Positions 1 through 52,585 of a DNA stretch of 52,585 nt are shown one piece after another. Below the pieces are notes generated by a model. The model had not been told where the DNA came from and ran no database searches. It worked only from the letters and a program-made list of their open reading frames with translations. Each line of letters begins with the position of its first letter. The first letter of the stretch is position 1. Source of the stretch: Lachnospiraceae bacterium (GTDB lineage Bacteria > Bacillota > Clostridia > Lachnospirales > Lachnospiraceae); NCBI GenBank assembly GCA_021201665.1, contig JAJQEO010000084.1:1-52585 (forward strand), in the 5' to 3' direction. Both the position numbers and the translations under genes were made by a program.

Positions 1-57
1 ATTGGATTTATCAGCTTTTCCGTTGATTAAGACCACTGAACTTCACGGAATCAGGTA

Positions 58-699
58 TTAGTAATCAACAAAGGCTATATAGCGATCTCTAATTTGATTA
101 AAATCTTTGTTTCTAGCAAAACAAATTAGAGTATCTGTATATGCAAAAAATACTTTATCTAACATACTTTTAACAATTTCATAATCTATTATTTCAGCCA
201 ACAGAGCTAGTTGGCCTTGTAAATTCTCATACTCATGATTTTCGTTAAAAACCAAAATTGTCATTAAATATATGAATTTAAGGTTTTTATCTGGAAACCA
301 GCATCTAAAGTGTGTATCAAATACTCTATTATTCCACAAATACTCTTGTAACGCCTTATCTAGTGGAACAAGCGTACATTTTTGAAGCCCCCTACAAGAT
401 AGCATTAAGTAAACATCAATAAAGAGGTCATCTTTAATTTTGATCCTCCACCGTTCAATCTCCGGAAGGCCATATAAATATAACCACCCATAACTTTTTG
501 AGCAAGGATGAATTACATGCCTCGCATATTTTCTAGCAATAAGGCTAAACTCTTTATACTGATCTATTTTTACCGCTATACTCATTGTATTTTTACCAAG
601 CATTATACTATCGAGCATATTAGATCCATCTAAAATAGCATAATCAATTTGAGAATCATTAAGTTCTTCAACAAAAATTGGGAGGATATTTTTATCCAT
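58..699 (-). CDS. Hypothetical protein, possibly a degenerate nucleotidyltransferase-fold protein of a glycan locus
   Basis: 213 aa. The ATG at 699 follows GGGGGAAAG, a fair ribosome binding site, 5 bp after the stop of the preceding gene at 705, so it is the last gene of the polysaccharide operon visible here. The layout loosely recalls nucleotidyltransferase-like proteins found in polysaccharide clusters: an N-terminal YAILDGSN strand-turn, a middle FIDVYLML strand and a helical C-terminus. The usual GSDxDxD metal-binding signature is not present; the equivalent stretch reads KNTMSIAVK. If the fold is right, the protein is catalytically dead or has another role. No signal peptide or membrane segment is seen. 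The existence of the gene is likely; the family assignment is a guess. Confidence 0.6.
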   Translation of the reverse strand: MDKNILPIFVEELNDSQIDYAILDGSNMLDSIMLGKNTMSIAVKIDQYKEFSLIARKYARHVIHPCSKSYGWLYLYGLPEIERWRIKIKDDLFIDVYLMLSCRGLQKCTLVPLDKALQEYLWNNRVFDTHFRCWFPDKNLKFIYLMTILVFNENHEYENLQGQLALLAEIIDYEIVKSMLDKVFFAYTDTLICFARNKDFNQIRDRYIAFVDY

Positions 700-704
700 A
701 GGTT

Positions 705-1493
705 CTACTTTCCCCCTTTAATCCGATCTATTTTTACACAAATATCTGTTAGCAATTTCTTAAAAAGATACATACTATTCTTCATTTTATGACACGTTTT
801 TCTTACTACACGCTTTATTCTCTTTACATCCCATACTAAAAGCCATTTACAAATAGGCTTCATATCCAAATCATGCTTACCTTCTTTAAAAATCATTCGA
901 TAGACCGGCACGTTTATATTTCCATATAAATAATACAGGCAAGACGCACGATGCTGACCATCTGCGATAATATTTTGTTTGTTAAACAAAACGATCCTTT
1001 CTCCATTCTGTGGATATCCATTCTCCTTTATACTTTCAAGCATCTCACAAACGCGCTGCTGATTCGATTGATTAAAATAGTTTTGTTCTCTTCTTCTGTT
1101 GTTTTCTGACAAGTCACCATTCAATGCTTTGAGTACTCTTGAGTGAGGTAAGGATTTTATAACAGGGCATCCAAATACATTATACGTGTCTATCAATAAA
1201 GATTCCAAGAAAATGTTGTCCTCTTTGACTTCAACCAAATCGGGTAAAAAATCTGAAATTTGAAGTAAAAATTCCTTCGAAAACTTATTAATATCAAATC
1301 CCGGTATCTCAGAAGTATAATCCAGCATCACATTATTAACATTCATAGCAAGAGTCATAAATTCTTTTATTGATAAGTCATATCTAAAATCATTTAAATG
1401 CAAATGAATAGCCTCGCCAAGATTATCTTCAACACGAAAGTTGCCTAACTCAGTCTCTATACTTGCTAAAGTTACAACAGCTGGGTTACTCAT
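705..1493 (-). CDS. ParB/sulfiredoxin-fold-like protein in polysaccharide locus
   Basis: 262 aa. I chose the ATG at 1493 (MSNPAVV) because the in-frame GTG at 1502 lies inside the AGAGGTG ribosome binding site. Residues around 170-195 read VLFNKQNIIADGQHRASCLYYLYG, which fits the conserved DGxHR core of ParB/Srx-like domains (bind or hydrolyse a nucleotide or phosphate). Such proteins occur singly in glycan loci, without a parA gene, and their role there is unknown. The gene overlaps the upstream 78-aa gene by 8 bp, so the two are probably co-translated. The N-terminal half has no recognised motif. A chromosome-partition function is unlikely in this setting. Confidence 0.6.
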   Translation of the reverse strand: MSNPAVVTLASIETELGNFRVEDNLGEAIHLHLNDFRYDLSIKEFMTLAMNVNNVMLDYTSEIPGFDINKFSKEFLLQISDFLPDLVEVKEDNIFLESLLIDTYNVFGCPVIKSLPHSRVLKALNGDLSENNRRREQNYFNQSNQQRVCEMLESIKENGYPQNGERIVLFNKQNIIADGQHRASCLYYLYGNINVPVYRMIFKEGKHDLDMKPICKWLLVWDVKRIKRVVRKTCHKMKNSMYLFKKLLTDICVKIDRIKGGK

Positions 1494-1722
1494 TAAAATC
1501 ACCTCTTAAATTATTATCTTTGTAAGTTGCTAGATTTTCTCTTGCATAAAGAATGCCAAGTGCAATTCTGCTAAAATCTATTTCGTTTATGTTTAATCTA
1601 AAATTACTATTTTGAATATGAATATCATACTTCCCGCTTTTATGAGTTCCTTTATTAATTTCGACCCTCATTTTACTGTTTCCTAAATTTACTTCCCCTA
1701 AATCACGTATAATTTCGCCCAT
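1486..1722 (-). CDS. Small hypothetical protein in polysaccharide operon
   Basis: 78 aa. The ATG at 1722 follows CGAGGAGAACAAAT, a good ribosome binding site. The composition (alternating polar and hydrophobic residues such as MRVEINKGTHKSGKYDIHIQ) suggests a small beta-rich fold followed by a helix. It has no cysteine cluster, signal peptide or membrane segment. It overlaps the ParB-like gene downstream, which suggests the two act together. I do not recognise a family. Confidence 0.5.
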   Translation of the reverse strand: MGEIIRDLGEVNLGNSKMRVEINKGTHKSGKYDIHIQNSNFRLNINEIDFSRIALGILYARENLATYKDNNLRGDFNE

Positions 1723-1761
1723 ATTTGTTCTCCTCGTATTTTGGGTTCTATCCTATTTCTT

Positions 1762-2772
1762 TTACAAAGATTGAATACACTTTTCCAATTCAAAAAACAA
1801 TTCTCCTACATCAATATCATCAATACACGGAAAACGCTTACGCCGGAACTTTGATGTTAAACAACGGAAACTTTTTTTCTTCCTATTAAAATCACATTTA
1901 AAACAGCCCATATAATGATCCACATAATAAGGTAAAATAAAATAATCATTTAGGCTTTCATCATAAGGGATAAATTTTCCCCAATGTTGCCCCCCGCAAA
2001 TGCAAAAAGAAGGCACTCCACAATAGGCTGCTATATGAATACAGCTAGAATCATTTCCAATAACCAAGGATGAGCTTTCAATAATGTCAGTATATTCTAA
2101 AACAGTCGTTTTCCCAGCCATATTAATACATCTATTTGATTTGATGTGGTTTATCATTTCATCAATTTTCACTTTCTCCACCTGTTCTCCAAGCAAATAA
2201 CATTTTAATTCTGTGTTTTCCAAGCAATACTCAATAAGCTGTTCACATTTTACAGGATCCAGGCTTCTTTGATACATGCTAGCAAACGGAGAAAATGTAA
2301 TGTAGCCCCCTTTATCTTTTTTTCTATTATGAATCGGTATTTCTATACTTTCTCCTATAATATATTCAGTGAATCTAATATTTTTTAAATACTCGTGTTG
2401 CCATTCATTCTCACAAATCACTATTTCACTGTATATATTGCCAGATTTCCTCATGCTAAACTTATTATCACAATTAAAAGCCTTCGCGATAGAATCTATA
2501 AATTGTGTATTGTTAAATGAGCATTGATACAAAACATCAAATTTTATATTTAAATATGAATCTATCTCTCTTAAGGAAGATGAAATTGGAACTACTGTTA
2601 TAGATTTATACACAGTCAAATATTTTTCCGCTATCAAAGCGTTTACAGGTTTGCAGAAAAGAAAAACCTCTGCTTCTTTATTTAACTCATACGATATAAG
2701 TGCCTCAGCTGCATCAAGCCACAAAACAAAATCCCCTATAGCGTCCAATCTTAATATTGCGCATTTTCTCAT
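1762..2772 (-). CDS. Glycosyltransferase family 9 (heptosyltransferase-like)
   Basis: 336 aa, usual GT9 length. GT9 enzymes transfer heptose from ADP-heptose to a growing glycan on the cytoplasmic face of the membrane. Two half-domains are visible: N-terminal AILRLDAIGDFVLWLDAAE (start of the Rossmann acceptor domain) and C-terminal YITFSPFAS, followed by LVIGNDSSCIHIAAYCGVPS, the GNDSxxxHxA donor-binding motif typical of WaaF/WaaC enzymes. The C-terminus contains a Cys-rich stretch (MGCFKCDFNRKKKSFRCL). With a full ADP-heptose pathway upstream in the same operon, heptose is the natural donor. The ribosome binding site is weak (GTGAGAAAAAT). The gene follows the GT2 gene by 7 bp. Confidence 0.85.
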   Translation of the reverse strand: MRKCAILRLDAIGDFVLWLDAAEALISYELNKEAEVFLFCKPVNALIAEKYLTVYKSITVVPISSSLREIDSYLNIKFDVLYQCSFNNTQFIDSIAKAFNCDNKFSMRKSGNIYSEIVICENEWQHEYLKNIRFTEYIIGESIEIPIHNRKKDKGGYITFSPFASMYQRSLDPVKCEQLIEYCLENTELKCYLLGEQVEKVKIDEMINHIKSNRCINMAGKTTVLEYTDIIESSSLVIGNDSSCIHIAAYCGVPSFCICGGQHWGKFIPYDESLNDYFILPYYVDHYMGCFKCDFNRKKKSFRCLTSKFRRKRFPCIDDIDVGELFFELEKCIQSL

Positions 2773-2779
2773 ATTTTTC

Positions 2780-3580
2780 TCACAGTCCCTTTATTTTAAT
2801 GTATAATGTTTTTAAAACAGCACAATTGCTTATGCGATATCGGATAGCATAATATAAAGATTCGTAACCACAAATAAATTTTTCTTTTCTCGATGTATTA
2901 TACTTTCTCATATTTTCTTTTTTTATCAGCTTATACTCTTTTCTTCCCAGCAATTTATTTTTATTTGAGGCTCCATCCATTGAATACGTTACCAAAATGC
3001 AGTCAATAATGGAAAACTTTTTATGTCCTAGCAGCATTTTAAAGAAAAAATCATAATCAGCGGACAATGTATATCGCAAATCAAATTTATTTTCAACCAT
3101 CAGCTTCCTTTTGACAAATGTTGACTGATGAATAAAAGGCATTCGTCCGTATAATTGCTTCTCTACATTATGCGGAATTTGAATATAGTTTTCACCATTT
3201 TCGAATTGTAAGGAAGCAGCTCCGCATAAAATATCTGCATCCGTTCCGGACAATTTTTTAGAGACATTCGCTAGAACATTTTCATCATAAAATCTATCAT
3301 CGGAGTTAAGAAAGTTTAGGTATTCGCCTTCCGCCAAGTCTATTCCTTTATTCATAGCATCGTAAATGCCGGCATCTACCTCTGTAATATATCGAAATCC
3401 GATTCCCCCTTCCCTAAATTTTTCACTATATCTTTGAATGATTTCAACGGTTTTATCGTTGGATTTTCCATCAATAACGATATATTCAAAATCATCTGAC
3501 GTTTGATTCAGTACTGATTCAAATGTTTCAGCTATAGATTTTTCAGAATTTCTGCAAACTGTAATAATTGATATTTTCAT
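2780..3580 (-). CDS. Glycosyltransferase family 2
   Basis: 266 aa. I chose the ATG at 3580 (MKISIITVC) over the upstream ATG at 3595 because GGGGAACGAAC gives it a ribosome binding site and GT2 proteins normally begin this way. GT-A fold motifs are visible: ISIITVCRN at the start, ESVLNQTSDDFEYIVIDG, the acceptor region DAGIYDAMNKGIDLAEGEYLNFLNSDD (DxD-like SDD), and SADYDFFFKMLL, the ED-like catalytic base region. The probable reaction is transfer of one nucleotide-sugar residue to the lipid-linked repeat unit. It overlaps the 3' end of the polymerase gene by about 38 bp. Confidence 0.88.
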   Translation of the reverse strand: MKISIITVCRNSEKSIAETFESVLNQTSDDFEYIVIDGKSNDKTVEIIQRYSEKFREGGIGFRYITEVDAGIYDAMNKGIDLAEGEYLNFLNSDDRFYDENVLANVSKKLSGTDADILCGAASLQFENGENYIQIPHNVEKQLYGRMPFIHQSTFVKRKLMVENKFDLRYTLSADYDFFFKMLLGHKKFSIIDCILVTYSMDGASNKNKLLGRKEYKLIKKENMRKYNTSRKEKFICGYESLYYAIRYRISNCAVLKTLYIKIKGL

Positions 3581-4793
3581 GTGTTCGTTCCCCACGCATT
3601 ACATAATTACTCTCATCTGTAGCAAAAGCTAATTTATCATTTTTGTAGTTGTATAAGAAGCAATACATAACTGCCAGAGCATTGGATTCTTCCGTTATAA
3701 ATATAATCAAAATCACAAGTATTATCATAACAACATACTTTTTCTTTTTCACCTGCAATAATTCTGTGAATCCCTTAACAATATAATAAATAAACAGGCA
3801 TGCATATGGAATACCAAACGAAAAAGCGAGTGAAAGAATTCCATTAGAATTTGCATAATATATATTATTTACATTTTCAGTTGCAAGGTTAGTAGTACCA
3901 TAGCCGATCAAAGGGTGTGTTTTTACTAATTCTATACCATATTGCAAATCCACCAATCTATCTCTCAGGGAGCTGTTCGTTTCAGACAATGTCAGTTTGC
4001 CATTTATATTTCCACTGAACATAACTACTAAGCCTATAATTAAAATAGCAACAAAAAATATTGCATTTTTCCCTTTGAAAATATCCAAATTCATTTCCTT
4101 ATAAGAAAACAGCAAAATGATAAGTAAGACTATATATCCTGCTGTCGACCCAGTTGTTGCAATAGTTCCAACTAATAACAACAGCTTAAGATTTTTTGAT
4201 TTATGATCTCCAAATATCAAAAAAAGCAATGCAATATTTAGGAAAATCTGATAACCACCGGGTTCCCAGAATGGGCCATAGTTTCTTATGTCATAAGATG
4301 ATGTTCTTCCAAATGTATAAAAAAATGTATAATAATAACGTTGCGGTAAGCTTACATAAGTGCAAATTGAACTTACATAGCCAGGGTTCAGTAGCTGTAC
4401 TATTTTACACATCAAGCTGATAATGCTTATTCCGCAAAGAATGTTTACATATATTTTTTTTAACTCATTTCGTTTTAATATCATCGCGGCTATAAATCCA
4501 ACCATCAGATAAACAATTCTTTTTGCTATAGACAGCAGAAAACCAGAATCAATGCTCTTAAAATTTAAACAGGCAAGCATGATATGAATCCCTATAAATA
4601 CTATAATCGATTTTATATTATTTTTCTGACAACTAGGATTACTTAATAACAGCAAAAATACCAGGAGTATTACTATTGCTGTTGTAACATATTCGTTTAC
4701 AAGGCCAAAATAAACTGTCTTTGATAACAAGATGATAAAAAGTATATATAAATACTTTACGCTGGAATTTATGTCCTTAATTGCAATTTTCAT
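3543..4793 (-). CDS. wzy: Wzy-type polysaccharide polymerase (O-antigen ligase/polymerase family)
   Basis: 416 aa, strongly hydrophobic with about ten to twelve predicted membrane spans. A long periplasm-type loop between about residues 130 and 180 (TYVSLPQRYYYTFFYTFGRTSSYDIRNYGPFWEPGGYQIFLNI) contains the NYGPFWEPGG stretch characteristic of Wzy/WaaL relatives. It would join lipid-linked repeat units on the outer face of the membrane. Sequence conservation in this family is low, so the call rests on topology, the WEPGG loop and context between hldD and a GT2 gene. The ribosome binding site is weak (AGGTAAG). The very AT-rich coding sequence is typical of such genes. Confidence 0.85.
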   Translation of the reverse strand: MKIAIKDINSSVKYLYILFIILLSKTVYFGLVNEYVTTAIVILLVFLLLLSNPSCQKNNIKSIIVFIGIHIMLACLNFKSIDSGFLLSIAKRIVYLMVGFIAAMILKRNELKKIYVNILCGISIISLMCKIVQLLNPGYVSSICTYVSLPQRYYYTFFYTFGRTSSYDIRNYGPFWEPGGYQIFLNIALLFLIFGDHKSKNLKLLLLVGTIATTGSTAGYIVLLIILLFSYKEMNLDIFKGKNAIFFVAILIIGLVVMFSGNINGKLTLSETNSSLRDRLVDLQYGIELVKTHPLIGYGTTNLATENVNNIYYANSNGILSLAFSFGIPYACLFIYYIVKGFTELLQVKKKKYVVMIILVILIIFITEESNALAVMYCFLYNYKNDKLAFATDESNYVMRGERTHENINYYSLQKF

Positions 4794-4821
4794 AATAATA
4801 CTTACCTGTTTTCATATTTGA

Positions 4822-5787
4822 TTAATACGTCAGATAACCTTTCCTCAAATGCTTCAGCACATAATCTTTCACGCCTGCTTCCAAATCCATAAAAGGCAAA
4901 TCATATCCAGCATCATATAATTTTGACATCTCTGCTTTTGTATAATACTGGTATTTTTCCTTCAGTTCCTCCGGCATGTCTATATATATGATTTTAGTGT
5001 CCAATTCCAAAGCATGGAAGGTTGCCATAGCCAATTCTTTAAAACTCTGTGCCTTACCCGTTCCAACATTAAATAGTCCGTTTACCTCTGGATTATTCAA
5101 TAACCAAAAAATCACCGAGCAAATGTCCTTAACATATACAAAATCCCGAAGTTGTCCACCATCCTCATATTGTGGGTTACAAGACTTAAATAGCTTAATG
5201 GATCCCGTTTCCTGAATTTGCTTATATCCATGGAAAACCATACTTGCCATACTACCTTTAAAATACTCATTTGGTCCATACACATTAAAAAATTTTAAGC
5301 CCACATGCTGTTTAGGATATACTGTAGCCTGATGCTTTACCCACTGATCAAATATCTGCTTGGAATACCCATAGCCATTCAATGGTAAGAGTTTGTCTAT
5401 ATCCATTCTGTCATCAAAGCCCTGTGTACCATTACCATAAGTTGCCGCGGAGCTCGCATAGATAAATGAAATCTGCTTTTCAGCGCAATAATTCCAGAGT
5501 GCCTTTGTATATTCAAAATTGTTCTTCCATAAATAATCGAAATTCTTCTCTGTTGTAGACGACTGCGCTCCCATATGAATTATCGCGTCTACTCCTGTAT
5601 AAGAAGGAAGTTCATCAAGAAATGTATCTTTGTGTACATACTTAATGTACTTCTTGTTCCGTATATTCAGCCATTTATCAGTAGTAGCAATATCGTCCAC
5701 TATTACAATGTCTGCTCTTCCAGCATCATTCAAAGTTCTAACTACGCAGCTTCCAATAAATCCCGCTCCACCAGTCACAATAATCAT
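4822..5787 (-). CDS. hldD: ADP-L-glycero-D-manno-heptose 6-epimerase
   Basis: 321 aa, normal length for HldD (RfaD). It converts ADP-D-glycero-D-manno-heptose to the L-glycero form in the cytosol. It is a short-chain dehydrogenase: NADP-binding MIIVTGGAGFIGS at the N-terminus, the family-specific GAQSSTTEKN loop around residue 75, and the catalytic YGYSK Tyr-Lys pair near residue 140. FFNVYGPNE and GTGKAQSF follow in the substrate domain. It starts 1 bp after the gmhB stop, so the two are coupled. It is the last of four consecutive heptose genes. Confidence 0.95.
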   Translation of the reverse strand: MIIVTGGAGFIGSCVVRTLNDAGRADIVIVDDIATTDKWLNIRNKKYIKYVHKDTFLDELPSYTGVDAIIHMGAQSSTTEKNFDYLWKNNFEYTKALWNYCAEKQISFIYASSAATYGNGTQGFDDRMDIDKLLPLNGYGYSKQIFDQWVKHQATVYPKQHVGLKFFNVYGPNEYFKGSMASMVFHGYKQIQETGSIKLFKSCNPQYEDGGQLRDFVYVKDICSVIFWLLNNPEVNGLFNVGTGKAQSFKELAMATFHALELDTKIIYIDMPEELKEKYQYYTKAEMSKLYDAGYDLPFMDLEAGVKDYVLKHLRKGYLTY

Positions 5788-5788
5788 T

Positions 5789-6364
5789 TTATAATCTCCT
5801 CTTATACATACATATTTCTTGAGCCGCTTCTAGTAATGATTCCGCATATTTAGTCCGGGTGTAGTTACCAGCATTGACCGAATCGATAATTTCTGTTCGC
5901 TCATTATGGCCAATAAGAAAGCCCCGGCAAAGCGTTTTTTCACAGATCGCGCAATCTCTAATTTTATCTCCAATTGTAAAACTCTCTGTAAGCGAAATAT
6001 TATAATCATCGATTGCCTTTTGAAACATTCCTAAATTAGGCTTTCTGCACTCACAAACCATACGATATTTTTCAATCTTCGCATCTGGTAAATGTGGGCA
6101 ATAATATACTTTACTTATTTTTATTCCACTAACTGCCATCTTCTGAAGCATCCAGTCAGTAAGCTCTTGAAACTGCCTCTCCGTATAATATCCTCTGGCT
6201 ATTCCTGACTGATTGGTAATTATAATTAATAAAAACCCAGCATCTTGGAGTATCTTGAGTGCTTCTAAAGCACCAGGAACAAATCTGAATTCTGAAATCT
6301 GATACAAATAACTTTTTTCAACATTAATTGTCCCATCTCTGTCTAGAAATACAGCTTTATTCAT
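5789..6364 (-). CDS. gmhB: D-glycero-beta-D-manno-heptose 1,7-bisphosphate 7-phosphatase
   Basis: 191 aa. HAD-family phosphatase that removes the 7-phosphate from heptose 1,7-bisphosphate. The start is the ATG at 6364 (MNKAVFLDRDG); the in-frame GTG six bases earlier is less likely. Motif I is FLDRDGTI, motif II IIITNQSG, and the C-terminal acidic motif TIGDKIRDC. The CxH-type zinc loop of GmhB is visible as YYCPHLPDAKIEKYRMVCECRKP, which separates it from histidinol phosphatases. It lies between gmhA and hldD in one operon. Confidence 0.93.
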   Translation of the reverse strand: MNKAVFLDRDGTINVEKSYLYQISEFRFVPGALEALKILQDAGFLLIIITNQSGIARGYYTERQFQELTDWMLQKMAVSGIKISKVYYCPHLPDAKIEKYRMVCECRKPNLGMFQKAIDDYNISLTESFTIGDKIRDCAICEKTLCRGFLIGHNERTEIIDSVNAGNYTRTKYAESLLEAAQEICMYKRRL

Positions 6365-6384
6365 TCTCACACTCTTCTCTATTA

Positions 6385-6957
6385 TTATCCAAGTTTCTCT
6401 TCCACTATCTCACACATGATATGTATAAGCATAATATGACTTTCCTGAACACGAGCTGTATTCATGCACGGCACAATTATCGGATAGTCAACCTGTTTTC
6501 CAATTTTTCCCCCGTCTTTACCTAGTAAAGCCGCTGTTTTAGCTTCTTTTTTCTTTGCAACCTCAACCGCTCTATAAACATTCTCAGAATCGCCACTTGT
6601 ACTTATTCCAATAAACAGATCACCTGCGTTAATATGTCCCTCAGCCTGCCTTGCAAAAACATCATCGTACCCATAATCATTAGCGATTGCCGTCAAAGTA
6701 GCCACATCTGCATTTAATACAACCACAGGCCAGGCTGGTCTTTCTTTCTGAAAGCGTCCAACAATTTCTCCTGCAAAATGCAGAGCATCTGATGCTGAGC
6801 CACCATTTCCACACAATATTAATTTATGATCTGAATCTATTGTTCTAATAATCTCATTTGAAAGCTCATCTATTGCATTCAGCAAGGTCTCGTTACCAAT
6901 TAGTTCCTGTTTCACTGCTATACTATCATTTATCCGCTGTCTAATTATTTCCCTCAT
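6385..6957 (-). CDS. gmhA: Phosphoheptose isomerase (sedoheptulose 7-phosphate isomerase)
   Basis: 190 aa. A SIS-domain enzyme that makes D-glycero-D-manno-heptose 7-phosphate from sedoheptulose 7-phosphate, the first committed step. Visible signatures are LILCGNGGSASDALHFAGEIVGRF (residues about 48-70), the FIGISTSGDSENVYRAV phosphate-binding segment and the C-terminal RVQESHIMLIHIMCEIVE, where Glu and His are catalytic in the family. The ribosome binding site GGAGATTTTC precedes the ATG. It follows hldE by 35 bp. Confidence 0.95.
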   Translation of the reverse strand: MREIIRQRINDSIAVKQELIGNETLLNAIDELSNEIIRTIDSDHKLILCGNGGSASDALHFAGEIVGRFQKERPAWPVVVLNADVATLTAIANDYGYDDVFARQAEGHINAGDLFIGISTSGDSENVYRAVEVAKKKEAKTAALLGKDGGKIGKQVDYPIIVPCMNTARVQESHIMLIHIMCEIVEEKLG

Positions 6958-6992
6958 TTTTGAAAATCTCCATCCCTAACTCATGTTTTCAC

Positions 6993-8423
6993 TTATTTCG
7001 TCATTTTTTCAATAATTCTAGTGGTTGATTTTCCTTCCACAAGAGGAACTAGCACAAGTTCTCCACCATTTTTCTCTACTATGTCTTTCCCTACGACCTC
7101 GCCAGGTTTGTAGTCTCCACCTTTAACCAATACATTTGGCTGAATTTTCTTTATCAATTCATACGGTGTATCTTCATCAAACACAATTACATAGTCGACA
7201 AATTCCAAAGCACACAATACTTCTGCGCGATCAGATTGACTATTCACTGGTCGTTTCGAACCTTTCAATCTTTTTACAGATGCATCACTGTTAAGACCAA
7301 TAACCAAAGTGTCTCCTAATTTCGAAGCTTCCTGTAAGTAACGTATATGGCCAATATGCAAGATATCAAAACATCCATTAGTAAAGACAACTTTTTTACC
7401 GGCATTTCCTGCCCTGAATTCATCTAATGCATCCCAACTAAGTAGTTTATGGGCAATGCCTTGCTTCTGATTAATTAAATATTCTCTAACTTCATTCCAA
7501 TACACAGACGATGTTCCTACTTTAGATACCTGTATCCCCGCCGCACAATTCGAAACATCAACTGCTTCACGAAGGGAAAAGCCATTCACTATGCATGCAG
7601 CAAGATAGGCAATCGTTGTATCTCCAGCCCCAGTGACATCGTATACTTCTTGTTTTGCACATTCAATAAAGTAAGGTGCACCATCTCCCACGAGAACCAT
7701 ACCTCTTGAACCACAAGTAGTAAGAATATATTCACACTCACATGATTTACGAAGGTATTCTGAAGCATTGATAATTTCTTCATCATTAGAAGTCGGCATC
7801 GCAGTCAGTTCGTGAAGTTCCTTTTTGTTAGGTTTCAAGAGAAATGCGCCTTTATATTTTTCAATCTTTGGATCTTTAACATCAATAATTGCCGGGACAT
7901 GGTGTTTTCTCGCAAGTTGAAGAACTCCTTGCGTAAAACCAAAGTTTAAAAGCCCCTTCATGTAATCGCTTAGAACAATTAAATCAAATGAAGATATTTG
8001 CTCTTTCAATGCATCAAGAAGAACTCTAATATTAGCATCACTTAGTACATCTGTATCTTCTATGTCAAGACGCAATACCTGTTGATTATTATCTGCTAAA
8101 AAACGAATCTTCTCAGTGGTATTTCTTTCAAGTGACATAACAAGACTAGTATCTATTCCCTTATCCTTGAAAGACTTTTTCAATCTATCAGCTGTTTCGT
8201 CTTTCCCAACGACCGCCATCATATAGACGTTCTGTCCTGCTGCAACAAGATTTGCTGCCACATTGGCGGCTCCGCCCAAAACACTTCGTTGTTCCTGTTT
8301 ATGAAAAACTGGAACTGGAGCTTCTGGAGATATCCGTTTAACCTCACCTGTATAGTATGTATCCAGCATCACATCGCCAATAACCAGAATATTTTTTGCC
8401 TTGATTTTATTTAACAAACTCAT
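6993..8423 (-). CDS. hldE: Bifunctional D-heptose-7-phosphate kinase / D-heptose-1-phosphate adenylyltransferase
   Basis: 476 aa, full length for the fused HldE (RfaE). The N-terminal ribokinase-like domain (about 1-320) shows NILVIGDVMLDTYYTG, GGAANVAANL and the DVTGAGDTTIAYLAA anion-hole motif with its catalytic Asp. The C-terminal nucleotidyltransferase domain (about 340-476) has VFTNGCFDILHIGHIRYL (HxGH) and the KGGDYKPGEVVG stretch. Together the domains phosphorylate heptose 7-phosphate at C1 and, after GmhB, add AMP to give ADP-heptose. The start has GAGGAAACAG as ribosome binding site. It is the first of the heptose genes. Confidence 0.96.
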   Translation of the reverse strand: MSLLNKIKAKNILVIGDVMLDTYYTGEVKRISPEAPVPVFHKQEQRSVLGGAANVAANLVAAGQNVYMMAVVGKDETADRLKKSFKDKGIDTSLVMSLERNTTEKIRFLADNNQQVLRLDIEDTDVLSDANIRVLLDALKEQISSFDLIVLSDYMKGLLNFGFTQGVLQLARKHHVPAIIDVKDPKIEKYKGAFLLKPNKKELHELTAMPTSNDEEIINASEYLRKSCECEYILTTCGSRGMVLVGDGAPYFIECAKQEVYDVTGAGDTTIAYLAACIVNGFSLREAVDVSNCAAGIQVSKVGTSSVYWNEVREYLINQKQGIAHKLLSWDALDEFRAGNAGKKVVFTNGCFDILHIGHIRYLQEASKLGDTLVIGLNSDASVKRLKGSKRPVNSQSDRAEVLCALEFVDYVIVFDEDTPYELIKKIQPNVLVKGGDYKPGEVVGKDIVEKNGGELVLVPLVEGKSTTRIIEKMTK

Positions 8424-8684
8424 ACCTGTTTCCTCATCCTACAAAATCAATAATGTACATTCCCAAAAAATCAGAACATCCTGAGAATCCGCTCTTTTTC
8501 ATATTTAAATTTTCCCTTCCTCTAAATCAAATAAAATTTCAAATAACTCCAAACATTTTTGAAAAATTATACAGTGTCTCACGGCCAAGTCACCAAAGTT
8601 ATCCTTGTAAATAAGGAATCAGCACAGCGTGTGCGAAACAAAATCACAAGGAGATAACGCACTAGGATTAAGAACTGACAGTCT
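8424..8684. other. Intergenic stretch, left part of a 564-bp gene-free gap
   Basis: AT-rich sequence upstream of hldE. It must hold the hldE leader if the operon is re-initiated here, but I see no convincing -35/-10 pair on the minus strand. Nothing else is recognisable. The rest of the gap (8685-8918) carries a decayed transposase-like reading frame. Confidence 0.4.
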
Positions 8685-8918
8685 ATGCATGAGTATCGGC
8701 TCATTCTCATCAACACTATGACTAAGTTCCACTCTTCCGAAAAGACTCGGATCCGTTACAAACTTTACTTTTTCAAAAAGAAGCTTCTATTTTCTATTTT
8801 CGATGTTGACAAGACCATAAATTTCCTATAGACCTTTTACTCTTCTACAAGCGATCTCACTACAAATCAGCCGCAGATCCTGCGCTCTCTTGTACTCTAT
8901 TTCCTAAAGTTTTTTTAG
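8685..8918 (+). pseudogene. Decayed transposase-like relic
   Basis: On the plus strand, against all neighbouring genes, one frame runs from the ATG at 8685 through a TAG at 8829 to a second TAG at 8916. The two halves translate as pieces resembling the N-terminus of a DDE-type transposase: KLLFSIFDVDKTINFL before the first stop, and TNQPQILRSLVLYFLKFF after it. The NQPQILRS segment is what suggests a transposase. The frame lacks a catalytic core, so it can only be a relic. It interrupts the otherwise compact glycan operon between a GT9 gene and hldE, consistent with an old insertion at the junction of two gene blocks. Recognition is by eye only. Confidence 0.35.
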
Positions 8919-8987
8919 CTAATAAGCATAACATTCACCTCATCAATTTCATCTTCGCCATCAGTCCTCGTATAAACAGCTTTATCA

Positions 8988-10211
8988 TCACAAATGTCTT
9001 ATTGTTTCAACTGTGTGGTGAGTTTGCGAGAATGCTCTATCAATTTCGTTTATTACATCGTTAGGTGTAATAATATCTATGCACAATACGCAATGATTTT
9101 TATTAATTCTTTTTTTGCACATTTTATTTCCATATCCAGCATAATATCCAATCGTTCTGCACCTTTCACAAGGCATATCCTTTACTATTGATGCAGGAAG
9201 TATATCGCCATCAGACAACTGATCAACCTTATATGGAAAAAACTGATACTTGTCATATACCCCAACGATGCAAATAGCTTTTCGCCTACTTGCGACTGCC
9301 AAGTGCATTGTGGCACTGTCATTTCCAACCACTAAATCAGCATGCTGGACGATAGCGGACCAATTAATAAAGGATGTTTTTCCAATATGGCTAACTATGT
9401 TCTGTGGATATTTCACCATAGAAAGAATCATCTTTTCGAAACCCAATTCATCATTACCTCCACACAGATGTATGTTAATTCCATATTTTTCAACTATATA
9501 ATCTGCGATTAGGGCAAAACGTTCGGGCGGCCAGCATTTCTCCATTTTTGACGCACCCGGACACATAACGCAGTATTGTTCTTCCTGAATTATGTTTTCC
9601 TGATACAAAACGCTGGGTAGCTTAGCCTTGTATTCATCTACACCGAGATAGTTCAACAAAATTCTATGATGCTGTAACATCATATCGTCTTTATCAGGTC
9701 GCACTCTTTCTGTATAGGCAATCCTATTAAATAAGGCCATGATAAACGGCGACTGTACATCCCTATATCTTAAAAGTCCTACTCTTCTAACAGCACCGCT
9801 CATTGTTGAAAATATCTCAGCCGTTAAACTTGTTCCTGGTACTATAATAATATCCGCAGTACCTCTGTATTTCCTTCGTACTTGTCTATAAAACCGATAA
9901 TCTTGTAAAAACCGATTAAAATCAATTGGTTCTATGGATATACCAGCTGGTATTTCCAAAACATCCTTCATAAATGAACACACAGATGGGCGAGCAAGTA
10001 ATATAATTCTATAATTTTCATTTTCAGGAAATGCCTTCAAGTACGCTCCAAGAGAACTTTGTACTATAACGGCATCTCCAAAAAGTTGCTGAAAAACTAT
10101 CAATACAATTTTTTTACCCCTATCTTTCACACTTTTCTTAGGTTTAATCAGCCTACTCAAAAGCGCATCCAATGATATTACGGCTCTGTTAATAAATAAC
10201 TTTAAATTCAT
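8988..10211 (-). CDS. Glycosyltransferase family 9 (heptosyltransferase-like)
   Basis: 407 aa, somewhat longer than the other GT9 here. N-terminal KIVLIVFQQLFGDAVIVQSSLGAYLKAF is the acceptor-domain start; the C-terminal domain shows YCVMCPGASKMEKCWPPERFALIADYI followed by LVVGNDSATMHLAVASRRKAIC, the GNDSxxxHLA donor motif. A C-terminal Cys-rich segment (MPCERCRTIGYYAGYGNKMCKKRINKNHCVLC) resembles the one in the 1762-2772 enzyme, so the two may be functional siblings. The likely donor is ADP-heptose. The ATG follows GGATGGTAGTAATAC. Confidence 0.85.
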   Translation of the reverse strand: MNLKLFINRAVISLDALLSRLIKPKKSVKDRGKKIVLIVFQQLFGDAVIVQSSLGAYLKAFPENENYRIILLARPSVCSFMKDVLEIPAGISIEPIDFNRFLQDYRFYRQVRRKYRGTADIIIVPGTSLTAEIFSTMSGAVRRVGLLRYRDVQSPFIMALFNRIAYTERVRPDKDDMMLQHHRILLNYLGVDEYKAKLPSVLYQENIIQEEQYCVMCPGASKMEKCWPPERFALIADYIVEKYGINIHLCGGNDELGFEKMILSMVKYPQNIVSHIGKTSFINWSAIVQHADLVVGNDSATMHLAVASRRKAICIVGVYDKYQFFPYKVDQLSDGDILPASIVKDMPCERCRTIGYYAGYGNKMCKKRINKNHCVLCIDIITPNDVINEIDRAFSQTHHTVETIRHL

Positions 10212-10306
10212 GTATTACTACCATCCAAATTAATTTTAGTTTCTCAAATCATCTTTAAAAATACAGTTCCTTATCGTTTCCACATGATTCATCTTCCTAA
10301 CACAAA

Positions 10307-11434
10307 TCATCGTTTATGAGTTTCGTCTACTGTTAACACTTCGTATCTATATGATTCAACTACCTTTTTTCTATCAAACTCTTTTTCTATTTTAATTCTA
10401 CCCAGTCTCCCCATTTCTTTTTTCTTTTCTTCTGGAAGCAAGATAAATTGACGCATTTTTTCCACAAGATCTGATGCGTTACGTTCTTCAATCAAATAGC
10501 CAGTTATATTATTTTCGACAGTTTCTCTACAACCAGGCCTGTTAGTAGTGATTATTGGTCTTGCACATGCAGCAGCTTCCAAAAGGACATTCGAAACCCC
10601 TTCTGGGTGATATGATGGCAGGACAACACAATGGCACATCTTCTCGTATGGTATAACATCAGTTACAAGGCCGTGATAAATAATTTCACCTGATCTAACT
10701 CCTTCTTCTAACTTGGTTTTATAGTCCTCTTCACAATATCCACATATGTGAAATTCTACATCCGAGAATTCTCTTTTAAGAGTATGAGCAGCAAAAAAAT
10801 ACTCCTCTATTCCTTTTTCTCGCATTACCCTGGCTATATAAATAAATTTTATTTTTTCACTTGTAGGATATTCTAATGGAATATACTTTTCCAAATTAAC
10901 GCCCGAACCAGGAAGCACTTTCGTTTTGGGACATATAATATGCTTTTCACAAAAAAATCTTTCATCGGATGTATTCTGAAAAAAAACGCATCTTGCTTTT
11001 TTTACTGCCAATTTATATAAGAAAATGGTAATTATCTGAGTCAGTTTTCTTCCCGTTAATCCTTTCCCAAGTCCTGTAATATTTGATATATATGGAATTT
11101 TTAAAATGCTACATGTAATGCCTGCATAAATATCCGGTTTTACTGTAAATGTCAGTACTATATCAGGCTTTACATTCAAAAGAAGCTTATAATATTCAAT
11201 AATTAAAATAACATCCTTCGCGATGTTTGTTCCTCTTCTGTCAATATGCGTTTCTATAAATTTACAACCACATTCAGCCGAAGCGGATTCTCCCTCTCCA
11301 AAGGGGCCATTCGGAAATGAAACAAACACCTCGTATCCATCATTAATAAATCGCTCAATAATTTCTCTTCGAAATCCAAATACTGTAAGGTAACTATTCC
11401 CCAAAAACAATATTTTCTTTTGTATGATTGCCAT
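10307..11434 (-). CDS. Glycosyltransferase family 4 (GT-B)
   Basis: 375 aa. N-terminal KKILFLGNSYLTVFGFRREIIERF with VFVSFPNGPFGEGE forms the GT4 acceptor half, followed by VLTFTVKPDIYAGITC as in PglA/CapM-like enzymes. The C-terminal half has IKFIYIARVMREKGIEEYFFAA and the family's ExxxxE motif within CHCVVLPSYHPEGVSNVLLEAAACARPIITT. It probably adds an N-acetylhexosamine or similar sugar; the acceptor cannot be read from sequence. Ribosome binding site GAGGTGACTGAAA. Confidence 0.88.
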   Translation of the reverse strand: MAIIQKKILFLGNSYLTVFGFRREIIERFINDGYEVFVSFPNGPFGEGESASAECGCKFIETHIDRRGTNIAKDVILIIEYYKLLLNVKPDIVLTFTVKPDIYAGITCSILKIPYISNITGLGKGLTGRKLTQIITIFLYKLAVKKARCVFFQNTSDERFFCEKHIICPKTKVLPGSGVNLEKYIPLEYPTSEKIKFIYIARVMREKGIEEYFFAAHTLKREFSDVEFHICGYCEEDYKTKLEEGVRSGEIIYHGLVTDVIPYEKMCHCVVLPSYHPEGVSNVLLEAAACARPIITTNRPGCRETVENNITGYLIEERNASDLVEKMRQFILLPEEKKKEMGRLGRIKIEKEFDRKKVVESYRYEVLTVDETHKR

Positions 11435-11456
11435 TTTCAGTCACCTCGTAAAATAT

Positions 11457-12395
11457 TTAGCATCTTTTATGCAAATGAAGCATTTGACCATATTTCAAAT
11501 CATAATCTTCAGGACTAAAAACATCATGGCCTGAACCATGATGTAATGTGATTTCTCCATAATAAAGCTTTCCCCTGCACTCATAAAAGTCCACTCTGAC
11601 ATAATCCCAGTTCTTTGCGATATCTGTTGCAATTTTTGACATCAATTTTAAATTTTGGGGTGGAGCTATATCCACCGCATTCAAATCCGAACGACCAATT
11701 TTTCTTTTCTGAACCCATATAAAAGGAAGTTTATTCCAATCATTGTCATAACAGACACGATAATTACCATTTTCCCTAGCGACCGAGCAATATATAAATG
11801 CGATTTCTCCATTTATGCAATGGAATTTGTAATCATTTGGAATACTCCCATCTTCATTAGTTAAAAGCTTTTCAACGATAATGCAATTATCAATATTCTT
11901 ATACTGCCATTCAGCAGTTAATTTATAAAAGAACTTTGAAGATGAAAGCCATGATTTACAACGTTTTTGCAGTTTTTTCCAGTCTACATTATTTTCATCA
12001 CGAATGATTTGCCATGTGCCGCACCCATTATTGCATTTAACGATGCATGGAAATTCTCTTATATTATCCGAATTAACCTTACGATAATCTTTTGTTTGAA
12101 ATAGTAATGGAACCAAATGCTCTTCTCCGTAACTTTTCCAAAACTCTCTGGATGCAAACTTATCAGCACACAATGTATTAATATCCCTGTGGTCGTTTAA
12201 CTTTAGCCACTGTATCTTCTCATTTAAGGTTTGAGGATTAACTAAATTTGGCGAAACTCCAAATACTTTTTTATATTCTCGTATAATATTATGCTCATCT
12301 GAAAACGGAACAAATAAAATCAATACATACAATTTATATATTACATCGTATAAGCCAGGATAGTTTTCTAACATCGCTTTTACTTTTCCCAACAT
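11457..12395 (-). CDS. TupA-like ATP-grasp protein
   Basis: 312 aa. It resembles the ATP-grasp TupA family of glycan loci, named after the teichuronopeptide protein TupA. Visible features are the N-terminal NPQTLNEKIQWLKLNDHRD motif typical of the family, LCADKFASREF, the nucleotide-binding FPCIVKCNNGCGTW, and C-terminal DYVRVDFYECRGKLYYGEITLHHGSG, with acidic metal ligands. Members are thought to ligate amino acids or amines to sugars such as uronic acids by ATP-driven amide formation. That would fit the UDP-glucuronate epimerase in the same operon. Its start overlaps the HAD gene by 16 bp. Confidence 0.82.
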   Translation of the reverse strand: MLGKVKAMLENYPGLYDVIYKLYVLILFVPFSDEHNIIREYKKVFGVSPNLVNPQTLNEKIQWLKLNDHRDINTLCADKFASREFWKSYGEEHLVPLLFQTKDYRKVNSDNIREFPCIVKCNNGCGTWQIIRDENNVDWKKLQKRCKSWLSSSKFFYKLTAEWQYKNIDNCIIVEKLLTNEDGSIPNDYKFHCINGEIAFIYCSVARENGNYRVCYDNDWNKLPFIWVQKRKIGRSDLNAVDIAPPQNLKLMSKIATDIAKNWDYVRVDFYECRGKLYYGEITLHHGSGHDVFSPEDYDLKYGQMLHLHKRC

Positions 12396-13039
12396 AACAA
12401 TTTCATTCCTTTCATTTTTATATTTTTAGACTTCGTTACGTAAATCTTTTCTTCCGCAATATCAAATAAGGGCTTGTCTGACAAGCTATCACTAACCGTT
12501 ACTAAATATTCTATATTTTCTTTACCAAGCATCGTTTTTAACCGTGCTACTTTTTCAGCTCCATAGCAATCATTTCCAACAGTTCTTCCTGAGAAGATAC
12601 TTCCCTTGTAACTAAATTCATTTGTCAAATAGAGAATATCGTATTCCTCAGCAAACAGCTTAATATATGGGGCATAACCGGCACTAATAAGCACAACTGT
12701 GAATCCGTTTCTTTTAAAGTTTTCCATTACTTCCAAGGTGTCGCATATTATCGCGGGTTTAATCATTTCTTGATAATACTTATATGCATAATTATTTATA
12801 TCTTCTTTATTCATACCAGATATAATTTTGAGTAAATTTGTTTTGCTTGGAAACCCACCTTTCATTTTGTATGGCAAATTAATCAACCGATAAAATTGTA
12901 TTTTTTTTAAAAACTTATATCTGTTATATTTTTCTTGATATGTACTATTTTCAGACTTTTCAATAATGAATTTCACAAAAGCATCCGCTGTTTGGAATGA
13001 AACGAGAGTTTCGCAAAAGTCAAATACCGCTACTTTCAT
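12380..13039 (-). CDS. HAD-IB family phosphatase-like protein with altered motif I
   Basis: 219 aa. The ATG at 13039 (MKVAVFDFCETL) is preferred to the upstream ATG at 13057 because GGGAATGAAGG precedes it. HAD motifs: I, DFCETL; II, VVLISAGY; III-IV, GAEKVARL then TVSDSLSDKPLF. In a normal HAD phosphatase motif I is DxDxT. Here the second Asp, the general acid, is Cys, as I read it directly from the sequence. This may be a subfamily feature rather than a defect. It sits between an aminotransferase and an ATP-grasp gene and overlaps both, so it probably dephosphorylates a small amino-alcohol or sugar phosphate intermediate. Confidence 0.78.
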   Translation of the reverse strand: MKVAVFDFCETLVSFQTADAFVKFIIEKSENSTYQEKYNRYKFLKKIQFYRLINLPYKMKGGFPSKTNLLKIISGMNKEDINNYAYKYYQEMIKPAIICDTLEVMENFKRNGFTVVLISAGYAPYIKLFAEEYDILYLTNEFSYKGSIFSGRTVGNDCYGAEKVARLKTMLGKENIEYLVTVSDSLSDKPLFDIAEEKIYVTKSKNIKMKGMKLLCWEK

Positions 13040-14156
13040 ATCCTTCATTCCCTTCATTTACAGCAAATTTTTTTATTAAGAGAACCACTTTCTCCATCTC
13101 CTCAAGAGTACCCATAGAAATACGAGCGCAGTTTTTTACACTCCGGCTTTGACTCAGGTCTCTTATAAACACTTCGTTGTTCTCTAGATATGACAAAAGT
13201 GCCATTTTGCATTGAAAATCATGACACTTTATCATGACAAAATTTCCTTTGCTCGAATATGCCTTCAAAATATTGTAGCAATTCTTCATTTCATTCAGAA
13301 AATACTTTTTACTTTCATTAACATCTCTAACATAAGAGTACATATAATCGAGATCCTTTAGGGCCGCTTTTGCTGCTATCTGTGCAAAAGTTGTGATGTT
13401 TTTAGGATTACGAATACTTGATATATAGCTAATGTTATTTCTCGATGCGATCATGTATCCAAATCTAAAATTTGCTAAGGCGAAAGCTTTAGACATCGTT
13501 CTGGTTATAAGTAAATTTTCGTAGGAAATTGTCAGGTCCGCGACAGTTACTTCGGAAAACTCATAATAAGCCTCGTCAATTAAAAACATCACTTCGCTGT
13601 AATTTTTTAAAAGATATTCTATATACTCTTTTGTATGTAGATATCCTGTGGGGTTATTTGGATTACAGATGTACACGAGTGAAGGTGTTATTTCATCAAT
13701 TTTGCTTTCAAACTTTGCTTTATTGAAAGAAAAATCATCTTCATATTCAAAAAAATATACCCTTGCTCCGTTAACTTCTGCTGTTAATCTAAAATTGTCA
13801 TAGCTTGGCCCAACAATAAGCACAGGATCTCCTACATTAATAAACATTTTCGATATATATTCATGCGCCGAATCCGAAGACCCAAAATACTGTATATTCT
13901 CTTTCGGGAGTTCAACATAGTTCGAAAGAAGCTGATGAAGTTCCGCATCATATGTTGCTGGATATAAATGAAAAAATTCGTTCATATTCAAGAATTCAAT
14001 AATGGACTCTTTCACTTTTGGAGATGGTTCTATGGTCGCTTCATTCCAGTCTAGTTTAAGAATTTTGTTCCGGTGTTCCTGATCTACGACCCACACCTTA
14101 TGAGATGCCAGTTTGTATGGTTTAAAATTTCGCAAATACTTGTTAATATAGCTCAT
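13020..14156 (-). CDS. Pyridoxal-phosphate aminotransferase, class I/II (HisC/CobD-like)
   Basis: 378 aa. Fold-type I PLP enzyme: LDWNEATIEPSPKVKESI near the N-terminus, PLP-phosphate region YFGSSDSAHEYIS, VYICNPNNPTGYL, LIDEAYYEF (PLP-ring Asp) and the Schiff-base lysine in LLITRTMSKAFALANFRFGY. The closest family by layout is histidinol-phosphate aminotransferase/threonine-phosphate decarboxylase. With the adjacent HAD protein it may make an amino-alcohol phosphate decoration, as homologous pairs do in Campylobacter capsule loci; this is inference. Ribosome binding site AAAGGAGAAAAG. Confidence 0.88.
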   Translation of the reverse strand: MSYINKYLRNFKPYKLASHKVWVVDQEHRNKILKLDWNEATIEPSPKVKESIIEFLNMNEFFHLYPATYDAELHQLLSNYVELPKENIQYFGSSDSAHEYISKMFINVGDPVLIVGPSYDNFRLTAEVNGARVYFFEYEDDFSFNKAKFESKIDEITPSLVYICNPNNPTGYLHTKEYIEYLLKNYSEVMFLIDEAYYEFSEVTVADLTISYENLLITRTMSKAFALANFRFGYMIASRNNISYISSIRNPKNITTFAQIAAKAALKDLDYMYSYVRDVNESKKYFLNEMKNCYNILKAYSSKGNFVMIKCHDFQCKMALLSYLENNEVFIRDLSQSRSVKNCARISMGTLEEMEKVVLLIKKFAVNEGNEGYESSGI

Positions 14157-14186
14157 ATTCTTCTTTTCTCCTTTATATATTTAAGT

Positions 14187-15236
14187 TTAAACCTTGTAGA
14201 ATTTTTTATACCACTCTGCAAATTTCCGCAATCCGGTTCTCAATGAAGTGTTCGGCCTATATCCGAAATCACGCTCCAATGCACTTATGTCCGCATATGT
14301 CACAGGTACATCACCCGGCTGCATAGGTACGAGCTCTTTGTGGCTTTCGAAATCGTAATCTTCATCAAGTACTCCGGCGCGGATTAATTCTTGCTGAAGA
14401 ATATCTACAAAATCCAGCAAATTTTCCGGATTATTGTTCCCAATGTTATAAAGTGCATACGGAGGAATTGGCAGATTGTCTTCTCCTCTGGCTTTGTCTG
14501 GAGCCTTCTGCATAATCCTCACAATACCTTCAACAATGTCATCAATATATGTAAAGTCTCGCTTACAGTTACCGTAATTGAATATCTGAATTTTCTTTCC
14601 AGCACGGAGCTTATTTGTAAAACCGAAGTATGCCATATCCGGTCGACCGGCAGGCCCGTATACCGTAAAGAACCGCAAGCCCGTAGACGGAATGTCATAA
14701 AGCTTGCTATAAGCATGAGCCATCAGCTCATTGCTCTTCTTGGTGGCAGCATAAAGACTCACTGGGTTATCCACCTTGTCTTCTGTGTTATACGGAACCT
14801 TTTTGTTACTTCCATACACAGAAGAAGATGAAGCATAAACCAGATGCTCAACTGGATAATTTCTACATGCCTCTAAGATGTTAAAAAAGCCGACCAGATT
14901 CGATTCTACATACGTATCTGGGTTTGTAATGGAATATCTCACGCCAGCCTGTGCCGCCAGGTTTACCACAATTGCAGGCTTATATTTTTCAAACACGGAT
15001 ATGACCAGTCTCTTGTCAGCAATATTTCCTTTGATGAAAGTAAACATAGGATAACTGGACAGTTGTTTTAATCTATACTCCTTGATTGATACATCATAGT
15101 AATTATTTACACTATCCACCCCAATTATCTTCACATCCTTCGCGGCATCCAATAAACACTGTGAAAGGTTGGCTCCAATAAACCCAGCCGCTCCGGTTAC
15201 CAATATCGTTTTATGCGCTAAATCAACAGTACTCAT
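14187..15236 (-). CDS. UDP-glucuronate 4-epimerase-like SDR
   Basis: 349 aa. Extended SDR: KTILVTGAAGFIGANL (NAD binding), VNNYYDVSIKEYRLKQL (the family-specific loop of UDP-glucuronate epimerases), NLAAQAGVRYSI, the SSSVYG/ YAATKKSNE catalytic Tyr-Lys, and LRFFTVYGPAGRPDMAYFGF. It should interconvert UDP-glucuronate and UDP-galacturonate. It is the first gene of the polysaccharide operon in transcription order; no clear promoter is visible in the short gap up to 15331. Codon use is less AT-rich than in the genes after it. Confidence 0.92.
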   Translation of the reverse strand: MSTVDLAHKTILVTGAAGFIGANLSQCLLDAAKDVKIIGVDSVNNYYDVSIKEYRLKQLSSYPMFTFIKGNIADKRLVISVFEKYKPAIVVNLAAQAGVRYSITNPDTYVESNLVGFFNILEACRNYPVEHLVYASSSSVYGSNKKVPYNTEDKVDNPVSLYAATKKSNELMAHAYSKLYDIPSTGLRFFTVYGPAGRPDMAYFGFTNKLRAGKKIQIFNYGNCKRDFTYIDDIVEGIVRIMQKAPDKARGEDNLPIPPYALYNIGNNNPENLLDFVDILQQELIRAGVLDEDYDFESHKELVPMQPGDVPVTYADISALERDFGYRPNTSLRTGLRKFAEWYKKFYKV

Positions 15237-15331
15237 TGTTATAATTCTCTCTCATAGTATTTGTTTTTTCTAATCAGACAATGTCTGCAGAATCATCTAT
15301 TTTGCCCTGGCAGTCACATGCCATATGGGTC

Positions 15332-15690
15332 TTAAATGTTCAATTCGCTGACAATCTGTGTATTCTCACATGTCTCATCCATTACAGCCTTGCCCTTGAT
15401 ATCATCTGCCATGACCTCTGCCATCATGTTCCATGTGCCGACATCCTTCCAGGAACCGGAATAACGCACAACCTGAATGGATGGCTCTTTTTCTACTACA
15501 GCATAATCAAAGCTATTCTTCGTCAATGTTTCATACTTGGCATATAGGTCACGGTAATCTGTAAACTCCACCATACTATGAGCCTTTTCAAGCAAATAGC
15601 TGAGTTTGAAAGCAAACACGCCAGCGTTCCACAGGGCATTCTGTTTCAGATATTTCTTCGCCGTCTCCGTATCCGGTCTTATATAATTTC
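15332..15690 (-). pseudogene. Mannose-1-phosphate guanylyltransferase fragment (C-terminal part of catalytic domain)
   Basis: The readable frame begins near 15690 with PDTETAKKYLKQNALWNAGVFAFKLS and runs to a stop at 15332 after NTQIVSELNI. KKYLKQNALWNAGVFAFK and YSGSWKDVGTWNMMAEV are diagnostic of ManC/GMP enzymes. Both ends are missing: the N-terminal GTP-binding half is replaced at about 15690 by the toxin-antitoxin unit, and the C-terminal cupin domain is absent. It cannot make GDP-mannose. It marks a recombination scar at the edge of the glycan operon. Confidence 0.85.
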
Positions 15691-15713
15691 TTCATTAAAA
15701 GGAGGTGCTATCT

Positions 15714-15977
15714 ATGCCAACGATCAAATCAAGCACAGATTTACGCAATAACTACAACGAGATCTCAACATTCTGCCACACCTACCGTGAGCCGGTTTTC
15801 ATTACAAAGAACGGCCAGGGCGATCTCGCAGTAATGAGTGTTGAAACCTATGAGCAACTGGCTGGCCGCCTTGAACTTTACGGCCTGTTACAGGAAGGAC
15901 TGGACGATGTAGCAGCCGGACGTACACGCCCTTTAAACGCAGCAATGGATGATCTTTTGAAAAAATATAAGGTATGA
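15714..15977 (+). CDS. Phd/YefM-family antitoxin
   Basis: 87 aa. The ATG at 15714 follows AAAAGGAGG with 9 bp spacing; the upstream GTG at 15705 is inside that site. The N-terminal fold TIKSSTDLRNNYNEISTFCHTYREPVFITKNGQGDLAVMSVETYE is the typical Phd/YefM DNA-binding domain, followed by a toxin-neutralising C-terminal helix. A TATAAT at 15682-15687 could be its -10 box but no good -35 is seen. Its stop overlaps the toxin start as ATGA. Because the partner is truncated, it may now be an orphan. Confidence 0.88.
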   Translation: MPTIKSSTDLRNNYNEISTFCHTYREPVFITKNGQGDLAVMSVETYEQLAGRLELYGLLQEGLDDVAAGRTRPLNAAMDDLLKKYKV

Positions 15978-16357
15978 TCTATTCCATCCATGTAACATTA
16001 CAAGCCGAACGTGATATGGACGATGCTGCCAACTATATTGCGTCCACATTTTTGAATCCTGATGCCGCTTATAATTTGCTTGTTTTTGCAAACGACATCT
16101 TAAATTCACTTGATCATAATCCCGAACGTAACCGTCCGGTAGATGATCCACTCCCTTTAATAAATACTCAGATTCCCTGCGGCGGTTCCTCCTCAGTACG
16201 AGGAGGCTTCCGACCGCTTATTTTTATGTGTTTTTCGTTGTGCAAGTTACATAAAAATCAGTCATTTTCAGCTTGCTCATTTAATAGCTATACTGAGCTT
16301 TTTGGGGTCACTATTACAACTCAACCAAGTGTGCATAATTTAAGCGCACAAAAATAA
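15974..16357 (+). pseudogene. ParE/RelE-family toxin, 3' truncated
   Basis: The first ~62 residues match a ParE-type toxin (IYSIHVTLQAERDMDDAANYIASTFLNPDAAYNLL, then RNRPVDDPL). After about 16160 the frame continues into unrelated sequence rich in Cys, Ser and Phe, ending at 16357, so the C-terminal strand with the active-site residues is lost. The join coincides with a hairpin (CCTCCTCAGTACGAGGAGG) near 16186, suggesting the end of an inserted or recombined element. The toxin is probably inactive. Confidence 0.75.
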
Positions 16358-16385
16358 GAGCCCCTATAATGGCTCCTATTTTTCT
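16353..16385. terminator. Bidirectional terminator-like hairpin
   Basis: AATAAGAGCC at 16353-16362 pairs with GGCTCCTATT at 16371-16380 with one mismatch, and runs of five T follow on both strands. It would end the convergent toxin-antitoxin (plus) and ATPase/nuclease (minus) transcripts. Confidence 0.65.
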
Positions 16386-16424
16386 GAACTTAATTCAATT
16401 ATCCGCCGTCTCCGTCCTTACGGA

Positions 16425-18017
16425 TTACATTTTTTCAATCACACAGCTATGCTTCTTCGCATCAGCACCCTTTGCGTCCTTATCGTAATTGATTCCTACC
16501 AGTAGCAGGTTCCCAAAGTACTCCTTCAGATCACCATCATAGCGGTTTTCATGGATCTGGCGGATTGCGGTGTCGGCGTCTTTCTCATATTTAAGTTCGA
16601 TGATCATTGCGGGCTTATCCGTATCCTTCCCCGGAATAAAGGCATAATCTGCAAAGCCCTTACCGGTTGGAAGTTCTCTGATAATTTTATAATAATTCTT
16701 TGCTGTGTAGTATGCTATATAGATCGCACAGGCAAGCGAATTCTCATCGTTATAGGTCAGAACCGAAGAGCATTCCTCATGCACAGCTTCAAGTGCGCTG
16801 GCAACTGTGTCACTTTCTCTTCGAAGCGTTGCTTCAAGAAGGCGTTCAGCATTACTTATCGCCTGTTCAACACGTTTCCACTTTTTGCCCTTGACCGCTG
16901 ACCGAAAAACCTCAGCCACTTCTTGATTAGGAATATATACCTCTTTCTTTTCCTGATCGTATGCAAGGTATCCCAGATGAATTAATAATGTCAAAACATC
17001 ATCTTTGCTGTTAAAGGTTGTAATATCATTCTGAAATGTATCTATGTCAATCTGAACTCGCTGTCCGCCTAACATGAGTATGACCCCATCTTTTAAGCCA
17101 TCCTTGTTCATCTCAATGTATTTTTTCAGGCTTTCGAAGGTTTCTGTCTTCGTCCAATAATTTTTTATACGCTTATATCTTATCGCCTTAATGACAGAAT
17201 TGGGATTATAAACCGAGTCTGCCTCCTCAAATCTATATCCGTCATACCATTGTTTTACATCATCAAAATCAACCTTATATTGCTTGCACAGTCTTAAAAC
17301 CTCTGTTTCAGTAAATCCAATATATTCTGTCAGAACCAGAGGTTCTGTCATGGTGAATTCTTCAAAATCCGAAAGTGCTGACTCTGTCCCATATTTCTTA
17401 ATCGGTAAAATACCTGTCATATAAGCGGCGGCAATGGTCCTGGATGTCGTGTCCTTGTTTTTAAAAAGACTTCTCAGGAAAAGGATGTAGTCCTCCTGGA
17501 GCTGCTTATCATCCTTATATTCTCTGAACAGCGCATCCCATTCATCAATGACAAAAACAAACCTGGCATTGCCTTTTGATACAACGGCATATAATGCCTT
17601 CCCGAGATTTTTTTCTCCGTCATCAATACATCCGGGGAAAGCCTCTCTTAGTTCTTCAAGAAGGGTTTGTTTTATATTCAGGACAATGTCTGTATCGGTG
17701 TCCTTTGAATCTGCAATGAAGCCCGTCACATCAAAGGTTATGACATTATACTGGTTCAGATGCTTCTCAAAGCTATCATCTTCTGCAACTTTGAGATCTT
17801 CAAAAAGAAACCTGGAGTCGCAGCTTTTGTCGTAATATGCACAAATCATGTTGGCATCATAGGATTTGCCAAAACGCCTTGGTCTGCTGAAGCTGACCAG
17901 CGGCTTCGGCTTACCTATCAGGCTGTTCATAAAGGATATGAGGCCTGATTTGTCTACGTAAATGTCTCTTCTGATTTCTTCAAATCCTGCATATCCGGGG
18001 TTTAAATAAATTCCCAT
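16425..18017 (-). CDS. AAA-ATPase-like / PD-(D/E)XK nuclease fusion (DUF1703-type)
   Basis: 530 aa from the ATG at 18017 (MGIYLNPGYAGF), chosen because AGGAGG lies 9 bp upstream and the extra upstream frame is not family-like. An N-terminal ATPase with FEEIRRDIYVDKSGLI and an unusual P-loop (FSRPRRFGKSYD, GKS at about 50-52) is followed by FVIDEWDALF (Walker B). The C-terminal PD-(D/E)XK nuclease-like domain ends with ADYAFIPGKD and PAMIIELKYEK. The family is common in clostridia and Bacteroidetes, often in multiple copies and horizontally moved; its biological role is not established. Confidence 0.88.
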   Translation of the reverse strand: MGIYLNPGYAGFEEIRRDIYVDKSGLISFMNSLIGKPKPLVSFSRPRRFGKSYDANMICAYYDKSCDSRFLFEDLKVAEDDSFEKHLNQYNVITFDVTGFIADSKDTDTDIVLNIKQTLLEELREAFPGCIDDGEKNLGKALYAVVSKGNARFVFVIDEWDALFREYKDDKQLQEDYILFLRSLFKNKDTTSRTIAAAYMTGILPIKKYGTESALSDFEEFTMTEPLVLTEYIGFTETEVLRLCKQYKVDFDDVKQWYDGYRFEEADSVYNPNSVIKAIRYKRIKNYWTKTETFESLKKYIEMNKDGLKDGVILMLGGQRVQIDIDTFQNDITTFNSKDDVLTLLIHLGYLAYDQEKKEVYIPNQEVAEVFRSAVKGKKWKRVEQAISNAERLLEATLRRESDTVASALEAVHEECSSVLTYNDENSLACAIYIAYYTAKNYYKIIRELPTGKGFADYAFIPGKDTDKPAMIIELKYEKDADTAIRQIHENRYDGDLKEYFGNLLLVGINYDKDAKGADAKKHSCVIEKM

Positions 18018-18106
18018 ATGCTGAAGCCTCCTCTCTATGATATCTGATAGTTCTCCGAAATCTGGCGATTCTGTCATCGACCTGCGAAGTTCGCCGCCGC
18101 AAGTGC

Positions 18107-18282
18107 CGAGAGCTTCCTGCAAGTCACACTGTCGGAACTCCGTTCCTTCGTGTGACAAGTTCCAGACTTTCGGTCTGTCACTGACTTATCGGTTCCGAGT
18201 ACGCAAGCGTCCTTCTACGCTTCGCTTCGGTCGGCGCGAAACAGCATCCGCTGGATGCCCAGCGTCCTTCCGATAAGTCACA
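18107..18282. other. Structured intergenic element with serial hairpins
   Basis: GTCACA (18123-18128) pairs with TGTGAC (18150-18155) and encloses a nested GGAAC/GTTCC pair. CAGAC/GTCTG forms the next small hairpin, and TGACTTATCGG (18182-18192) pairs exactly with CCGATAAGTCA (18270-18280), itself enclosing CATCC/GGATG. It lies just upstream of the ATPase/nuclease gene. It could be a REP-like mobile element or a structured RNA leader. Confidence 0.5.
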
Positions 18283-18332
18283 TTATACATTTGCGGCAGT
18301 CTATGTGCAAGCATATTTTTCCCCACAGCCTT

Positions 18333-18371
18333 TTAATTATCTTGCTTAATTATCTTGCTTAATTATCTTGC
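18333..18371. repeat. Three perfect tandem 13-bp repeats
   Basis: The unit TTAATTATCTTGC occurs three times back to back between the structured element and the end of the sugar-transferase gene. No function is apparent. Confidence 0.9.
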
Positions 18372-18443
18372 CGCTTTTAATTCCCTCGGCAATATGTCAG
18401 GTTGTCAGATAATGTATGATTTTTTGTTGTTCTTTCTCTGGTT

Positions 18444-19877
18444 CTACCTTGATCCTTTCCGCATAAGCACCACCGCCACCGTTTTTACCAATATCTTCAC
18501 ATCCAGCCCCAGACTCCAGTCCTGTATGTACCGCGTGTCCAGCTTTACGACCTCCTCAAAGTCATCGATATCGCTCCTTCCGCTCACCTGCCACAGTCCT
18601 GTGATTCCCGGCTTTATGGCAAGTCTCGCTCTGTGACTGGTGTTGTACATGTTTACCTCACTGATCAGGGGCGGTCTTGTGCCGACGAGCGACATTTCAC
18701 CCTTCAGCACGTTCCAGAACTGCGGCAGCTCATCGATACTGCTTGATCGAAGGAAATGTCCCAGGCCATGCCGGGTACCGTCCAGGCCGCTTCCAATGAT
18801 TCTTGGGTCGTTTTCGATCTTGAACATCTGGCCTTTCATCTCATTCTTTTCCATCAATTCTGCTTTACGGGCTTCGGCGTCTTTATACATGCTGCGGAAT
18901 TTATAGAGTTTAAAAATTCTTCCGTTCTTTCCAACCCGCTCCTGTGTAAAGAAGATTGGCCCGGGATCTGAAATATAGATTGCCGGTGCCACAAACAGAA
19001 AGCAGATTCCGGTGATGAGCAGCCCGACAATTCCCCCCGTAATATCCATTGCCCGTTTGAAGAACGCCTGCCCGGTTGTGATTAGTTTCAGATAGCTGGT
19101 CATCACAGCAAGGCCAGCATAATCCTCTTCGTATTTTGCCCCGGCCAGTTCGTCGGAGGATGTGATTTCCAGATGAATGGTAATGCCGGTCAGGCTGCAC
19201 TCGCGGATCAGATCGGGCGGAAGCTTCGTATTTGACGGAATGCTGAATAAGATTTCATCCGTCGCGGATTTCAGCAGATAGTCTTTCAGGCTCTCTGTGT
19301 CCGCAACTACAGGAACCCCTCTTACTTCTTTTATTTCATTCAGATTTTCTCCGACTAAGGCAATTCCATTTACCTGAAAGTCAAGCATCTGATCCTGAAA
19401 CTGGTCAAGGATGCGCTCTGCGCCTGTCTGGTCGGTCACAAGTAAAAGAAGCCGGGGATTTTTCGCGAGCCGGTGATGGATGTATTTTTTCCACACGGTG
19501 CGCTCCAGCCAGACCAAAATCAGAGCCAGGAAAGCCGTATAAGCGACTACCATCCTGGAAAGGGTGTCCAGCGTCCTGAGGAAAAACATCAGGATCACCA
19601 TGGTCCCTATCACAAGCGCCACATGCTTAATCACCGCCGTGAATTCTTTTAAATATCCCCGCCGTAATATGTTTGTGTAGTTGCTGTCGAAAGCGGACAC
19701 GCAAATATGTATTAAGGCGATTATGATAATTAAGCTTCGGTATAGCTGTGACTCCCATATCTCCCACTGGTTTATATGGATGACATAGGCCATCCATATG
19801 GAGAACAGGAAGCAGACGAGGTCAAGTATCATAAAATCAATATGCTTGACTAAGCTGCTTGGATTTTTTCGGTACAT
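18444..19877 (-). CDS. Undecaprenyl-phosphate sugar phosphotransferase (exopolysaccharide-initiating)
   Basis: 477 aa, the full WbaP/CpsE-type architecture: four N-terminal membrane helices (about 12-115), a Rossmann-like CoA-binding domain (about 140-250), a fifth helix (VGLLITGICFLFVAPAIYI), and the catalytic domain. The latter shows DPGPIFFTQERVGKNGRIF, LYKFRSM, RSSSIDELPQFWNVLKGEMSLVGTRPP and IKPGITGLWQVSGRS. It attaches the first sugar phosphate to undecaprenyl phosphate at the membrane. It likely starts the polysaccharide of region 1, although several unrelated genes separate them. The nearest GGAGG is 15 bp from the ATG, longer than usual. Confidence 0.93.
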   Translation of the reverse strand: MYRKNPSSLVKHIDFMILDLVCFLFSIWMAYVIHINQWEIWESQLYRSLIIIIALIHICVSAFDSNYTNILRRGYLKEFTAVIKHVALVIGTMVILMFFLRTLDTLSRMVVAYTAFLALILVWLERTVWKKYIHHRLAKNPRLLLLVTDQTGAERILDQFQDQMLDFQVNGIALVGENLNEIKEVRGVPVVADTESLKDYLLKSATDEILFSIPSNTKLPPDLIRECSLTGITIHLEITSSDELAGAKYEEDYAGLAVMTSYLKLITTGQAFFKRAMDITGGIVGLLITGICFLFVAPAIYISDPGPIFFTQERVGKNGRIFKLYKFRSMYKDAEARKAELMEKNEMKGQMFKIENDPRIIGSGLDGTRHGLGHFLRSSSIDELPQFWNVLKGEMSLVGTRPPLISEVNMYNTSHRARLAIKPGITGLWQVSGRSDIDDFEEVVKLDTRYIQDWSLGLDVKILVKTVAVVLMRKGSR

Positions 19878-20077
19878 ATACTCGTAATCGATCCTCCCCC
19901 GCGGCGCATTTTCCGGTCCTGGTGCTTTAGGCTCTTTGCTGTGCTAAATGCGCCGTGTTACTATGGTTATTCGGCTATTCTTTTGAGAATTTCGATTTAA
20001 AAGATCAGACTATCTGGGGTTCTTAATTCTGGTTCTCAATTCTGGTTCTTATTTCGAGTCCGAGTCTGCATTTCATG

Positions 20078-20359
20078 CTATCTGCCTGGTCGAAATGCGC
20101 TGTCTTCATCAAACTCATGCTCGCAAATCCAGCAAATCATCCGCCCTTCCGGCACTGGTCTTCCACAGCAAACACAGATGTCTGGATATGTTTCTTTTCT
20201 GCCGAACTCCGGTTCTGTTATTTTGGGTGCTTCTCCGGTAGGGCCTGCTGTCGCTTTTGATTCTTCCCCGGCGCGGCCCGCTGTCGCTTTTGATTCTTCC
20301 CCGGCGCGGCCCGCTGTCGTTGCCGTAGTCGTTGCCGTGTTTTCCATATCTTTTGTCAT
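20078..20359 (-). CDS. Small zinc-ribbon protein with repeated linker
   Basis: 93 aa from the ATG at 20359. The C-terminus has CVCCGRPVPEGRMICWICEHEF, a two-CxxC zinc knuckle. The N-terminal half is a low-complexity linker with imperfect repeats of GRAGEESKATA (33-bp DNA period). The ribosome binding site is weak. Similar short CxxC proteins occur beside clostridial integrases and conjugative elements, so it may belong to the mobile segment. Confidence 0.55.
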   Translation of the reverse strand: MTKDMENTATTTATTAGRAGEESKATAGRAGEESKATAGPTGEAPKITEPEFGRKETYPDICVCCGRPVPEGRMICWICEHEFDEDSAFRPGR

Positions 20360-20394
20360 CAAGTCCCACTTCGTAACAAATTGTGCTGTCTAAC

Positions 20395-20572
20395 GCTGTC
20401 TAATCTATTAGTGGTCACGCCTTATTCCTGCTCACGCTGTCTAATCTCTGTGCCATCTGGTGCTGTCTAATCTATAAGTGGTCAGTCCCTGTTCCTGCTC
20501 ACGCTGTCTAATCTCTGTGCCATCTGGCGCTGTCTAATCTATTAGTGGTCAGTCCCTGTTTCTGCTCACGCC
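20395..20572. repeat. 67-bp tandem repeat, about 2.7 copies
   Basis: Copies begin at 20395, 20462 and 20529, each starting GCTGTCTAATCTAT and containing GTGGTCA (20411, 20478, 20545). The third copy breaks off near 20572. The repeat unit carries no reading frame of its own. Confidence 0.9.
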
Positions 20573-21149
20573 GCGCATCTGCTCGTCGTCCGGCTCTCCG
20601 GCTGGTATCGCCTGGATCTGCCGGGGATAGCTGTGTATGAACAGATGAGCAAGGCATGGCTTCGCCATACCGCCCCTGTAATGTCAAAATATTCCGCCTC
20701 CGTCATAGAGGCGGCTTTTATCTTTCCATTATCAGCGCGATTCTCGCTTTTCATTATGACGTCCGGACTTGTCCACGGCGGCGGAGCGTCACGCGTCCAA
20801 AAGTCCGGATTTTGTTCTGAATTGAGCAGGGACGGCCTTTGGCTTTGGCAGCCTGCTCCTGCTCGCCCTCACAAAACGCGAGTGGCTTTGCATCCCGTTT
20901 GATCGCGAGTGGCTTTGGAACTAATCTCGTCAGGCGGACTGTCCATAATCTCAAAATGGTCAGGGCTGCTGCCGGGCCAGTTTCTGTTAGTCCGGCGATC
21001 TGTCCATAATCTTAAAGTGGTCAGGGCTTACCTGGCAGTCCAGTCCACAGTTTATTCCATGGCCTGTCAGCAGTTTATTCGATTGACCAGTCCGCAGTTT
21101 ATTCTGCGCCTGCCAGTGTCATTTCTCTGACCTCTCAGGCTAAAGCAGC
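20573..21149. other. Gene-free stretch with short repeats
   Basis: No credible gene seen. It holds a 61-bp-spaced duplication starting CTGTCCATAATCT (20939 and 21000, each followed by TGGTCAGGGCT), a doubled CGCGAGTGGCTTTG near 20880-20915, and a small CCGCCTC/GAGGCGG hairpin near 20696-20715. It looks like degraded mobile-element DNA. Confidence 0.5.
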
Positions 21150-21206
21150 AAAAAATCCAAAATCTATCAATTTTTTACAAATTTCTCTATACATTTTGGA
21201 TTTTTT
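21150..21206 (-). terminator. 14-bp perfect inverted repeat, possible integrase terminator
   Basis: AAAAAATCCAAAAT at 21150-21163 is the exact complement of ATTTTGGATTTTTT at 21193-21206. It lies about 400 bp past the integrase stop on the minus strand, and the minus-strand copy ends in a T run, so it could terminate that transcript. Alternatively it is the end of a decayed transposon. Confidence 0.45.
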
Positions 21207-21344
21207 AGTGTACAATAGCCTGCGTAGTACCCTTGCCGGGATTTCCGGAGGCAGGGAGCCTATGTGGTGTTTATGTATGCCAGGGCAATCCTATAGTACG
21301 TGAATTGCGGATATATCTTTGCATTTACAGTCTTTCAGCTGATC

Positions 21345-21370
21345 TGACCACGATTTTGACCACTGGCGAT
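21345..21370. repeat. 26-bp direct repeat, left copy, with paired TGACCAC motifs
   Basis: TGACCACGATTTTGACCAC followed by TGGCGAT; matches the copy at 23112-23137 at 23 of 26 positions. Each copy contains two TGACCAC motifs 12 bp apart. The two copies bracket the integrase gene, so they are candidate recombinase arm sites. Confidence 0.6.
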
Positions 21371-21610
21371 GGATTCTGTCTGCGATTTTGGCCTGCTCTG
21401 ATGGGATTTAAAATTTCCAGATATTTTACAGATGATGCCTTTGCACGGATTTTCAGGCACGGATTTTCAGACGAACATCCAGGCAAATGTTTAGACGGTT
21501 CGGGCGGATTTTTCGGACGGATTTTGCGCACAGATTACCAGAGTCCGCCGCAAGGAATGACGACGGACCCGGGGATGCGTTCGGTTTCTGATATTTTATA
21601 GAGATGGTGT

Positions 21611-23014
21611 TTACCGATTGGCAAATGTTTTCAGCATATTTATCTGCTCTTTTTTCAGTTCCATGGAGGTGTGCACGTAGCGCTCCAGTGTGATGGAGAC
21701 ATCAGAGTGCCCAAGGATTTCGCTGAGTGCTTTCACGTTCATGCCCTGCTCGATGCAGTTGGTCGCGAACGTATGGCGGAGGGTGTGGAACGAGTGGTGT
21801 TTGACCCCCGCCCTTTTCAGAAAGCGGGCGAAGCGGGCGCGGCAGACGCGCGGCTCCATAAATTTTTTGCTTCTGGTAAGTACATAATGTGAGGGATCAC
21901 TGGCGTGTGCTTTGAAATAGGCCAGGACGCTCTGGGGGATCGGGATCGTGCGGTTGGAGCATTCGGTCTTCGGCGTGCCGATCACAAGATGAGTCCGGGC
22001 ACCGGATTCTCCGTCGACGTCGTTGACGCGGGATACCGTCTTGCTGATGGTGAAGGTACCGCTGCTCCAGTCAAAATCGCCCCATGTCAGTGCGCATAAT
22101 TCCCCTATACGGATCCCGGTATATGCGGCAAGGAGCAGGCCTGCGGAGAACGGCGTGTCTTCTTCCTTTGCCTGATTTTCAATACAGATCATTTCCTGCT
22201 CAGTAAACACGGAAATCTTATTCTTTTTTACAGGAACCGGCGCGGATTCGGGTACTTCGCTGATCATGTGCCGTGATTTTGCATACCTGAGGATCCGGTT
22301 CAGGATGGATTTGATTTCAGACAGGGTTTTATCGGCGAGCGGACCTCCGTCCCTGACGCGCCCGCACTTCTTCTGGTCAGCCAGAAACGCATTGATCTGC
22401 CCGGAGCTGATCTCCCGGATGTCAAGCTTGCCAAAGGCCGGGAGCAGATGCTTGTCGATCATAACGGAATAGAACGCGTAGGAGGACTCCTTCAGCGATA
22501 ATTTTTTATAAGCAAGCCACTCTCTGGTGACATCGGAAAAAGAAGTCATCTGGGCAGAAGGCTCGCAGGAGGGATTCGCGGAAGAGACTGACAGCGCGGG
22601 GGCTGATGGTGTGGAGGACGCGGGCAGCGGTCGCACATGATTCAGAAATCCGAACGCGGAATCTCCGATGTAGGATGCCGCAGTGTCAGACGCACCGGCG
22701 ACCGGTACGCAGAGACCTGTCGGATCAGCGGCCATCGTGCAGAGGCCTGCCGGAGCAGCGGCCATTGTGCAGAGACCTGCCGGAGCAGCGGCCATTGTGC
22801 AGAGACCTGCCGGATTAGCGGCCATTGTGCCGGAGCATGCACGCAGGGCATCCTGCATCTGAATGAAGGCTTTCTTTTTCTCCCGGACTTCCTGATAGCT
22901 GCGCGCATATAAAGATCGGTATTGCGTCCTGCCGTTTACCGGAGCGCTGATGATCACGCGCGCCTCCCAGCGGCCGTCTTTTCTTTTGTGAATGTTTTCT
23001 CCCGGCCTTCCCAT
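21611..23014 (-). CDS. Tyrosine site-specific integrase
   Basis: 467 aa. Three parts: an N-terminal arm-binding domain (IHKRKDGRWEARVIISAP...GRTQYRSLYARSYQEV), a core-binding domain (FSDVTREWLAYKKLSLKESSYAFYSVMIDKHLLPAFG) and a catalytic domain. Catalytic residues: Arg in AAYTGIRIGELCALTW, HxxR in HSFHTLRHTFATNC, His in LGHSDVSITLERYVH with the Tyr nucleophile. Length exceeds the usual ~390 aa because a linker of about 75 residues, including four copies of a 10-residue repeat (PAGLCTMAAA-like), is inserted between the first two domains. It probably drives integration of this island. Ribosome binding site GCGAGGTTATAC. Confidence 0.93.
   Translation of the reverse strand: MGRPGENIHKRKDGRWEARVIISAPVNGRTQYRSLYARSYQEVREKKKAFIQMQDALRACSGTMAANPAGLCTMAAAPAGLCTMAAAPAGLCTMAADPTGLCVPVAGASDTAASYIGDSAFGFLNHVRPLPASSTPSAPALSVSSANPSCEPSAQMTSFSDVTREWLAYKKLSLKESSYAFYSVMIDKHLLPAFGKLDIREISSGQINAFLADQKKCGRVRDGGPLADKTLSEIKSILNRILRYAKSRHMISEVPESAPVPVKKNKISVFTEQEMICIENQAKEEDTPFSAGLLLAAYTGIRIGELCALTWGDFDWSSGTFTISKTVSRVNDVDGESGARTHLVIGTPKTECSNRTIPIPQSVLAYFKAHASDPSHYVLTRSKKFMEPRVCRARFARFLKRAGVKHHSFHTLRHTFATNCIEQGMNVKALSEILGHSDVSITLERYVHTSMELKKEQINMLKTFANR
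22716..22835. repeat. 30-bp minisatellite inside the integrase gene, four copies
   Basis: Unit begins CCTGCCGGAGCAGCGG; four copies in register, giving in-frame 10-residue repeats in the integrase linker. Copies two and three are identical, a sign of recent expansion. Confidence 0.9.
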
Positions 23015-23111
23015 TGTATAACCTCGCTTTCCAGGAAAAACGTGGTCATAGATTACAAAGAATTACGAATGGCGCACAAGGATTCCGGGGCGGAAATTCG
23101 TGATCAATCTT

Positions 23112-23137
23112 TGACCACGAATTTGACCACAGGTGAT
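23112..23137. repeat. 26-bp direct repeat, right copy, with paired TGACCAC motifs
   Basis: Right-hand partner of 21345-21370; it lies about 100 bp upstream of the integrase start. TGACCAC occurs at 23112 and 23124. A third, weaker pair with the same 12-bp spacing is at 23425 and 23437. Confidence 0.6.
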
Positions 23138-23201
23138 TAGTTTTCTTCCGAATTTTTACCCTTGAAGCTGACGGAAACTCATGGAATTTTCGCAGTTCAT
23201 C

Positions 23202-23230
23202 TTGACAGAGACCTGATAATGATGTAGAAT
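23202..23230 (+). promoter_or_regulatory. Sigma-A type promoter
   Basis: TTGACA at 23202-23207, a 17-bp spacer, then TAGAAT at 23225-23230: consensus -35, one mismatch in the -10. No open reading frame with a ribosome binding site follows; the transcript would run straight into the hairpin series ending at 23394. Confidence 0.7.
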
Positions 23231-23236
23231 TCGGAC

Positions 23237-23394
23237 TGTCGAAGGGCAACATGAAATCGGATGACGGGATTTTCACCTGGAAAATCCGTATCCTTTATTC
23301 ACGTACTTCAGGATACACCTGTATTGGATTTGTCCCAATTGCATTGTAATTCTTTTTAAAACCGTTTCCCGTAGTTGCAGAAACGGCTTTTTTA
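23237..23394 (+). ncRNA. Candidate small RNA upstream of the integrase
   Basis: About 158 nt between a strong promoter and a strong terminator, without a convincing reading frame. Four successive stems are visible: GGATTTTC/GAAAATCC (23267-23287), GTATCC/GGATAC (23288-23316), ATTGG/CCAAT (23323-23339) and the terminator CCGTTTC/GAAACGG (23362-23386). It is divergent from the integrase. I do not recognise it as 6S, tmRNA, SRP RNA or a known riboswitch. It may be a regulator of the element or the chromosomal target next to which the element inserted. Confidence 0.5.
23362..23394 (+). terminator. Rho-independent terminator of the candidate small RNA
   Basis: CCGTTTC (23362-23368) pairs with GAAACGG (23380-23386), followed by CTTTTTTATT. 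Confidence 0.8.
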
Positions 23395-24142
23395 TTCTCG
23401 CGAAGCGGCGGATTATTCCGTCGCTGACCATATTGTTGACCACGTTCGTATTACATTCAGTCAGTTATCACCTTCTTTCGGGACTCGTCCGTATGCGCTG
23501 TTGGCCACTGGTGTCTGCCCTGGTGCCATAGGTGTGGAGGTGCTAATGCGATTCTGCAACTGTGGCGCAGCAGATATAGCACTGCGGGTATGGCTCCGAT
23601 GTGACAGTGAAGATTTAGGCCCACAGATGTTTTGCCGCAGATATAGTGCCGCAGATCCGGCTCCACAGATGTACACCGCAGATAGCAGTTAGCCGGGCGA
23701 GGTTCTCCGATCATTTATCGTTTGTATAGTCTCTGTTCTTTTGTAATTTTTTCAGATCATATTATCAGAACACTTCATCAGATTGCAGTGTCAGATGACT
23801 CCAGCTGACGGTTCCATCCAATCGTTTTATTAGGTGGCTTCATCGGACGCTTTCACCAAATATTTAGCAATGAAAAGTCACCGCAGTCGCATTTATTATT
23901 CCCAGAAGCCGCATGATAAATTCCATAAATCCGGCTGGGTGTATTTTGGAAGCTGTTTTTCGAGCAAAATATATGACGGTTTGTACACCGAATAAAATAT
24001 TCTGTTGGAATTGATTATATGTTATTAATATATTTTTATCAAGTATTTTCTTTCCTTTTTCATGCATACATTTTCATCCACAGGACCAATATGGGGTTTC
24101 TCAAATACTTTCATATCTAATGAATATTTTATAAATTGTTTA
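23395..24142. other. Gene-free stretch of about 750 bp
   Basis: No credible gene. The left part has a paired TGACCA motif (23425/23437) and scattered CGCAGATATAG-like words around 23565-23690; the right part is AT-rich and leads into the Rpn promoter. A 67-codon minus-strand frame at 23864-24067 lacks a good ribosome binding site. Confidence 0.4.
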
Positions 24143-24171
24143 TTGCATTTATTTCGTTTATGTGCTATTAT
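24143..24171 (+). promoter_or_regulatory. Upstream promoter of the Rpn nuclease gene
   Basis: TTGCAT (24143-24148), 17-bp spacer, TATTAT (24166-24171) with an extended TGC just before the -10. It would give a leader of about 150 nt. Confidence 0.5.
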
Positions 24172-24233
24172 ACGTCCATTCAAAAATCTATTGCTGTTCA
24201 AAAATTTATTCAGCAGAAACTGTTAAGCGGCTC

Positions 24234-24274
24234 TTGCGGAGCGGTGTGTTTTCTACTATAATGAAAACACACCG
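24234..24274 (+). promoter_or_regulatory. Second promoter overlapped by a 12-bp perfect inverted repeat
   Basis: TTGCGG (24234-24239), 17-bp spacer, TATAAT (24257-24262). CGGTGTGTTTTC (24242-24253) is the exact complement of GAAAACACACCG (24263-24274), so the -10 box is the loop between the arms. A protein dimer binding the repeat would block the promoter; alternatively the arms form an RNA hairpin in transcripts from the upstream promoter. Confidence 0.55.
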
Positions 24275-24325
24275 AAGCAAAATGAATGGCAGTACAGCCG
24301 TGACAGGCCGCCAGCATTTACGGAG

Positions 24326-25405
24326 GTGATTGTTCTGAAACCAGCGACAAAAACAACTGCGAAAGCAGCAACTAAAACAACAACTAAAAAAACGACTGAA
24401 ACAGTGGCTAAAAAAACGACTAATTCAGCAGCTAAAACAACAGCAAAAACGTCAGCATCGAAACAGGCACAACAGCAAATATATATGGAAGCCATCCGGA
24501 AAAATGCAGATGTCATGAGGGCATCCAACCTGCTCAATGACACGTTCGTCTCCATCGCCCTGGAGGATGTGGAGGCATGCCAGCATGTATTACGCACGAT
24601 TCTGGATACCGATGATCTGAAGGTGATCACGGTCAAAGGCCAGTACCGTCTCCTGAATCTGACCTCGAAGGATTCCATTCTGGATATTTTCGCCCAGGAC
24701 AGCCAGGGACGGCTGATGAATGTGGAGATTCAGAGGAGAGATACTATCGACCACGCAAAGCGTACCCGCTACTACGGTGCCATGCTTGACAAGAGCAGTC
24801 TGGACAAGGGTCTGGATTATGAGCATCTGCCGGACGTGTATATCATTTACATCAGCGAGACTGACCTGTGGCAGGCCGGAAAAACCATTTACAAGGTGGA
24901 GAAGGCCTTAGGTTCTGGAAAATCCGCAATTCCTTATGATGACGGGAGCCATGTTATTTATGTAAATGCGGAAATCGACGACGGCAGCGAAGTGGCAAAA
25001 TTGATGAGCTATTTCAGATCAGCAGATCCTGATGACATGAGTCACGGCGCTTTGTCCAAGCGTATACGGTACTTAAAACGCGAAAAAGGAGGATATGATC
25101 TAATGAGTGCAGAAGCGGAAAAATTATATAACCTTGGTGTGGAATTCGGCAAAGAGCAGGGCGTTGAGGAAGGTATTGAGAAAGGTATTGAGCAGGGCAT
25201 CGCCCAGGGCATTGAGCAGGGTATTGAGCAGGGCATCGAGCAGGGCATCGCCCTGTCCGAGGAAAAGAAGGCAAAAGAGGTTACTGAGGCAATTATCAGG
25301 CTGTTACGCCTTGGCAAGCTTACCATCCAGGAGATTGCCGAGTGCCAGGGAGTACCTGAAACCAGGGTGAGCAAGATTAAAGCAGAAATGCCGCAGGAAG
25401 CATAA
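24326..25405 (+). CDS. Rpn/PD-(D/E)XK family nuclease (transposase-like)
   Basis: 359 aa as read from a GTG at 24326, but GGAGG ends directly before it, so initiation a few codons later, possibly at CTG 24335, is plausible. After a Thr/Lys/Ala-rich tail (repeats of TTKKTT type, residues about 5-45) comes the nuclease domain: NDTFVSIALEDVEACQHVL, then the catalytic core DSILDIFAQDSQGRLMNVEIQRRD (D...ExQ) and RTRYYGAMLDKSSLDKG. Residues about 275-310 are repeats of GIEQ type, a natural coiled linker in this family, then a C-terminal helix-turn-helix-like segment (TIQEIAECQGVPETRVSKI). Relatives promote RecA-independent recombination. Followed by a terminator at 25452. Confidence 0.88.
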   Translation: MIVLKPATKTTAKAATKTTTKKTTETVAKKTTNSAAKTTAKTSASKQAQQQIYMEAIRKNADVMRASNLLNDTFVSIALEDVEACQHVLRTILDTDDLKVITVKGQYRLLNLTSKDSILDIFAQDSQGRLMNVEIQRRDTIDHAKRTRYYGAMLDKSSLDKGLDYEHLPDVYIIYISETDLWQAGKTIYKVEKALGSGKSAIPYDDGSHVIYVNAEIDDGSEVAKLMSYFRSADPDDMSHGALSKRIRYLKREKGGYDLMSAEAEKLYNLGVEFGKEQGVEEGIEKGIEQGIAQGIEQGIEQGIEQGIALSEEKKAKEVTEAIIRLLRLGKLTIQEIAECQGVPETRVSKIKAEMPQEA

Positions 25406-25451
25406 GTTCGTGACTGTCACGTGACCATATGAAAATTTTTGCTATTCATGG

Positions 25452-25490
25452 ATCACCCCGGGAGGAGTCTGCCTTCCCGGGGTGATTTTG
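25452..25490 (+). terminator. Terminator hairpin after the Rpn nuclease gene
   Basis: ATCACCCCGGGA (25452-25463) pairs exactly with TCCCGGGGTGAT (25475-25486), followed by a short TTT run. The 12-bp stem also lies just past the stop of the convergent minus-strand operon and may serve both. Confidence 0.7.
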
Positions 25491-25495
25491 CCGTA

Positions 25496-27730
25496 TTATT
25501 TGATAACAAGGTCCTTAAGCTCCGAATCCTCCTCTGGATAATCGTACCGCTTAAAGTCTGTTTTTTCCTCAGGCTTGTCCCGTCCGGCTGCTTCGGCTTC
25601 CGCTTCTCTTAATGCCTGAATATACATAGCCGCAAAGTCAAGGCAGTCATTCTTCTCCGATGAAAAATCAGCCGGATCCGGCACCGGCACACGCTCTTTG
25701 CTGTACTCTACAAGGCAGACATGCAGTCTGGCCTCGACGTACTTGTGGGTGGCTTTGGGAAGCTCCGGGTTCGTAAAATAATAGTCCAGCTGGGCTTTGG
25801 ACGGACAGCGGAAACCCTGGGTTCTCATAAAGGCGTTCCAGCGCCTGTGTTCAATCCACGCCAGCTCATCGCTTTGACGGCTGTCACAGTGTACAGGAAC
25901 CTCATATACGTGCTCTGAGCGTAGTCCGTGTCCCCGAAGTCTGATGTTGCTCACAGCACCGATTCCATACAGCTTGCAAGGCGCATGGATGGTTCTCGTC
26001 ATATTTGACCAGAAGGAATACTCATCGTCCAGCACCTTGTTTTGATTCTTTTTACTATAAAGCTCCGCGGTAGCCTTTGCTCCGCCCAGATAATTCAGCA
26101 GAAAGACATTCTCACAGTCAAATCTGCTCTGTCTGTCGGCAAAGGTATACACCAGCGGGTGCGCGGGCGCAGGGTTTAACTCTTCCAGCGTCATTCCGGA
26201 TGTCCGGTCAAAAACAGCGGCCGCTATCACCGGACGGTGAGTACTTCTTTTTTCCAGAAGAGAGCGAACCACCTGATCTCTCAGTCTTGTCACCGCCGAG
26301 AGGTTCTCCTGGTCCGAATCAAACGCGACCGCGAAATAATCGGTTTTCTCAATGATATCTCCCGGAATATCCAGCAAACAGCTGCTGTCCTCGATCTGTA
26401 TAAACCGGGGCATTGTGGAGTAGGGCGGATTTTTCTCCTTCCGGGGATCAAGGGGGCGGATATTCAGAATATCCGACTGCGGATCACAGGAAGCGAGCAG
26501 CTCCGGGCAGTCCAGCCTCAGCTGTTTTTCAAACAGCTCCGCCTTCGTGCCGACCATATTCAGGTGAAGCTGCGTCCCGTTGATCTGGCCGCACCAGAAG
26601 GCCGTCTTAAACAATTCCTCCGCAATACAGCTGTCTCCAAAGACCGTGACATAGAGATCCTTTCGTTCTTCCCTGGGCTTGTACATCAGAGGGAGGAAAA
26701 GTGGGACATCATGCATAAGGTTCATAACCGCGTTGCGGTAGCTTTTCACAACACGGATCAATACCTGATCCGCATTTTCCTCATAGCGCGAGCAGATATT
26801 CCGGACCATCCCTTCGGAATCGGATTCCTCTGCAAACAGGTAAATTCTCACCCGATTTGCGAGTTCTTCCTTCGTCTTCGCAGTTTCCTCTTTCGCTTCC
26901 GCATCTGCTCCTTTCACGTCTGTCCGGTAATATTTCTCACCGTCATTCTCCAACAGTGCTTCCAGTGTATTGATATTCTCTCCAAAGGCGGTGTCCAGCA
27001 AAAAATAAGTGACTGACGCCGCCTGGCGGAAGGATAAAAACCGCAGATCCTCCTTCACGCAGATCGCCCCAAGTCCTCTGGTTCGATCCAGCAGCTCCGA
27101 ACGGGTTTCCTCGGTCGCGTCCGGGTATGTATCGGTAAAGACGAGAACTGGTTTCCCGTGAAAGGACAGCCTTGTTTTGATTTTCTCATAATGTCCGTCC
27201 CTGCAGATATCCTCCGCCAGACTGACAGAAGCCTCATTCATCTCGGAAAACACATAAACATCCTTATTCTTCAGGAAACGCAGCCTGAGCTTTGGAAACA
27301 GGTTCGTCAGGATATCCAGCAAAATCGCACCTCCAAGGATCGGCGCGCACAGATTCAGGACCGAAATCACCAGGCCGTAAACCGGAGCCCAGTTCGTCAG
27401 TCCCACCGTGATGAGAAGCTCCTTCCCCCTCACCGTATAATCCGTATAATCCTCATCCATACTGAACGTCTGCAGTCCGTGTATCAGACCGTTCATAAGC
27501 TCTTCCGCAAAAGAAAGCCCGCTGCTCTCCTCCGGCATCACAATCCCTGCCAGCCACGCTACCAGCAGCCGCGCGATAAAAATCAGGAGAAACAGCCAGC
27601 CGGCGATCAGAAGCTTTTTATTCTTTGCCCTGCCGTTCCTGAGAATGAGAATCACCGGCGCCGCCAGGACCGCGCAGATCAAGGCGCAGACCGGAATAAT
27701 GATATAAATCCTGTTCATAATCTCCAACAT
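25496..27730 (-). CDS. Membrane protein with Rossmann-like domains and C-terminal RyR-like domain
   Basis: 744 aa, last gene of the large operon. Two or three N-terminal membrane helices (about 5-30, 40-65, 115-145), then Rossmann-type strands resembling TrkA-N/ion-channel regulatory domains (DVYVFSEMNEASVSLAEDI; KPVLVFTDTYP; LYVTVFGDSCIAEELFKTAFWCG). The C-terminal region around 615-675 reads DELAWIEHRRWNAFMRTQGFR, matching the LAxxEHxRWxAxxxxxG(Y/F)R core of prokaryotic RyR domains, proposed to bind nucleotide-type ligands. A sensor or effector acting at the membrane is likely, possibly a ligand-gated pore. The start has GAGGATGAAAG. Confidence 0.72.
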   Translation of the reverse strand: MLEIMNRIYIIIPVCALICAVLAAPVILILRNGRAKNKKLLIAGWLFLLIFIARLLVAWLAGIVMPEESSGLSFAEELMNGLIHGLQTFSMDEDYTDYTVRGKELLITVGLTNWAPVYGLVISVLNLCAPILGGAILLDILTNLFPKLRLRFLKNKDVYVFSEMNEASVSLAEDICRDGHYEKIKTRLSFHGKPVLVFTDTYPDATEETRSELLDRTRGLGAICVKEDLRFLSFRQAASVTYFLLDTAFGENINTLEALLENDGEKYYRTDVKGADAEAKEETAKTKEELANRVRIYLFAEESDSEGMVRNICSRYEENADQVLIRVVKSYRNAVMNLMHDVPLFLPLMYKPREERKDLYVTVFGDSCIAEELFKTAFWCGQINGTQLHLNMVGTKAELFEKQLRLDCPELLASCDPQSDILNIRPLDPRKEKNPPYSTMPRFIQIEDSSCLLDIPGDIIEKTDYFAVAFDSDQENLSAVTRLRDQVVRSLLEKRSTHRPVIAAAVFDRTSGMTLEELNPAPAHPLVYTFADRQSRFDCENVFLLNYLGGAKATAELYSKKNQNKVLDDEYSFWSNMTRTIHAPCKLYGIGAVSNIRLRGHGLRSEHVYEVPVHCDSRQSDELAWIEHRRWNAFMRTQGFRCPSKAQLDYYFTNPELPKATHKYVEARLHVCLVEYSKERVPVPDPADFSSEKNDCLDFAAMYIQALREAEAEAAGRDKPEEKTDFKRYDYPEEDSELKDLVIK

Positions 27731-27796
27731 CTTTCATCCTCTGCTTTCCCTTATATCTTTAAGTTTGCTGTGAGATCGGTAAAAATGAAGCAGCTT

Positions 27797-27956
27797 AGGA
27801 ACTGCCGCGAAATAACATGCCCAGATTGTGCCGGATAACGTGTGAAGCACGAACCATAAAAACGTAGGCGCAGCGGGCTGCGTCGAGGCTTTTATGGTCC
27901 GCGATTCGCGCGTTAGGCGGTGCAAGGTGGGTAAGTAATTTTGCGACAGTTCCTTA
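27797..27956. mobile_element. MITE-like element, copy A (full, with inverted ends)
   Basis: Left end AGGAACTGCCGCGAAATAAC (27797-27816); the right end, read on the other strand from 27956, is AAGGAACTGTCGCAAAATTA. Inside is the family core GGCTTTTATGG followed by CGCGATTCGCGCG (27888-27912). The right end abuts the TAA stop of the HExxH gene. No transposase is encoded. Confidence 0.7.
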
Positions 27957-29015
27957 ATCCATGTCCATCCCGGAATCGTCGTTGTTTCCGCCTCCGCCGC
28001 TTCCATTGTCCTCTCCGGAATCGTTGCTGTCCTCTGAGGAATGCCCGTCATCCTCCGACTGCCCGGCATCCTCCATTTCGGAAGTATCTACTATGGACGT
28101 ATGGTCCTGTTCGTCTGTATCCTTCATGCCAGATTCCGCTGTTCCTCCTGCTCCGAGCCCTTCTGCGTCCTCCAGTCCGGGGCCTGACTTACCAGGTGCA
28201 TTCGGATCCTTTTCCTCATTCGCCTTGTTGGGCGCGTTTGGATTATTCTCCTGATTTGCTTTATTTACCGCATTTGCGTTATTTGTATTCTGGATATTCG
28301 CCTTGTTGATGATTTCAGCGTACCGTGCGTTCATTTCATCCTGTATTGTGCGTTCGATATTGGGATCCTTGTATCTGTCTTTTGCGGAATTCAGAGCTAC
28401 GTCATAGCCATTCTCATTAATGGCTTTCAGATATTCCTGAAACGCAGGATCTTCCCCATATTTTTCGTTCAGGTAAGCAAACACTTCTTTTGTGTTTTTT
28501 TCTCCGGCTTCAAATGCTGCTTTTTCCAGACTCTGAATGCGATAGAGATCATAGATGTCATCATCATACTCGATATAGTTTCCTGCGGCATTGTTTGCGG
28601 CCCAGTCCTGTATCTGTTCCTGTGTGATCCCCATTTCATCCAGCGTTTCCTGTGGAATCTCACCTCTTATGCACGCGTCCTGAAAGGAATGAAAGTCCTC
28701 GTGAAAAATCGTATCCACCATCTGGATGTGAGCGTCGTCCATCGTTTCACTTTTCAGTTCTCCGGTTTTCTCATCATGATAAAAAAACATCCCGCTTTCC
28801 AGGACATATCGATTTACAGTGATGCTGTTTCCATCATAATATCCAAATTCCGTACCTTCTATGTATTCAGCCCTGACCAGGGAGGGCGAATTGTTGTTAT
28901 GTGTGGATGAGATGACAGCCAGCTCCTGCAGCGCGGCCATCCGCTCGTCATAGGTGGCGTTCGTCCAGTTTTCACTGGAGAATTTTTCGTAGACGGACTT
29001 CTCGTAATCATTCAT
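27954..29015 (-). CDS. HExxH metallopeptidase-like protein with acidic Gly/Asp/Met tail
   Basis: 353 aa from the ATG at 29015 (MNDYEKSVYEKF), preceded by GGAGGAAGAAA; longer upstream frames lack a site. Residues 105-109 are HEDFH, an HExxH zinc signature, within MVDTIFHEDFHSFQDA. About 55 residues later LYRIQSLEKAAFEAGEK offers a Glu (E164) as third ligand, the arrangement seen in gluzincin-type toxin peptidases. The C-terminal 130 residues are low complexity: Asn/Ala-rich repeats (NPNAPNKANEE), then Ser/Asp/Gly ending GNNDDSGMDMD. No signal peptide. The tail resembles that of the 44376-44843 protein. A protease effector is a reasonable inference. Confidence 0.7.
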   Translation of the reverse strand: MNDYEKSVYEKFSSENWTNATYDERMAALQELAVISSTHNNNSPSLVRAEYIEGTEFGYYDGNSITVNRYVLESGMFFYHDEKTGELKSETMDDAHIQMVDTIFHEDFHSFQDACIRGEIPQETLDEMGITQEQIQDWAANNAAGNYIEYDDDIYDLYRIQSLEKAAFEAGEKNTKEVFAYLNEKYGEDPAFQEYLKAINENGYDVALNSAKDRYKDPNIERTIQDEMNARYAEIINKANIQNTNNANAVNKANQENNPNAPNKANEEKDPNAPGKSGPGLEDAEGLGAGGTAESGMKDTDEQDHTSIVDTSEMEDAGQSEDDGHSSEDSNDSGEDNGSGGGGNNDDSGMDMD

Positions 29016-29172
29016 TTTTCTTCCTCCAATCGGGGCTGAAAGCGTTTTTCGCCTCGTACTCGCCTGCATATCTATACTTTTAAATCGGATAGGGGGGAGT
29101 TTCTCACCCTATCCGAAGTTCTCGATTTGCTTCGCAAATCGGGAACATACGCCGCGCCTGCCGCAGCATTAA

Positions 29173-29487
29173 CTAGATTCTCAGCCTGCTCGCGGGCGTC
29201 CAGATCGCTTTTTCGCCTTTTTCCAGATCCTGCGCGTAGAGGTTCAGAAGCTTGAGAGCCCTGAGGAAACTCTTGCTTCTCTGAATTCCCATGATCGTTT
29301 CGATATTGTATTTTCCCACATTGATCTCTGGAAGAGGTTTTTCGTCCATCCAGGCCTGCAGCAGCGGATACAGCTCCGGACGCAGCTCGCCGCAGATTCG
29401 CGCGGCTTCATTTTCGCTGCTGATTTTTGTCTGCCAGGGACTTGATTTTTCTATTAATTCCGCAAGCTTCTTTCTGTCGATCTCCAT
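29173..29487 (-). CDS. Small helical hypothetical protein
   Basis: 104 aa with a clear ribosome binding site (AAGGAGGTCCAT). Predicted all-alpha, soluble, with a Trp-containing C-terminus (KAIWTPASRLRI). It lies between the AAA+ gene and the HExxH gene; a partner or immunity-type role is possible but nothing in the sequence shows it. I do not recognise a family. Confidence 0.6.
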   Translation of the reverse strand: MEIDRKKLAELIEKSSPWQTKISSENEAARICGELRPELYPLLQAWMDEKPLPEINVGKYNIETIMGIQRSKSFLRALKLLNLYAQDLEKGEKAIWTPASRLRI

Positions 29488-29622
29488 ATGGACCTCCTTA
29501 TTTAAAGTGCATTTGTTTAAAGTGCTTTTGATTCATATGCCTAAAATGCTTTTATCATACTATGGTTGGTATGACTCTCTAAAATACTTCTGTTTATTCC
29601 TGTTTCATTTCCGGCGGCAGGC

Positions 29623-32562
29623 TCATCGCTTCGCTACCGCTCTGTTCAACAGCCGGACCTCCTCCGGCGACAGTACATCCTCCATAGTCAGCCGGGTGAG
29701 CAGCGGATCATCGCCTGCGTATCTGTTCTGGTTGATTCTCCTGATTGCTTTGTCAATCATTTTTTCGTATACGCTTCTGACGGTCCGTCCGTTAGCAAAA
29801 CCCGGCTCTTCTCTTACGATTTCAAACAGCTGCTCATAGTAGTCCTTCACGTCGTCGTCCACGGTATAGGCCGGAGCTCCCTTTTGCGCCATGAATACCA
29901 GCATATCCGCGCAATCCTTTGCGGAGTAATCGTGGAATTTGATAACCGAGGAGAGCCGGCTGAGCAGACCCGTATTTCCGGTTCCCGATCTGGTCAGCGC
30001 ATCCATGTCCTCCTGATAGCCCGCCAGTATGATGCAGCTGAATTTCCTGTTTTCCGGCTGATCCAGAAAGGCGACCATCTCTGTCATTGCCTGACTGTTG
30101 AAGCCATGTCCATCTGAACGCAGCGCATAGGCTTCGTCGAGCAGAAGGACACGCCTGCGGGATTTTTTCAATTCTTCAACCGTTTTCGAATGAGTCTGCC
30201 CCACATATCCGGCTACCAGCGACTGCGCGCTCTGCAGGATGACCGCCTCATCACTGACCAGGCCCAGAATATAGAGACATTTCGCTAAAATATCAGCCGA
30301 TGTGCTTTTACCTGTCCCCGGACTTCCGACAAAGAAGTAATACCCCGGATGCACGGGTGTCTTTCGTTCCGGATAGAGCATATTGTAAATCACCTTATCC
30401 GTCAGGCCGCGGATGACCTCCTTCAGATCCTCGTTTCCAATCCGGGTCGCAAGGACATCCTCTATCTCCTGCTGAATTCTCTTTGCGTTCTCTTCCGCAC
30501 TGTCATCGTGGAAGCGGAACAATCCGGCCTGCCTTCCAAAGTCTTCCTGAATAATGCAGTTTCCTCCTCTGGCATTGCAGTTTCGGATCGTCAGTTCGTC
30601 TCCGATGATCTGTATGGCTTCGCGCGCGTTCGCGAAATCCTCCTCAGGCACGGAATCCTGCAGATCTCTGAAAAAGTCCGGCAGGACGGGTACCAGCCTC
30701 TCGTCAACCGACAATCCCTGCTTCGCCACGTGCTCCAGATAAATCTCGGCCAGATGCTCCGGCTTATATGGCTTCAGCTCCAGTGTATAAGTCATACGAC
30801 TGCGCAGACCGGGATTCATATCAAAGATCGGCTCCAGCTGATCCCCATATCCGGCCATGATCAGGCAAAATGGAAACGCGTCCTGCTGCTCTGTCCCGCT
30901 GTAGCCGACCAGCGTGTCCACCGCAGCCTGGGCAAAATCATGGCCATGCTCCTTGCCCGTGCCCAGCATGGAATAGGCTTCATCAATAAATAACACTCCG
31001 TTCCGGGCTTCCTCAATCTTATTCGCCACCAGATGGGCGGTGCCTCCGACATGATCGGATATCAGTTCAGAGCCCTTGACCGAGACGGTATGTCCCGTAC
31101 TGAGAATTCCCGCCTCATTCAAAGCGCGCCCCACCAGGGCAGCAACGGTTGTTTTTCCGGTTCCGGGAGGACCCAGCAGCATAAAATGCGGGATATTCAC
31201 TCTTCTGGTCTGTTTCGTGGTGATCTGGATGCGCTCACAGATGCTGATCCGATCCGCATCCGTCTCCTCAAGCATCCGTGCAAGCACTGAGTTCTGACCC
31301 GGGGCCGCGGCACGGTTCATACGTGTTTCATTATCCTTTATCACTGCTTTCACTACTTCATAAACGGACTCCCAGCCTTTGCGGTTCAGCTCCTGCAGGG
31401 CGGACACGGAATAATCCTTTTTTCCGCCGAAGAGGTATCTGATGACCTGTTCATCAAATGGTATTTTGTTTCCGAACAGGCTTCCGCTGGTTTTTTTATA
31501 GGTTTTCATATAATCTGCGATCTCATGCTCCGCATTTAATATCAGATTTTTGTGCCCGTCGTTTCCGGTCGCGGAGCTGCTTCCTTCACCCGCGTCTCCC
31601 CCGCCGGAGCCCAGAGCCTTATCGTAACAGCAGAAGCGCAGAGTGGACGCCAGTCTGTCCAGATCCTTCAGCCTGTAATTCAGGCGGAGGAAGCCGGCAG
31701 CAAAATCCTCGGCATTGCCCTTTATGTCTGCCGCGCCAGTGGCCACTCGGTCGCGGATGCCCACGATCCGCAGATGCTCCAGCAGGCGGACAAACTCATC
31801 CTGACCGGGCATCCCCACCTGCAGCACACGGTTCGAATCAAAGCACATACCAGTGCCCTCGCCCTTTCCCATATTGGCAAACATCCGCGCGAACTCCGGT
31901 CTGGCGGCGAACTGGGATTCCAGCTTTTCCAGCGTATATCCGGGTGCGATAAAGATCACGATATTTTCGCTTCTGGTGGGCAGAGTGACCATTCTGGTCA
32001 GCAATTCCATATAGTTTCTATAATAGTCCGACGCAAAGAAAGCGTCCAGATCAGCAAAAACTACCGCGTTTTTGCAGTCTCTGGCATTCATGTGGTCCTT
32101 AAACTGGCCAAGCAGTACTTCCTGAGAAAGCTCGCGGGCATTTCCATATGTAAGATTTTTCCATTTCTCTTTTTTTCCTGCTTCGCCTGATGCTGCCGCG
32201 CTTTCTCCCTCTTTACCGACGACTGCCGCACTTTCCTTTGATGTATCAGCGGAGGAGCGATGTCGCGGCAGGCCTCCGCCCGGCATTCTCCTGCCGCGGG
32301 AACCTCCCGGCCGCGCCTCGCGGGAGGAGCCTTTGGACGGAAACGCGTAGGTTGCGCTGTCCTCATCCAGCGCAAACTTCATGTTGTATGAGTTGGCGCC
32401 GCGAAAAATGACATGGTCATAGCCGATTTCATGCAGATGGGCGGCCAGAAAGGACTCAAAATCTATCATCACCAGATCTCTTCCAATGAACCAGTCCTGT
32501 GTCTCTCCTGTGATCAGGAATACACGGTTTTGCGGAGACTCAAAGATCGTTTTTTCTCTCAT
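29623..32562 (-). CDS. Tandem AAA+ ATPase of the CbxX/CfxQ-SpoVK type
   Basis: 979 aa. A unique N-terminal region (about 1-430) precedes two CbxX-like AAA+ modules. Module 1: Walker A MLLGPPGTGKTTVAALV near 460, Walker B VLFIDEAYSML. Module 2: Walker A FFVGSPGTGKSTSADIL near 747, Walker B VLLLDEAYALRSDGHG, and a sensor/arginine-finger segment (GNTGLLSRLSSVIKF). Both modules look catalytically intact. Relatives include SpoVK, rubisco activase CbbX and the EccA ATPases of type VII secretion; all remodel protein complexes. In this operon it would act as the remodelling motor. Ribosome binding site AAGGGAGAAAAAA. Confidence 0.88.
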   Translation of the reverse strand: MREKTIFESPQNRVFLITGETQDWFIGRDLVMIDFESFLAAHLHEIGYDHVIFRGANSYNMKFALDEDSATYAFPSKGSSREARPGGSRGRRMPGGGLPRHRSSADTSKESAAVVGKEGESAAASGEAGKKEKWKNLTYGNARELSQEVLLGQFKDHMNARDCKNAVVFADLDAFFASDYYRNYMELLTRMVTLPTRSENIVIFIAPGYTLEKLESQFAARPEFARMFANMGKGEGTGMCFDSNRVLQVGMPGQDEFVRLLEHLRIVGIRDRVATGAADIKGNAEDFAAGFLRLNYRLKDLDRLASTLRFCCYDKALGSGGGDAGEGSSSATGNDGHKNLILNAEHEIADYMKTYKKTSGSLFGNKIPFDEQVIRYLFGGKKDYSVSALQELNRKGWESVYEVVKAVIKDNETRMNRAAAPGQNSVLARMLEETDADRISICERIQITTKQTRRVNIPHFMLLGPPGTGKTTVAALVGRALNEAGILSTGHTVSVKGSELISDHVGGTAHLVANKIEEARNGVLFIDEAYSMLGTGKEHGHDFAQAAVDTLVGYSGTEQQDAFPFCLIMAGYGDQLEPIFDMNPGLRSRMTYTLELKPYKPEHLAEIYLEHVAKQGLSVDERLVPVLPDFFRDLQDSVPEEDFANAREAIQIIGDELTIRNCNARGGNCIIQEDFGRQAGLFRFHDDSAEENAKRIQQEIEDVLATRIGNEDLKEVIRGLTDKVIYNMLYPERKTPVHPGYYFFVGSPGTGKSTSADILAKCLYILGLVSDEAVILQSAQSLVAGYVGQTHSKTVEELKKSRRRVLLLDEAYALRSDGHGFNSQAMTEMVAFLDQPENRKFSCIILAGYQEDMDALTRSGTGNTGLLSRLSSVIKFHDYSAKDCADMLVFMAQKGAPAYTVDDDVKDYYEQLFEIVREEPGFANGRTVRSVYEKMIDKAIRRINQNRYAGDDPLLTRLTMEDVLSPEEVRLLNRAVAKR

Positions 32563-32617
32563 TTTTTTCTCCCTTTCTTTTTATGGTAAAGACATCGTCG
32601 GTCTAAGCCCGCGATGC

Positions 32618-32720
32618 AAGGAGCTGTCACATAACAACTTATGCATCCTGCACTGCCTGGTACGCGAATCGCAAGCCATAAGAGCCCCGACACAGCCCAC
32701 AATATGGGGCATCCTGCCTG
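32618..32720. mobile_element. MITE-like element, copy B (reverse orientation)
   Basis: Starts AAGGAGCTGTCACATAACAA at 32618; the core at 32645-32690, read on the other strand, is GGGCTCTTATGGCTTGCGAT then TCGCG, matching copy A closely. The outer end is eroded. Just beyond it are two copies of a 34-bp-spaced TGGCTTGTTGCTTCGC motif (32743 and 32777). Confidence 0.6.
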
Positions 32721-32827
32721 CTGCGATGCAGATACGGCTGCCTGGCTTGTTGCTTCGCGGGAAACAGACGGACGCATGGCTCGTTGCTTCGCAGGAAACA
32801 GACAGGCTCACGTGCCTGAGCGCATAG

Positions 32828-34402
32828 TTATTCAGATTCGGCAACCAGCTTCTTTTTCTTACGATTCACCTCGTTGGCGACTACCCTGTGCTCGGTACCG
32901 GCCTTGCAGCCGCCTGTGATCCTGGCTTGTCCTCTTCTCGGCACGCTTCCTTCTGCAATGCAGCGGACTGCCTCCTCCATTTCCCTGCGGCTTCTGCTTT
33001 TATCGACCTCGGGATCCAGTTCCTCCGCCATGTCCGTAATCTGCAGATCCACCGCGCTGTCATTCTGATTGCTCAGCTCAATCAGGATCTCGTCTCCGTA
33101 AGCGTCTACAAAAACCATGCACAGATGCGCGTCTATATCGTCATCTGACGTTGCCTCCGCCAGTCCGTCCGCGCCGGTTCTCAGATAACGATAGTCTTTA
33201 TACGTATAGCCCATTTCCACCAGTTCATCGATGATACGCGATCCCAGTGACTCACGCTGCAGGGCATTGTTGAGGCGGGTGATGACCTTCCGGATGCGGG
33301 TGGCGATCTCACCTCTCCACTCCCCTGCCATTTTTTCGGCTATTTCCTTCAATTCTGCCGTGGTCAGAACACACCCTTCGCCCAGGACGCTTTTCTCCAG
33401 CTGGTTCAGCTTCTCCAGCATCACGGTATACACGCTTTGTCCATCCGCCGTCGTACCCCAGAAGGGAGTGAGATCCATCCCGATCAGCTCGTCCCGGAGA
33501 GTAAATGTCCGGTCATCCTCCACACAGGCGTCCTCAAGCTCCTCATAGAATTCCTTCGAAAGTGTACTCATCGAGGCCATCATTTCTCTGTTTTCGGCGA
33601 TCAGCACAGCAGCCATCTTCTGCCAGTTTTCGAATTCCTGGTGCTTCTCATCAGCGGTAAGGATATCCGCCCTCAGCTTCGCCATAAGAGAAACCACGGC
33701 GATCAGGCAGCCTTCGTAGTTTCCCTTCTCATATTGTCTCCGTGCCTCGCTTAAGGCACTCTCGTGGAGGGCAACCGCGGCGTCCCCCAGATATTTTTCC
33801 CCTGAAAAGTCCAGCTTCAGGGATTTCAGCAGATCCTCCGCGTCGGCGATATACTCCATAGCTGCTGTTTTTTGCGCCTCCTGCCTTTTTGCCTCATCCT
33901 CATGAAGCGCCTGGATCTCAGCCATCGTATCTGCCATCTTTTTACTGCTCTCACGCTCTGCCTCAGCAAGGGAAGCGGCGATCGCGTCCCGGTAGGTGCT
34001 CTGCAGCTCTTTTTGCCGGCGGTCCATCTCTGCTGTCATTCTGGCAGCGGAAGCCGTCAGATCCTTCCCAAATTCCTCCGGTGCTTCCAGGATGCGGCCG
34101 GCCTGGCTTGCAAAGACCTCTCTGTTTCTCTCGACTTCCTTCTCAAACTCCTCCGAAAGCGCTTTATTCTGCTTTCTCTGCTCCTCCATGAGTTCCTTCG
34201 CTGATTTGCGGAATCCGGTAATTTCTCTGTCGATTCCGGATCTTCGAACCAGCTCGCGCTCCTGGCGTTTTTTCTCCTCATACGCCCTGCCCGCATTCAC
34301 GGCGGCTTTGCCTGCCGCGCCTGCGGCTGTAACAGCGGCGTAGCCGGCGGCCACCGGCAGCGCCAGCGGCAAAAGCACCAACAGTCCAATCTCTCCACTC
34401 AT
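32828..34402 (-). CDS. Coiled-coil protein with N-terminal hydrophobic segment
   Basis: 524 aa. The start ATG overlaps the previous stop as ATGA and has AAAAGGAGGG upstream. Residues about 5-37 are hydrophobic and Ala/Gly-rich (LLVLLPLALPVAAGYAAVTAAGAAG), possibly a membrane anchor. A long charged coiled coil follows (about 40-220), then a mixed alpha/beta C-terminal domain with IDAHLCMVFVDAYGDEILIELS around 420. The next gene upstream has a similar coil-then-domain layout, so the two may form a hetero-complex. Family not recognised. Confidence 0.7.
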   Translation of the reverse strand: MSGEIGLLVLLPLALPVAAGYAAVTAAGAAGKAAVNAGRAYEEKKRQERELVRRSGIDREITGFRKSAKELMEEQRKQNKALSEEFEKEVERNREVFASQAGRILEAPEEFGKDLTASAARMTAEMDRRQKELQSTYRDAIAASLAEAERESSKKMADTMAEIQALHEDEAKRQEAQKTAAMEYIADAEDLLKSLKLDFSGEKYLGDAAVALHESALSEARRQYEKGNYEGCLIAVVSLMAKLRADILTADEKHQEFENWQKMAAVLIAENREMMASMSTLSKEFYEELEDACVEDDRTFTLRDELIGMDLTPFWGTTADGQSVYTVMLEKLNQLEKSVLGEGCVLTTAELKEIAEKMAGEWRGEIATRIRKVITRLNNALQRESLGSRIIDELVEMGYTYKDYRYLRTGADGLAEATSDDDIDAHLCMVFVDAYGDEILIELSNQNDSAVDLQITDMAEELDPEVDKSRSRREMEEAVRCIAEGSVPRRGQARITGGCKAGTEHRVVANEVNRKKKKLVAESE

Positions 34403-35907
34403 ACTGATTCCCTCCTTTTGCTCAGGCGATGTACCATGTCCACAATCTCTCTTTTTTTCCGGTCCTCCGGCTGCGGCAGAAACCCGTCGCTTACTGTCAC
34501 AATATTTTTTTCCTGTATTTTCTCAGGATCCTCAGTCACCCTGGCGGTAAGCGCGGGATCACTCATTGCTTCTCTTCCCGCTTTCCTGACGGCTGCCAAC
34601 AATCCGTTTTCGTAGCGGCCGCCGCCCAGGGAACGGCCCAGCTCGATATAATACTGCAGGCGGTTTGACACCTCCGAATCAGCGCGCACCGGCAGGACTG
34701 ATACCGCCAGAAGGGCTCCATCGGAATCTGTAAAACAGATACAGTAAATATCCCGGTAGTCCTCTTCCTCCTCCATGCATTCCAGCGGGTAAGACGCCAG
34801 CCAGCCCTGCCACGCCTCATCCAGCTCCTCCCTGCGCCTCACCGTAAACCCGGATGAGAGGAAATGAAACTCCTGTCCCTGCAGATAGTCAATGACGCTC
34901 TCGCCCAGCCTCGTCCGGTCACAATAAGCAGCCCAGGCGTTCTGGTAATACCGGATTACCTGTTCGAGACGCGAAACGACCTTCTCCAGCTCTTTTTTCC
35001 GCGCCCGGACCTCCTCCGTGGAAAGGCTTCCTTCCTTTTTCAGATATTCCTCCGGAATCTGCTCCCGGATCCCGCGGATCTGCTCTCCGTGGAGCATAAG
35101 CTCCGCTTTCGCCTCCCCAAGCTCTCCCTGCGACCAATAGTCCATGTCCGCTTTCCAGTCATGACTTTTTCTCTCTTCCTTGCTGATATCCACCGGTCCG
35201 TCCAGAAATCTCTCCGCATGCGCCTCCTCCTGCTCCAGCAACCGCATGGCCGCCTCCTGCGCACTCTCCCATTCGTGAAATTCCATCAGCCATTCTTCCA
35301 TGCCTTCCCGGATTTCCAGCTCCAGCCGCTTTGCATCGGAAAGCGCGGATATCGCCATGCCCAGAGCAGACTGACAGAAGCCCCTCTTCAGAAACTGCAC
35401 CGCCGTCGCTGTCATATCTCTGACAATCCCCAGTCGTCCGGCACGGAAGCGCTCGGATGGCAGCTCTGCGACTTCGCCAAGCTTTTCCTTGAGTGTCTTA
35501 AGCTGTTCTTCGGCCTCCTCGCGCTCCTTTTCATCCTTCTCCTGTTTCTGCGCCCTTTCCTCCCGGACAAAACGAGCCAGCTCCTCAGACTTCTCTTCCC
35601 AGTTTTTCCTGGCCTCCTCCAGCTGCGATTTGAGGGCTTCGTATTCAGCCTGCATTCTGCGCATATTCTCGGAAAGAGTCCCTTCCAGCGAAGCCCGGTA
35701 TTCACCAAGGAGCCGGCGATACCTCTCTTCCGCCTCCCGCTCTCTGCTATGAAGCGCTTTTTCCATCTCCCGCTGCAGTGCTTCTATCTCCCGCTGCTGC
35801 TCCCGGCGCATGCGTTCGCGCTGATCCTGCATCTCCCTGGTCAGACGGGTCATTTCTCTTTCCGCCCTCTCCAGCTTGTGCTGCAGGCTTCTGATATCGT
35901 CCGCCAT
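34399..35907 (-). CDS. Coiled-coil protein with C-terminal alpha/beta domain
   Basis: 502 aa. The first ~150 residues are almost uninterrupted coiled coil (REMQDQRERMRREQQREIEA and on), followed by a helical middle and a C-terminal domain with YRDIYCICFTDSDGALLAVSVLP near 390. No membrane segment. It overlaps the next gene by 4 bp (ATGA), which implies coupled translation in fixed proportion. The likely role is structural or scaffold within the system. Family not recognised. Confidence 0.7.
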   Translation of the reverse strand: MADDIRSLQHKLERAEREMTRLTREMQDQRERMRREQQREIEALQREMEKALHSREREAEERYRRLLGEYRASLEGTLSENMRRMQAEYEALKSQLEEARKNWEEKSEELARFVREERAQKQEKDEKEREEAEEQLKTLKEKLGEVAELPSERFRAGRLGIVRDMTATAVQFLKRGFCQSALGMAISALSDAKRLELEIREGMEEWLMEFHEWESAQEAAMRLLEQEEAHAERFLDGPVDISKEERKSHDWKADMDYWSQGELGEAKAELMLHGEQIRGIREQIPEEYLKKEGSLSTEEVRARKKELEKVVSRLEQVIRYYQNAWAAYCDRTRLGESVIDYLQGQEFHFLSSGFTVRRREELDEAWQGWLASYPLECMEEEEDYRDIYCICFTDSDGALLAVSVLPVRADSEVSNRLQYYIELGRSLGGGRYENGLLAAVRKAGREAMSDPALTARVTEDPEKIQEKNIVTVSDGFLPQPEDRKKREIVDMVHRLSKRRESV

Positions 35908-35937
35908 AAAGCTTCACGCTCCCTTCCTCGTTCCTCT

Positions 35938-36170
35938 GAAACTGTCGCAAAACAGCGTGCCCGGATTGTGCCGAATAACGTGTGAAACACAGAGCATAAA
36001 ACGAAAGCGCAGCGGCCTGCGTCAAGGCTTTTATGGCCTGCGATCCGCGCGTCAGGCAATGCTGCGCCGAGGCTTTTATGGCCTGCGATCCGCGCGTCAG
36101 GCAATGCTGCGCCGAGGCTTTTATGGCCTGCGATCCGCGCGTCAGGCAATGCCGAATGCATAAGTTCTTC
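35938..36170. mobile_element. MITE-like element, copy C, with internal 45-bp triplication
   Basis: Left end GAAACTGTCGCAAAACAGCG resembles copy A; the shared interior includes GATTGTGCCG and ATAACGTGTGAA. The core GGCTTTTATGGCCTGCGATC is repeated three times at 45-bp steps from 36025, 36070 and 36115. The right end GCATAAGTTCTT matches copy B. Confidence 0.7.
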
Positions 36171-36182
36171 CGCACCAGGTAC

Positions 36183-37205
36183 TCACGTCACCTGCTCTCC
36201 TCCAGACATCCGGTGAATCGTTTCCGCCTTTTCCTCTTTTTCCCGAATTGCCTTCCGCATCTGCTCCTCCGTATCCCTCAGCAGCTTTTCAATTTCCTTC
36301 AGGGACTTGTCAATATCGATGTTATTGCTTTTCAGAAACTGAAGAAGCTCCTCATCCTGTGCGAGCCGTTCCCGGTTCTGCTCAAGCATTTCCTGTTTCT
36401 CCTCGCTCAGCGCGTCGATCCGGGCGATACTCTCTCTCTGTTCCGCCAGCTCCCGCTCCTGATCCTCCGCTTTTTTCTTCAGCTCCTCGAGCTCCTTTTG
36501 CAATGCGTCCGCTTCCTTTTTCCGCTCTTCGGACTGCTTTTCCATCGCCTGTTTTCTCTCCTGCATTTCGTGCAGTGCTTTTATCGCCTCGCTGTCCGCT
36601 CCCAGTGCCTCTTCCAGACGCTCCAGCTCCTTTTCATATTCACCGCCCATCCGGAAGGTCGCGTCCGCCTGCCGTTCCACCAGCCCTCTCAGCTCCTCGT
36701 TCTGGCCGGTCAACGCTGCCACCTTCCTCGTCAGATCGCTCAGATTCTTCTGGCAGGTCCCCAGCTCGCTATCCTTCCTTTTTAGTTCCTTCTTCAGGGC
36801 CTCGATCTGCTCTTTGGTTTCACGCGCATCCCCGGAGGTCCCCATAGAGACTGAAAGCCTTTCCGCCTTTTCTCCCGATCCCAGGAGTTTTTTTTCAACC
36901 GCGACCGGCTTCCAGGAAAGCTGGATCTCCAGATATGCGCCCGGCCCGGGATGCCCCTGATAGAGGAAAGAAAGGCAGCGAATATTTTGCCGGCTCATAT
37001 GCGAGAGTACAAAAGACCGCCCGGATCCCGGAAATTTCTGATATTTATCCTCCTTCAGCCAGCTTAAGATGTCCCCCGCGTCAATTCGGATGGGATCGCC
37101 GGAAGGGCCTTCCCGGATCAATAAAGTGAGTTCCACCTTTCCCTCGATGATGTCATAATAAAACGGCAAATCCAGTGACAAGCCTCTCTGTAATTCCACT
37201 TTCAT
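36183..37205 (-). CDS. Coiled-coil protein with N-terminal beta-rich domain
   Basis: 340 aa. Residues 1-105 form a beta-rich domain (VELQRGLSLDLPFYYDIIEGKVELTLLIREG; RSFVLSHMSRQNIRCLSFLYQG; AYLEIQLSWKPV). The rest, about 120-330, is a long charged coiled coil ending in an amphipathic helix. Ribosome binding site GGGGGAAGATACGG. It is the third coiled-coil protein in a row in this operon and may be the adaptor that links the coils to another partner through its beta domain. I do not recognise the family. Confidence 0.7.
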   Translation of the reverse strand: MKVELQRGLSLDLPFYYDIIEGKVELTLLIREGPSGDPIRIDAGDILSWLKEDKYQKFPGSGRSFVLSHMSRQNIRCLSFLYQGHPGPGAYLEIQLSWKPVAVEKKLLGSGEKAERLSVSMGTSGDARETKEQIEALKKELKRKDSELGTCQKNLSDLTRKVAALTGQNEELRGLVERQADATFRMGGEYEKELERLEEALGADSEAIKALHEMQERKQAMEKQSEERKKEADALQKELEELKKKAEDQERELAEQRESIARIDALSEEKQEMLEQNRERLAQDEELLQFLKSNNIDIDKSLKEIEKLLRDTEEQMRKAIREKEEKAETIHRMSGGEQVT

Positions 37206-37293
37206 CCGTATCTTCCCCCTGTCCGTTTCCGTTCTCCGGTTGTATATGTTTTCATGCGGTCTTCGCAGCAGGTGCGAAGACCTGTCCTGAATA

Positions 37294-37340
37294 GTCAGGA
37301 GCTGTGATTCGCGTATCAGGCGGCGCGAAATGCATGAGTG
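37294..37340. mobile_element. MITE-like element, copy D (truncated)
   Basis: GTCAGGAGCTGTGATTCGCG followed by TATCAGGCGG and a GCATGAGTG end: terminal and core words of the family fused, with the middle deleted. Confidence 0.5.
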
Positions 37341-37341
37341 A

Positions 37342-37989
37342 TTAGCCGACAGATCCTGAAGCTCCAGTCAGATTTTTCCAGAGTGTGAATGCCTCGGCGG
37401 AGGGAACCCCCACCAGCCGCAGGCGATTTCCCACGCAGGTAATTTCCGTCCTTCTGCCATTTCTCTGATAGTACTCATCCGCGCAGTTTCGATAGCGGTC
37501 CGTCAGCAAATGCACCGTCTGGTTGGAAGAGCCTACCGCCATGCGCCCGTCGTCCAGCTTCTTTTCATACCGTCCGTCAATCAGCAGGTCAATCTGAGAA
37601 AGGAAACGCTCTGCCGCGGACTTTTTCTCCGCAAGTGCCTGCAGCTCTTCAAGGTACAGACCGGAATACACGATCAGTCCCATGTCCTTCCTGCTCCGTA
37701 TGCTTTCCATCATCCCGCCAAGCGCCTCCGCCTGTAAAAACGGCTCTCCGCCGCTGATGGTCAGGCCCTCCAGCCCCGGCTGCCGCAGAAAATATTCCGC
37801 CAGCTGCTCCGGAGCGGCATAGCTTCCGCCTGCCCCCTGCATGCTCTGCGCCACACAGCCCTCGCAGGAAAAGCAGCAGCCCTGCACCCAGAGGACGCCT
37901 CTGTGATACGGGCCAAGCAGGGTCGTGTCCGGCACAAAATGACTGTAATTAATCTCCAACCTCTGATGCTGCTCCCACTTTTCGTCCAT
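37342..37989 (-). CDS. Short radical SAM protein (NrdG/activase-like)
   Basis: 215 aa. Radical SAM cluster motif CxxxCxxC is at 38-45 (GCCFSCEGC; C38, C42, C45), with GPYHRGVLWVQGCCFSC resembling glycyl-radical-enzyme activases such as NrdG. SAM-binding LTISGGEPFLQ follows (GGEP at 80-83), then GLIVYSGLYLEEL. The protein is short and lacks an auxiliary SPASM cluster. No glycyl radical enzyme lies in the window, so it probably modifies a protein of this operon. It overlaps the kinase-like gene by 41 bp, so translation is coupled. Confidence 0.88.
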   Translation of the reverse strand: MDEKWEQHQRLEINYSHFVPDTTLLGPYHRGVLWVQGCCFSCEGCVAQSMQGAGGSYAAPEQLAEYFLRQPGLEGLTISGGEPFLQAEALGGMMESIRSRKDMGLIVYSGLYLEELQALAEKKSAAERFLSQIDLLIDGRYEKKLDDGRMAVGSSNQTVHLLTDRYRNCADEYYQRNGRRTEITCVGNRLRLVGVPSAEAFTLWKNLTGASGSVG

Positions 37990-39283
37990 CCGCGCTCACC
38001 CATTCACACCTGATTTTGAATCCGCCGTCTTTTTTTTCTGTCAGCTCCAGCTCCGGATGCGCTGTCATCCTGCCCGGATATTTCAGCTCCAGCGTAAAGC
38101 TGCACTCCTCCCGGAAAGCGTCCGGCCGCTCCGCGATCTGCGTAATCGCCCCGCAGCCCTTCCTTCTGCGCATTACCGTAAGCAGCAGTGAGGGAACCTC
38201 CCTCCAGGAGGAATAGCCGATCGGACATTCCGGCCTCATCCGGTACCTGACGTCCCGTTTCTCCCACAAAATCAGCGGAGCAAAGCTTCGTCCTCCCGCG
38301 CCGTCATTTACCAGGAGACCCAGGTCACTCTCTTCCCAGGAAGCAGAGGTACTCGCACTTTTCTCCCCAGAGCCGGTGCGCCCTGCAGCGCTCCCGCCAA
38401 TGGCTGATCCATGCACAGCGTTCCCGCCAGCGGCTGATCCGCGCACGGCGCTTCCGCCAGCAGCTGATCCGCGCACGGCACTCCCGCCAGCGGCTGACCC
38501 ATGCGCAGCGCTCCCGCCGGCGGCTGACCCATGCGCGGACATCTCCCGATACCGGATCTCATAATTTTTTTTCAGGAAGGAATACGAAATCTCCATCCTC
38601 TGTCCGCCCACAGCCTCATAATGCCTGCCATCCTTTTCCAGCGCAGAGGGAAGCTTTTCCGTGGTGTCTATGCCGCCCAGGAGACCGGTTTTTCTGCTGA
38701 TAATCTGCCCGTTTGCCTCATTTACCGCTCTCCACTCGTATTCACACGCAGGAATCTCTCCCGCCAGCAGCGACGCAGGGCGCGCTTCGCGGTCAAACTG
38801 GGTCAGTTCAGAGAAAATCTCCGCCAGCTCTCTGTATTCCGATGGAAGCCCGGCGGTATCCGCCAGAGACTCCCATCCATTCTTTGCGGCCTCCTCTTTC
38901 AGATAGTCCCAGTAAAAATCTGATATACCCACGTGATAATCAAATTTATCCGCATAAATGCTTCCGGTAAGAAGCTCATAGAGGATCAGCCCCATGCCAA
39001 ACAGACAGGTCGCCTCGTCCACAGGGTCTTCCGCCGGACAGTAATCAATACTTCCGGCTATCGGCCGTATAGAGGCAGGCTGGTTCTCTTCCATCCAGAA
39101 GCACGCGGGGCAGAGGCCGGGCATCAGAGCCTCCGCCTCCGGGGAAGCCGCGATAGCCGGAAATTCCTTCTGCAAAAGCCGGCAAAGACCCACAAAAATC
39201 TGATCCGCCTGCTCCGCGCTTATTTTCTCTCCCGGATGCGCTTTATACCAGGCTCGAATCCACTCATCTAACCGTACAGCCAT
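37949..39283 (-). CDS. Kinase-like protein retaining only C-lobe motifs, with minisatellite linker
   Basis: 444 aa from MAVRLDEW at 39283. Residues about 72-110 (PIAGSIDYCPAEDPVDEATCLFGMGLILYELLTG) align with the APE motif and helix F of protein kinases, and LTQFDREARPASLL near 170 with the final DPxxRPS motif. No glycine loop, VAIK lysine, HRD or DFG is present, so it cannot phosphorylate in the usual way. Residues about 250-300 are five 10-residue repeats of GSAAGGSAVR type. The C-terminus is beta-rich. It may act as a pseudokinase scaffold. Confidence 0.68.
   Translation of the reverse strand: MAVRLDEWIRAWYKAHPGEKISAEQADQIFVGLCRLLQKEFPAIAASPEAEALMPGLCPACFWMEENQPASIRPIAGSIDYCPAEDPVDEATCLFGMGLILYELLTGSIYADKFDYHVGISDFYWDYLKEEAAKNGWESLADTAGLPSEYRELAEIFSELTQFDREARPASLLAGEIPACEYEWRAVNEANGQIISRKTGLLGGIDTTEKLPSALEKDGRHYEAVGGQRMEISYSFLKKNYEIRYREMSAHGSAAGGSAAHGSAAGGSAVRGSAAGGSAVRGSAAGGNAVHGSAIGGSAAGRTGSGEKSASTSASWEESDLGLLVNDGAGGRSFAPLILWEKRDVRYRMRPECPIGYSSWREVPSLLLTVMRRRKGCGAITQIAERPDAFREECSFTLELKYPGRMTAHPELELTEKKDGGFKIRCEWVSADGRKVGAASEVGD
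38393..38542. repeat. 30-bp minisatellite inside the kinase-like gene, about five copies
   Basis: In-frame repeat built on GCTCCCGCCAGCGGCTGATC; copies differ at a few positions (nucleotide variants giving His/Arg exchanges). Boundaries approximate. Confidence 0.85.
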
Positions 39284-39378
39284 GCGCGGTCCCTCCCTCT
39301 TCATTGTATTTCGTTGTATTTTGCTGTGTTTCGTTTTATTTTGTTGTATTTCGTTGTATTTTGTTATATTTCTTTGTC

Positions 39379-39483
39379 TTGGGAACTGTTGCGAATGAAC
39401 CTGTGCATGTTTTGTTTAAGAATGCACTAAACAAACTGGTATACACCATAATTTCGCAGAAGTTATTTTTGCACAGTTCCTTA
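39379..39483. mobile_element. MITE-like element, copy E (short, inverted ends intact)
   Basis: Left end GGGAACTGTTGCGAATGAAC; right end on the other strand TAAGGAACTGTGCAAAAATA. The 105-bp interior differs from copy A, so this is a deletion derivative sharing the ends. Just upstream of it (39304-39375) is a run of TTTCGTTGTATTTTG-like short repeats. Confidence 0.6.
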
Positions 39484-39559
39484 TGTCGTTTTCTATATTT
39501 ACGTTTTCATACGTGCCTCGCAGTGAATGCGAGGTACTGTGCCAAATTGTACATTTCTT

Positions 39560-40303
39560 CTATCGCTTTTTCTGCAAGCCAAGACCCTCCAGCATACGTG
39601 CGGCCTCTCCCGCAGACCTGGCGCTCCCGGCCTCTCCCGTAGTCCTGGCGCTCCCGGCCGCAAATGTATCGCCGGGGAGCGTTCCTTCCCGCCGTGCAGG
39701 TTCTGAATGTGGCAGTTCCAACGGCACCGATTCCGAAGCAAACATGCTTCGCGGCAATGATGCCGCTCCTGCCGCCCCTGCCGACCCAGCGGCATTCCCG
39801 CCGGAGGTTGTCCTTTTTAACTGCTCCTCGTACTTTTTACGCCTCTGTTCACGCTCAATTCGCCGTTTTTCCTGCGCCTCGCGCTCCGCTTCCTTACGCC
39901 TCGTCTCCTCTTCCCTGCGTCTGGCCTCTTCCTCCTTACGTCTCGCTTCCTCTTCTTTGCGCCTCGCCTCTTCCTCCTTACGTCTTGCTTCCTCTTCCTC
40001 CTTGCGCCTCGCTTCCTCTTTCGGATCTTTCTTCTCCAACGCCCCATTTTTCTTGTGAGCGTCTGTATCTTCCCGTTTTTTCCGGGCAAATTTATCATTT
40101 AATTCTTGAAGCCCCCGACCCGCTTCCTCCATAATTTTTTCTCTTTCACTCTTTTTCGAAGCTGTGGCATCCTGATACCGATAGCCGTCAGCCAGAAAGG
40201 CGCCCTCTGAAGCCGCGTGAAATATTTTCCCGCTGCAGAAAGCACATCTTTTTCCCGGCTCCTCCCGAAACAGCTTTTTGCATTTCTGACAATACCAGAT
40301 CAT
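39560..40303 (-). CDS. Zinc-ribbon coiled-coil protein
   Basis: 247 aa. N-terminal zinc ribbon: CQKC at 5-8 and CAFC at 20-23. Residues about 70-165 are a highly charged single helix with a 7-residue repeat ARRKEEE (21-bp DNA period), followed by an Ala/Gly/Ser-rich C-terminus containing a short duplication (GSARTTGEAGSARSAGEA). The zinc ribbon recalls those in the two GTPases of the operon. It is probably a scaffold. The repeated helix is prone to length variation. Confidence 0.68.
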   Translation of the reverse strand: MIWYCQKCKKLFREEPGKRCAFCSGKIFHAASEGAFLADGYRYQDATASKKSEREKIMEEAGRGLQELNDKFARKKREDTDAHKKNGALEKKDPKEEARRKEEEEARRKEEEARRKEEEARRKEEEARRREEETRRKEAEREAQEKRRIEREQRRKKYEEQLKRTTSGGNAAGSAGAAGAASLPRSMFASESVPLELPHSEPARREGTLPGDTFAAGSARTTGEAGSARSAGEAARMLEGLGLQKKR

Positions 40304-40407
40304 AGTCCTTCTCCTCGTAAACTACCCACCGGCGCACTAAAGCCAGTGGAATTGCAGCCGACCTTTTTCAAAATTCCCCCCGCGCCTGCGCGCCAGGAGA
40401 ATTTTCA

Positions 40408-40590
40408 TCAACGAAAGGCCTGAAACAAAAAGTAAATGACCAGGCCGTAAACAAAAATAGTGAGAAGCAATCCCCCCAGAGCACTCGCTGAGCCTGAGAT
40501 GTATTGAAACAGAACATCATGATAAACGATAATGCTGGCGATCCAGAGAAGGGCGATCGCAGCTAAAATAATCAGAATATATTTCCGCAT
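40408..40590 (-). CDS. Small two-helix membrane protein
   Basis: 60 aa from the ATG at 40590 (MRKYILIIL), with GGAGGAAAAA directly upstream; a longer frame to 40650 lacks a site. Two membrane helices (about 3-23 and 36-57) separated by a short loop (YHDVLFQYISGSASAL). It lies next to a second small membrane protein, so both may anchor the cytosolic components. Confidence 0.65.
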   Translation of the reverse strand: MRKYILIILAAIALLWIASIIVYHDVLFQYISGSASALGGLLLTIFVYGLVIYFLFQAFR

Positions 40591-40721
40591 TTTTTCCTCC
40601 TGTTTTGATGGACCAGTCGGACAGGGGAAACAGGAACACAGATGTTCCATCCCCGGCTTCTGCGCCTGATATCATCATATCACTCTTTCCTTTTGCAGAC
40701 AAAGGGGGGAGCCAAAAGCCT

Positions 40722-41093
40722 TTACCATCGCCTTCGTCTCCGTCTCCCGCGCAATATAAGAAACAGAATCGCCAGAATGGTAATTGCAATAAGTCCCACA
40801 ACAAACGCCGTCCCAAGCAGCCAGACCGTTAACCACAGGAAAAGCCTCAGCACATCCTGGATGTTGCGCACAACCATCACTGCGGCCAGGATCAAAAGCG
40901 GCACCATCACCAGATCGTACCAGTGCATCCAGGAGGGCATGCGCGGTTTCAGCCTCAGCCCTCTCATACGCAATGATGAGGCTCTGCCCCGTCCCGCGGA
41001 TGAGCCTCTGACAGTTCGCGACCGCCTGCGTAATTTCCTGCTCCCGGAGCCAGTCCCGGCAGTGCTTTTCTCTTCCCTGAATCCTGATGCCAT
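40722..41093 (-). CDS. Small membrane protein with basic cytosolic tails
   Basis: 123 aa from MASGFREEK at 41093, with GGGAGGAGAAAA upstream. The N-terminal 55 residues are basic and Ser/Arg-rich; two membrane helices follow (about 60-80 and 86-115), then a run of arginines (RGRRRRRRW). The basic tails predict a cytosolic N- and C-terminus. Family not recognised. Confidence 0.62.
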   Translation of the reverse strand: MASGFREEKSTAGTGSGSRKLRRRSRTVRGSSAGRGRASSLRMRGLRLKPRMPSWMHWYDLVMVPLLILAAVMVVRNIQDVLRLFLWLTVWLLGTAFVVGLIAITILAILFLILRGRRRRRRW

Positions 41094-41103
41094 TTTTTCT
41101 CCT

Positions 41104-41250
41104 CCCATAAAATCTGCCGCGAAACGATATGCGCAGCCTGCACCGCCTGATACGCGAACCGCAGCTTCTAAATGCCCAGGCGCAGCCTGCTATGCGAATC
41201 ACAAACACTAAATGCCCAGGCGCAGCCTGCGGTGCGGCGGCGAACGCCGC
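41104..41250. mobile_element. MITE-like element, copy F, with internal 40-bp duplication
   Basis: ATCTGCCGCGAAACGATATG near 41111 matches the family end; core words CCTGATACGCGAACCGC (reverse orientation) follow. CTAAATGCCCAGGCGCAGCC occurs at 41167 and 41207, a 40-bp tandem step. Confidence 0.55.
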
Positions 41251-41258
41251 ATAGGCAT

Positions 41259-42542
41259 TTATCGGAAAAAATTCATATTTGTATACAATGTAATATTGGA
41301 GCCCTCACAGACATAGCACTGTCTGCCTCTCAGCTGATCCATATCCTCAAAACGGATTCTCAGCGTATCCGACACCTCGCGGATATGCTGGTCCTCATGT
41401 CTGGGATTATCAAAAGTGAATATTTCCAGGAATTCGCGTGTAATACCTGTCCCTTCCTCAAGCACCAGACGCGTATAAGTGCCCACAGTTTTCGTCAGCT
41501 TTTCAACGGATTTGGTCCCGTTCAGCAGTACCATGGTAAATCCGTATTGTGCCAGGATTTTATCCAGCTCCCCCTCATCACCCGCTCCGGGTATCAGGGC
41601 GGTGCAGTCATCCGCGGTCAGCGTCAGCGTCAGATTATGAGATGTCGTGATATAGTCATAAAAATCGGTTCCTGCGGCTCTCTGCCTGAGATCAACGGAG
41701 TCGATGACCAGAATCGGATCCCCAAACATGCTGATCGCCCGCAGCTCCTGTGCAAGGCACTCCAGAATTTCCATACTCGCCTGAGGCTTGATTGAGAAAT
41801 ATACAAAGGGCATATGCCCTCTCGTCTCGCTTTTCTGCTTCACCAGCTCATAAAGGCTGTGACGCTCCTCAGCCGGGCGTCCGGCTGCATAGCACTTCCA
41901 TTTTCTCTGCAGGGAAGAAAATATGCTGTTCATCTCGGCGACACGTTCCGGATTTCTTCTGGCGCTGAGCGCCTCATATTCCCTGCCCGACGTCGAGAGG
42001 AGATCAGAAAGAAACGCGCCGCTGCGCGCTCCGGCATTGCGAAAGATGGCGGCGAGATTGTCCAGGGAAATCACATATCCATTTTCCACAAGTGTATCAC
42101 AGACTGCCTGAAACAGCGCATTGTCCCAGAGATCCATATGTATGCTTTCATCGTGTCTGGCGATCGCCAGAACCGCCTGCCGGATATTTTCAGGCGGAAG
42201 CTCCAGAAACGGATTGTACTCAGGCGTCCCGACACTGATCTTCAGCATCGAGCGCACACAGGGAAGGCTCCCTTCATCAATTGCGTCAAGCAGCCTGTCC
42301 GCAGGATCGCTTTTGCTGCTTATGACAATCACCGGACGGCCAAAAAGCTGCTCATCCAGGAACAGCCTGCGCAGCCAGAACCAGAGTGCCGACTCGCGCT
42401 CAGCACCGCTCCCATGCAAAAGCAGATTGTCATAAGAGCGAAATCTTCTGAAAAAAGAAGAAATATTGTTCGGGAAGCCGATTGTTTCGATATTCCTCTG
42501 CGCTTCGTTTTCCCGGCTTACCTGCCTTCTTAAATTCGCCAT
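41259..42542 (-). CDS. Degenerate VirD4/HerA-like P-loop protein
   Basis: 427 aa from MANLRRQV at 42542 (GGGAGGAGATTGT upstream). The overall order resembles a TraG/VirD4-type ATPase: NLLLHGSGAERESALWFWLRRLF in the Walker A position, PVIVISSKSDPADRLLDAI, EYNPFLELPPENI, and DPILVIDSVDLRQRA where Walker B is expected. The Walker A lacks GK(S/T), so nucleotide binding is doubtful. It is co-transcribed with an intact VirD4-like ATPase (42655-44118); an inactive partner subunit is a reasonable reading. Confidence 0.6.
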   Translation of the reverse strand: MANLRRQVSRENEAQRNIETIGFPNNISSFFRRFRSYDNLLLHGSGAERESALWFWLRRLFLDEQLFGRPVIVISSKSDPADRLLDAIDEGSLPCVRSMLKISVGTPEYNPFLELPPENIRQAVLAIARHDESIHMDLWDNALFQAVCDTLVENGYVISLDNLAAIFRNAGARSGAFLSDLLSTSGREYEALSARRNPERVAEMNSIFSSLQRKWKCYAAGRPAEERHSLYELVKQKSETRGHMPFVYFSIKPQASMEILECLAQELRAISMFGDPILVIDSVDLRQRAAGTDFYDYITTSHNLTLTLTADDCTALIPGAGDEGELDKILAQYGFTMVLLNGTKSVEKLTKTVGTYTRLVLEEGTGITREFLEIFTFDNPRHEDQHIREVSDTLRIRFEDMDQLRGRQCYVCEGSNITLYTNMNFFR

Positions 42543-42654
42543 ACAATCTCCTCCCATATGCTACGGCCGCCGGAGTCATCAATCGGAACACAACCGCCGG
42601 ATTCCAGTGCAAACGCCCGGTTTCCGCTTTTCGCCCCTGGCATTATCGTTCCTG

Positions 42655-44118
42655 CTACCGCCACTCCTCAAACTGGAACAGGAAGGGCGCGCAGCCGGTC
42701 AGCCCTACGACTGCCTGCCCGATCTGCAACTCCACGAGCTGCCAGTCCTCTACGGTATATCCGTCCCGCTCCAGCCGCTTCAGCTCTCCGGCCGTATCCC
42801 AGTACTGCAGGGAAACATAATTTTTCCCGAAAAGCTCGCTGACATAGGTCCTGGACGGCTCGTCTGTCATCCGGAACGCGAAGATATTAGAAAAGCCGGC
42901 CGCGATCACCTGTCCTCTGGTTTCCCCATAAACGTCCTCCAGCTGGCGGACATTTTGAATACCGGCAGCCACCTTGATTCCGAGGGAGCGGCCGAAGTTC
43001 AGCGCGTCATCAATATGGTGAAGCACCGGCAGCAGCTTAAACTCATCAATAATCAGATAAACGTTCCCCTCCGCGTGCGACCGTCCCAGTGCTTCCTTAA
43101 GGGAAAGGTCTATCAGTAAGGAATAGATGCAGGTCAGAACCTCGCCGACGCTCAGATCGTATTCGATAAATATTTTTTTCCCGTCTTTGTTATGTACAAG
43201 CTCCCGCATGGAAATGGCCCGCCCAGGCTGGTAGTCAGCAAATATGCCGATAAAGTAATCATTGATCATGCTGTTCAGCTCACCTAAAACGCCCAGCGCC
43301 TGGTTGGAGGTCCCGTTGCCGATATAGCTCTCCGCGCTCTTAAAATCCGGCCAGGAATGAATCACCTTCAGGATATCCTTTACCGTATACTGTCGGATTA
43401 TATTCTGGATCAGTACACGATTGTTATAGGAAGGTTCATATCGGTCGAAAATCGCTCTCTGCCTGCGGATGACCTGCTCGATCTCTTCGGAATGATCCCC
43501 CGGCATCCGCAAAAGTTCGTCCGCCTTTTCCTCGAGTGCATGATATTCCGGCATCTCCCAGAATTCGCGCATTTTCGCGGTGATCAGTATAAAAAAGAGG
43601 TCGCTCGCGGCATTTGTGAAAAACGGCTGGCTGTCATTTTTTCTCTGCTCAAACAGGGTCTTCGCGATCTCACGGGCGGTCAGCTCCTTCTCCTCCCTGT
43701 TTTTTCCTCCGTATTCAACCTCGCGAAACAGATTCCAGTACCTTGTCTTCTGAGAAAAGGCTGCGGAATTGCCAATCAGCACATCCTCTCCCTCAGTATA
43801 AAACCGTTCATAAAAATCACCCTTTGTGTCAAAGAGAAGCATGACGTCGTTCTTAGGACCACCCTCGGAGTGCATCCTTATATCCAGATTATCCACAATA
43901 TGATAAAAGGTGTTGGTCTTTCCGGAGCCGATTCCGCCGATCAGCAAAATGTGCTTCGAAAGCATCTGCCGGGTCATGCAAAGCAGCCGCCCATCATTGG
44001 AATCAACAAATTGCAGCATCGTGGCATCGTCATCCGGTATCTCCGGCAATTTCCCATCCTCGAGCATTTTACCGTAGATCGCTTTCTGCGTTGGTCTTAT
44101 CTCATAATCGTTCGTCAT
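42655..44118 (-). CDS. VirD4/TraG-type ATPase
   Basis: 487 aa. Walker A HILLIGGIGSGKTNTFYHIV near residue 60, VMLLFDTKGDFYERF (a motif typical of VirD4/TraD ATPases), WNLFREV, and Walker B VYLIIDEFKLLPVL near 355, then AAGIQNVRQLEDVYGE (sensor-like). No N-terminal membrane helices are present, unlike conjugation coupling proteins, and no relaxase or mating-channel genes are nearby. A protein or nucleic-acid pump within the operon's system is more likely than conjugation. Ribosome binding site AAAGGAGTGC. Confidence 0.82.
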   Translation of the reverse strand: MTNDYEIRPTQKAIYGKMLEDGKLPEIPDDDATMLQFVDSNDGRLLCMTRQMLSKHILLIGGIGSGKTNTFYHIVDNLDIRMHSEGGPKNDVMLLFDTKGDFYERFYTEGEDVLIGNSAAFSQKTRYWNLFREVEYGGKNREEKELTAREIAKTLFEQRKNDSQPFFTNAASDLFFILITAKMREFWEMPEYHALEEKADELLRMPGDHSEEIEQVIRRQRAIFDRYEPSYNNRVLIQNIIRQYTVKDILKVIHSWPDFKSAESYIGNGTSNQALGVLGELNSMINDYFIGIFADYQPGRAISMRELVHNKDGKKIFIEYDLSVGEVLTCIYSLLIDLSLKEALGRSHAEGNVYLIIDEFKLLPVLHHIDDALNFGRSLGIKVAAGIQNVRQLEDVYGETRGQVIAAGFSNIFAFRMTDEPSRTYVSELFGKNYVSLQYWDTAGELKRLERDGYTVEDWQLVELQIGQAVVGLTGCAPFLFQFEEWR

Positions 44119-44375
44119 CGTCCCTGCACTCCTTTCCTGCCCCGGATAAACGGGAATAGAGATTTTGCCATTTTCGCAAAAAATCGTTTATAAGGGTCTA
44201 ATAATGACGCAAATTTCGGAAGACGCCGGACTCCCGGTAACCGTCCTTTTAGCGAAAACCGCAGCGGAACGAAAACCGGTATCCGGAGAAATCCGCAGGC
44301 ATCATCTGCTGTATCGAACCTCCTGGCTCTTACATTCAGAATAACACCATGGTCAAAAATCAGGAACAGGGGGGA
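44119..44375. other. Gene-free gap of 257 bp within the operon
   Basis: I see no reading frame, promoter or strong hairpin here. Confidence 0.4.
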
Positions 44376-44843
44376 TCAGTCCCCCATGCCCGCGCCGCCG
44401 TCGCTGCCCATGCCGCCGTCTCCGCCGTCCATGCCGCCATCGCCGCCATCCATACCGTCTCCGCCATCCATACCGTCTCCGCCGTCCATGCCGTCTCCGC
44501 CATCCATACCGTCTCCGTTGTCGGTCATTCCATTTTCCGAGTTGGCCTCACTCTCGTTAGCTTCGTTATTTTGGGTTTCCTTTTCGTTGGCTTCGCTGTT
44601 CTGATTCTCATTTTCCTGGCTCTCGCTCTTTTGGGCTTCGCTCTCCTGCTGCTTCGCGAAATCTTCCTTTTCCTGGTCGAATTTCTGGTTAAGTTCTTTC
44701 TCCGCCTCTTCTTTTTCCTGCTCAGACATATCCTTATTTTCTCTTATTTTTTTAATCTGCCCCTTACGCAGCTTTTCCAGCTCTTCATTATATTCCTCGA
44801 TATTCTTCTGTGTTCTCTCATAAATACTCATAAAAACTCCCAT
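44376..44843 (-). CDS. Small charged protein with Gly/Asp/Met repeat tail
   Basis: 155 aa from the ATG at 44843 (MGVFMSIYERTQ), chosen for AGGAGGGAATTTT upstream. The N-terminal ~60 residues are helical and charged (IYERTQKNIEEYNEELEKL), then a Glu/Asn/Gln-rich linker, then repeats of GDGMDG type (about six, 18-bp DNA period) to the end (GGAGMGD). No cysteine. The tail parallels that of the HExxH protein. Possible roles: secreted or modified substrate, or a flexible recruiter. Confidence 0.6.
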   Translation of the reverse strand: MGVFMSIYERTQKNIEEYNEELEKLRKGQIKKIRENKDMSEQEKEEAEKELNQKFDQEKEDFAKQQESEAQKSESQENENQNSEANEKETQNNEANESEANSENGMTDNGDGMDGGDGMDGGDGMDGGDGMDGGDGGMDGGDGGMGSDGGAGMGD

Positions 44844-44951
44844 AAAATTCCCTCCTGTAGTTATGCGGTACAAAATGTTTCTTGTTTCATTGAAAGAATG
44901 TGGTCGCAATCCCATTAGCTTTAGATGATGGGTTAAGACCATAAAAATAAA

Positions 44952-45027
44952 ACATCTGTAAAAAAGATAACCCCATATGATTCTTAAAAGGAAGGGGGGA
45001 ATTCAATTTTACAATACATTGTAAAAT
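44952..45027 (-). promoter_or_regulatory. Candidate operator region upstream of the Gly/Asp/Met protein gene
   Basis: ATTTTACAAT (45006-45015) and ATTGTAAAAT (45018-45027) form a 10-bp perfect inverted repeat with a 2-bp centre. ACATCTGTAAAA at 44952-44963 is a 12-bp word that recurs at 51730-51741 upstream of the operon. A clear -35/-10 pair was not found. Confidence 0.4.
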
Positions 45028-45046
45028 ATGAATCCATCATTTTTCT

Positions 45047-47959
45047 TTAATTTCCGCGTTTCCTCCGGCCGAAGACCTTTCCCGCGATTCGCTCCGTCAC
45101 GGACGGCTGATAATTCTGTCCGGCTTCTTCCAATAGTGCCATAAGCTTTTGCCGTAATTCCCCGGTGCAGGCTTCCTCAGAAAGCACCCTTCCTGTCAGC
45201 TTCGGCGTATAATAATGGGGCAGATATTTGCGCAGCGCCTGTTCCAGAATATGCTGTGCGTCCTGCATGAATTCGGTGCTGCGTCCGGGGACGCTCAGCA
45301 TATAAAAGGACGCTCCCGCCAGCGATACAATCTGTGCCGGCAGCCGGTGCCCCTTTGCGGAGGAGAGTGCCTCCGACACATAGGCGTCGATATAGGTGGT
45401 CAGCATTCTCGCATCCGGCAGAGAAAACAGGCAGGCCATCGTAAAATGCAGATTTTCATTGCAGAACCGCGCCGCGGCAGCGGCTATCGTTTTGAAATAC
45501 TCACTCCCGACAAAAAGGTTGTCTGTCGTAAAGCATTTCCCGGCAAAGTCGTCCGCCAGAGAAAGCGCTTCCTCCGCTGTACCCGCGCGCCGCAGGCTGT
45601 CGCGGAATTCATAAAAGGATACGCTGGCGGAAATCCTTCCGCTCGCGGACGCCCATCGTTTCATTTCTGCATAGGCCTCCGGCAATGCCTGATTTGAGCC
45701 GGACAGCATGGAATGAACACCGGAGCGCTGATTTGAGCCGGATAATAATACAGAGCGGGTACCCGGGCGCTGGTCTGAGCCGGATAATACAGAGCGGGCG
45801 CCAGGACGCTCGTCTGAACCGGATAATACAGAGCGGGCACCCGAACGCTGGTCTGAACCGGACAATACAGAGCGGGTGCCCGGGCGCTGGTCTGAACCGG
45901 ATAACACAGAGCGAACGCCCGTCCTGGGCTCACCGCTATGCCACGGCTTCAGCAGCGCGTCGAGCCTGCCAAAAAACACATCCTCCACTTCTCCGCTCAG
46001 CTTATCCCTCAGCTGATAAAGCGTTTCGCACAGCTTTCCGATATTTCCCCCGTACAGTGCCAGCACCGCCTCCCACCAGTCGCCCGCGCGGTTTGAATAT
46101 TCTCCTTTCGCTTTTCCTCTCGCATCCGTCTTTTCCAGATACTCTGAAACAGATGAGACGATCGCATAAAACACCTCCGGCGAGGTCTGCAGCCGGGCAA
46201 GCGCTTTTTCAAGCTCCTGCCTGTCCTTTTGCAGAGCAATCAGCGCCAGGCACACAAATCTGTATTTCTCATCACTGTCGCCAATCAGGCGAAAGCCGCG
46301 CGGATTTGCTTCTGTCATCGTAAAAAACAGATCCAGTACAATAGCGGCCGTAGCGGGGGAGATGGTTTCCAGAAGCGGCGTATACGCGATGATGCGGTCA
46401 TCGCCGAAAAGCTCCGCAAGCGCCGGCATCACCATATCTGTAAGCGATGAATGCTTCAGGGCGTCCCAGGTTTTGCCCAGGCGGGCGCCGTCTGAGGCGA
46501 GATTCTCACATTCCCGCGAAAGCCGGTCCGCCAGGCACGCGCTGACCCGGTCCGAACACTCCAGCTCCTGCGCCATCTTCCACATGAGCGCAAGCAGCGC
46601 GTATCCTCCGTCCTCATCCTCCTCCATAAAGCGCGGATACAAATGAATGCATTCCTCCAGCAATTCACCAGTAAGTTCCCACGCCGCAGAGGACGCCTCC
46701 TTTCCGGCTGACAATACCGCAGAGGATGCCTCACTGCCGGCTGACAGTGCCGCAGAGGTCGCCTCCCTTCCGGCTGACAATGCCGCAGAGGTCGCCTCCC
46801 TTCCGGCTGACAGCCCTGCCTCCCGCAATGCATCGACGGCAGAGCAAAAGGTGTAATACGTCTGACCGCCTGCAGCGCGGTTCTCGGAAAGCAGATAATC
46901 CCAGGCGTTATACGCTCTCTCAAGCAGGGTGCCGATCTGCGGAATTTTCAGGCACGGAAGTACGTTTGTATAAAACTCTTTTATCTTTTTTCCGTATTGA
47001 ACCGCGTCCGTATAATACGGTGTGTCTATTGATTCTGTCGGCTGAAAGCACGCCGCTTTTCCGGCGCCATCTATCAGGACATACCGATCTGTCGAAGCCA
47101 GAGCCAGCGAGCCGCAGAATTCATCCTGCGGATGGAAGCCAGTAATCATACAGTACGGACGGCGTTTCAGAGTGCCCCCGCTGTTTCCCACAGGAGAAAA
47201 CCGCCCGTTATCGTCTACGTAATAAAATAATTCACTGTTTATCTGAGCCGTCAGGTTTGTGCGGTTCGTCACAAACGTAACCGTCCCGGCCATCGCCTCC
47301 GGAAGCGCATATTCAATCGCGGAAATCCACAGCTCCACATTTTCCGGTGTATCGCGTATCAGAAGGACCCTGCGCTCTTCCTCCGGTTTATCGAATTCAT
47401 AGAGCAAAAACCACAGGGCAGCCTTTACCGCCTCTGTCCGTCCATCACGGACGAAGGATTTTACGCCGGCAATGTCAATATAACCGCCGAACGGCTCATC
47501 CTCCGTCTGCGGCAGCCATTCGGGATCCTCCCCCGCGTCCTGATCCAGATAATAATCGGATTCCGGTCTTTTATAAGCGTCCCACTCTTCCGTTCCAAAC
47601 CATTCACAGGGACGCCCCGCAAATTCCCCCGTATAGCACTGCTTGATAAAACCGCCCGATCTCTGCCCGGAGCTTTCCCCTTCAAGGCGCGTGCGCGTTT
47701 CCTCGCGGGAGAGCGCGTAGGTATTCCCTGAAAGGTGTGTATACTCATACACGGAAAAAGTCCCCGCGTCAGAAGCCTCCCTTGATCCACTGCGGACCGC
47801 GAGTACACGCTGCAGCAGATCCGGGTTGGGTGCCTCCCCGTCCGCAAACAGCTCCTGGCTGAGTGAAAAAATCCCGAAACCGCTGCTGCGGTTTACCTGT
47901 CCCTGGTTTTTCAGATCCCGATGCGGAAAGCATCTGGTGTAAATCAGCTGATTCAACAT
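45047..47959 (-). CDS. GAP1-family GTPase-associated protein
   Basis: 970 aa from MLNQLIYTRCF at 47959 (GGAAGGAGG upstream). The N-terminal ~230 residues (LIYTRCFPHRDLKNQGQVNRSSGFGIFSLSQEL; IKQCYTGEFAGRPCEWFGTEEWDAYKRPE) match, as I recall it, the GAP1-N2 domain named for GTPase-associated protein 1. The remainder would be the helical GAP1-M and GAP1-C regions. Two minisatellite linkers interrupt it at about residues 381-425 (11-residue unit) and 676-756 (13-residue unit). Such proteins neighbour double-GTPase genes in predicted conflict systems, and two GTPase genes lie directly upstream here. No enzymatic motif is visible. Confidence 0.72.
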   Translation of the reverse strand: MLNQLIYTRCFPHRDLKNQGQVNRSSGFGIFSLSQELFADGEAPNPDLLQRVLAVRSGSREASDAGTFSVYEYTHLSGNTYALSREETRTRLEGESSGQRSGGFIKQCYTGEFAGRPCEWFGTEEWDAYKRPESDYYLDQDAGEDPEWLPQTEDEPFGGYIDIAGVKSFVRDGRTEAVKAALWFLLYEFDKPEEERRVLLIRDTPENVELWISAIEYALPEAMAGTVTFVTNRTNLTAQINSELFYYVDDNGRFSPVGNSGGTLKRRPYCMITGFHPQDEFCGSLALASTDRYVLIDGAGKAACFQPTESIDTPYYTDAVQYGKKIKEFYTNVLPCLKIPQIGTLLERAYNAWDYLLSENRAAGGQTYYTFCSAVDALREAGLSAGREATSAALSAGREATSAALSAGSEASSAVLSAGKEASSAAWELTGELLEECIHLYPRFMEEDEDGGYALLALMWKMAQELECSDRVSACLADRLSRECENLASDGARLGKTWDALKHSSLTDMVMPALAELFGDDRIIAYTPLLETISPATAAIVLDLFFTMTEANPRGFRLIGDSDEKYRFVCLALIALQKDRQELEKALARLQTSPEVFYAIVSSVSEYLEKTDARGKAKGEYSNRAGDWWEAVLALYGGNIGKLCETLYQLRDKLSGEVEDVFFGRLDALLKPWHSGEPRTGVRSVLSGSDQRPGTRSVLSGSDQRSGARSVLSGSDERPGARSVLSGSDQRPGTRSVLLSGSNQRSGVHSMLSGSNQALPEAYAEMKRWASASGRISASVSFYEFRDSLRRAGTAEEALSLADDFAGKCFTTDNLFVGSEYFKTIAAAAARFCNENLHFTMACLFSLPDARMLTTYIDAYVSEALSSAKGHRLPAQIVSLAGASFYMLSVPGRSTEFMQDAQHILEQALRKYLPHYYTPKLTGRVLSEEACTGELRQKLMALLEEAGQNYQPSVTERIAGKVFGRRKRGN
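45690..45930. repeat. 39-bp minisatellite inside the GAP1 gene, about six copies
   Basis: In-frame unit giving RSVLSGSDQRPGT-like peptides; one copy carries a 3-bp insertion (RSVLLSGS). The repeat is near-perfect and probably length-variable between strains. Confidence 0.88.
46683..46815. repeat. 33-bp minisatellite inside the GAP1 gene, four copies
   Basis: In-frame unit giving SAGREATSAAL-like peptides, built on CCTCCCTTCCGGCTGACA. Confidence 0.88.
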
Positions 47960-48098
47960 ATACGGACATCCTCCTTCCTGCCTCATACCGCAGGTATCAT
48001 TGCCGTTTCATGGTACAGTTTTTATTTTCATCCCGGTGCCGGCTCCATTGCCGCAGCTTACCGCCGTTTAAATTTTCTTTTCCGATTCCATTGCCGCG

Positions 48099-49232
48099 TC
48101 ACACCGCAGGCACAATTCCTTCTTTGTACAGCATCCAGACCAGGGGGTCCAGAACCCGGTGCGGAGTAACCGTCCCCAGCCGGTATGGTCCGACCGGAGG
48201 CTTTCCGAAATTCGATACGCCAAAGAAACGTACGCGCCCGTTTACAAAATTTGCGTCAATCGCTTTCAGAAACGCGGACTGGTGCTTTGCCGCAAGCCAG
48301 TCCTGGATCTCCTGATCCACGGCATCCGCGTCCGCCAAGTCAAATCCCCGTTTTTCCAGATGCGGGCTCGGCTGCATTGTCACCCCGGCACGGAACTCTC
48401 CTTCAACAATATCAATCTTTGTGAACACAATGGCAACATCACGGTCAATCTTTCTGTCCACCGATATCCCACAGCAGGCTCTGATATAATTCGCCAGATT
48501 GTCCACCATCGCCGTCGGCGCCCCTCCCGTATGCTCCGCAGTACTGGACCATTCCCGGATCTCCTCCGGAACCTCGCTGACTGCCTCACTCAGCGTAAGC
48601 GGATCTATCAGAATGACCAGCACCTTCGAACCCGCCACATATCGGCTGATCACGGGATCAATTTCCTTTTCAAAATCCTCTCCCGCACCGTCATAAATCG
48701 TAACTGAATACGACGGTATCCTCGTGTCCGTCTGCTTATCCAGGTCTCTGACCTGCCAGAGCTGAGGGCGGGGGGAAATCCCGGGCGGAGTGGAATCCAC
48801 AGTCTTATTCTGATGAAACATGAGCCCGTCATTTCTCTGAAATGTCCTGTCCGTCATGCCATCCATATGAGATAACACCCAGGGGGAATTCTCCGCGTTC
48901 CTGAGCTCGTGGAGCATCGCGGTCAGAAAGCTGGTCTTGCCGGAGCCTATCGTTCCAATCATGCTGAACCGCAGATACTTATCATATTCGAGAAGCCCCG
49001 CAGGCAAAAGTGCGCCGCAGGATTCATACCCGCACTTGAGGCGGGTAAAGCTCCCGCTGCATCCCGGGTTGGAGCATTTCTCCACCCTTCCGGTGCAGGG
49101 TGCCTCTGCTCCACAGACCGGGCAGACCCGGATCAGAAATTTTTTCCCCAGCCTCTCAAGACAATAAGGGCAAATCACATCACTCCGGGCAGCACTTGCA
49201 AATGACGGCCTGAATCTGTCCCATACTGGCAT
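48099..49232 (-). CDS. Zinc-ribbon P-loop GTPase (double-GTPase family-like)
   Basis: 377 aa. N-terminal paired zinc ribbons: C21/C24, C37/C40, further Cys pairs at 53-58 and 67-72. Then the GTPase: Walker A GTIGSGKT at 93-100, G3 DGAGE at 181-185, G4 TKID at 271-274. The domain order (Cys knuckles directly before the P-loop) is that of DO-GTPase2-type proteins. The G4 motif is intact, so guanine specificity is likely. Overlaps nothing; GGGAGGATAATAC precedes the ATG. Likely the regulated switch of the operon's system. Confidence 0.82.
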   Translation of the reverse strand: MPVWDRFRPSFASAARSDVICPYCLERLGKKFLIRVCPVCGAEAPCTGRVEKCSNPGCSGSFTRLKCGYESCGALLPAGLLEYDKYLRFSMIGTIGSGKTSFLTAMLHELRNAENSPWVLSHMDGMTDRTFQRNDGLMFHQNKTVDSTPPGISPRPQLWQVRDLDKQTDTRIPSYSVTIYDGAGEDFEKEIDPVISRYVAGSKVLVILIDPLTLSEAVSEVPEEIREWSSTAEHTGGAPTAMVDNLANYIRACCGISVDRKIDRDVAIVFTKIDIVEGEFRAGVTMQPSPHLEKRGFDLADADAVDQEIQDWLAAKHQSAFLKAIDANFVNGRVRFFGVSNFGKPPVGPYRLGTVTPHRVLDPLVWMLYKEGIVPAV

Positions 49233-49270
49233 TGTATTATCCTCCCGTAAATTTGTTTTTTCATCCGCTG

Positions 49271-49864
49271 CTACGCTTCGGGTACCTTCAGATTTTCCAC
49301 CTGCCCGATTCTCATAAAGTACGCGCCGATGTCCTCCTGAGAAAGGATCAGGCGCAGACAGGTGCCGGGCTTCAGCCCCCGGAAAGCATCTGCTTCGAAG
49401 GAGCAGACATATCTGCCGTCTGGAAACCCTTTTGGAAAAGGATCAATCGTGTGCAGAACCACCAGCCCCGGATTTGTCTCACTCATGGGTACATGCCCGT
49501 CCTTCTGGTATACGAGCTTCAGCTGAGGTGTAGCGTGCGCGGGGCACGACACAATCAGCTCCGCGTACAGGCGGTCAGGAGCTGCCGGCCCTCTTCCGAA
49601 TCTGCGGCGGCCGGACCGCCCTGTATTCCAGCGAATATCATAGGTAATCGTCCGTTTTTCCCGCTCTGCCAGAGAAAGCGCCGCGCCGCGCACTTCCGTC
49701 TCCGTTGATTCCGCTCTGGATGGTCCTGTTTCGGATGCTCTTGTACCGGTCGTCCCCGTACCGGATGCACTCGCCCCGGAAGGTTCCGTCACGATAAAGA
49801 TTGCGGTATTCAGATCCCTTACAACCGGAAGCAGAGCCTCCAGATCCTCTCTTGTCCTGCTCAT
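49271..49864 (-). CDS. Hypothetical beta-rich protein between the two GTPase genes
   Basis: 197 aa from MSRTREDLEALL at 49864. A short N-terminal helix, a Thr/Ser/Gly-rich linker (about 30-60), and a C-terminal beta-rich domain (LYAELIVSCPAHATPQLKLVYQKDG; RYVCSFEADAFRGLKPGTCLRLIL). The start is tentative because the ribosome binding site (GGGGGAAAATATTC) is only moderate. Its position between the two GTPases suggests a shared adaptor. Family not recognised. Confidence 0.6.
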   Translation of the reverse strand: MSRTREDLEALLPVVRDLNTAIFIVTEPSGASASGTGTTGTRASETGPSRAESTETEVRGAALSLAEREKRTITYDIRWNTGRSGRRRFGRGPAAPDRLYAELIVSCPAHATPQLKLVYQKDGHVPMSETNPGLVVLHTIDPFPKGFPDGRYVCSFEADAFRGLKPGTCLRLILSQEDIGAYFMRIGQVENLKVPEA

Positions 49865-49982
49865 GAATATTTTCCCCCGCCATATTATTGATAACCTGAT
49901 GACGCCAGAGTCAGAAATCAAAGACCGGGCGCCTGCACTCAGATGTCTGACTTATCCGCCCATGCCGCATACTCTTAGTTTG

Positions 49983-51557
49983 TCATCCTATGCCGCATAC
50001 TCTGGAAAACTCTTCGTCCGCCTGGGGAAGCAGCCATTTGATGACTTTCTCGATTCCCCATGGGGCAAACGCGCTCCCGTCCGGCGCGTGTCCGATAGCG
50101 CTGATCGGAAAATAACGGACATTTGTAAACTTTGCCTCCAGACTATAGACCGCGTTCGGAGAACACTGACTGATCAAAAATGTCCTGCACGCGTCACTGG
50201 AGGAATCTTTACGAAGGAATTCCCCGACTTCCTCTTCATCCGCTTTGGGAATCAGCACCGCGACCGGCGTCCGATATCTGTCTTCCACCTTTTCCCGCTC
50301 CAGGGCATCTATGTAATTAATGAAATTCCCAACCACGCTTTCCGCAGTCATTTCGCTGCAATGCTCCAGGCCTTCGCCGCGCTCCAGCCGCCTCTGCCGC
50401 AGCTTTCCGCTGCTGAACGGATCCAGAAACAGCAGAAAACCATTGCAGTACTTAAATTGCCTCTGGGTAATTTCCTCGTCTGAACGTATGCCGTCAAACA
50501 TTTCTCCTGCTATATCATAAACTGTGAGCATCCTCTTCACTTCGAGCGGGCTCTCAATCAGAAGCGGATACATGCGGGAGTTCATCTGAGCCGTCGGCGG
50601 ACAGTTCGCGCTCCGATACCATCCCTCCAGTTCATGGAAGGATGCCTCGTAAAGCTTGGGGATACTCGGATTCAATTTGTCATCCCTTAGAAAATACTCC
50701 TGAAATATATGGTAAAAAGAAGTAAGAAACACCGTTTTGCCTGACTTTGTCCCGCCAATCATCTGAAAAGCAATCGGCCTGGCGTCCGCGGCAGCCAGAG
50801 GTGCCCCGCAGTCCGGACAATACCCTTCCAGGCGCGATCTGCCATTTAAGAAAACGGAAGAGATCTTCGTCCCACAATCACATTTATGGTGCCAGATCCC
50901 ATACGGACCGGGGATCAGATGTTTATGCTTCCTCCCGCATTCCGGGCAGGCAAACACCGGAACCAGAAAACGGCTGTGACACACCGGACAGTCACTGAAT
51001 ATTCTGTTTTTGTTTAAATATGTACGATCAGTAAACCAGACAACAGAAAAGACGGCATAGATGATCAGCATCACAACGGTCGTCACAGTGCCATGCAGCA
51101 GCCCAAATATGGCACAGAGAATTGTCCCAAACACAAAAATACTGATATAAGCGAAAATCCGAAAAGCCCAGGCCATAACAAGCCTGAAAAACTCAGTCGA
51201 CATAACAGTAGTATAATGACGCGCCCCCTGAATTCGTTCCGCTATATGGTTCAGGCTTTCGATGGAACTCCAGTTCTGCAGAAATGATTCTTTAATGGTA
51301 TTTGCCAGCTGCACATACCCCGGGCCGAAAAAGTAGCTCCGCCTCGCAGGCTCCGGCTCCTCTCCCTCCCGCTCTGTCCATTCCCATTCCCGGAAATTGA
51401 TATTGTGAAGGATCGCCAAGACATAGTTTTTCACCGCATAAAAAGCCGCAAACGCCAGTGCGGCAAAGAAGATCACATAAACTCCCACTGCACATATGGC
51501 GAAGAACAATGCAAATGCAAGAATCCACGCAATAAGATCCGATATAGTGTCTCCCAT
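49983..51557 (-). CDS. Membrane-anchored zinc-ribbon P-loop GTPase
   Basis: 524 aa, first gene of the operon. Two hydrophobic hairpins (about 8-45 and 128-175) anchor it; then zinc-binding pairs C190/C193, C204/C207, C226/C228, C247/C250; then the GTPase with Walker A GGTKSGKT at 268-275 and G3 DIAGE at 348-352. The G4 position reads PKAD (437-440) instead of (T/N)KxD, so base specificity may be relaxed. It is related in layout to the 48099-49232 protein but adds membrane segments. Ribosome binding site AGGGGGATGAGTT. Confidence 0.82.
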   Translation of the reverse strand: MGDTISDLIAWILAFALFFAICAVGVYVIFFAALAFAAFYAVKNYVLAILHNINFREWEWTEREGEEPEPARRSYFFGPGYVQLANTIKESFLQNWSSIESLNHIAERIQGARHYTTVMSTEFFRLVMAWAFRIFAYISIFVFGTILCAIFGLLHGTVTTVVMLIIYAVFSVVWFTDRTYLNKNRIFSDCPVCHSRFLVPVFACPECGRKHKHLIPGPYGIWHHKCDCGTKISSVFLNGRSRLEGYCPDCGAPLAAADARPIAFQMIGGTKSGKTVFLTSFYHIFQEYFLRDDKLNPSIPKLYEASFHELEGWYRSANCPPTAQMNSRMYPLLIESPLEVKRMLTVYDIAGEMFDGIRSDEEITQRQFKYCNGFLLFLDPFSSGKLRQRRLERGEGLEHCSEMTAESVVGNFINYIDALEREKVEDRYRTPVAVLIPKADEEEVGEFLRKDSSSDACRTFLISQCSPNAVYSLEAKFTNVRYFPISAIGHAPDGSAFAPWGIEKVIKWLLPQADEEFSRVCGIG

Positions 51558-51631
51558 AACTCATCCCCCTGTCTGGTCTTTTTAGACTGACGCTAACAAT
51601 TTTTCCGTTTTCTCCAGCTTTTATGAATGTT

Positions 51632-51660
51632 ATTATAGCATACAAAATTACTTCGCAACA
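51632..51660 (-). promoter_or_regulatory. Promoter of the large operon
   Basis: Read on the minus strand, TATAAT (51637-51632) is preceded by TGC, an extended -10. The -35 position holds only TGTTGC (17-bp spacer), which is weak and suggests an activator. The leader to the start codon is about 70 nt. The only clear promoter found for the 19-gene block. Confidence 0.6.
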
Positions 51661-51702
51661 GGGGGGAGCTCGTTTTTTATGTTATCCGCAGCTTATCCGT
51701 GA

Positions 51703-51741
51703 CATTTTTACAGCGAGCTGCAGATTTTTACATCTGTAAAA
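51703..51741. promoter_or_regulatory. TTTTACA inverted-repeat site upstream of the operon promoter
   Basis: TTTTACA (51726-51732) and TGTAAAA (51735-51741) are perfect 7-bp arms with a 2-bp centre, about 90 bp upstream of the -10. ATTTTTACA also occurs at 51704. The same arms occur at 45006-45027 inside the operon. Confidence 0.4.
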
Positions 51742-51810
51742 CATTCCGGAATCCTGCACTGACATTTTCGGTGAAGGCAGCCAGAAGAATATTATAAATT
51801 TTCAGCAGTC

Positions 51811-51850
51811 AAGAACCGGCATGGTCATCCATGCCGGTTCTTTTGCTTTT
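51811..51850 (+). terminator. 14-bp perfect hairpin next to the CRISPR array
   Basis: AAGAACCGGCATGG (51811-51824) pairs exactly with CCATGCCGGTTCTT (51829-51842); loop TCAT, then TTGCTTTT on the plus strand. It sits at the leader-distal end of the array and could stop transcripts in either direction. Confidence 0.7.
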
Positions 51851-52585
51851 CTACCTTCTCGTTGCTATGTTCATTATCCTTGTTGAAATCGTCATTGCCC
51901 ACTGCGTTGGGCCGGTTTCATTTCTACGCAGCATCGTTCCTCCTGTTCAAGTGGATTAGAGCGTTATTGCCCACTACGTTGGGCTGACTTCATTTCTACC
52001 TGTTGTACAATCCTGACAGTACGTATGAGTCGGGTTATTGCCCGCTATGTTGGGCTGACTTCATTTCTACATGGCTGGCTAGAGATTGACTCTGAAATAA
52101 AAAAAAGTTATTGCCCACTATGTTGGGCTGACTTCATTTCTACTTTCGGGAAGAAAAAGCCATGTATTACACTTTTAAAGTTATTGCCCACTACGTTGGG
52201 CTGACTTCATTTCTACAAGTTGTACAAAAAAGGAGGAAACCATGAATACTGTTATTGCCCGCTATATTGGGCTGACTTCATTTCTACATTTTAGCCGGCG
52301 TATTGTTTCTTATCATTTTGATGGTTATTGCCCACTACGTTGGGCTGACTTCATTTCTACTTAAGAAGATTCTGGATGCTTATCGTTATCGCAATTCATT
52401 ATTGCCCACTACGTTGAGCTGACTTCATTTCTACGAAGCACAGCTAACAAAAATCATTTGGCCAAGTGATGTATGTTATTGCCCACTACGTTGGGCTGGC
52501 TTCATTTCTACTGGTTCTGCATCGGCTTGCTAATGAGATGTGCGGATGTTATTGCCCGCTATGTTGGGCTGACTTCATTTCTACG
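51847..52585 (-). CRISPR. CRISPR array, type VI-A-like repeat, ten repeats plus a terminal relic, continuing past the window
   Basis: 37-bp repeats at 51891, 51963, 52034, 52107, 52180, 52251, 52324, 52398, 52475 and 52548, with nine complete spacers of 34-40 bp between them. On the plus strand the repeat starts GTTATTGCCC and ends TTCATTTCTAC; inside, GCCCA/TGGGC can pair. On the minus strand it starts GTAGAAATGAAG and ends GTGGGCAATAAC. The hairpin followed by AATAAC is, from memory, close to the direct repeat of Lachnospiraceae Cas13a. The leftmost repeat (51891) is the most degenerate, and a further 8-bp repeat remnant at 51847-51854 bounds one more 36-bp spacer-like segment. The leader is therefore expected to the right. 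Orientation and type are inferred; no cas gene is in the window. Confidence 0.93.

Follow-up and report, generated by a model that had tools for sequence, protein, structure and literature searches.

Ter/TerY-P systems, as set out by Anantharaman et al. in 2012, reportedly combine TerD with a kinase, vWA and PP2C. GAP1/DO-GTPase systems, which are argued to be conflict systems, carry two GTPase copies in 38% and N-terminal zinc ribbons in 60%, and features of the GAP1-N2 subtype include an FnIII-repeat component and a GTPase whose N-terminus has four TM helices (Kaur et al. 2020, PMC7159879). The same source places GAP1-N2 neighborhoods in tubulin (52%), HSP70 (14%) and kinase/PP2C/vWA (10%) themes, with about a quarter outside these three; in its main text, “VirD4” is absent and “radical SAM” occurs once, in FtsH systems (PMC7159879). 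In the Type III-A CoCoNuTs, EssC-, SpoVK- and VirB4-like ATPases stand beside TerY-P, with secretion suggested for the EssC type (Bell et al. 2024, PMC11090510).

Here, we describe an operon of 18 genes (g1-g13 and g15-g19; Table 1) in a 52,585-nucleotide stretch of Lachnospiraceae bacterium DNA (JAJQEO010000084.1), the whole of which is referred to below as the window. The operon shares with the GAP1-N2 systems of Kaur et al. two DO-GTPases (one N-terminally hydrophobic), Cys pairs, GAP1 and a firmicute host, but, unlike the three themes of PMC7159879, it adds radical SAM, coiled-coil, AAA+ and VirD4-like genes. The original prediction knew of no described system with this full combination, which is indeed absent from those three themes as covered in PMC7159879, print coverage being incomplete; its view of the locus as one novel unit gives way to at least two separable modules that are joined here. 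With confidence that is about evenly balanced, we interpret the operon as a GAP1/DO-GTPase conflict-type system that uses, as its effector block, a conserved five-gene machine found elsewhere mostly beside TerD. The operon probably functions in a membrane-associated conflict or stress response.

Table 1. Genes of the operon and the neighboring g21, with window coordinates.
Gene	Coordinates	Strand	Description	Basis
g1	49983-51557	-	Membrane DO-GTPase: N-terminal hydrophobic regions, Cys pairs, GTPase domain	DO-GTPase2
g2	49271-49864	-	Small protein, like C-terminal domain of large G006 GAP1-system component	hhalign
g3	48099-49232	-	Soluble DO-GTPase with Cys pairs	DO-GTPase2, orthologues, hhalign
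g4	45047-47959	-	GAP1 protein	GAP1-M, hhalign
g5	44376-44843	-	Acidic coiled-coil protein, Gly/Asp/Met-rich tail	G831 conservation
g6	42655-44118	-	VirD4/TrwB-type pumping ATPase	TrwB_AAD_bind
g7	41259-42557	-	Partner of g6, without Walker A	G831 conservation
g8	40722-41108	-	Small Arg-rich protein, two hydrophobic segments; weakly supported	Substitution pattern
g9	40408-40590	-	About 60 aa, two hydrophobic segments; weakly supported	G831 conservation
g10	39560-40303	-	Cys-pair N-terminus and coiled coil; weakly supported	G831 conservation
g11	37949-39283	-	Degenerate kinase-like protein (motif only)	FGMGLILYELLTG stretch
g12	37342-37989	-	NrdG-like radical SAM protein, cassette gene 1	Fer4_12
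g13	36183-37205	-	Coiled-coil protein, small N-terminal domain, cassette gene 2	Alignment of 33, collinear
g15	34399-35907	-	Coiled-coil protein without hydrophobic N-terminus, cassette gene 3	hhalign to g16
g16	32828-34402	-	Coiled coil, hydrophobic N-terminus, small C-terminal alpha/beta domain, cassette gene 4	
g17	29623-32562	-	AAA+, predicted inactive AAA-fold N-terminal ring and two CbbX/EccA-type rings, cassette gene 5	
g18	29173-29487	-	104-aa protein	G831 conservation
g19	27954-29015	-	HExxH protein, acidic Gly/Asp/Met tail, candidate effector	HEDFH
g21	25496-27730	-	RyR-like gene, outside the operon	

Judging from sequence, g1-g4 at the front end make up a GAP1/DO-GTPase system like those of Kaur et al. 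2020, GAP1-N2-like by context only. g1 scored above the Pfam DO-GTPase2 cut-off (3.7e-7; 30.5 bits, cut-off 27), carries the motifs GGTKSGKT and DIAGE and, on a simple scale, has two long hydrophobic regions with peaks at residues 12-30 and 136-154, in which four helices were seen by eye. g3 remained under the cut-off in the window (1.8e-4), but its orthologues in the G831 and G027 assemblies exceeded it (29.9 and 32.7 bits, cut-off 27), and g3 aligned to g1 with an hhalign score of 97.8. The Walker B glutamate feature of DO-GTPases is present in the DIAGE and DGAGE motifs, and the GAP1 gene lies downstream of a GTPase gene. GAP1-M scores (cut-off 24) were 21.8 bits for g4, 23.0 in G831, 24.8 in G027 and 25.8 in G006, and hhalign matched g4 end to end (score 100, 869 columns) to the GAP1 that G006 and G030 carry in an HSP70-containing system. 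The two GTPases and GAP1 of the original prediction thus stand, supported by g1 and by the orthologues of g3 and GAP1, as does their assignment to NTP-dependent conflict systems, with which Pfam and hhalign agree, but the predicted zinc ribbons amount to Cys pairs recognized by eye (the top Pfam zinc-ribbon hit in g1, at 0.025, fell short of the cut-off).

In G006, which belongs to the same genus, the system consists of a TM-GTPase, HSP70, HSP70-vWA, a large component, a GTPase and GAP1; its membrane GTPase fits DO-GTPase1 best in Pfam, and its second GTPase had no Pfam match at 0.01. g2, the start of which was refined by comparison with G831 and which shares its reading frame with g3 in G027, aligned to the last 122 residues of the large component (hhalign 98.2). 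No FnIII match was obtained with Pfam for g2, and neither FnIII nor DnaJ was found within residues 1-692 of 1046, the portion of the large component scanned. Pfam GAP1-N2 (PF20013) was detected in 0/5 genomes even at E<=10, the HSP70-containing G006 included, in a search that was positive in 3/14 control genomes; the operon is therefore not filed as a proven GAP1-N2 member.

The order g1-g19 is repeated in the independent assembly G831 (JAJBVE010000100.1), where 15 genes are 69-88% identical, and a shorter version (g1-g4, g11-g13 and g15-g17; content as in JAJQFO010000221.1) occurs in the same-genus genome G027; the lack of conserved gene order that would have counted against the original prediction was not seen. 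The system is rare, with matches in its own genome and one weak match among 391 genomes of the class. That two unrelated operons lie side by side by chance or mis-assembly is very improbable: the genome assembly does comprise 121 contigs with 6.15% contamination, and GAP1 ends without an overlap in the window, but the junction of front end and cassette is present in three genomes (the window, G831 and G027) and the GAP1 and g11 frames overlap by 4 nt in G027. The recurring junction largely refutes this explanation.

The back end (g12, g13, g15, g16 and g17) is a cassette that extends well beyond GAP1 systems. g12 matched Fer4_12 (4.8e-25; NrdG, at 3.6e-23, was under its cut-off), and CxxxCxxC is kept in 36/36 members of its family. 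g15 is a paralogue of g16 (hhalign 98.9), and a hydrophobic N-terminus is present in 38/38 relatives of g16 vs 0/36 relatives of g15; the structure model of g16 has a pLDDT of 71.9. g17 shows tandem AAA+ in Pfam (5.7e-31), so that both the radical SAM and the tandem AAA+ assignments held, and its N-terminus has an AAA+ core fold, with an inactive AAA-fold ring predicted ahead of two active rings. Its modules are those common to EccA, CbbX and SpoVK AAA+ proteins and resemble CbbX and EccA1, with NCBIfam scores under the equivalog cut-offs; g17 differs from these proteins in combining two active rings with a predicted inactive one, and it has two P-loops where 32/36 AAA+ relatives outside the GAP1 type have three. 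PADLOC gave superfamily-level matches only (e.g., g6 mad8 2.7e-12, g17 IetA 3.8e-10, g12 pVip 2.6e-5).

All five cassette genes were found in order at 35/45 loci and at 30 of the 31 with room (>=5.5 kb before the AAA+ start). Upstream of the 27 complete cassettes with room, the partner was TerD in 23, GAP1/g11 in two and neither in two; the operon is a module swap, in which a GTPase switch occupies the usual position of TerD. A kinase/vWA/PP2C triad is often beside the TerD-associated cassettes, TerD and the three triad genes having been confirmed by Pfam at one locus (L028). Ter/TerY-P loci share the rSAM-g13-g15-g16-AAA+ cassette in identical order, but Pfam detected no TerD, kinase, vWA or PP2C among 20 ORFs of the window, and g11 stayed under significance against a kinase profile. 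In the rSAM, g15 and g16 trees, the three GAP1-type cassettes group together as a single clade (support 1.0; the AAA+ tree scored two of them), and, across the other loci, distances of the cassette genes correlate (r 0.85-0.98, 0/999 permutations).

This distribution suggests that different alarm switches can drive one machine. We tentatively extend this reading to a general execution machine with interchangeable switches, mostly TerD/TerY-P and here GTPase/GAP1, in which the g15/g16 coiled-coil pair would be a membrane-acting output that the AAA+ rings keep inactive or assemble, like two-part helical pore formers. One shared machine connects two large, poorly understood families, GTPase/GAP1 conflict and Ter stress systems; if one effector block serves two unrelated switches, its function is testable apart from either and, if true, this bears on the old question of ter gene function. 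The cassette offers a clear target set: its five genes keep one order, and the split between a hydrophobic-headed coiled-coil protein and a headless paralogue is fixed.

It is possible, although we doubt it, that the system answers chemical, metal or envelope stress and not invaders, with the cassette working in the Ter stress response and envelope damage being sensed by the GTPase version. The 23 TerD loci fit this alternative, as do a P-type ATPase gene in 16/25 complete TerD loci (of the PMCA calcium type at L028, the one locus checked), the rise of TerD synthesis under metronidazole reported for C. difficile (PMC6262375), the membrane stress role predicted for a DO-GTPase in PSP operons (PMC11237479) and the lack of nuclease families above the Pfam cut-off in the operon, but the conflict role argued for GAP1 systems (PMC7159879) and the Cas13a locus upstream do not. 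The two readings overlap, as both stress and phage roles are claimed for Ter genes.

Under the preferred conflict-type reading, GAP1 and the two GTPases, g1 in the membrane and g3, would act together as a threshold switch, which g2 and perhaps g11 would couple to the cassette. Once the switch fires, the multi-ring AAA+ g17 would remodel the g15/g16 pair, which the hydrophobic N-terminus of g16 would tether to the membrane, and the radical SAM enzyme g12 may modify a cassette protein. Variable add-ons, here found in the window and G831 alone, would complete the system: the VirD4-like pair g6/g7 would pump or scaffold, and g19 (HExxH) and the small membrane proteins g8 and g9 would be terminal effectors; the likely purpose would be to limit invaders or envelope damage. 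The scaffold-and-motors model proposed initially fits the recurring coiled-coil/AAA+ cassette.

The add-ons are not constant, given that G027 (99% complete) has no match to g19 and lacks g5-g10 at the corresponding place. Conservation in G831 is high for g5 (75% identity over 121 residues, third-position share 0.62), g7 (84%), g18 (87.5%, 0.59) and g19 (70%, 0.56) and lower for g9 (64%, 0.41) and g10 (44%, 0.40). g6 is a VirD4-type ATPase, as predicted (TrwB_AAD_bind 8.6e-39; TrwB PDB match 1.5e-14), and aligned with an hhalign score of 93.7 over 76 columns to HerA-like ATPases at other cassette loci. g7 lacks GxxxxGK[ST], aligned to g6 below significance and, by eye, is possibly a dead VirD4-like paralogue. 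g8 has hydrophobic segments at 65-83 and 101-119 and no Pfam match, and g9 matched SLATT_4 under the cut-off (E=0.04). The pseudokinase proposed for g11, which is conserved in G831 and G027, retains the motif FGMGLILYELLTG, but Pfam gave no match, the PDB matches included no kinase and hhalign found none to the Ter-locus kinase. The HExxH assignment of g19 is borne out by HEDFH. Roles suggested for g7, g8, g9, g11, g18 and g19 are guesses.

g17 resembles CbbX and EccA1, g6 resembles TrwB, an FtsK/EccC-like ATPase occurs at three cassette loci and, in Bell et al. 2024, ATPases lie beside TerY-P and the EssC type is linked to secretion (PMC11090510), all of which could point to a cytoplasmic secretion-like pump, in which the EccA-like AAA+ and VirD4-like g6/g7 would export or load g5 and g19 with the acidic tails as signals. 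We consider such a pump unlikely: relaxase, VirB4, channel and other apparatus families are all below cut-off in the operon, leaving g6 as the sole conjugation/T4SS match among 20 ORFs, in line with the original prediction; of Type VII secretion, only an EccA-like module is present, with no EccC/EssC motor, membrane core or WXG100 above cut-off; G027 lacks both the VirD4 block and g19, and the shared g5/g19 tails are an observation by eye. SpoVK-, FtsK/EssC- and VirB4-like ATPases with TerY-P modules and coiled coils are a likeness to CoCoNuTs (PMC11090510), but the operon has no McrBC, CARF or nuclease match, and the CoCoNuT SpoVK-type protein has one active ring, with radical SAM and GAP1 unnamed in section 10 of that source.

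Every gene from 51557 down to 25496 is on the minus strand, as predicted, but the operon ends at 27954, not 25496, and the predicted total of 19 is reached only by adding g21. Inclusion of this gene as an RyR-like sensor in one 19-gene unit is hardly credible: g21 follows 223 nt downstream on the same strand, but both of its close homologues lie outside GAP1 operons, one gene from a gene called miaB-like by eye, Pfam gave no RyR match at E<=0.5, and the minus strand carries, in or at the gap between g19 and g21, three terminator-like sites and a promoter-like one. Across 25000-30000, both kinds of sites exceed shuffles (12 vs 5.3 and 9 vs 4.4). g21 is not a conserved operon member.

Of the several overlaps predicted, two are present (g11/g12, 41 nt; g15/g16, 4 nt), the other gaps being 38-276 nt, which leaves a single transcript as a possibility. 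The promoter predicted at 51632 was not recovered: the sole minus-strand consensus match in 51400-52100 is 51901-51873 (9/12 positions), and both strands together hold 2 promoter-like sites vs 1.6 expected. Third-codon-position shares against the G831 contig were 0.49-0.67 in 15/20 ORFs and 0.29-0.41 in the other five; g8, g9 and g10 are the 3/18 operon genes with weak support. The ORF 40675-41208 is in the wrong frame, with g8 the likely gene by substitution pattern, and the ORFs 35747-36175 and 27734-28069 gave no clear coding signal in the third-position test. A Cas13a locus is located upstream of the operon, with which a defence neighborhood fits.

The claim of an operon combining DO-GTPase-type proteins, GAP1, a TrwB/VirD4-type ATPase, an NrdG-like radical SAM protein and tandem AAA+ domains was supported for these components by translations and Pfam searches of 20 ORFs in the window, which makes up bases 1-52585 of a 71,267-base contig. 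The original prediction placed 19 minus-strand genes in one operon, counting a pseudokinase, an HExxH protein and an RyR-like protein among the products, and most of these genes were retained; the span is shortened to 18 genes, with the RyR-like gene g21 excluded. Within this span two gene overlaps are present, and the gaps range from 38 to 276 nt.

Coding status was assessed from the distribution of differences over codon positions between the window ORFs and an orthologous contig with the same gene order, JAJBVE010000100.1 (G831:C100), from the independently assembled genome of Clostridiales bacterium U_127077. The third-position share was 0.49-0.67 in 15 of the 20 ORFs (g1-g7, g11-g13 and g15-g19), 0.40-0.41 in g9, g10 and ORF A, 0.33 in ORF B and 0.29 in ORF C (ORFs as listed in the table). 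Protein identity to G831 was 69-88% for the same 15 genes, 64% for g9 and 44% for g10. With its share of 0.29, ORF C was rejected as lying in the wrong frame; the 128-codon ORF D (g8) fits the substitution pattern. Over the span of ORF C there are 129 differences, and 54 of them fall at third positions of ORF D, a modest excess. ORFs A and B were dropped as genes on their third-position shares, and g8, g9 and g10 are kept as weakly supported, putative genes. The starts of g2, g4, g5, g9, g11 and g19 were shifted to match G831 or to sit behind a ribosome-binding site.

Coordinates of the features discussed (window positions unless stated otherwise)
Feature	Coordinates	Strand	Remark
Operon as originally predicted	25496-51557	minus	19 genes
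Operon as delimited here	51557 to 27954	minus	18 genes
GAP1 (g4)	45047-47959	minus	
g5	44376-44843	minus	
g11	37949-39283	minus	degenerate kinase-like
g19	27954-29015	minus	HExxH
g21	25496-27730		RyR-like, excluded
ORF A	35747-36175		dropped
ORF B	27734-28069		dropped
ORF C	40675-41208		wrong frame
ORF D	40722-41108		128 codons
Repeat 1	35908-36182		MITE-like
Repeat 2	27731-27953		MITE-like
Repeat 3	39284-39559		MITE-like
Hairpin	51811-51842		14 pairs
CRISPR array	52025-52585, on to contig base about 52708 (L020:25-708)		0.5 kb upstream of g1
Gene between array and Cas13a	L020:1036-2739		TIR-like FxsC match
Cas13a gene	contig 54753-59018 (L020:2753-7018)		type VI-A; 3 kb upstream of g1
Tyrosine recombinase	21611-23014		downstream of operon region
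Open frame beside FtsK-like gene	G171:C36 bases 3-7610 (L024)		2536 residues

Among the single components, g6 is a VirD4/TrwB-type ATPase with a Walker A motif, and g7, in which no Walker A motif was found, matched its own genome and G831 and otherwise gave one weak match among 299 family genomes. The HExxH protein g19 produced, besides itself, one weak match in 60 relatives, in the same-genus genome G006. By eye, the C-terminal tails of g5 and g19 are alike, both acidic and rich in Gly, Asp and Met, and they may serve as a shared recognition signal. In-frame low-complexity repeat expansions were observed in GAP1 (SVLSGSDQRPGTR-type) and in g11 (HGSAAGGSA-type), and both are shorter or different in the G831 copy, in which g11 is partly masked.

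The proposed membership of the RyR-like protein in the operon was not borne out: g21 lies 223 nt past g19, no RyR domain was detected in it by Pfam, and its strong homologues lie near a miaB-like gene. Matches to g21 were found in 5 of 98 relatives, namely its own genome, two strong ones (G027, 52%; G835, 50%) and two weak ones (G006 and G010). On the G027 and G835 contigs, g21 stands one gene from the miaB-like gene, with a trigger-factor-like gene separating the two (both identities were assigned by eye). When the operon proteins were searched against these two contigs by tblastn, no other convincing operon gene was recovered. The G831 contig stops after g19 and is uninformative on g21. On this evidence g21 is excluded from the system.

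GTPase-centric systems that unite DO-GTPases with GAP1 are described in passages of Kaur et al. 2020 (PMC7159879), where GAP1-N2 systems are placed in firmicutes and others, with tubulin, HSP70 and kinase/PP2C/vWA themes. In the window, g1 scores above the Pfam DO-GTPase2 cut-off, and orthologues of g3 exceed the same cut-off of 27 with 29.9 bits (G831) and 32.7 bits (G027, a same-genus genome). Against GAP1-M (cut-off 24), G027 is above at 24.8, and the window (21.8) and G831 (23.0) are below. GAP1 was found in 6 of 60 relatives: its own genome, G006, G027, G030 and, weakly, G024 and G052. In G006 it belongs to an HSP70-containing system comprising a TM GTPase, a GrpE-like coiled coil (by eye), HSP70, HSP70-vWA, a large component, a GTPase, GAP1 (GAP1-M 25.8, above cut-off) and a HerA-type ATPase. 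The GAP1 proteins of the window and G006 can be aligned over their whole length (hhalign 100, 28% identity), and the C-terminal 122 residues of the G006 large component match g2 (hhalign 98.2). The GAP1-N2 label of the front end is given by context only: at E<=10 the Pfam GAP1-N2 model matched none of five genomes, G006 included, although it did match 3 of 14 control genomes; the first 692 of the 1046 residues of the G006 large component showed neither an FnIII nor a DnaJ match; and of the two G006 GTPases, the membrane one has DO-GTPase1 as its best fit (40.9 bits) and the second had no Pfam match at 0.01.

Homologues of g12 (radical SAM), g13, g15, g16 and g17 (AAA+) occur without nearby GTPase genes in G171:C36 and in L028, which covers 21 kb of an IMG/VR contig. 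In L028, four TerD genes precede the cassette, which is followed by kinase, vWA, PP2C and HerA-like genes (Pfam: one TerD, 1e-71; PP2C, 1.3e-28; kinase, 1.9e-9; vWA, 4e-9); a PMCA-type calcium ATPase gene is also present. When 84,980 species genomes were scanned for patterns from the AAA+ N-terminal region, 44 loci were obtained. The loci were found with two peptide patterns, which matched 139 stretches; 45 were confirmed, L028 from the viral collection among them, and the number is therefore a lower bound. L030 corresponds in gene content to G027:C271 and L051 to G171:C36, and L029 lies within G831. With one profile per family, the series rSAM-g13-g15-g16-AAA+ was complete and in order in 35 of 45 loci; of the ten incomplete loci, nine start no more than 3.7 kb from the AAA+ gene, and the tenth, L049, has room yet lacks the cassette. 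Where 5.5 kb or more precedes AAA+, all five genes were present in 30 of 31 loci. In 27 complete cassettes the upstream sequence extends for 1.5 kb or more, and the upstream partner was TerD in 23, GAP1/g11 in two and neither in two. Eighteen complete cassettes have 4 kb or more of downstream sequence; kinase, vWA and PP2C genes follow in 10 of these, and none of the three follows in the other eight. A P-type ATPase gene was found in 16 of 25 complete TerD loci. According to their records, the loci come from Clostridia, Synergistales or Synergistaceae, and one from Spirochaetales.

The TerD/radical SAM/coiled-coil/AAA+ cassette (L028, L031-L072) was seen to recur in MAGs of Clostridia and Synergistales, often with kinase/vWA/PP2C and a P-type ATPase; in the Spirochaetales MAG (L048) it has no TerD in view. 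In G171:C36, an open frame of 2536 residues that by eye looks repetitive and secreted adjoins the FtsK-like gene of the GTPase-free cassette and runs off the sequence start.

The GAP1-type cassette is present in the window, in G831 (L029) and in G027 (L030). In G027, g5-g10 are absent between GAP1 and g11, the contig ends inside g17, and g19 had no match at E<=0.001 anywhere in the genome. The family tables excluded proteins that were shorter than set lengths, scored no more than 70 bits, or contained stops or many X. Each cassette gene kept 35 to 38 rows of up to 46, the window being one of them; the alignments held 36 of 38 rows for g16, 33 of 35 for g13 and 34 of 43 AAA+ N-termini including the window. 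The three GAP1-type cassettes group as a single clade (support 1.0 in each case) for rSAM, g15 and g16, an unrooted split on a long stem; only two of the three were scorable in the AAA+ tree. Among non-GAP1 loci, the distances of the four genes correlate with r 0.85-0.98 (0 of 999 permutations as high). A g16 profile run on five genomes found nothing in G006 and a single copy in each of the source genome, G027, G831 and G171; in G171 the g15 gene gave a further, weaker match. Of 397 family genomes, three gave matches: the source genome, G171 and G449, the last with a weak coiled-coil match. Among 391 class genomes, matches were obtained in one with alignment A1 (own) and in two with alignment A3, the second weak. 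The system is rare.

From gene order alone we infer a coupling of switch and cassette; family knowledge suggests the rest of the mechanism. The membrane GTPase and GAP1 would act as a threshold switch licensing an AAA+-driven change in the membrane-bound coiled-coil pair, radical SAM modification would form part of the response, and g19, g8 and g9 may be effectors. The trigger could be either phage or chemical or envelope stress.

Among the matches listed from the open-licence PMC literature, no paper names this combination. According to section 10 of Bell et al. 2024 (PMC11090510), Type III-A CoCoNuTs carry EssC-, SpoVK- and VirB4-like ATPases as insertions next to TerY-P genes; the authors also quote an FtsK/WXG100 operon from Anantharaman et al. 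2012; the same ATPase types occur here, whereas radical SAM and GAP1 go unnamed in that section. The new part is the joining of GAP1 to the cassette; the Ter-linked cassette itself may or may not have been described already.

The CRISPR array upstream of g1, which is partly masked, contains nine or more repeats, most of them spaced about 73 nt apart, and the Cas13a gene beyond it matches NF038188 at 3.7e-166; the TIR-like FxsC match of the gene in between is weak and below cut-off. Array and Cas13a fit a defence neighbourhood and prove nothing. A hairpin lies between g1 and the array. Of the short MITE-like intergenic repeats, 1 and 2 are 85% alike over 101 nt and overlap the dropped ORFs A and B; GGAACTGT-type inverted ends were noted by eye on both sides of repeats 2 and 3 and on one side of repeat 1. 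Given the tyrosine recombinase (XerA-like, 1.1e-23, below the family cut-off), the neighbourhood is possibly mobile.
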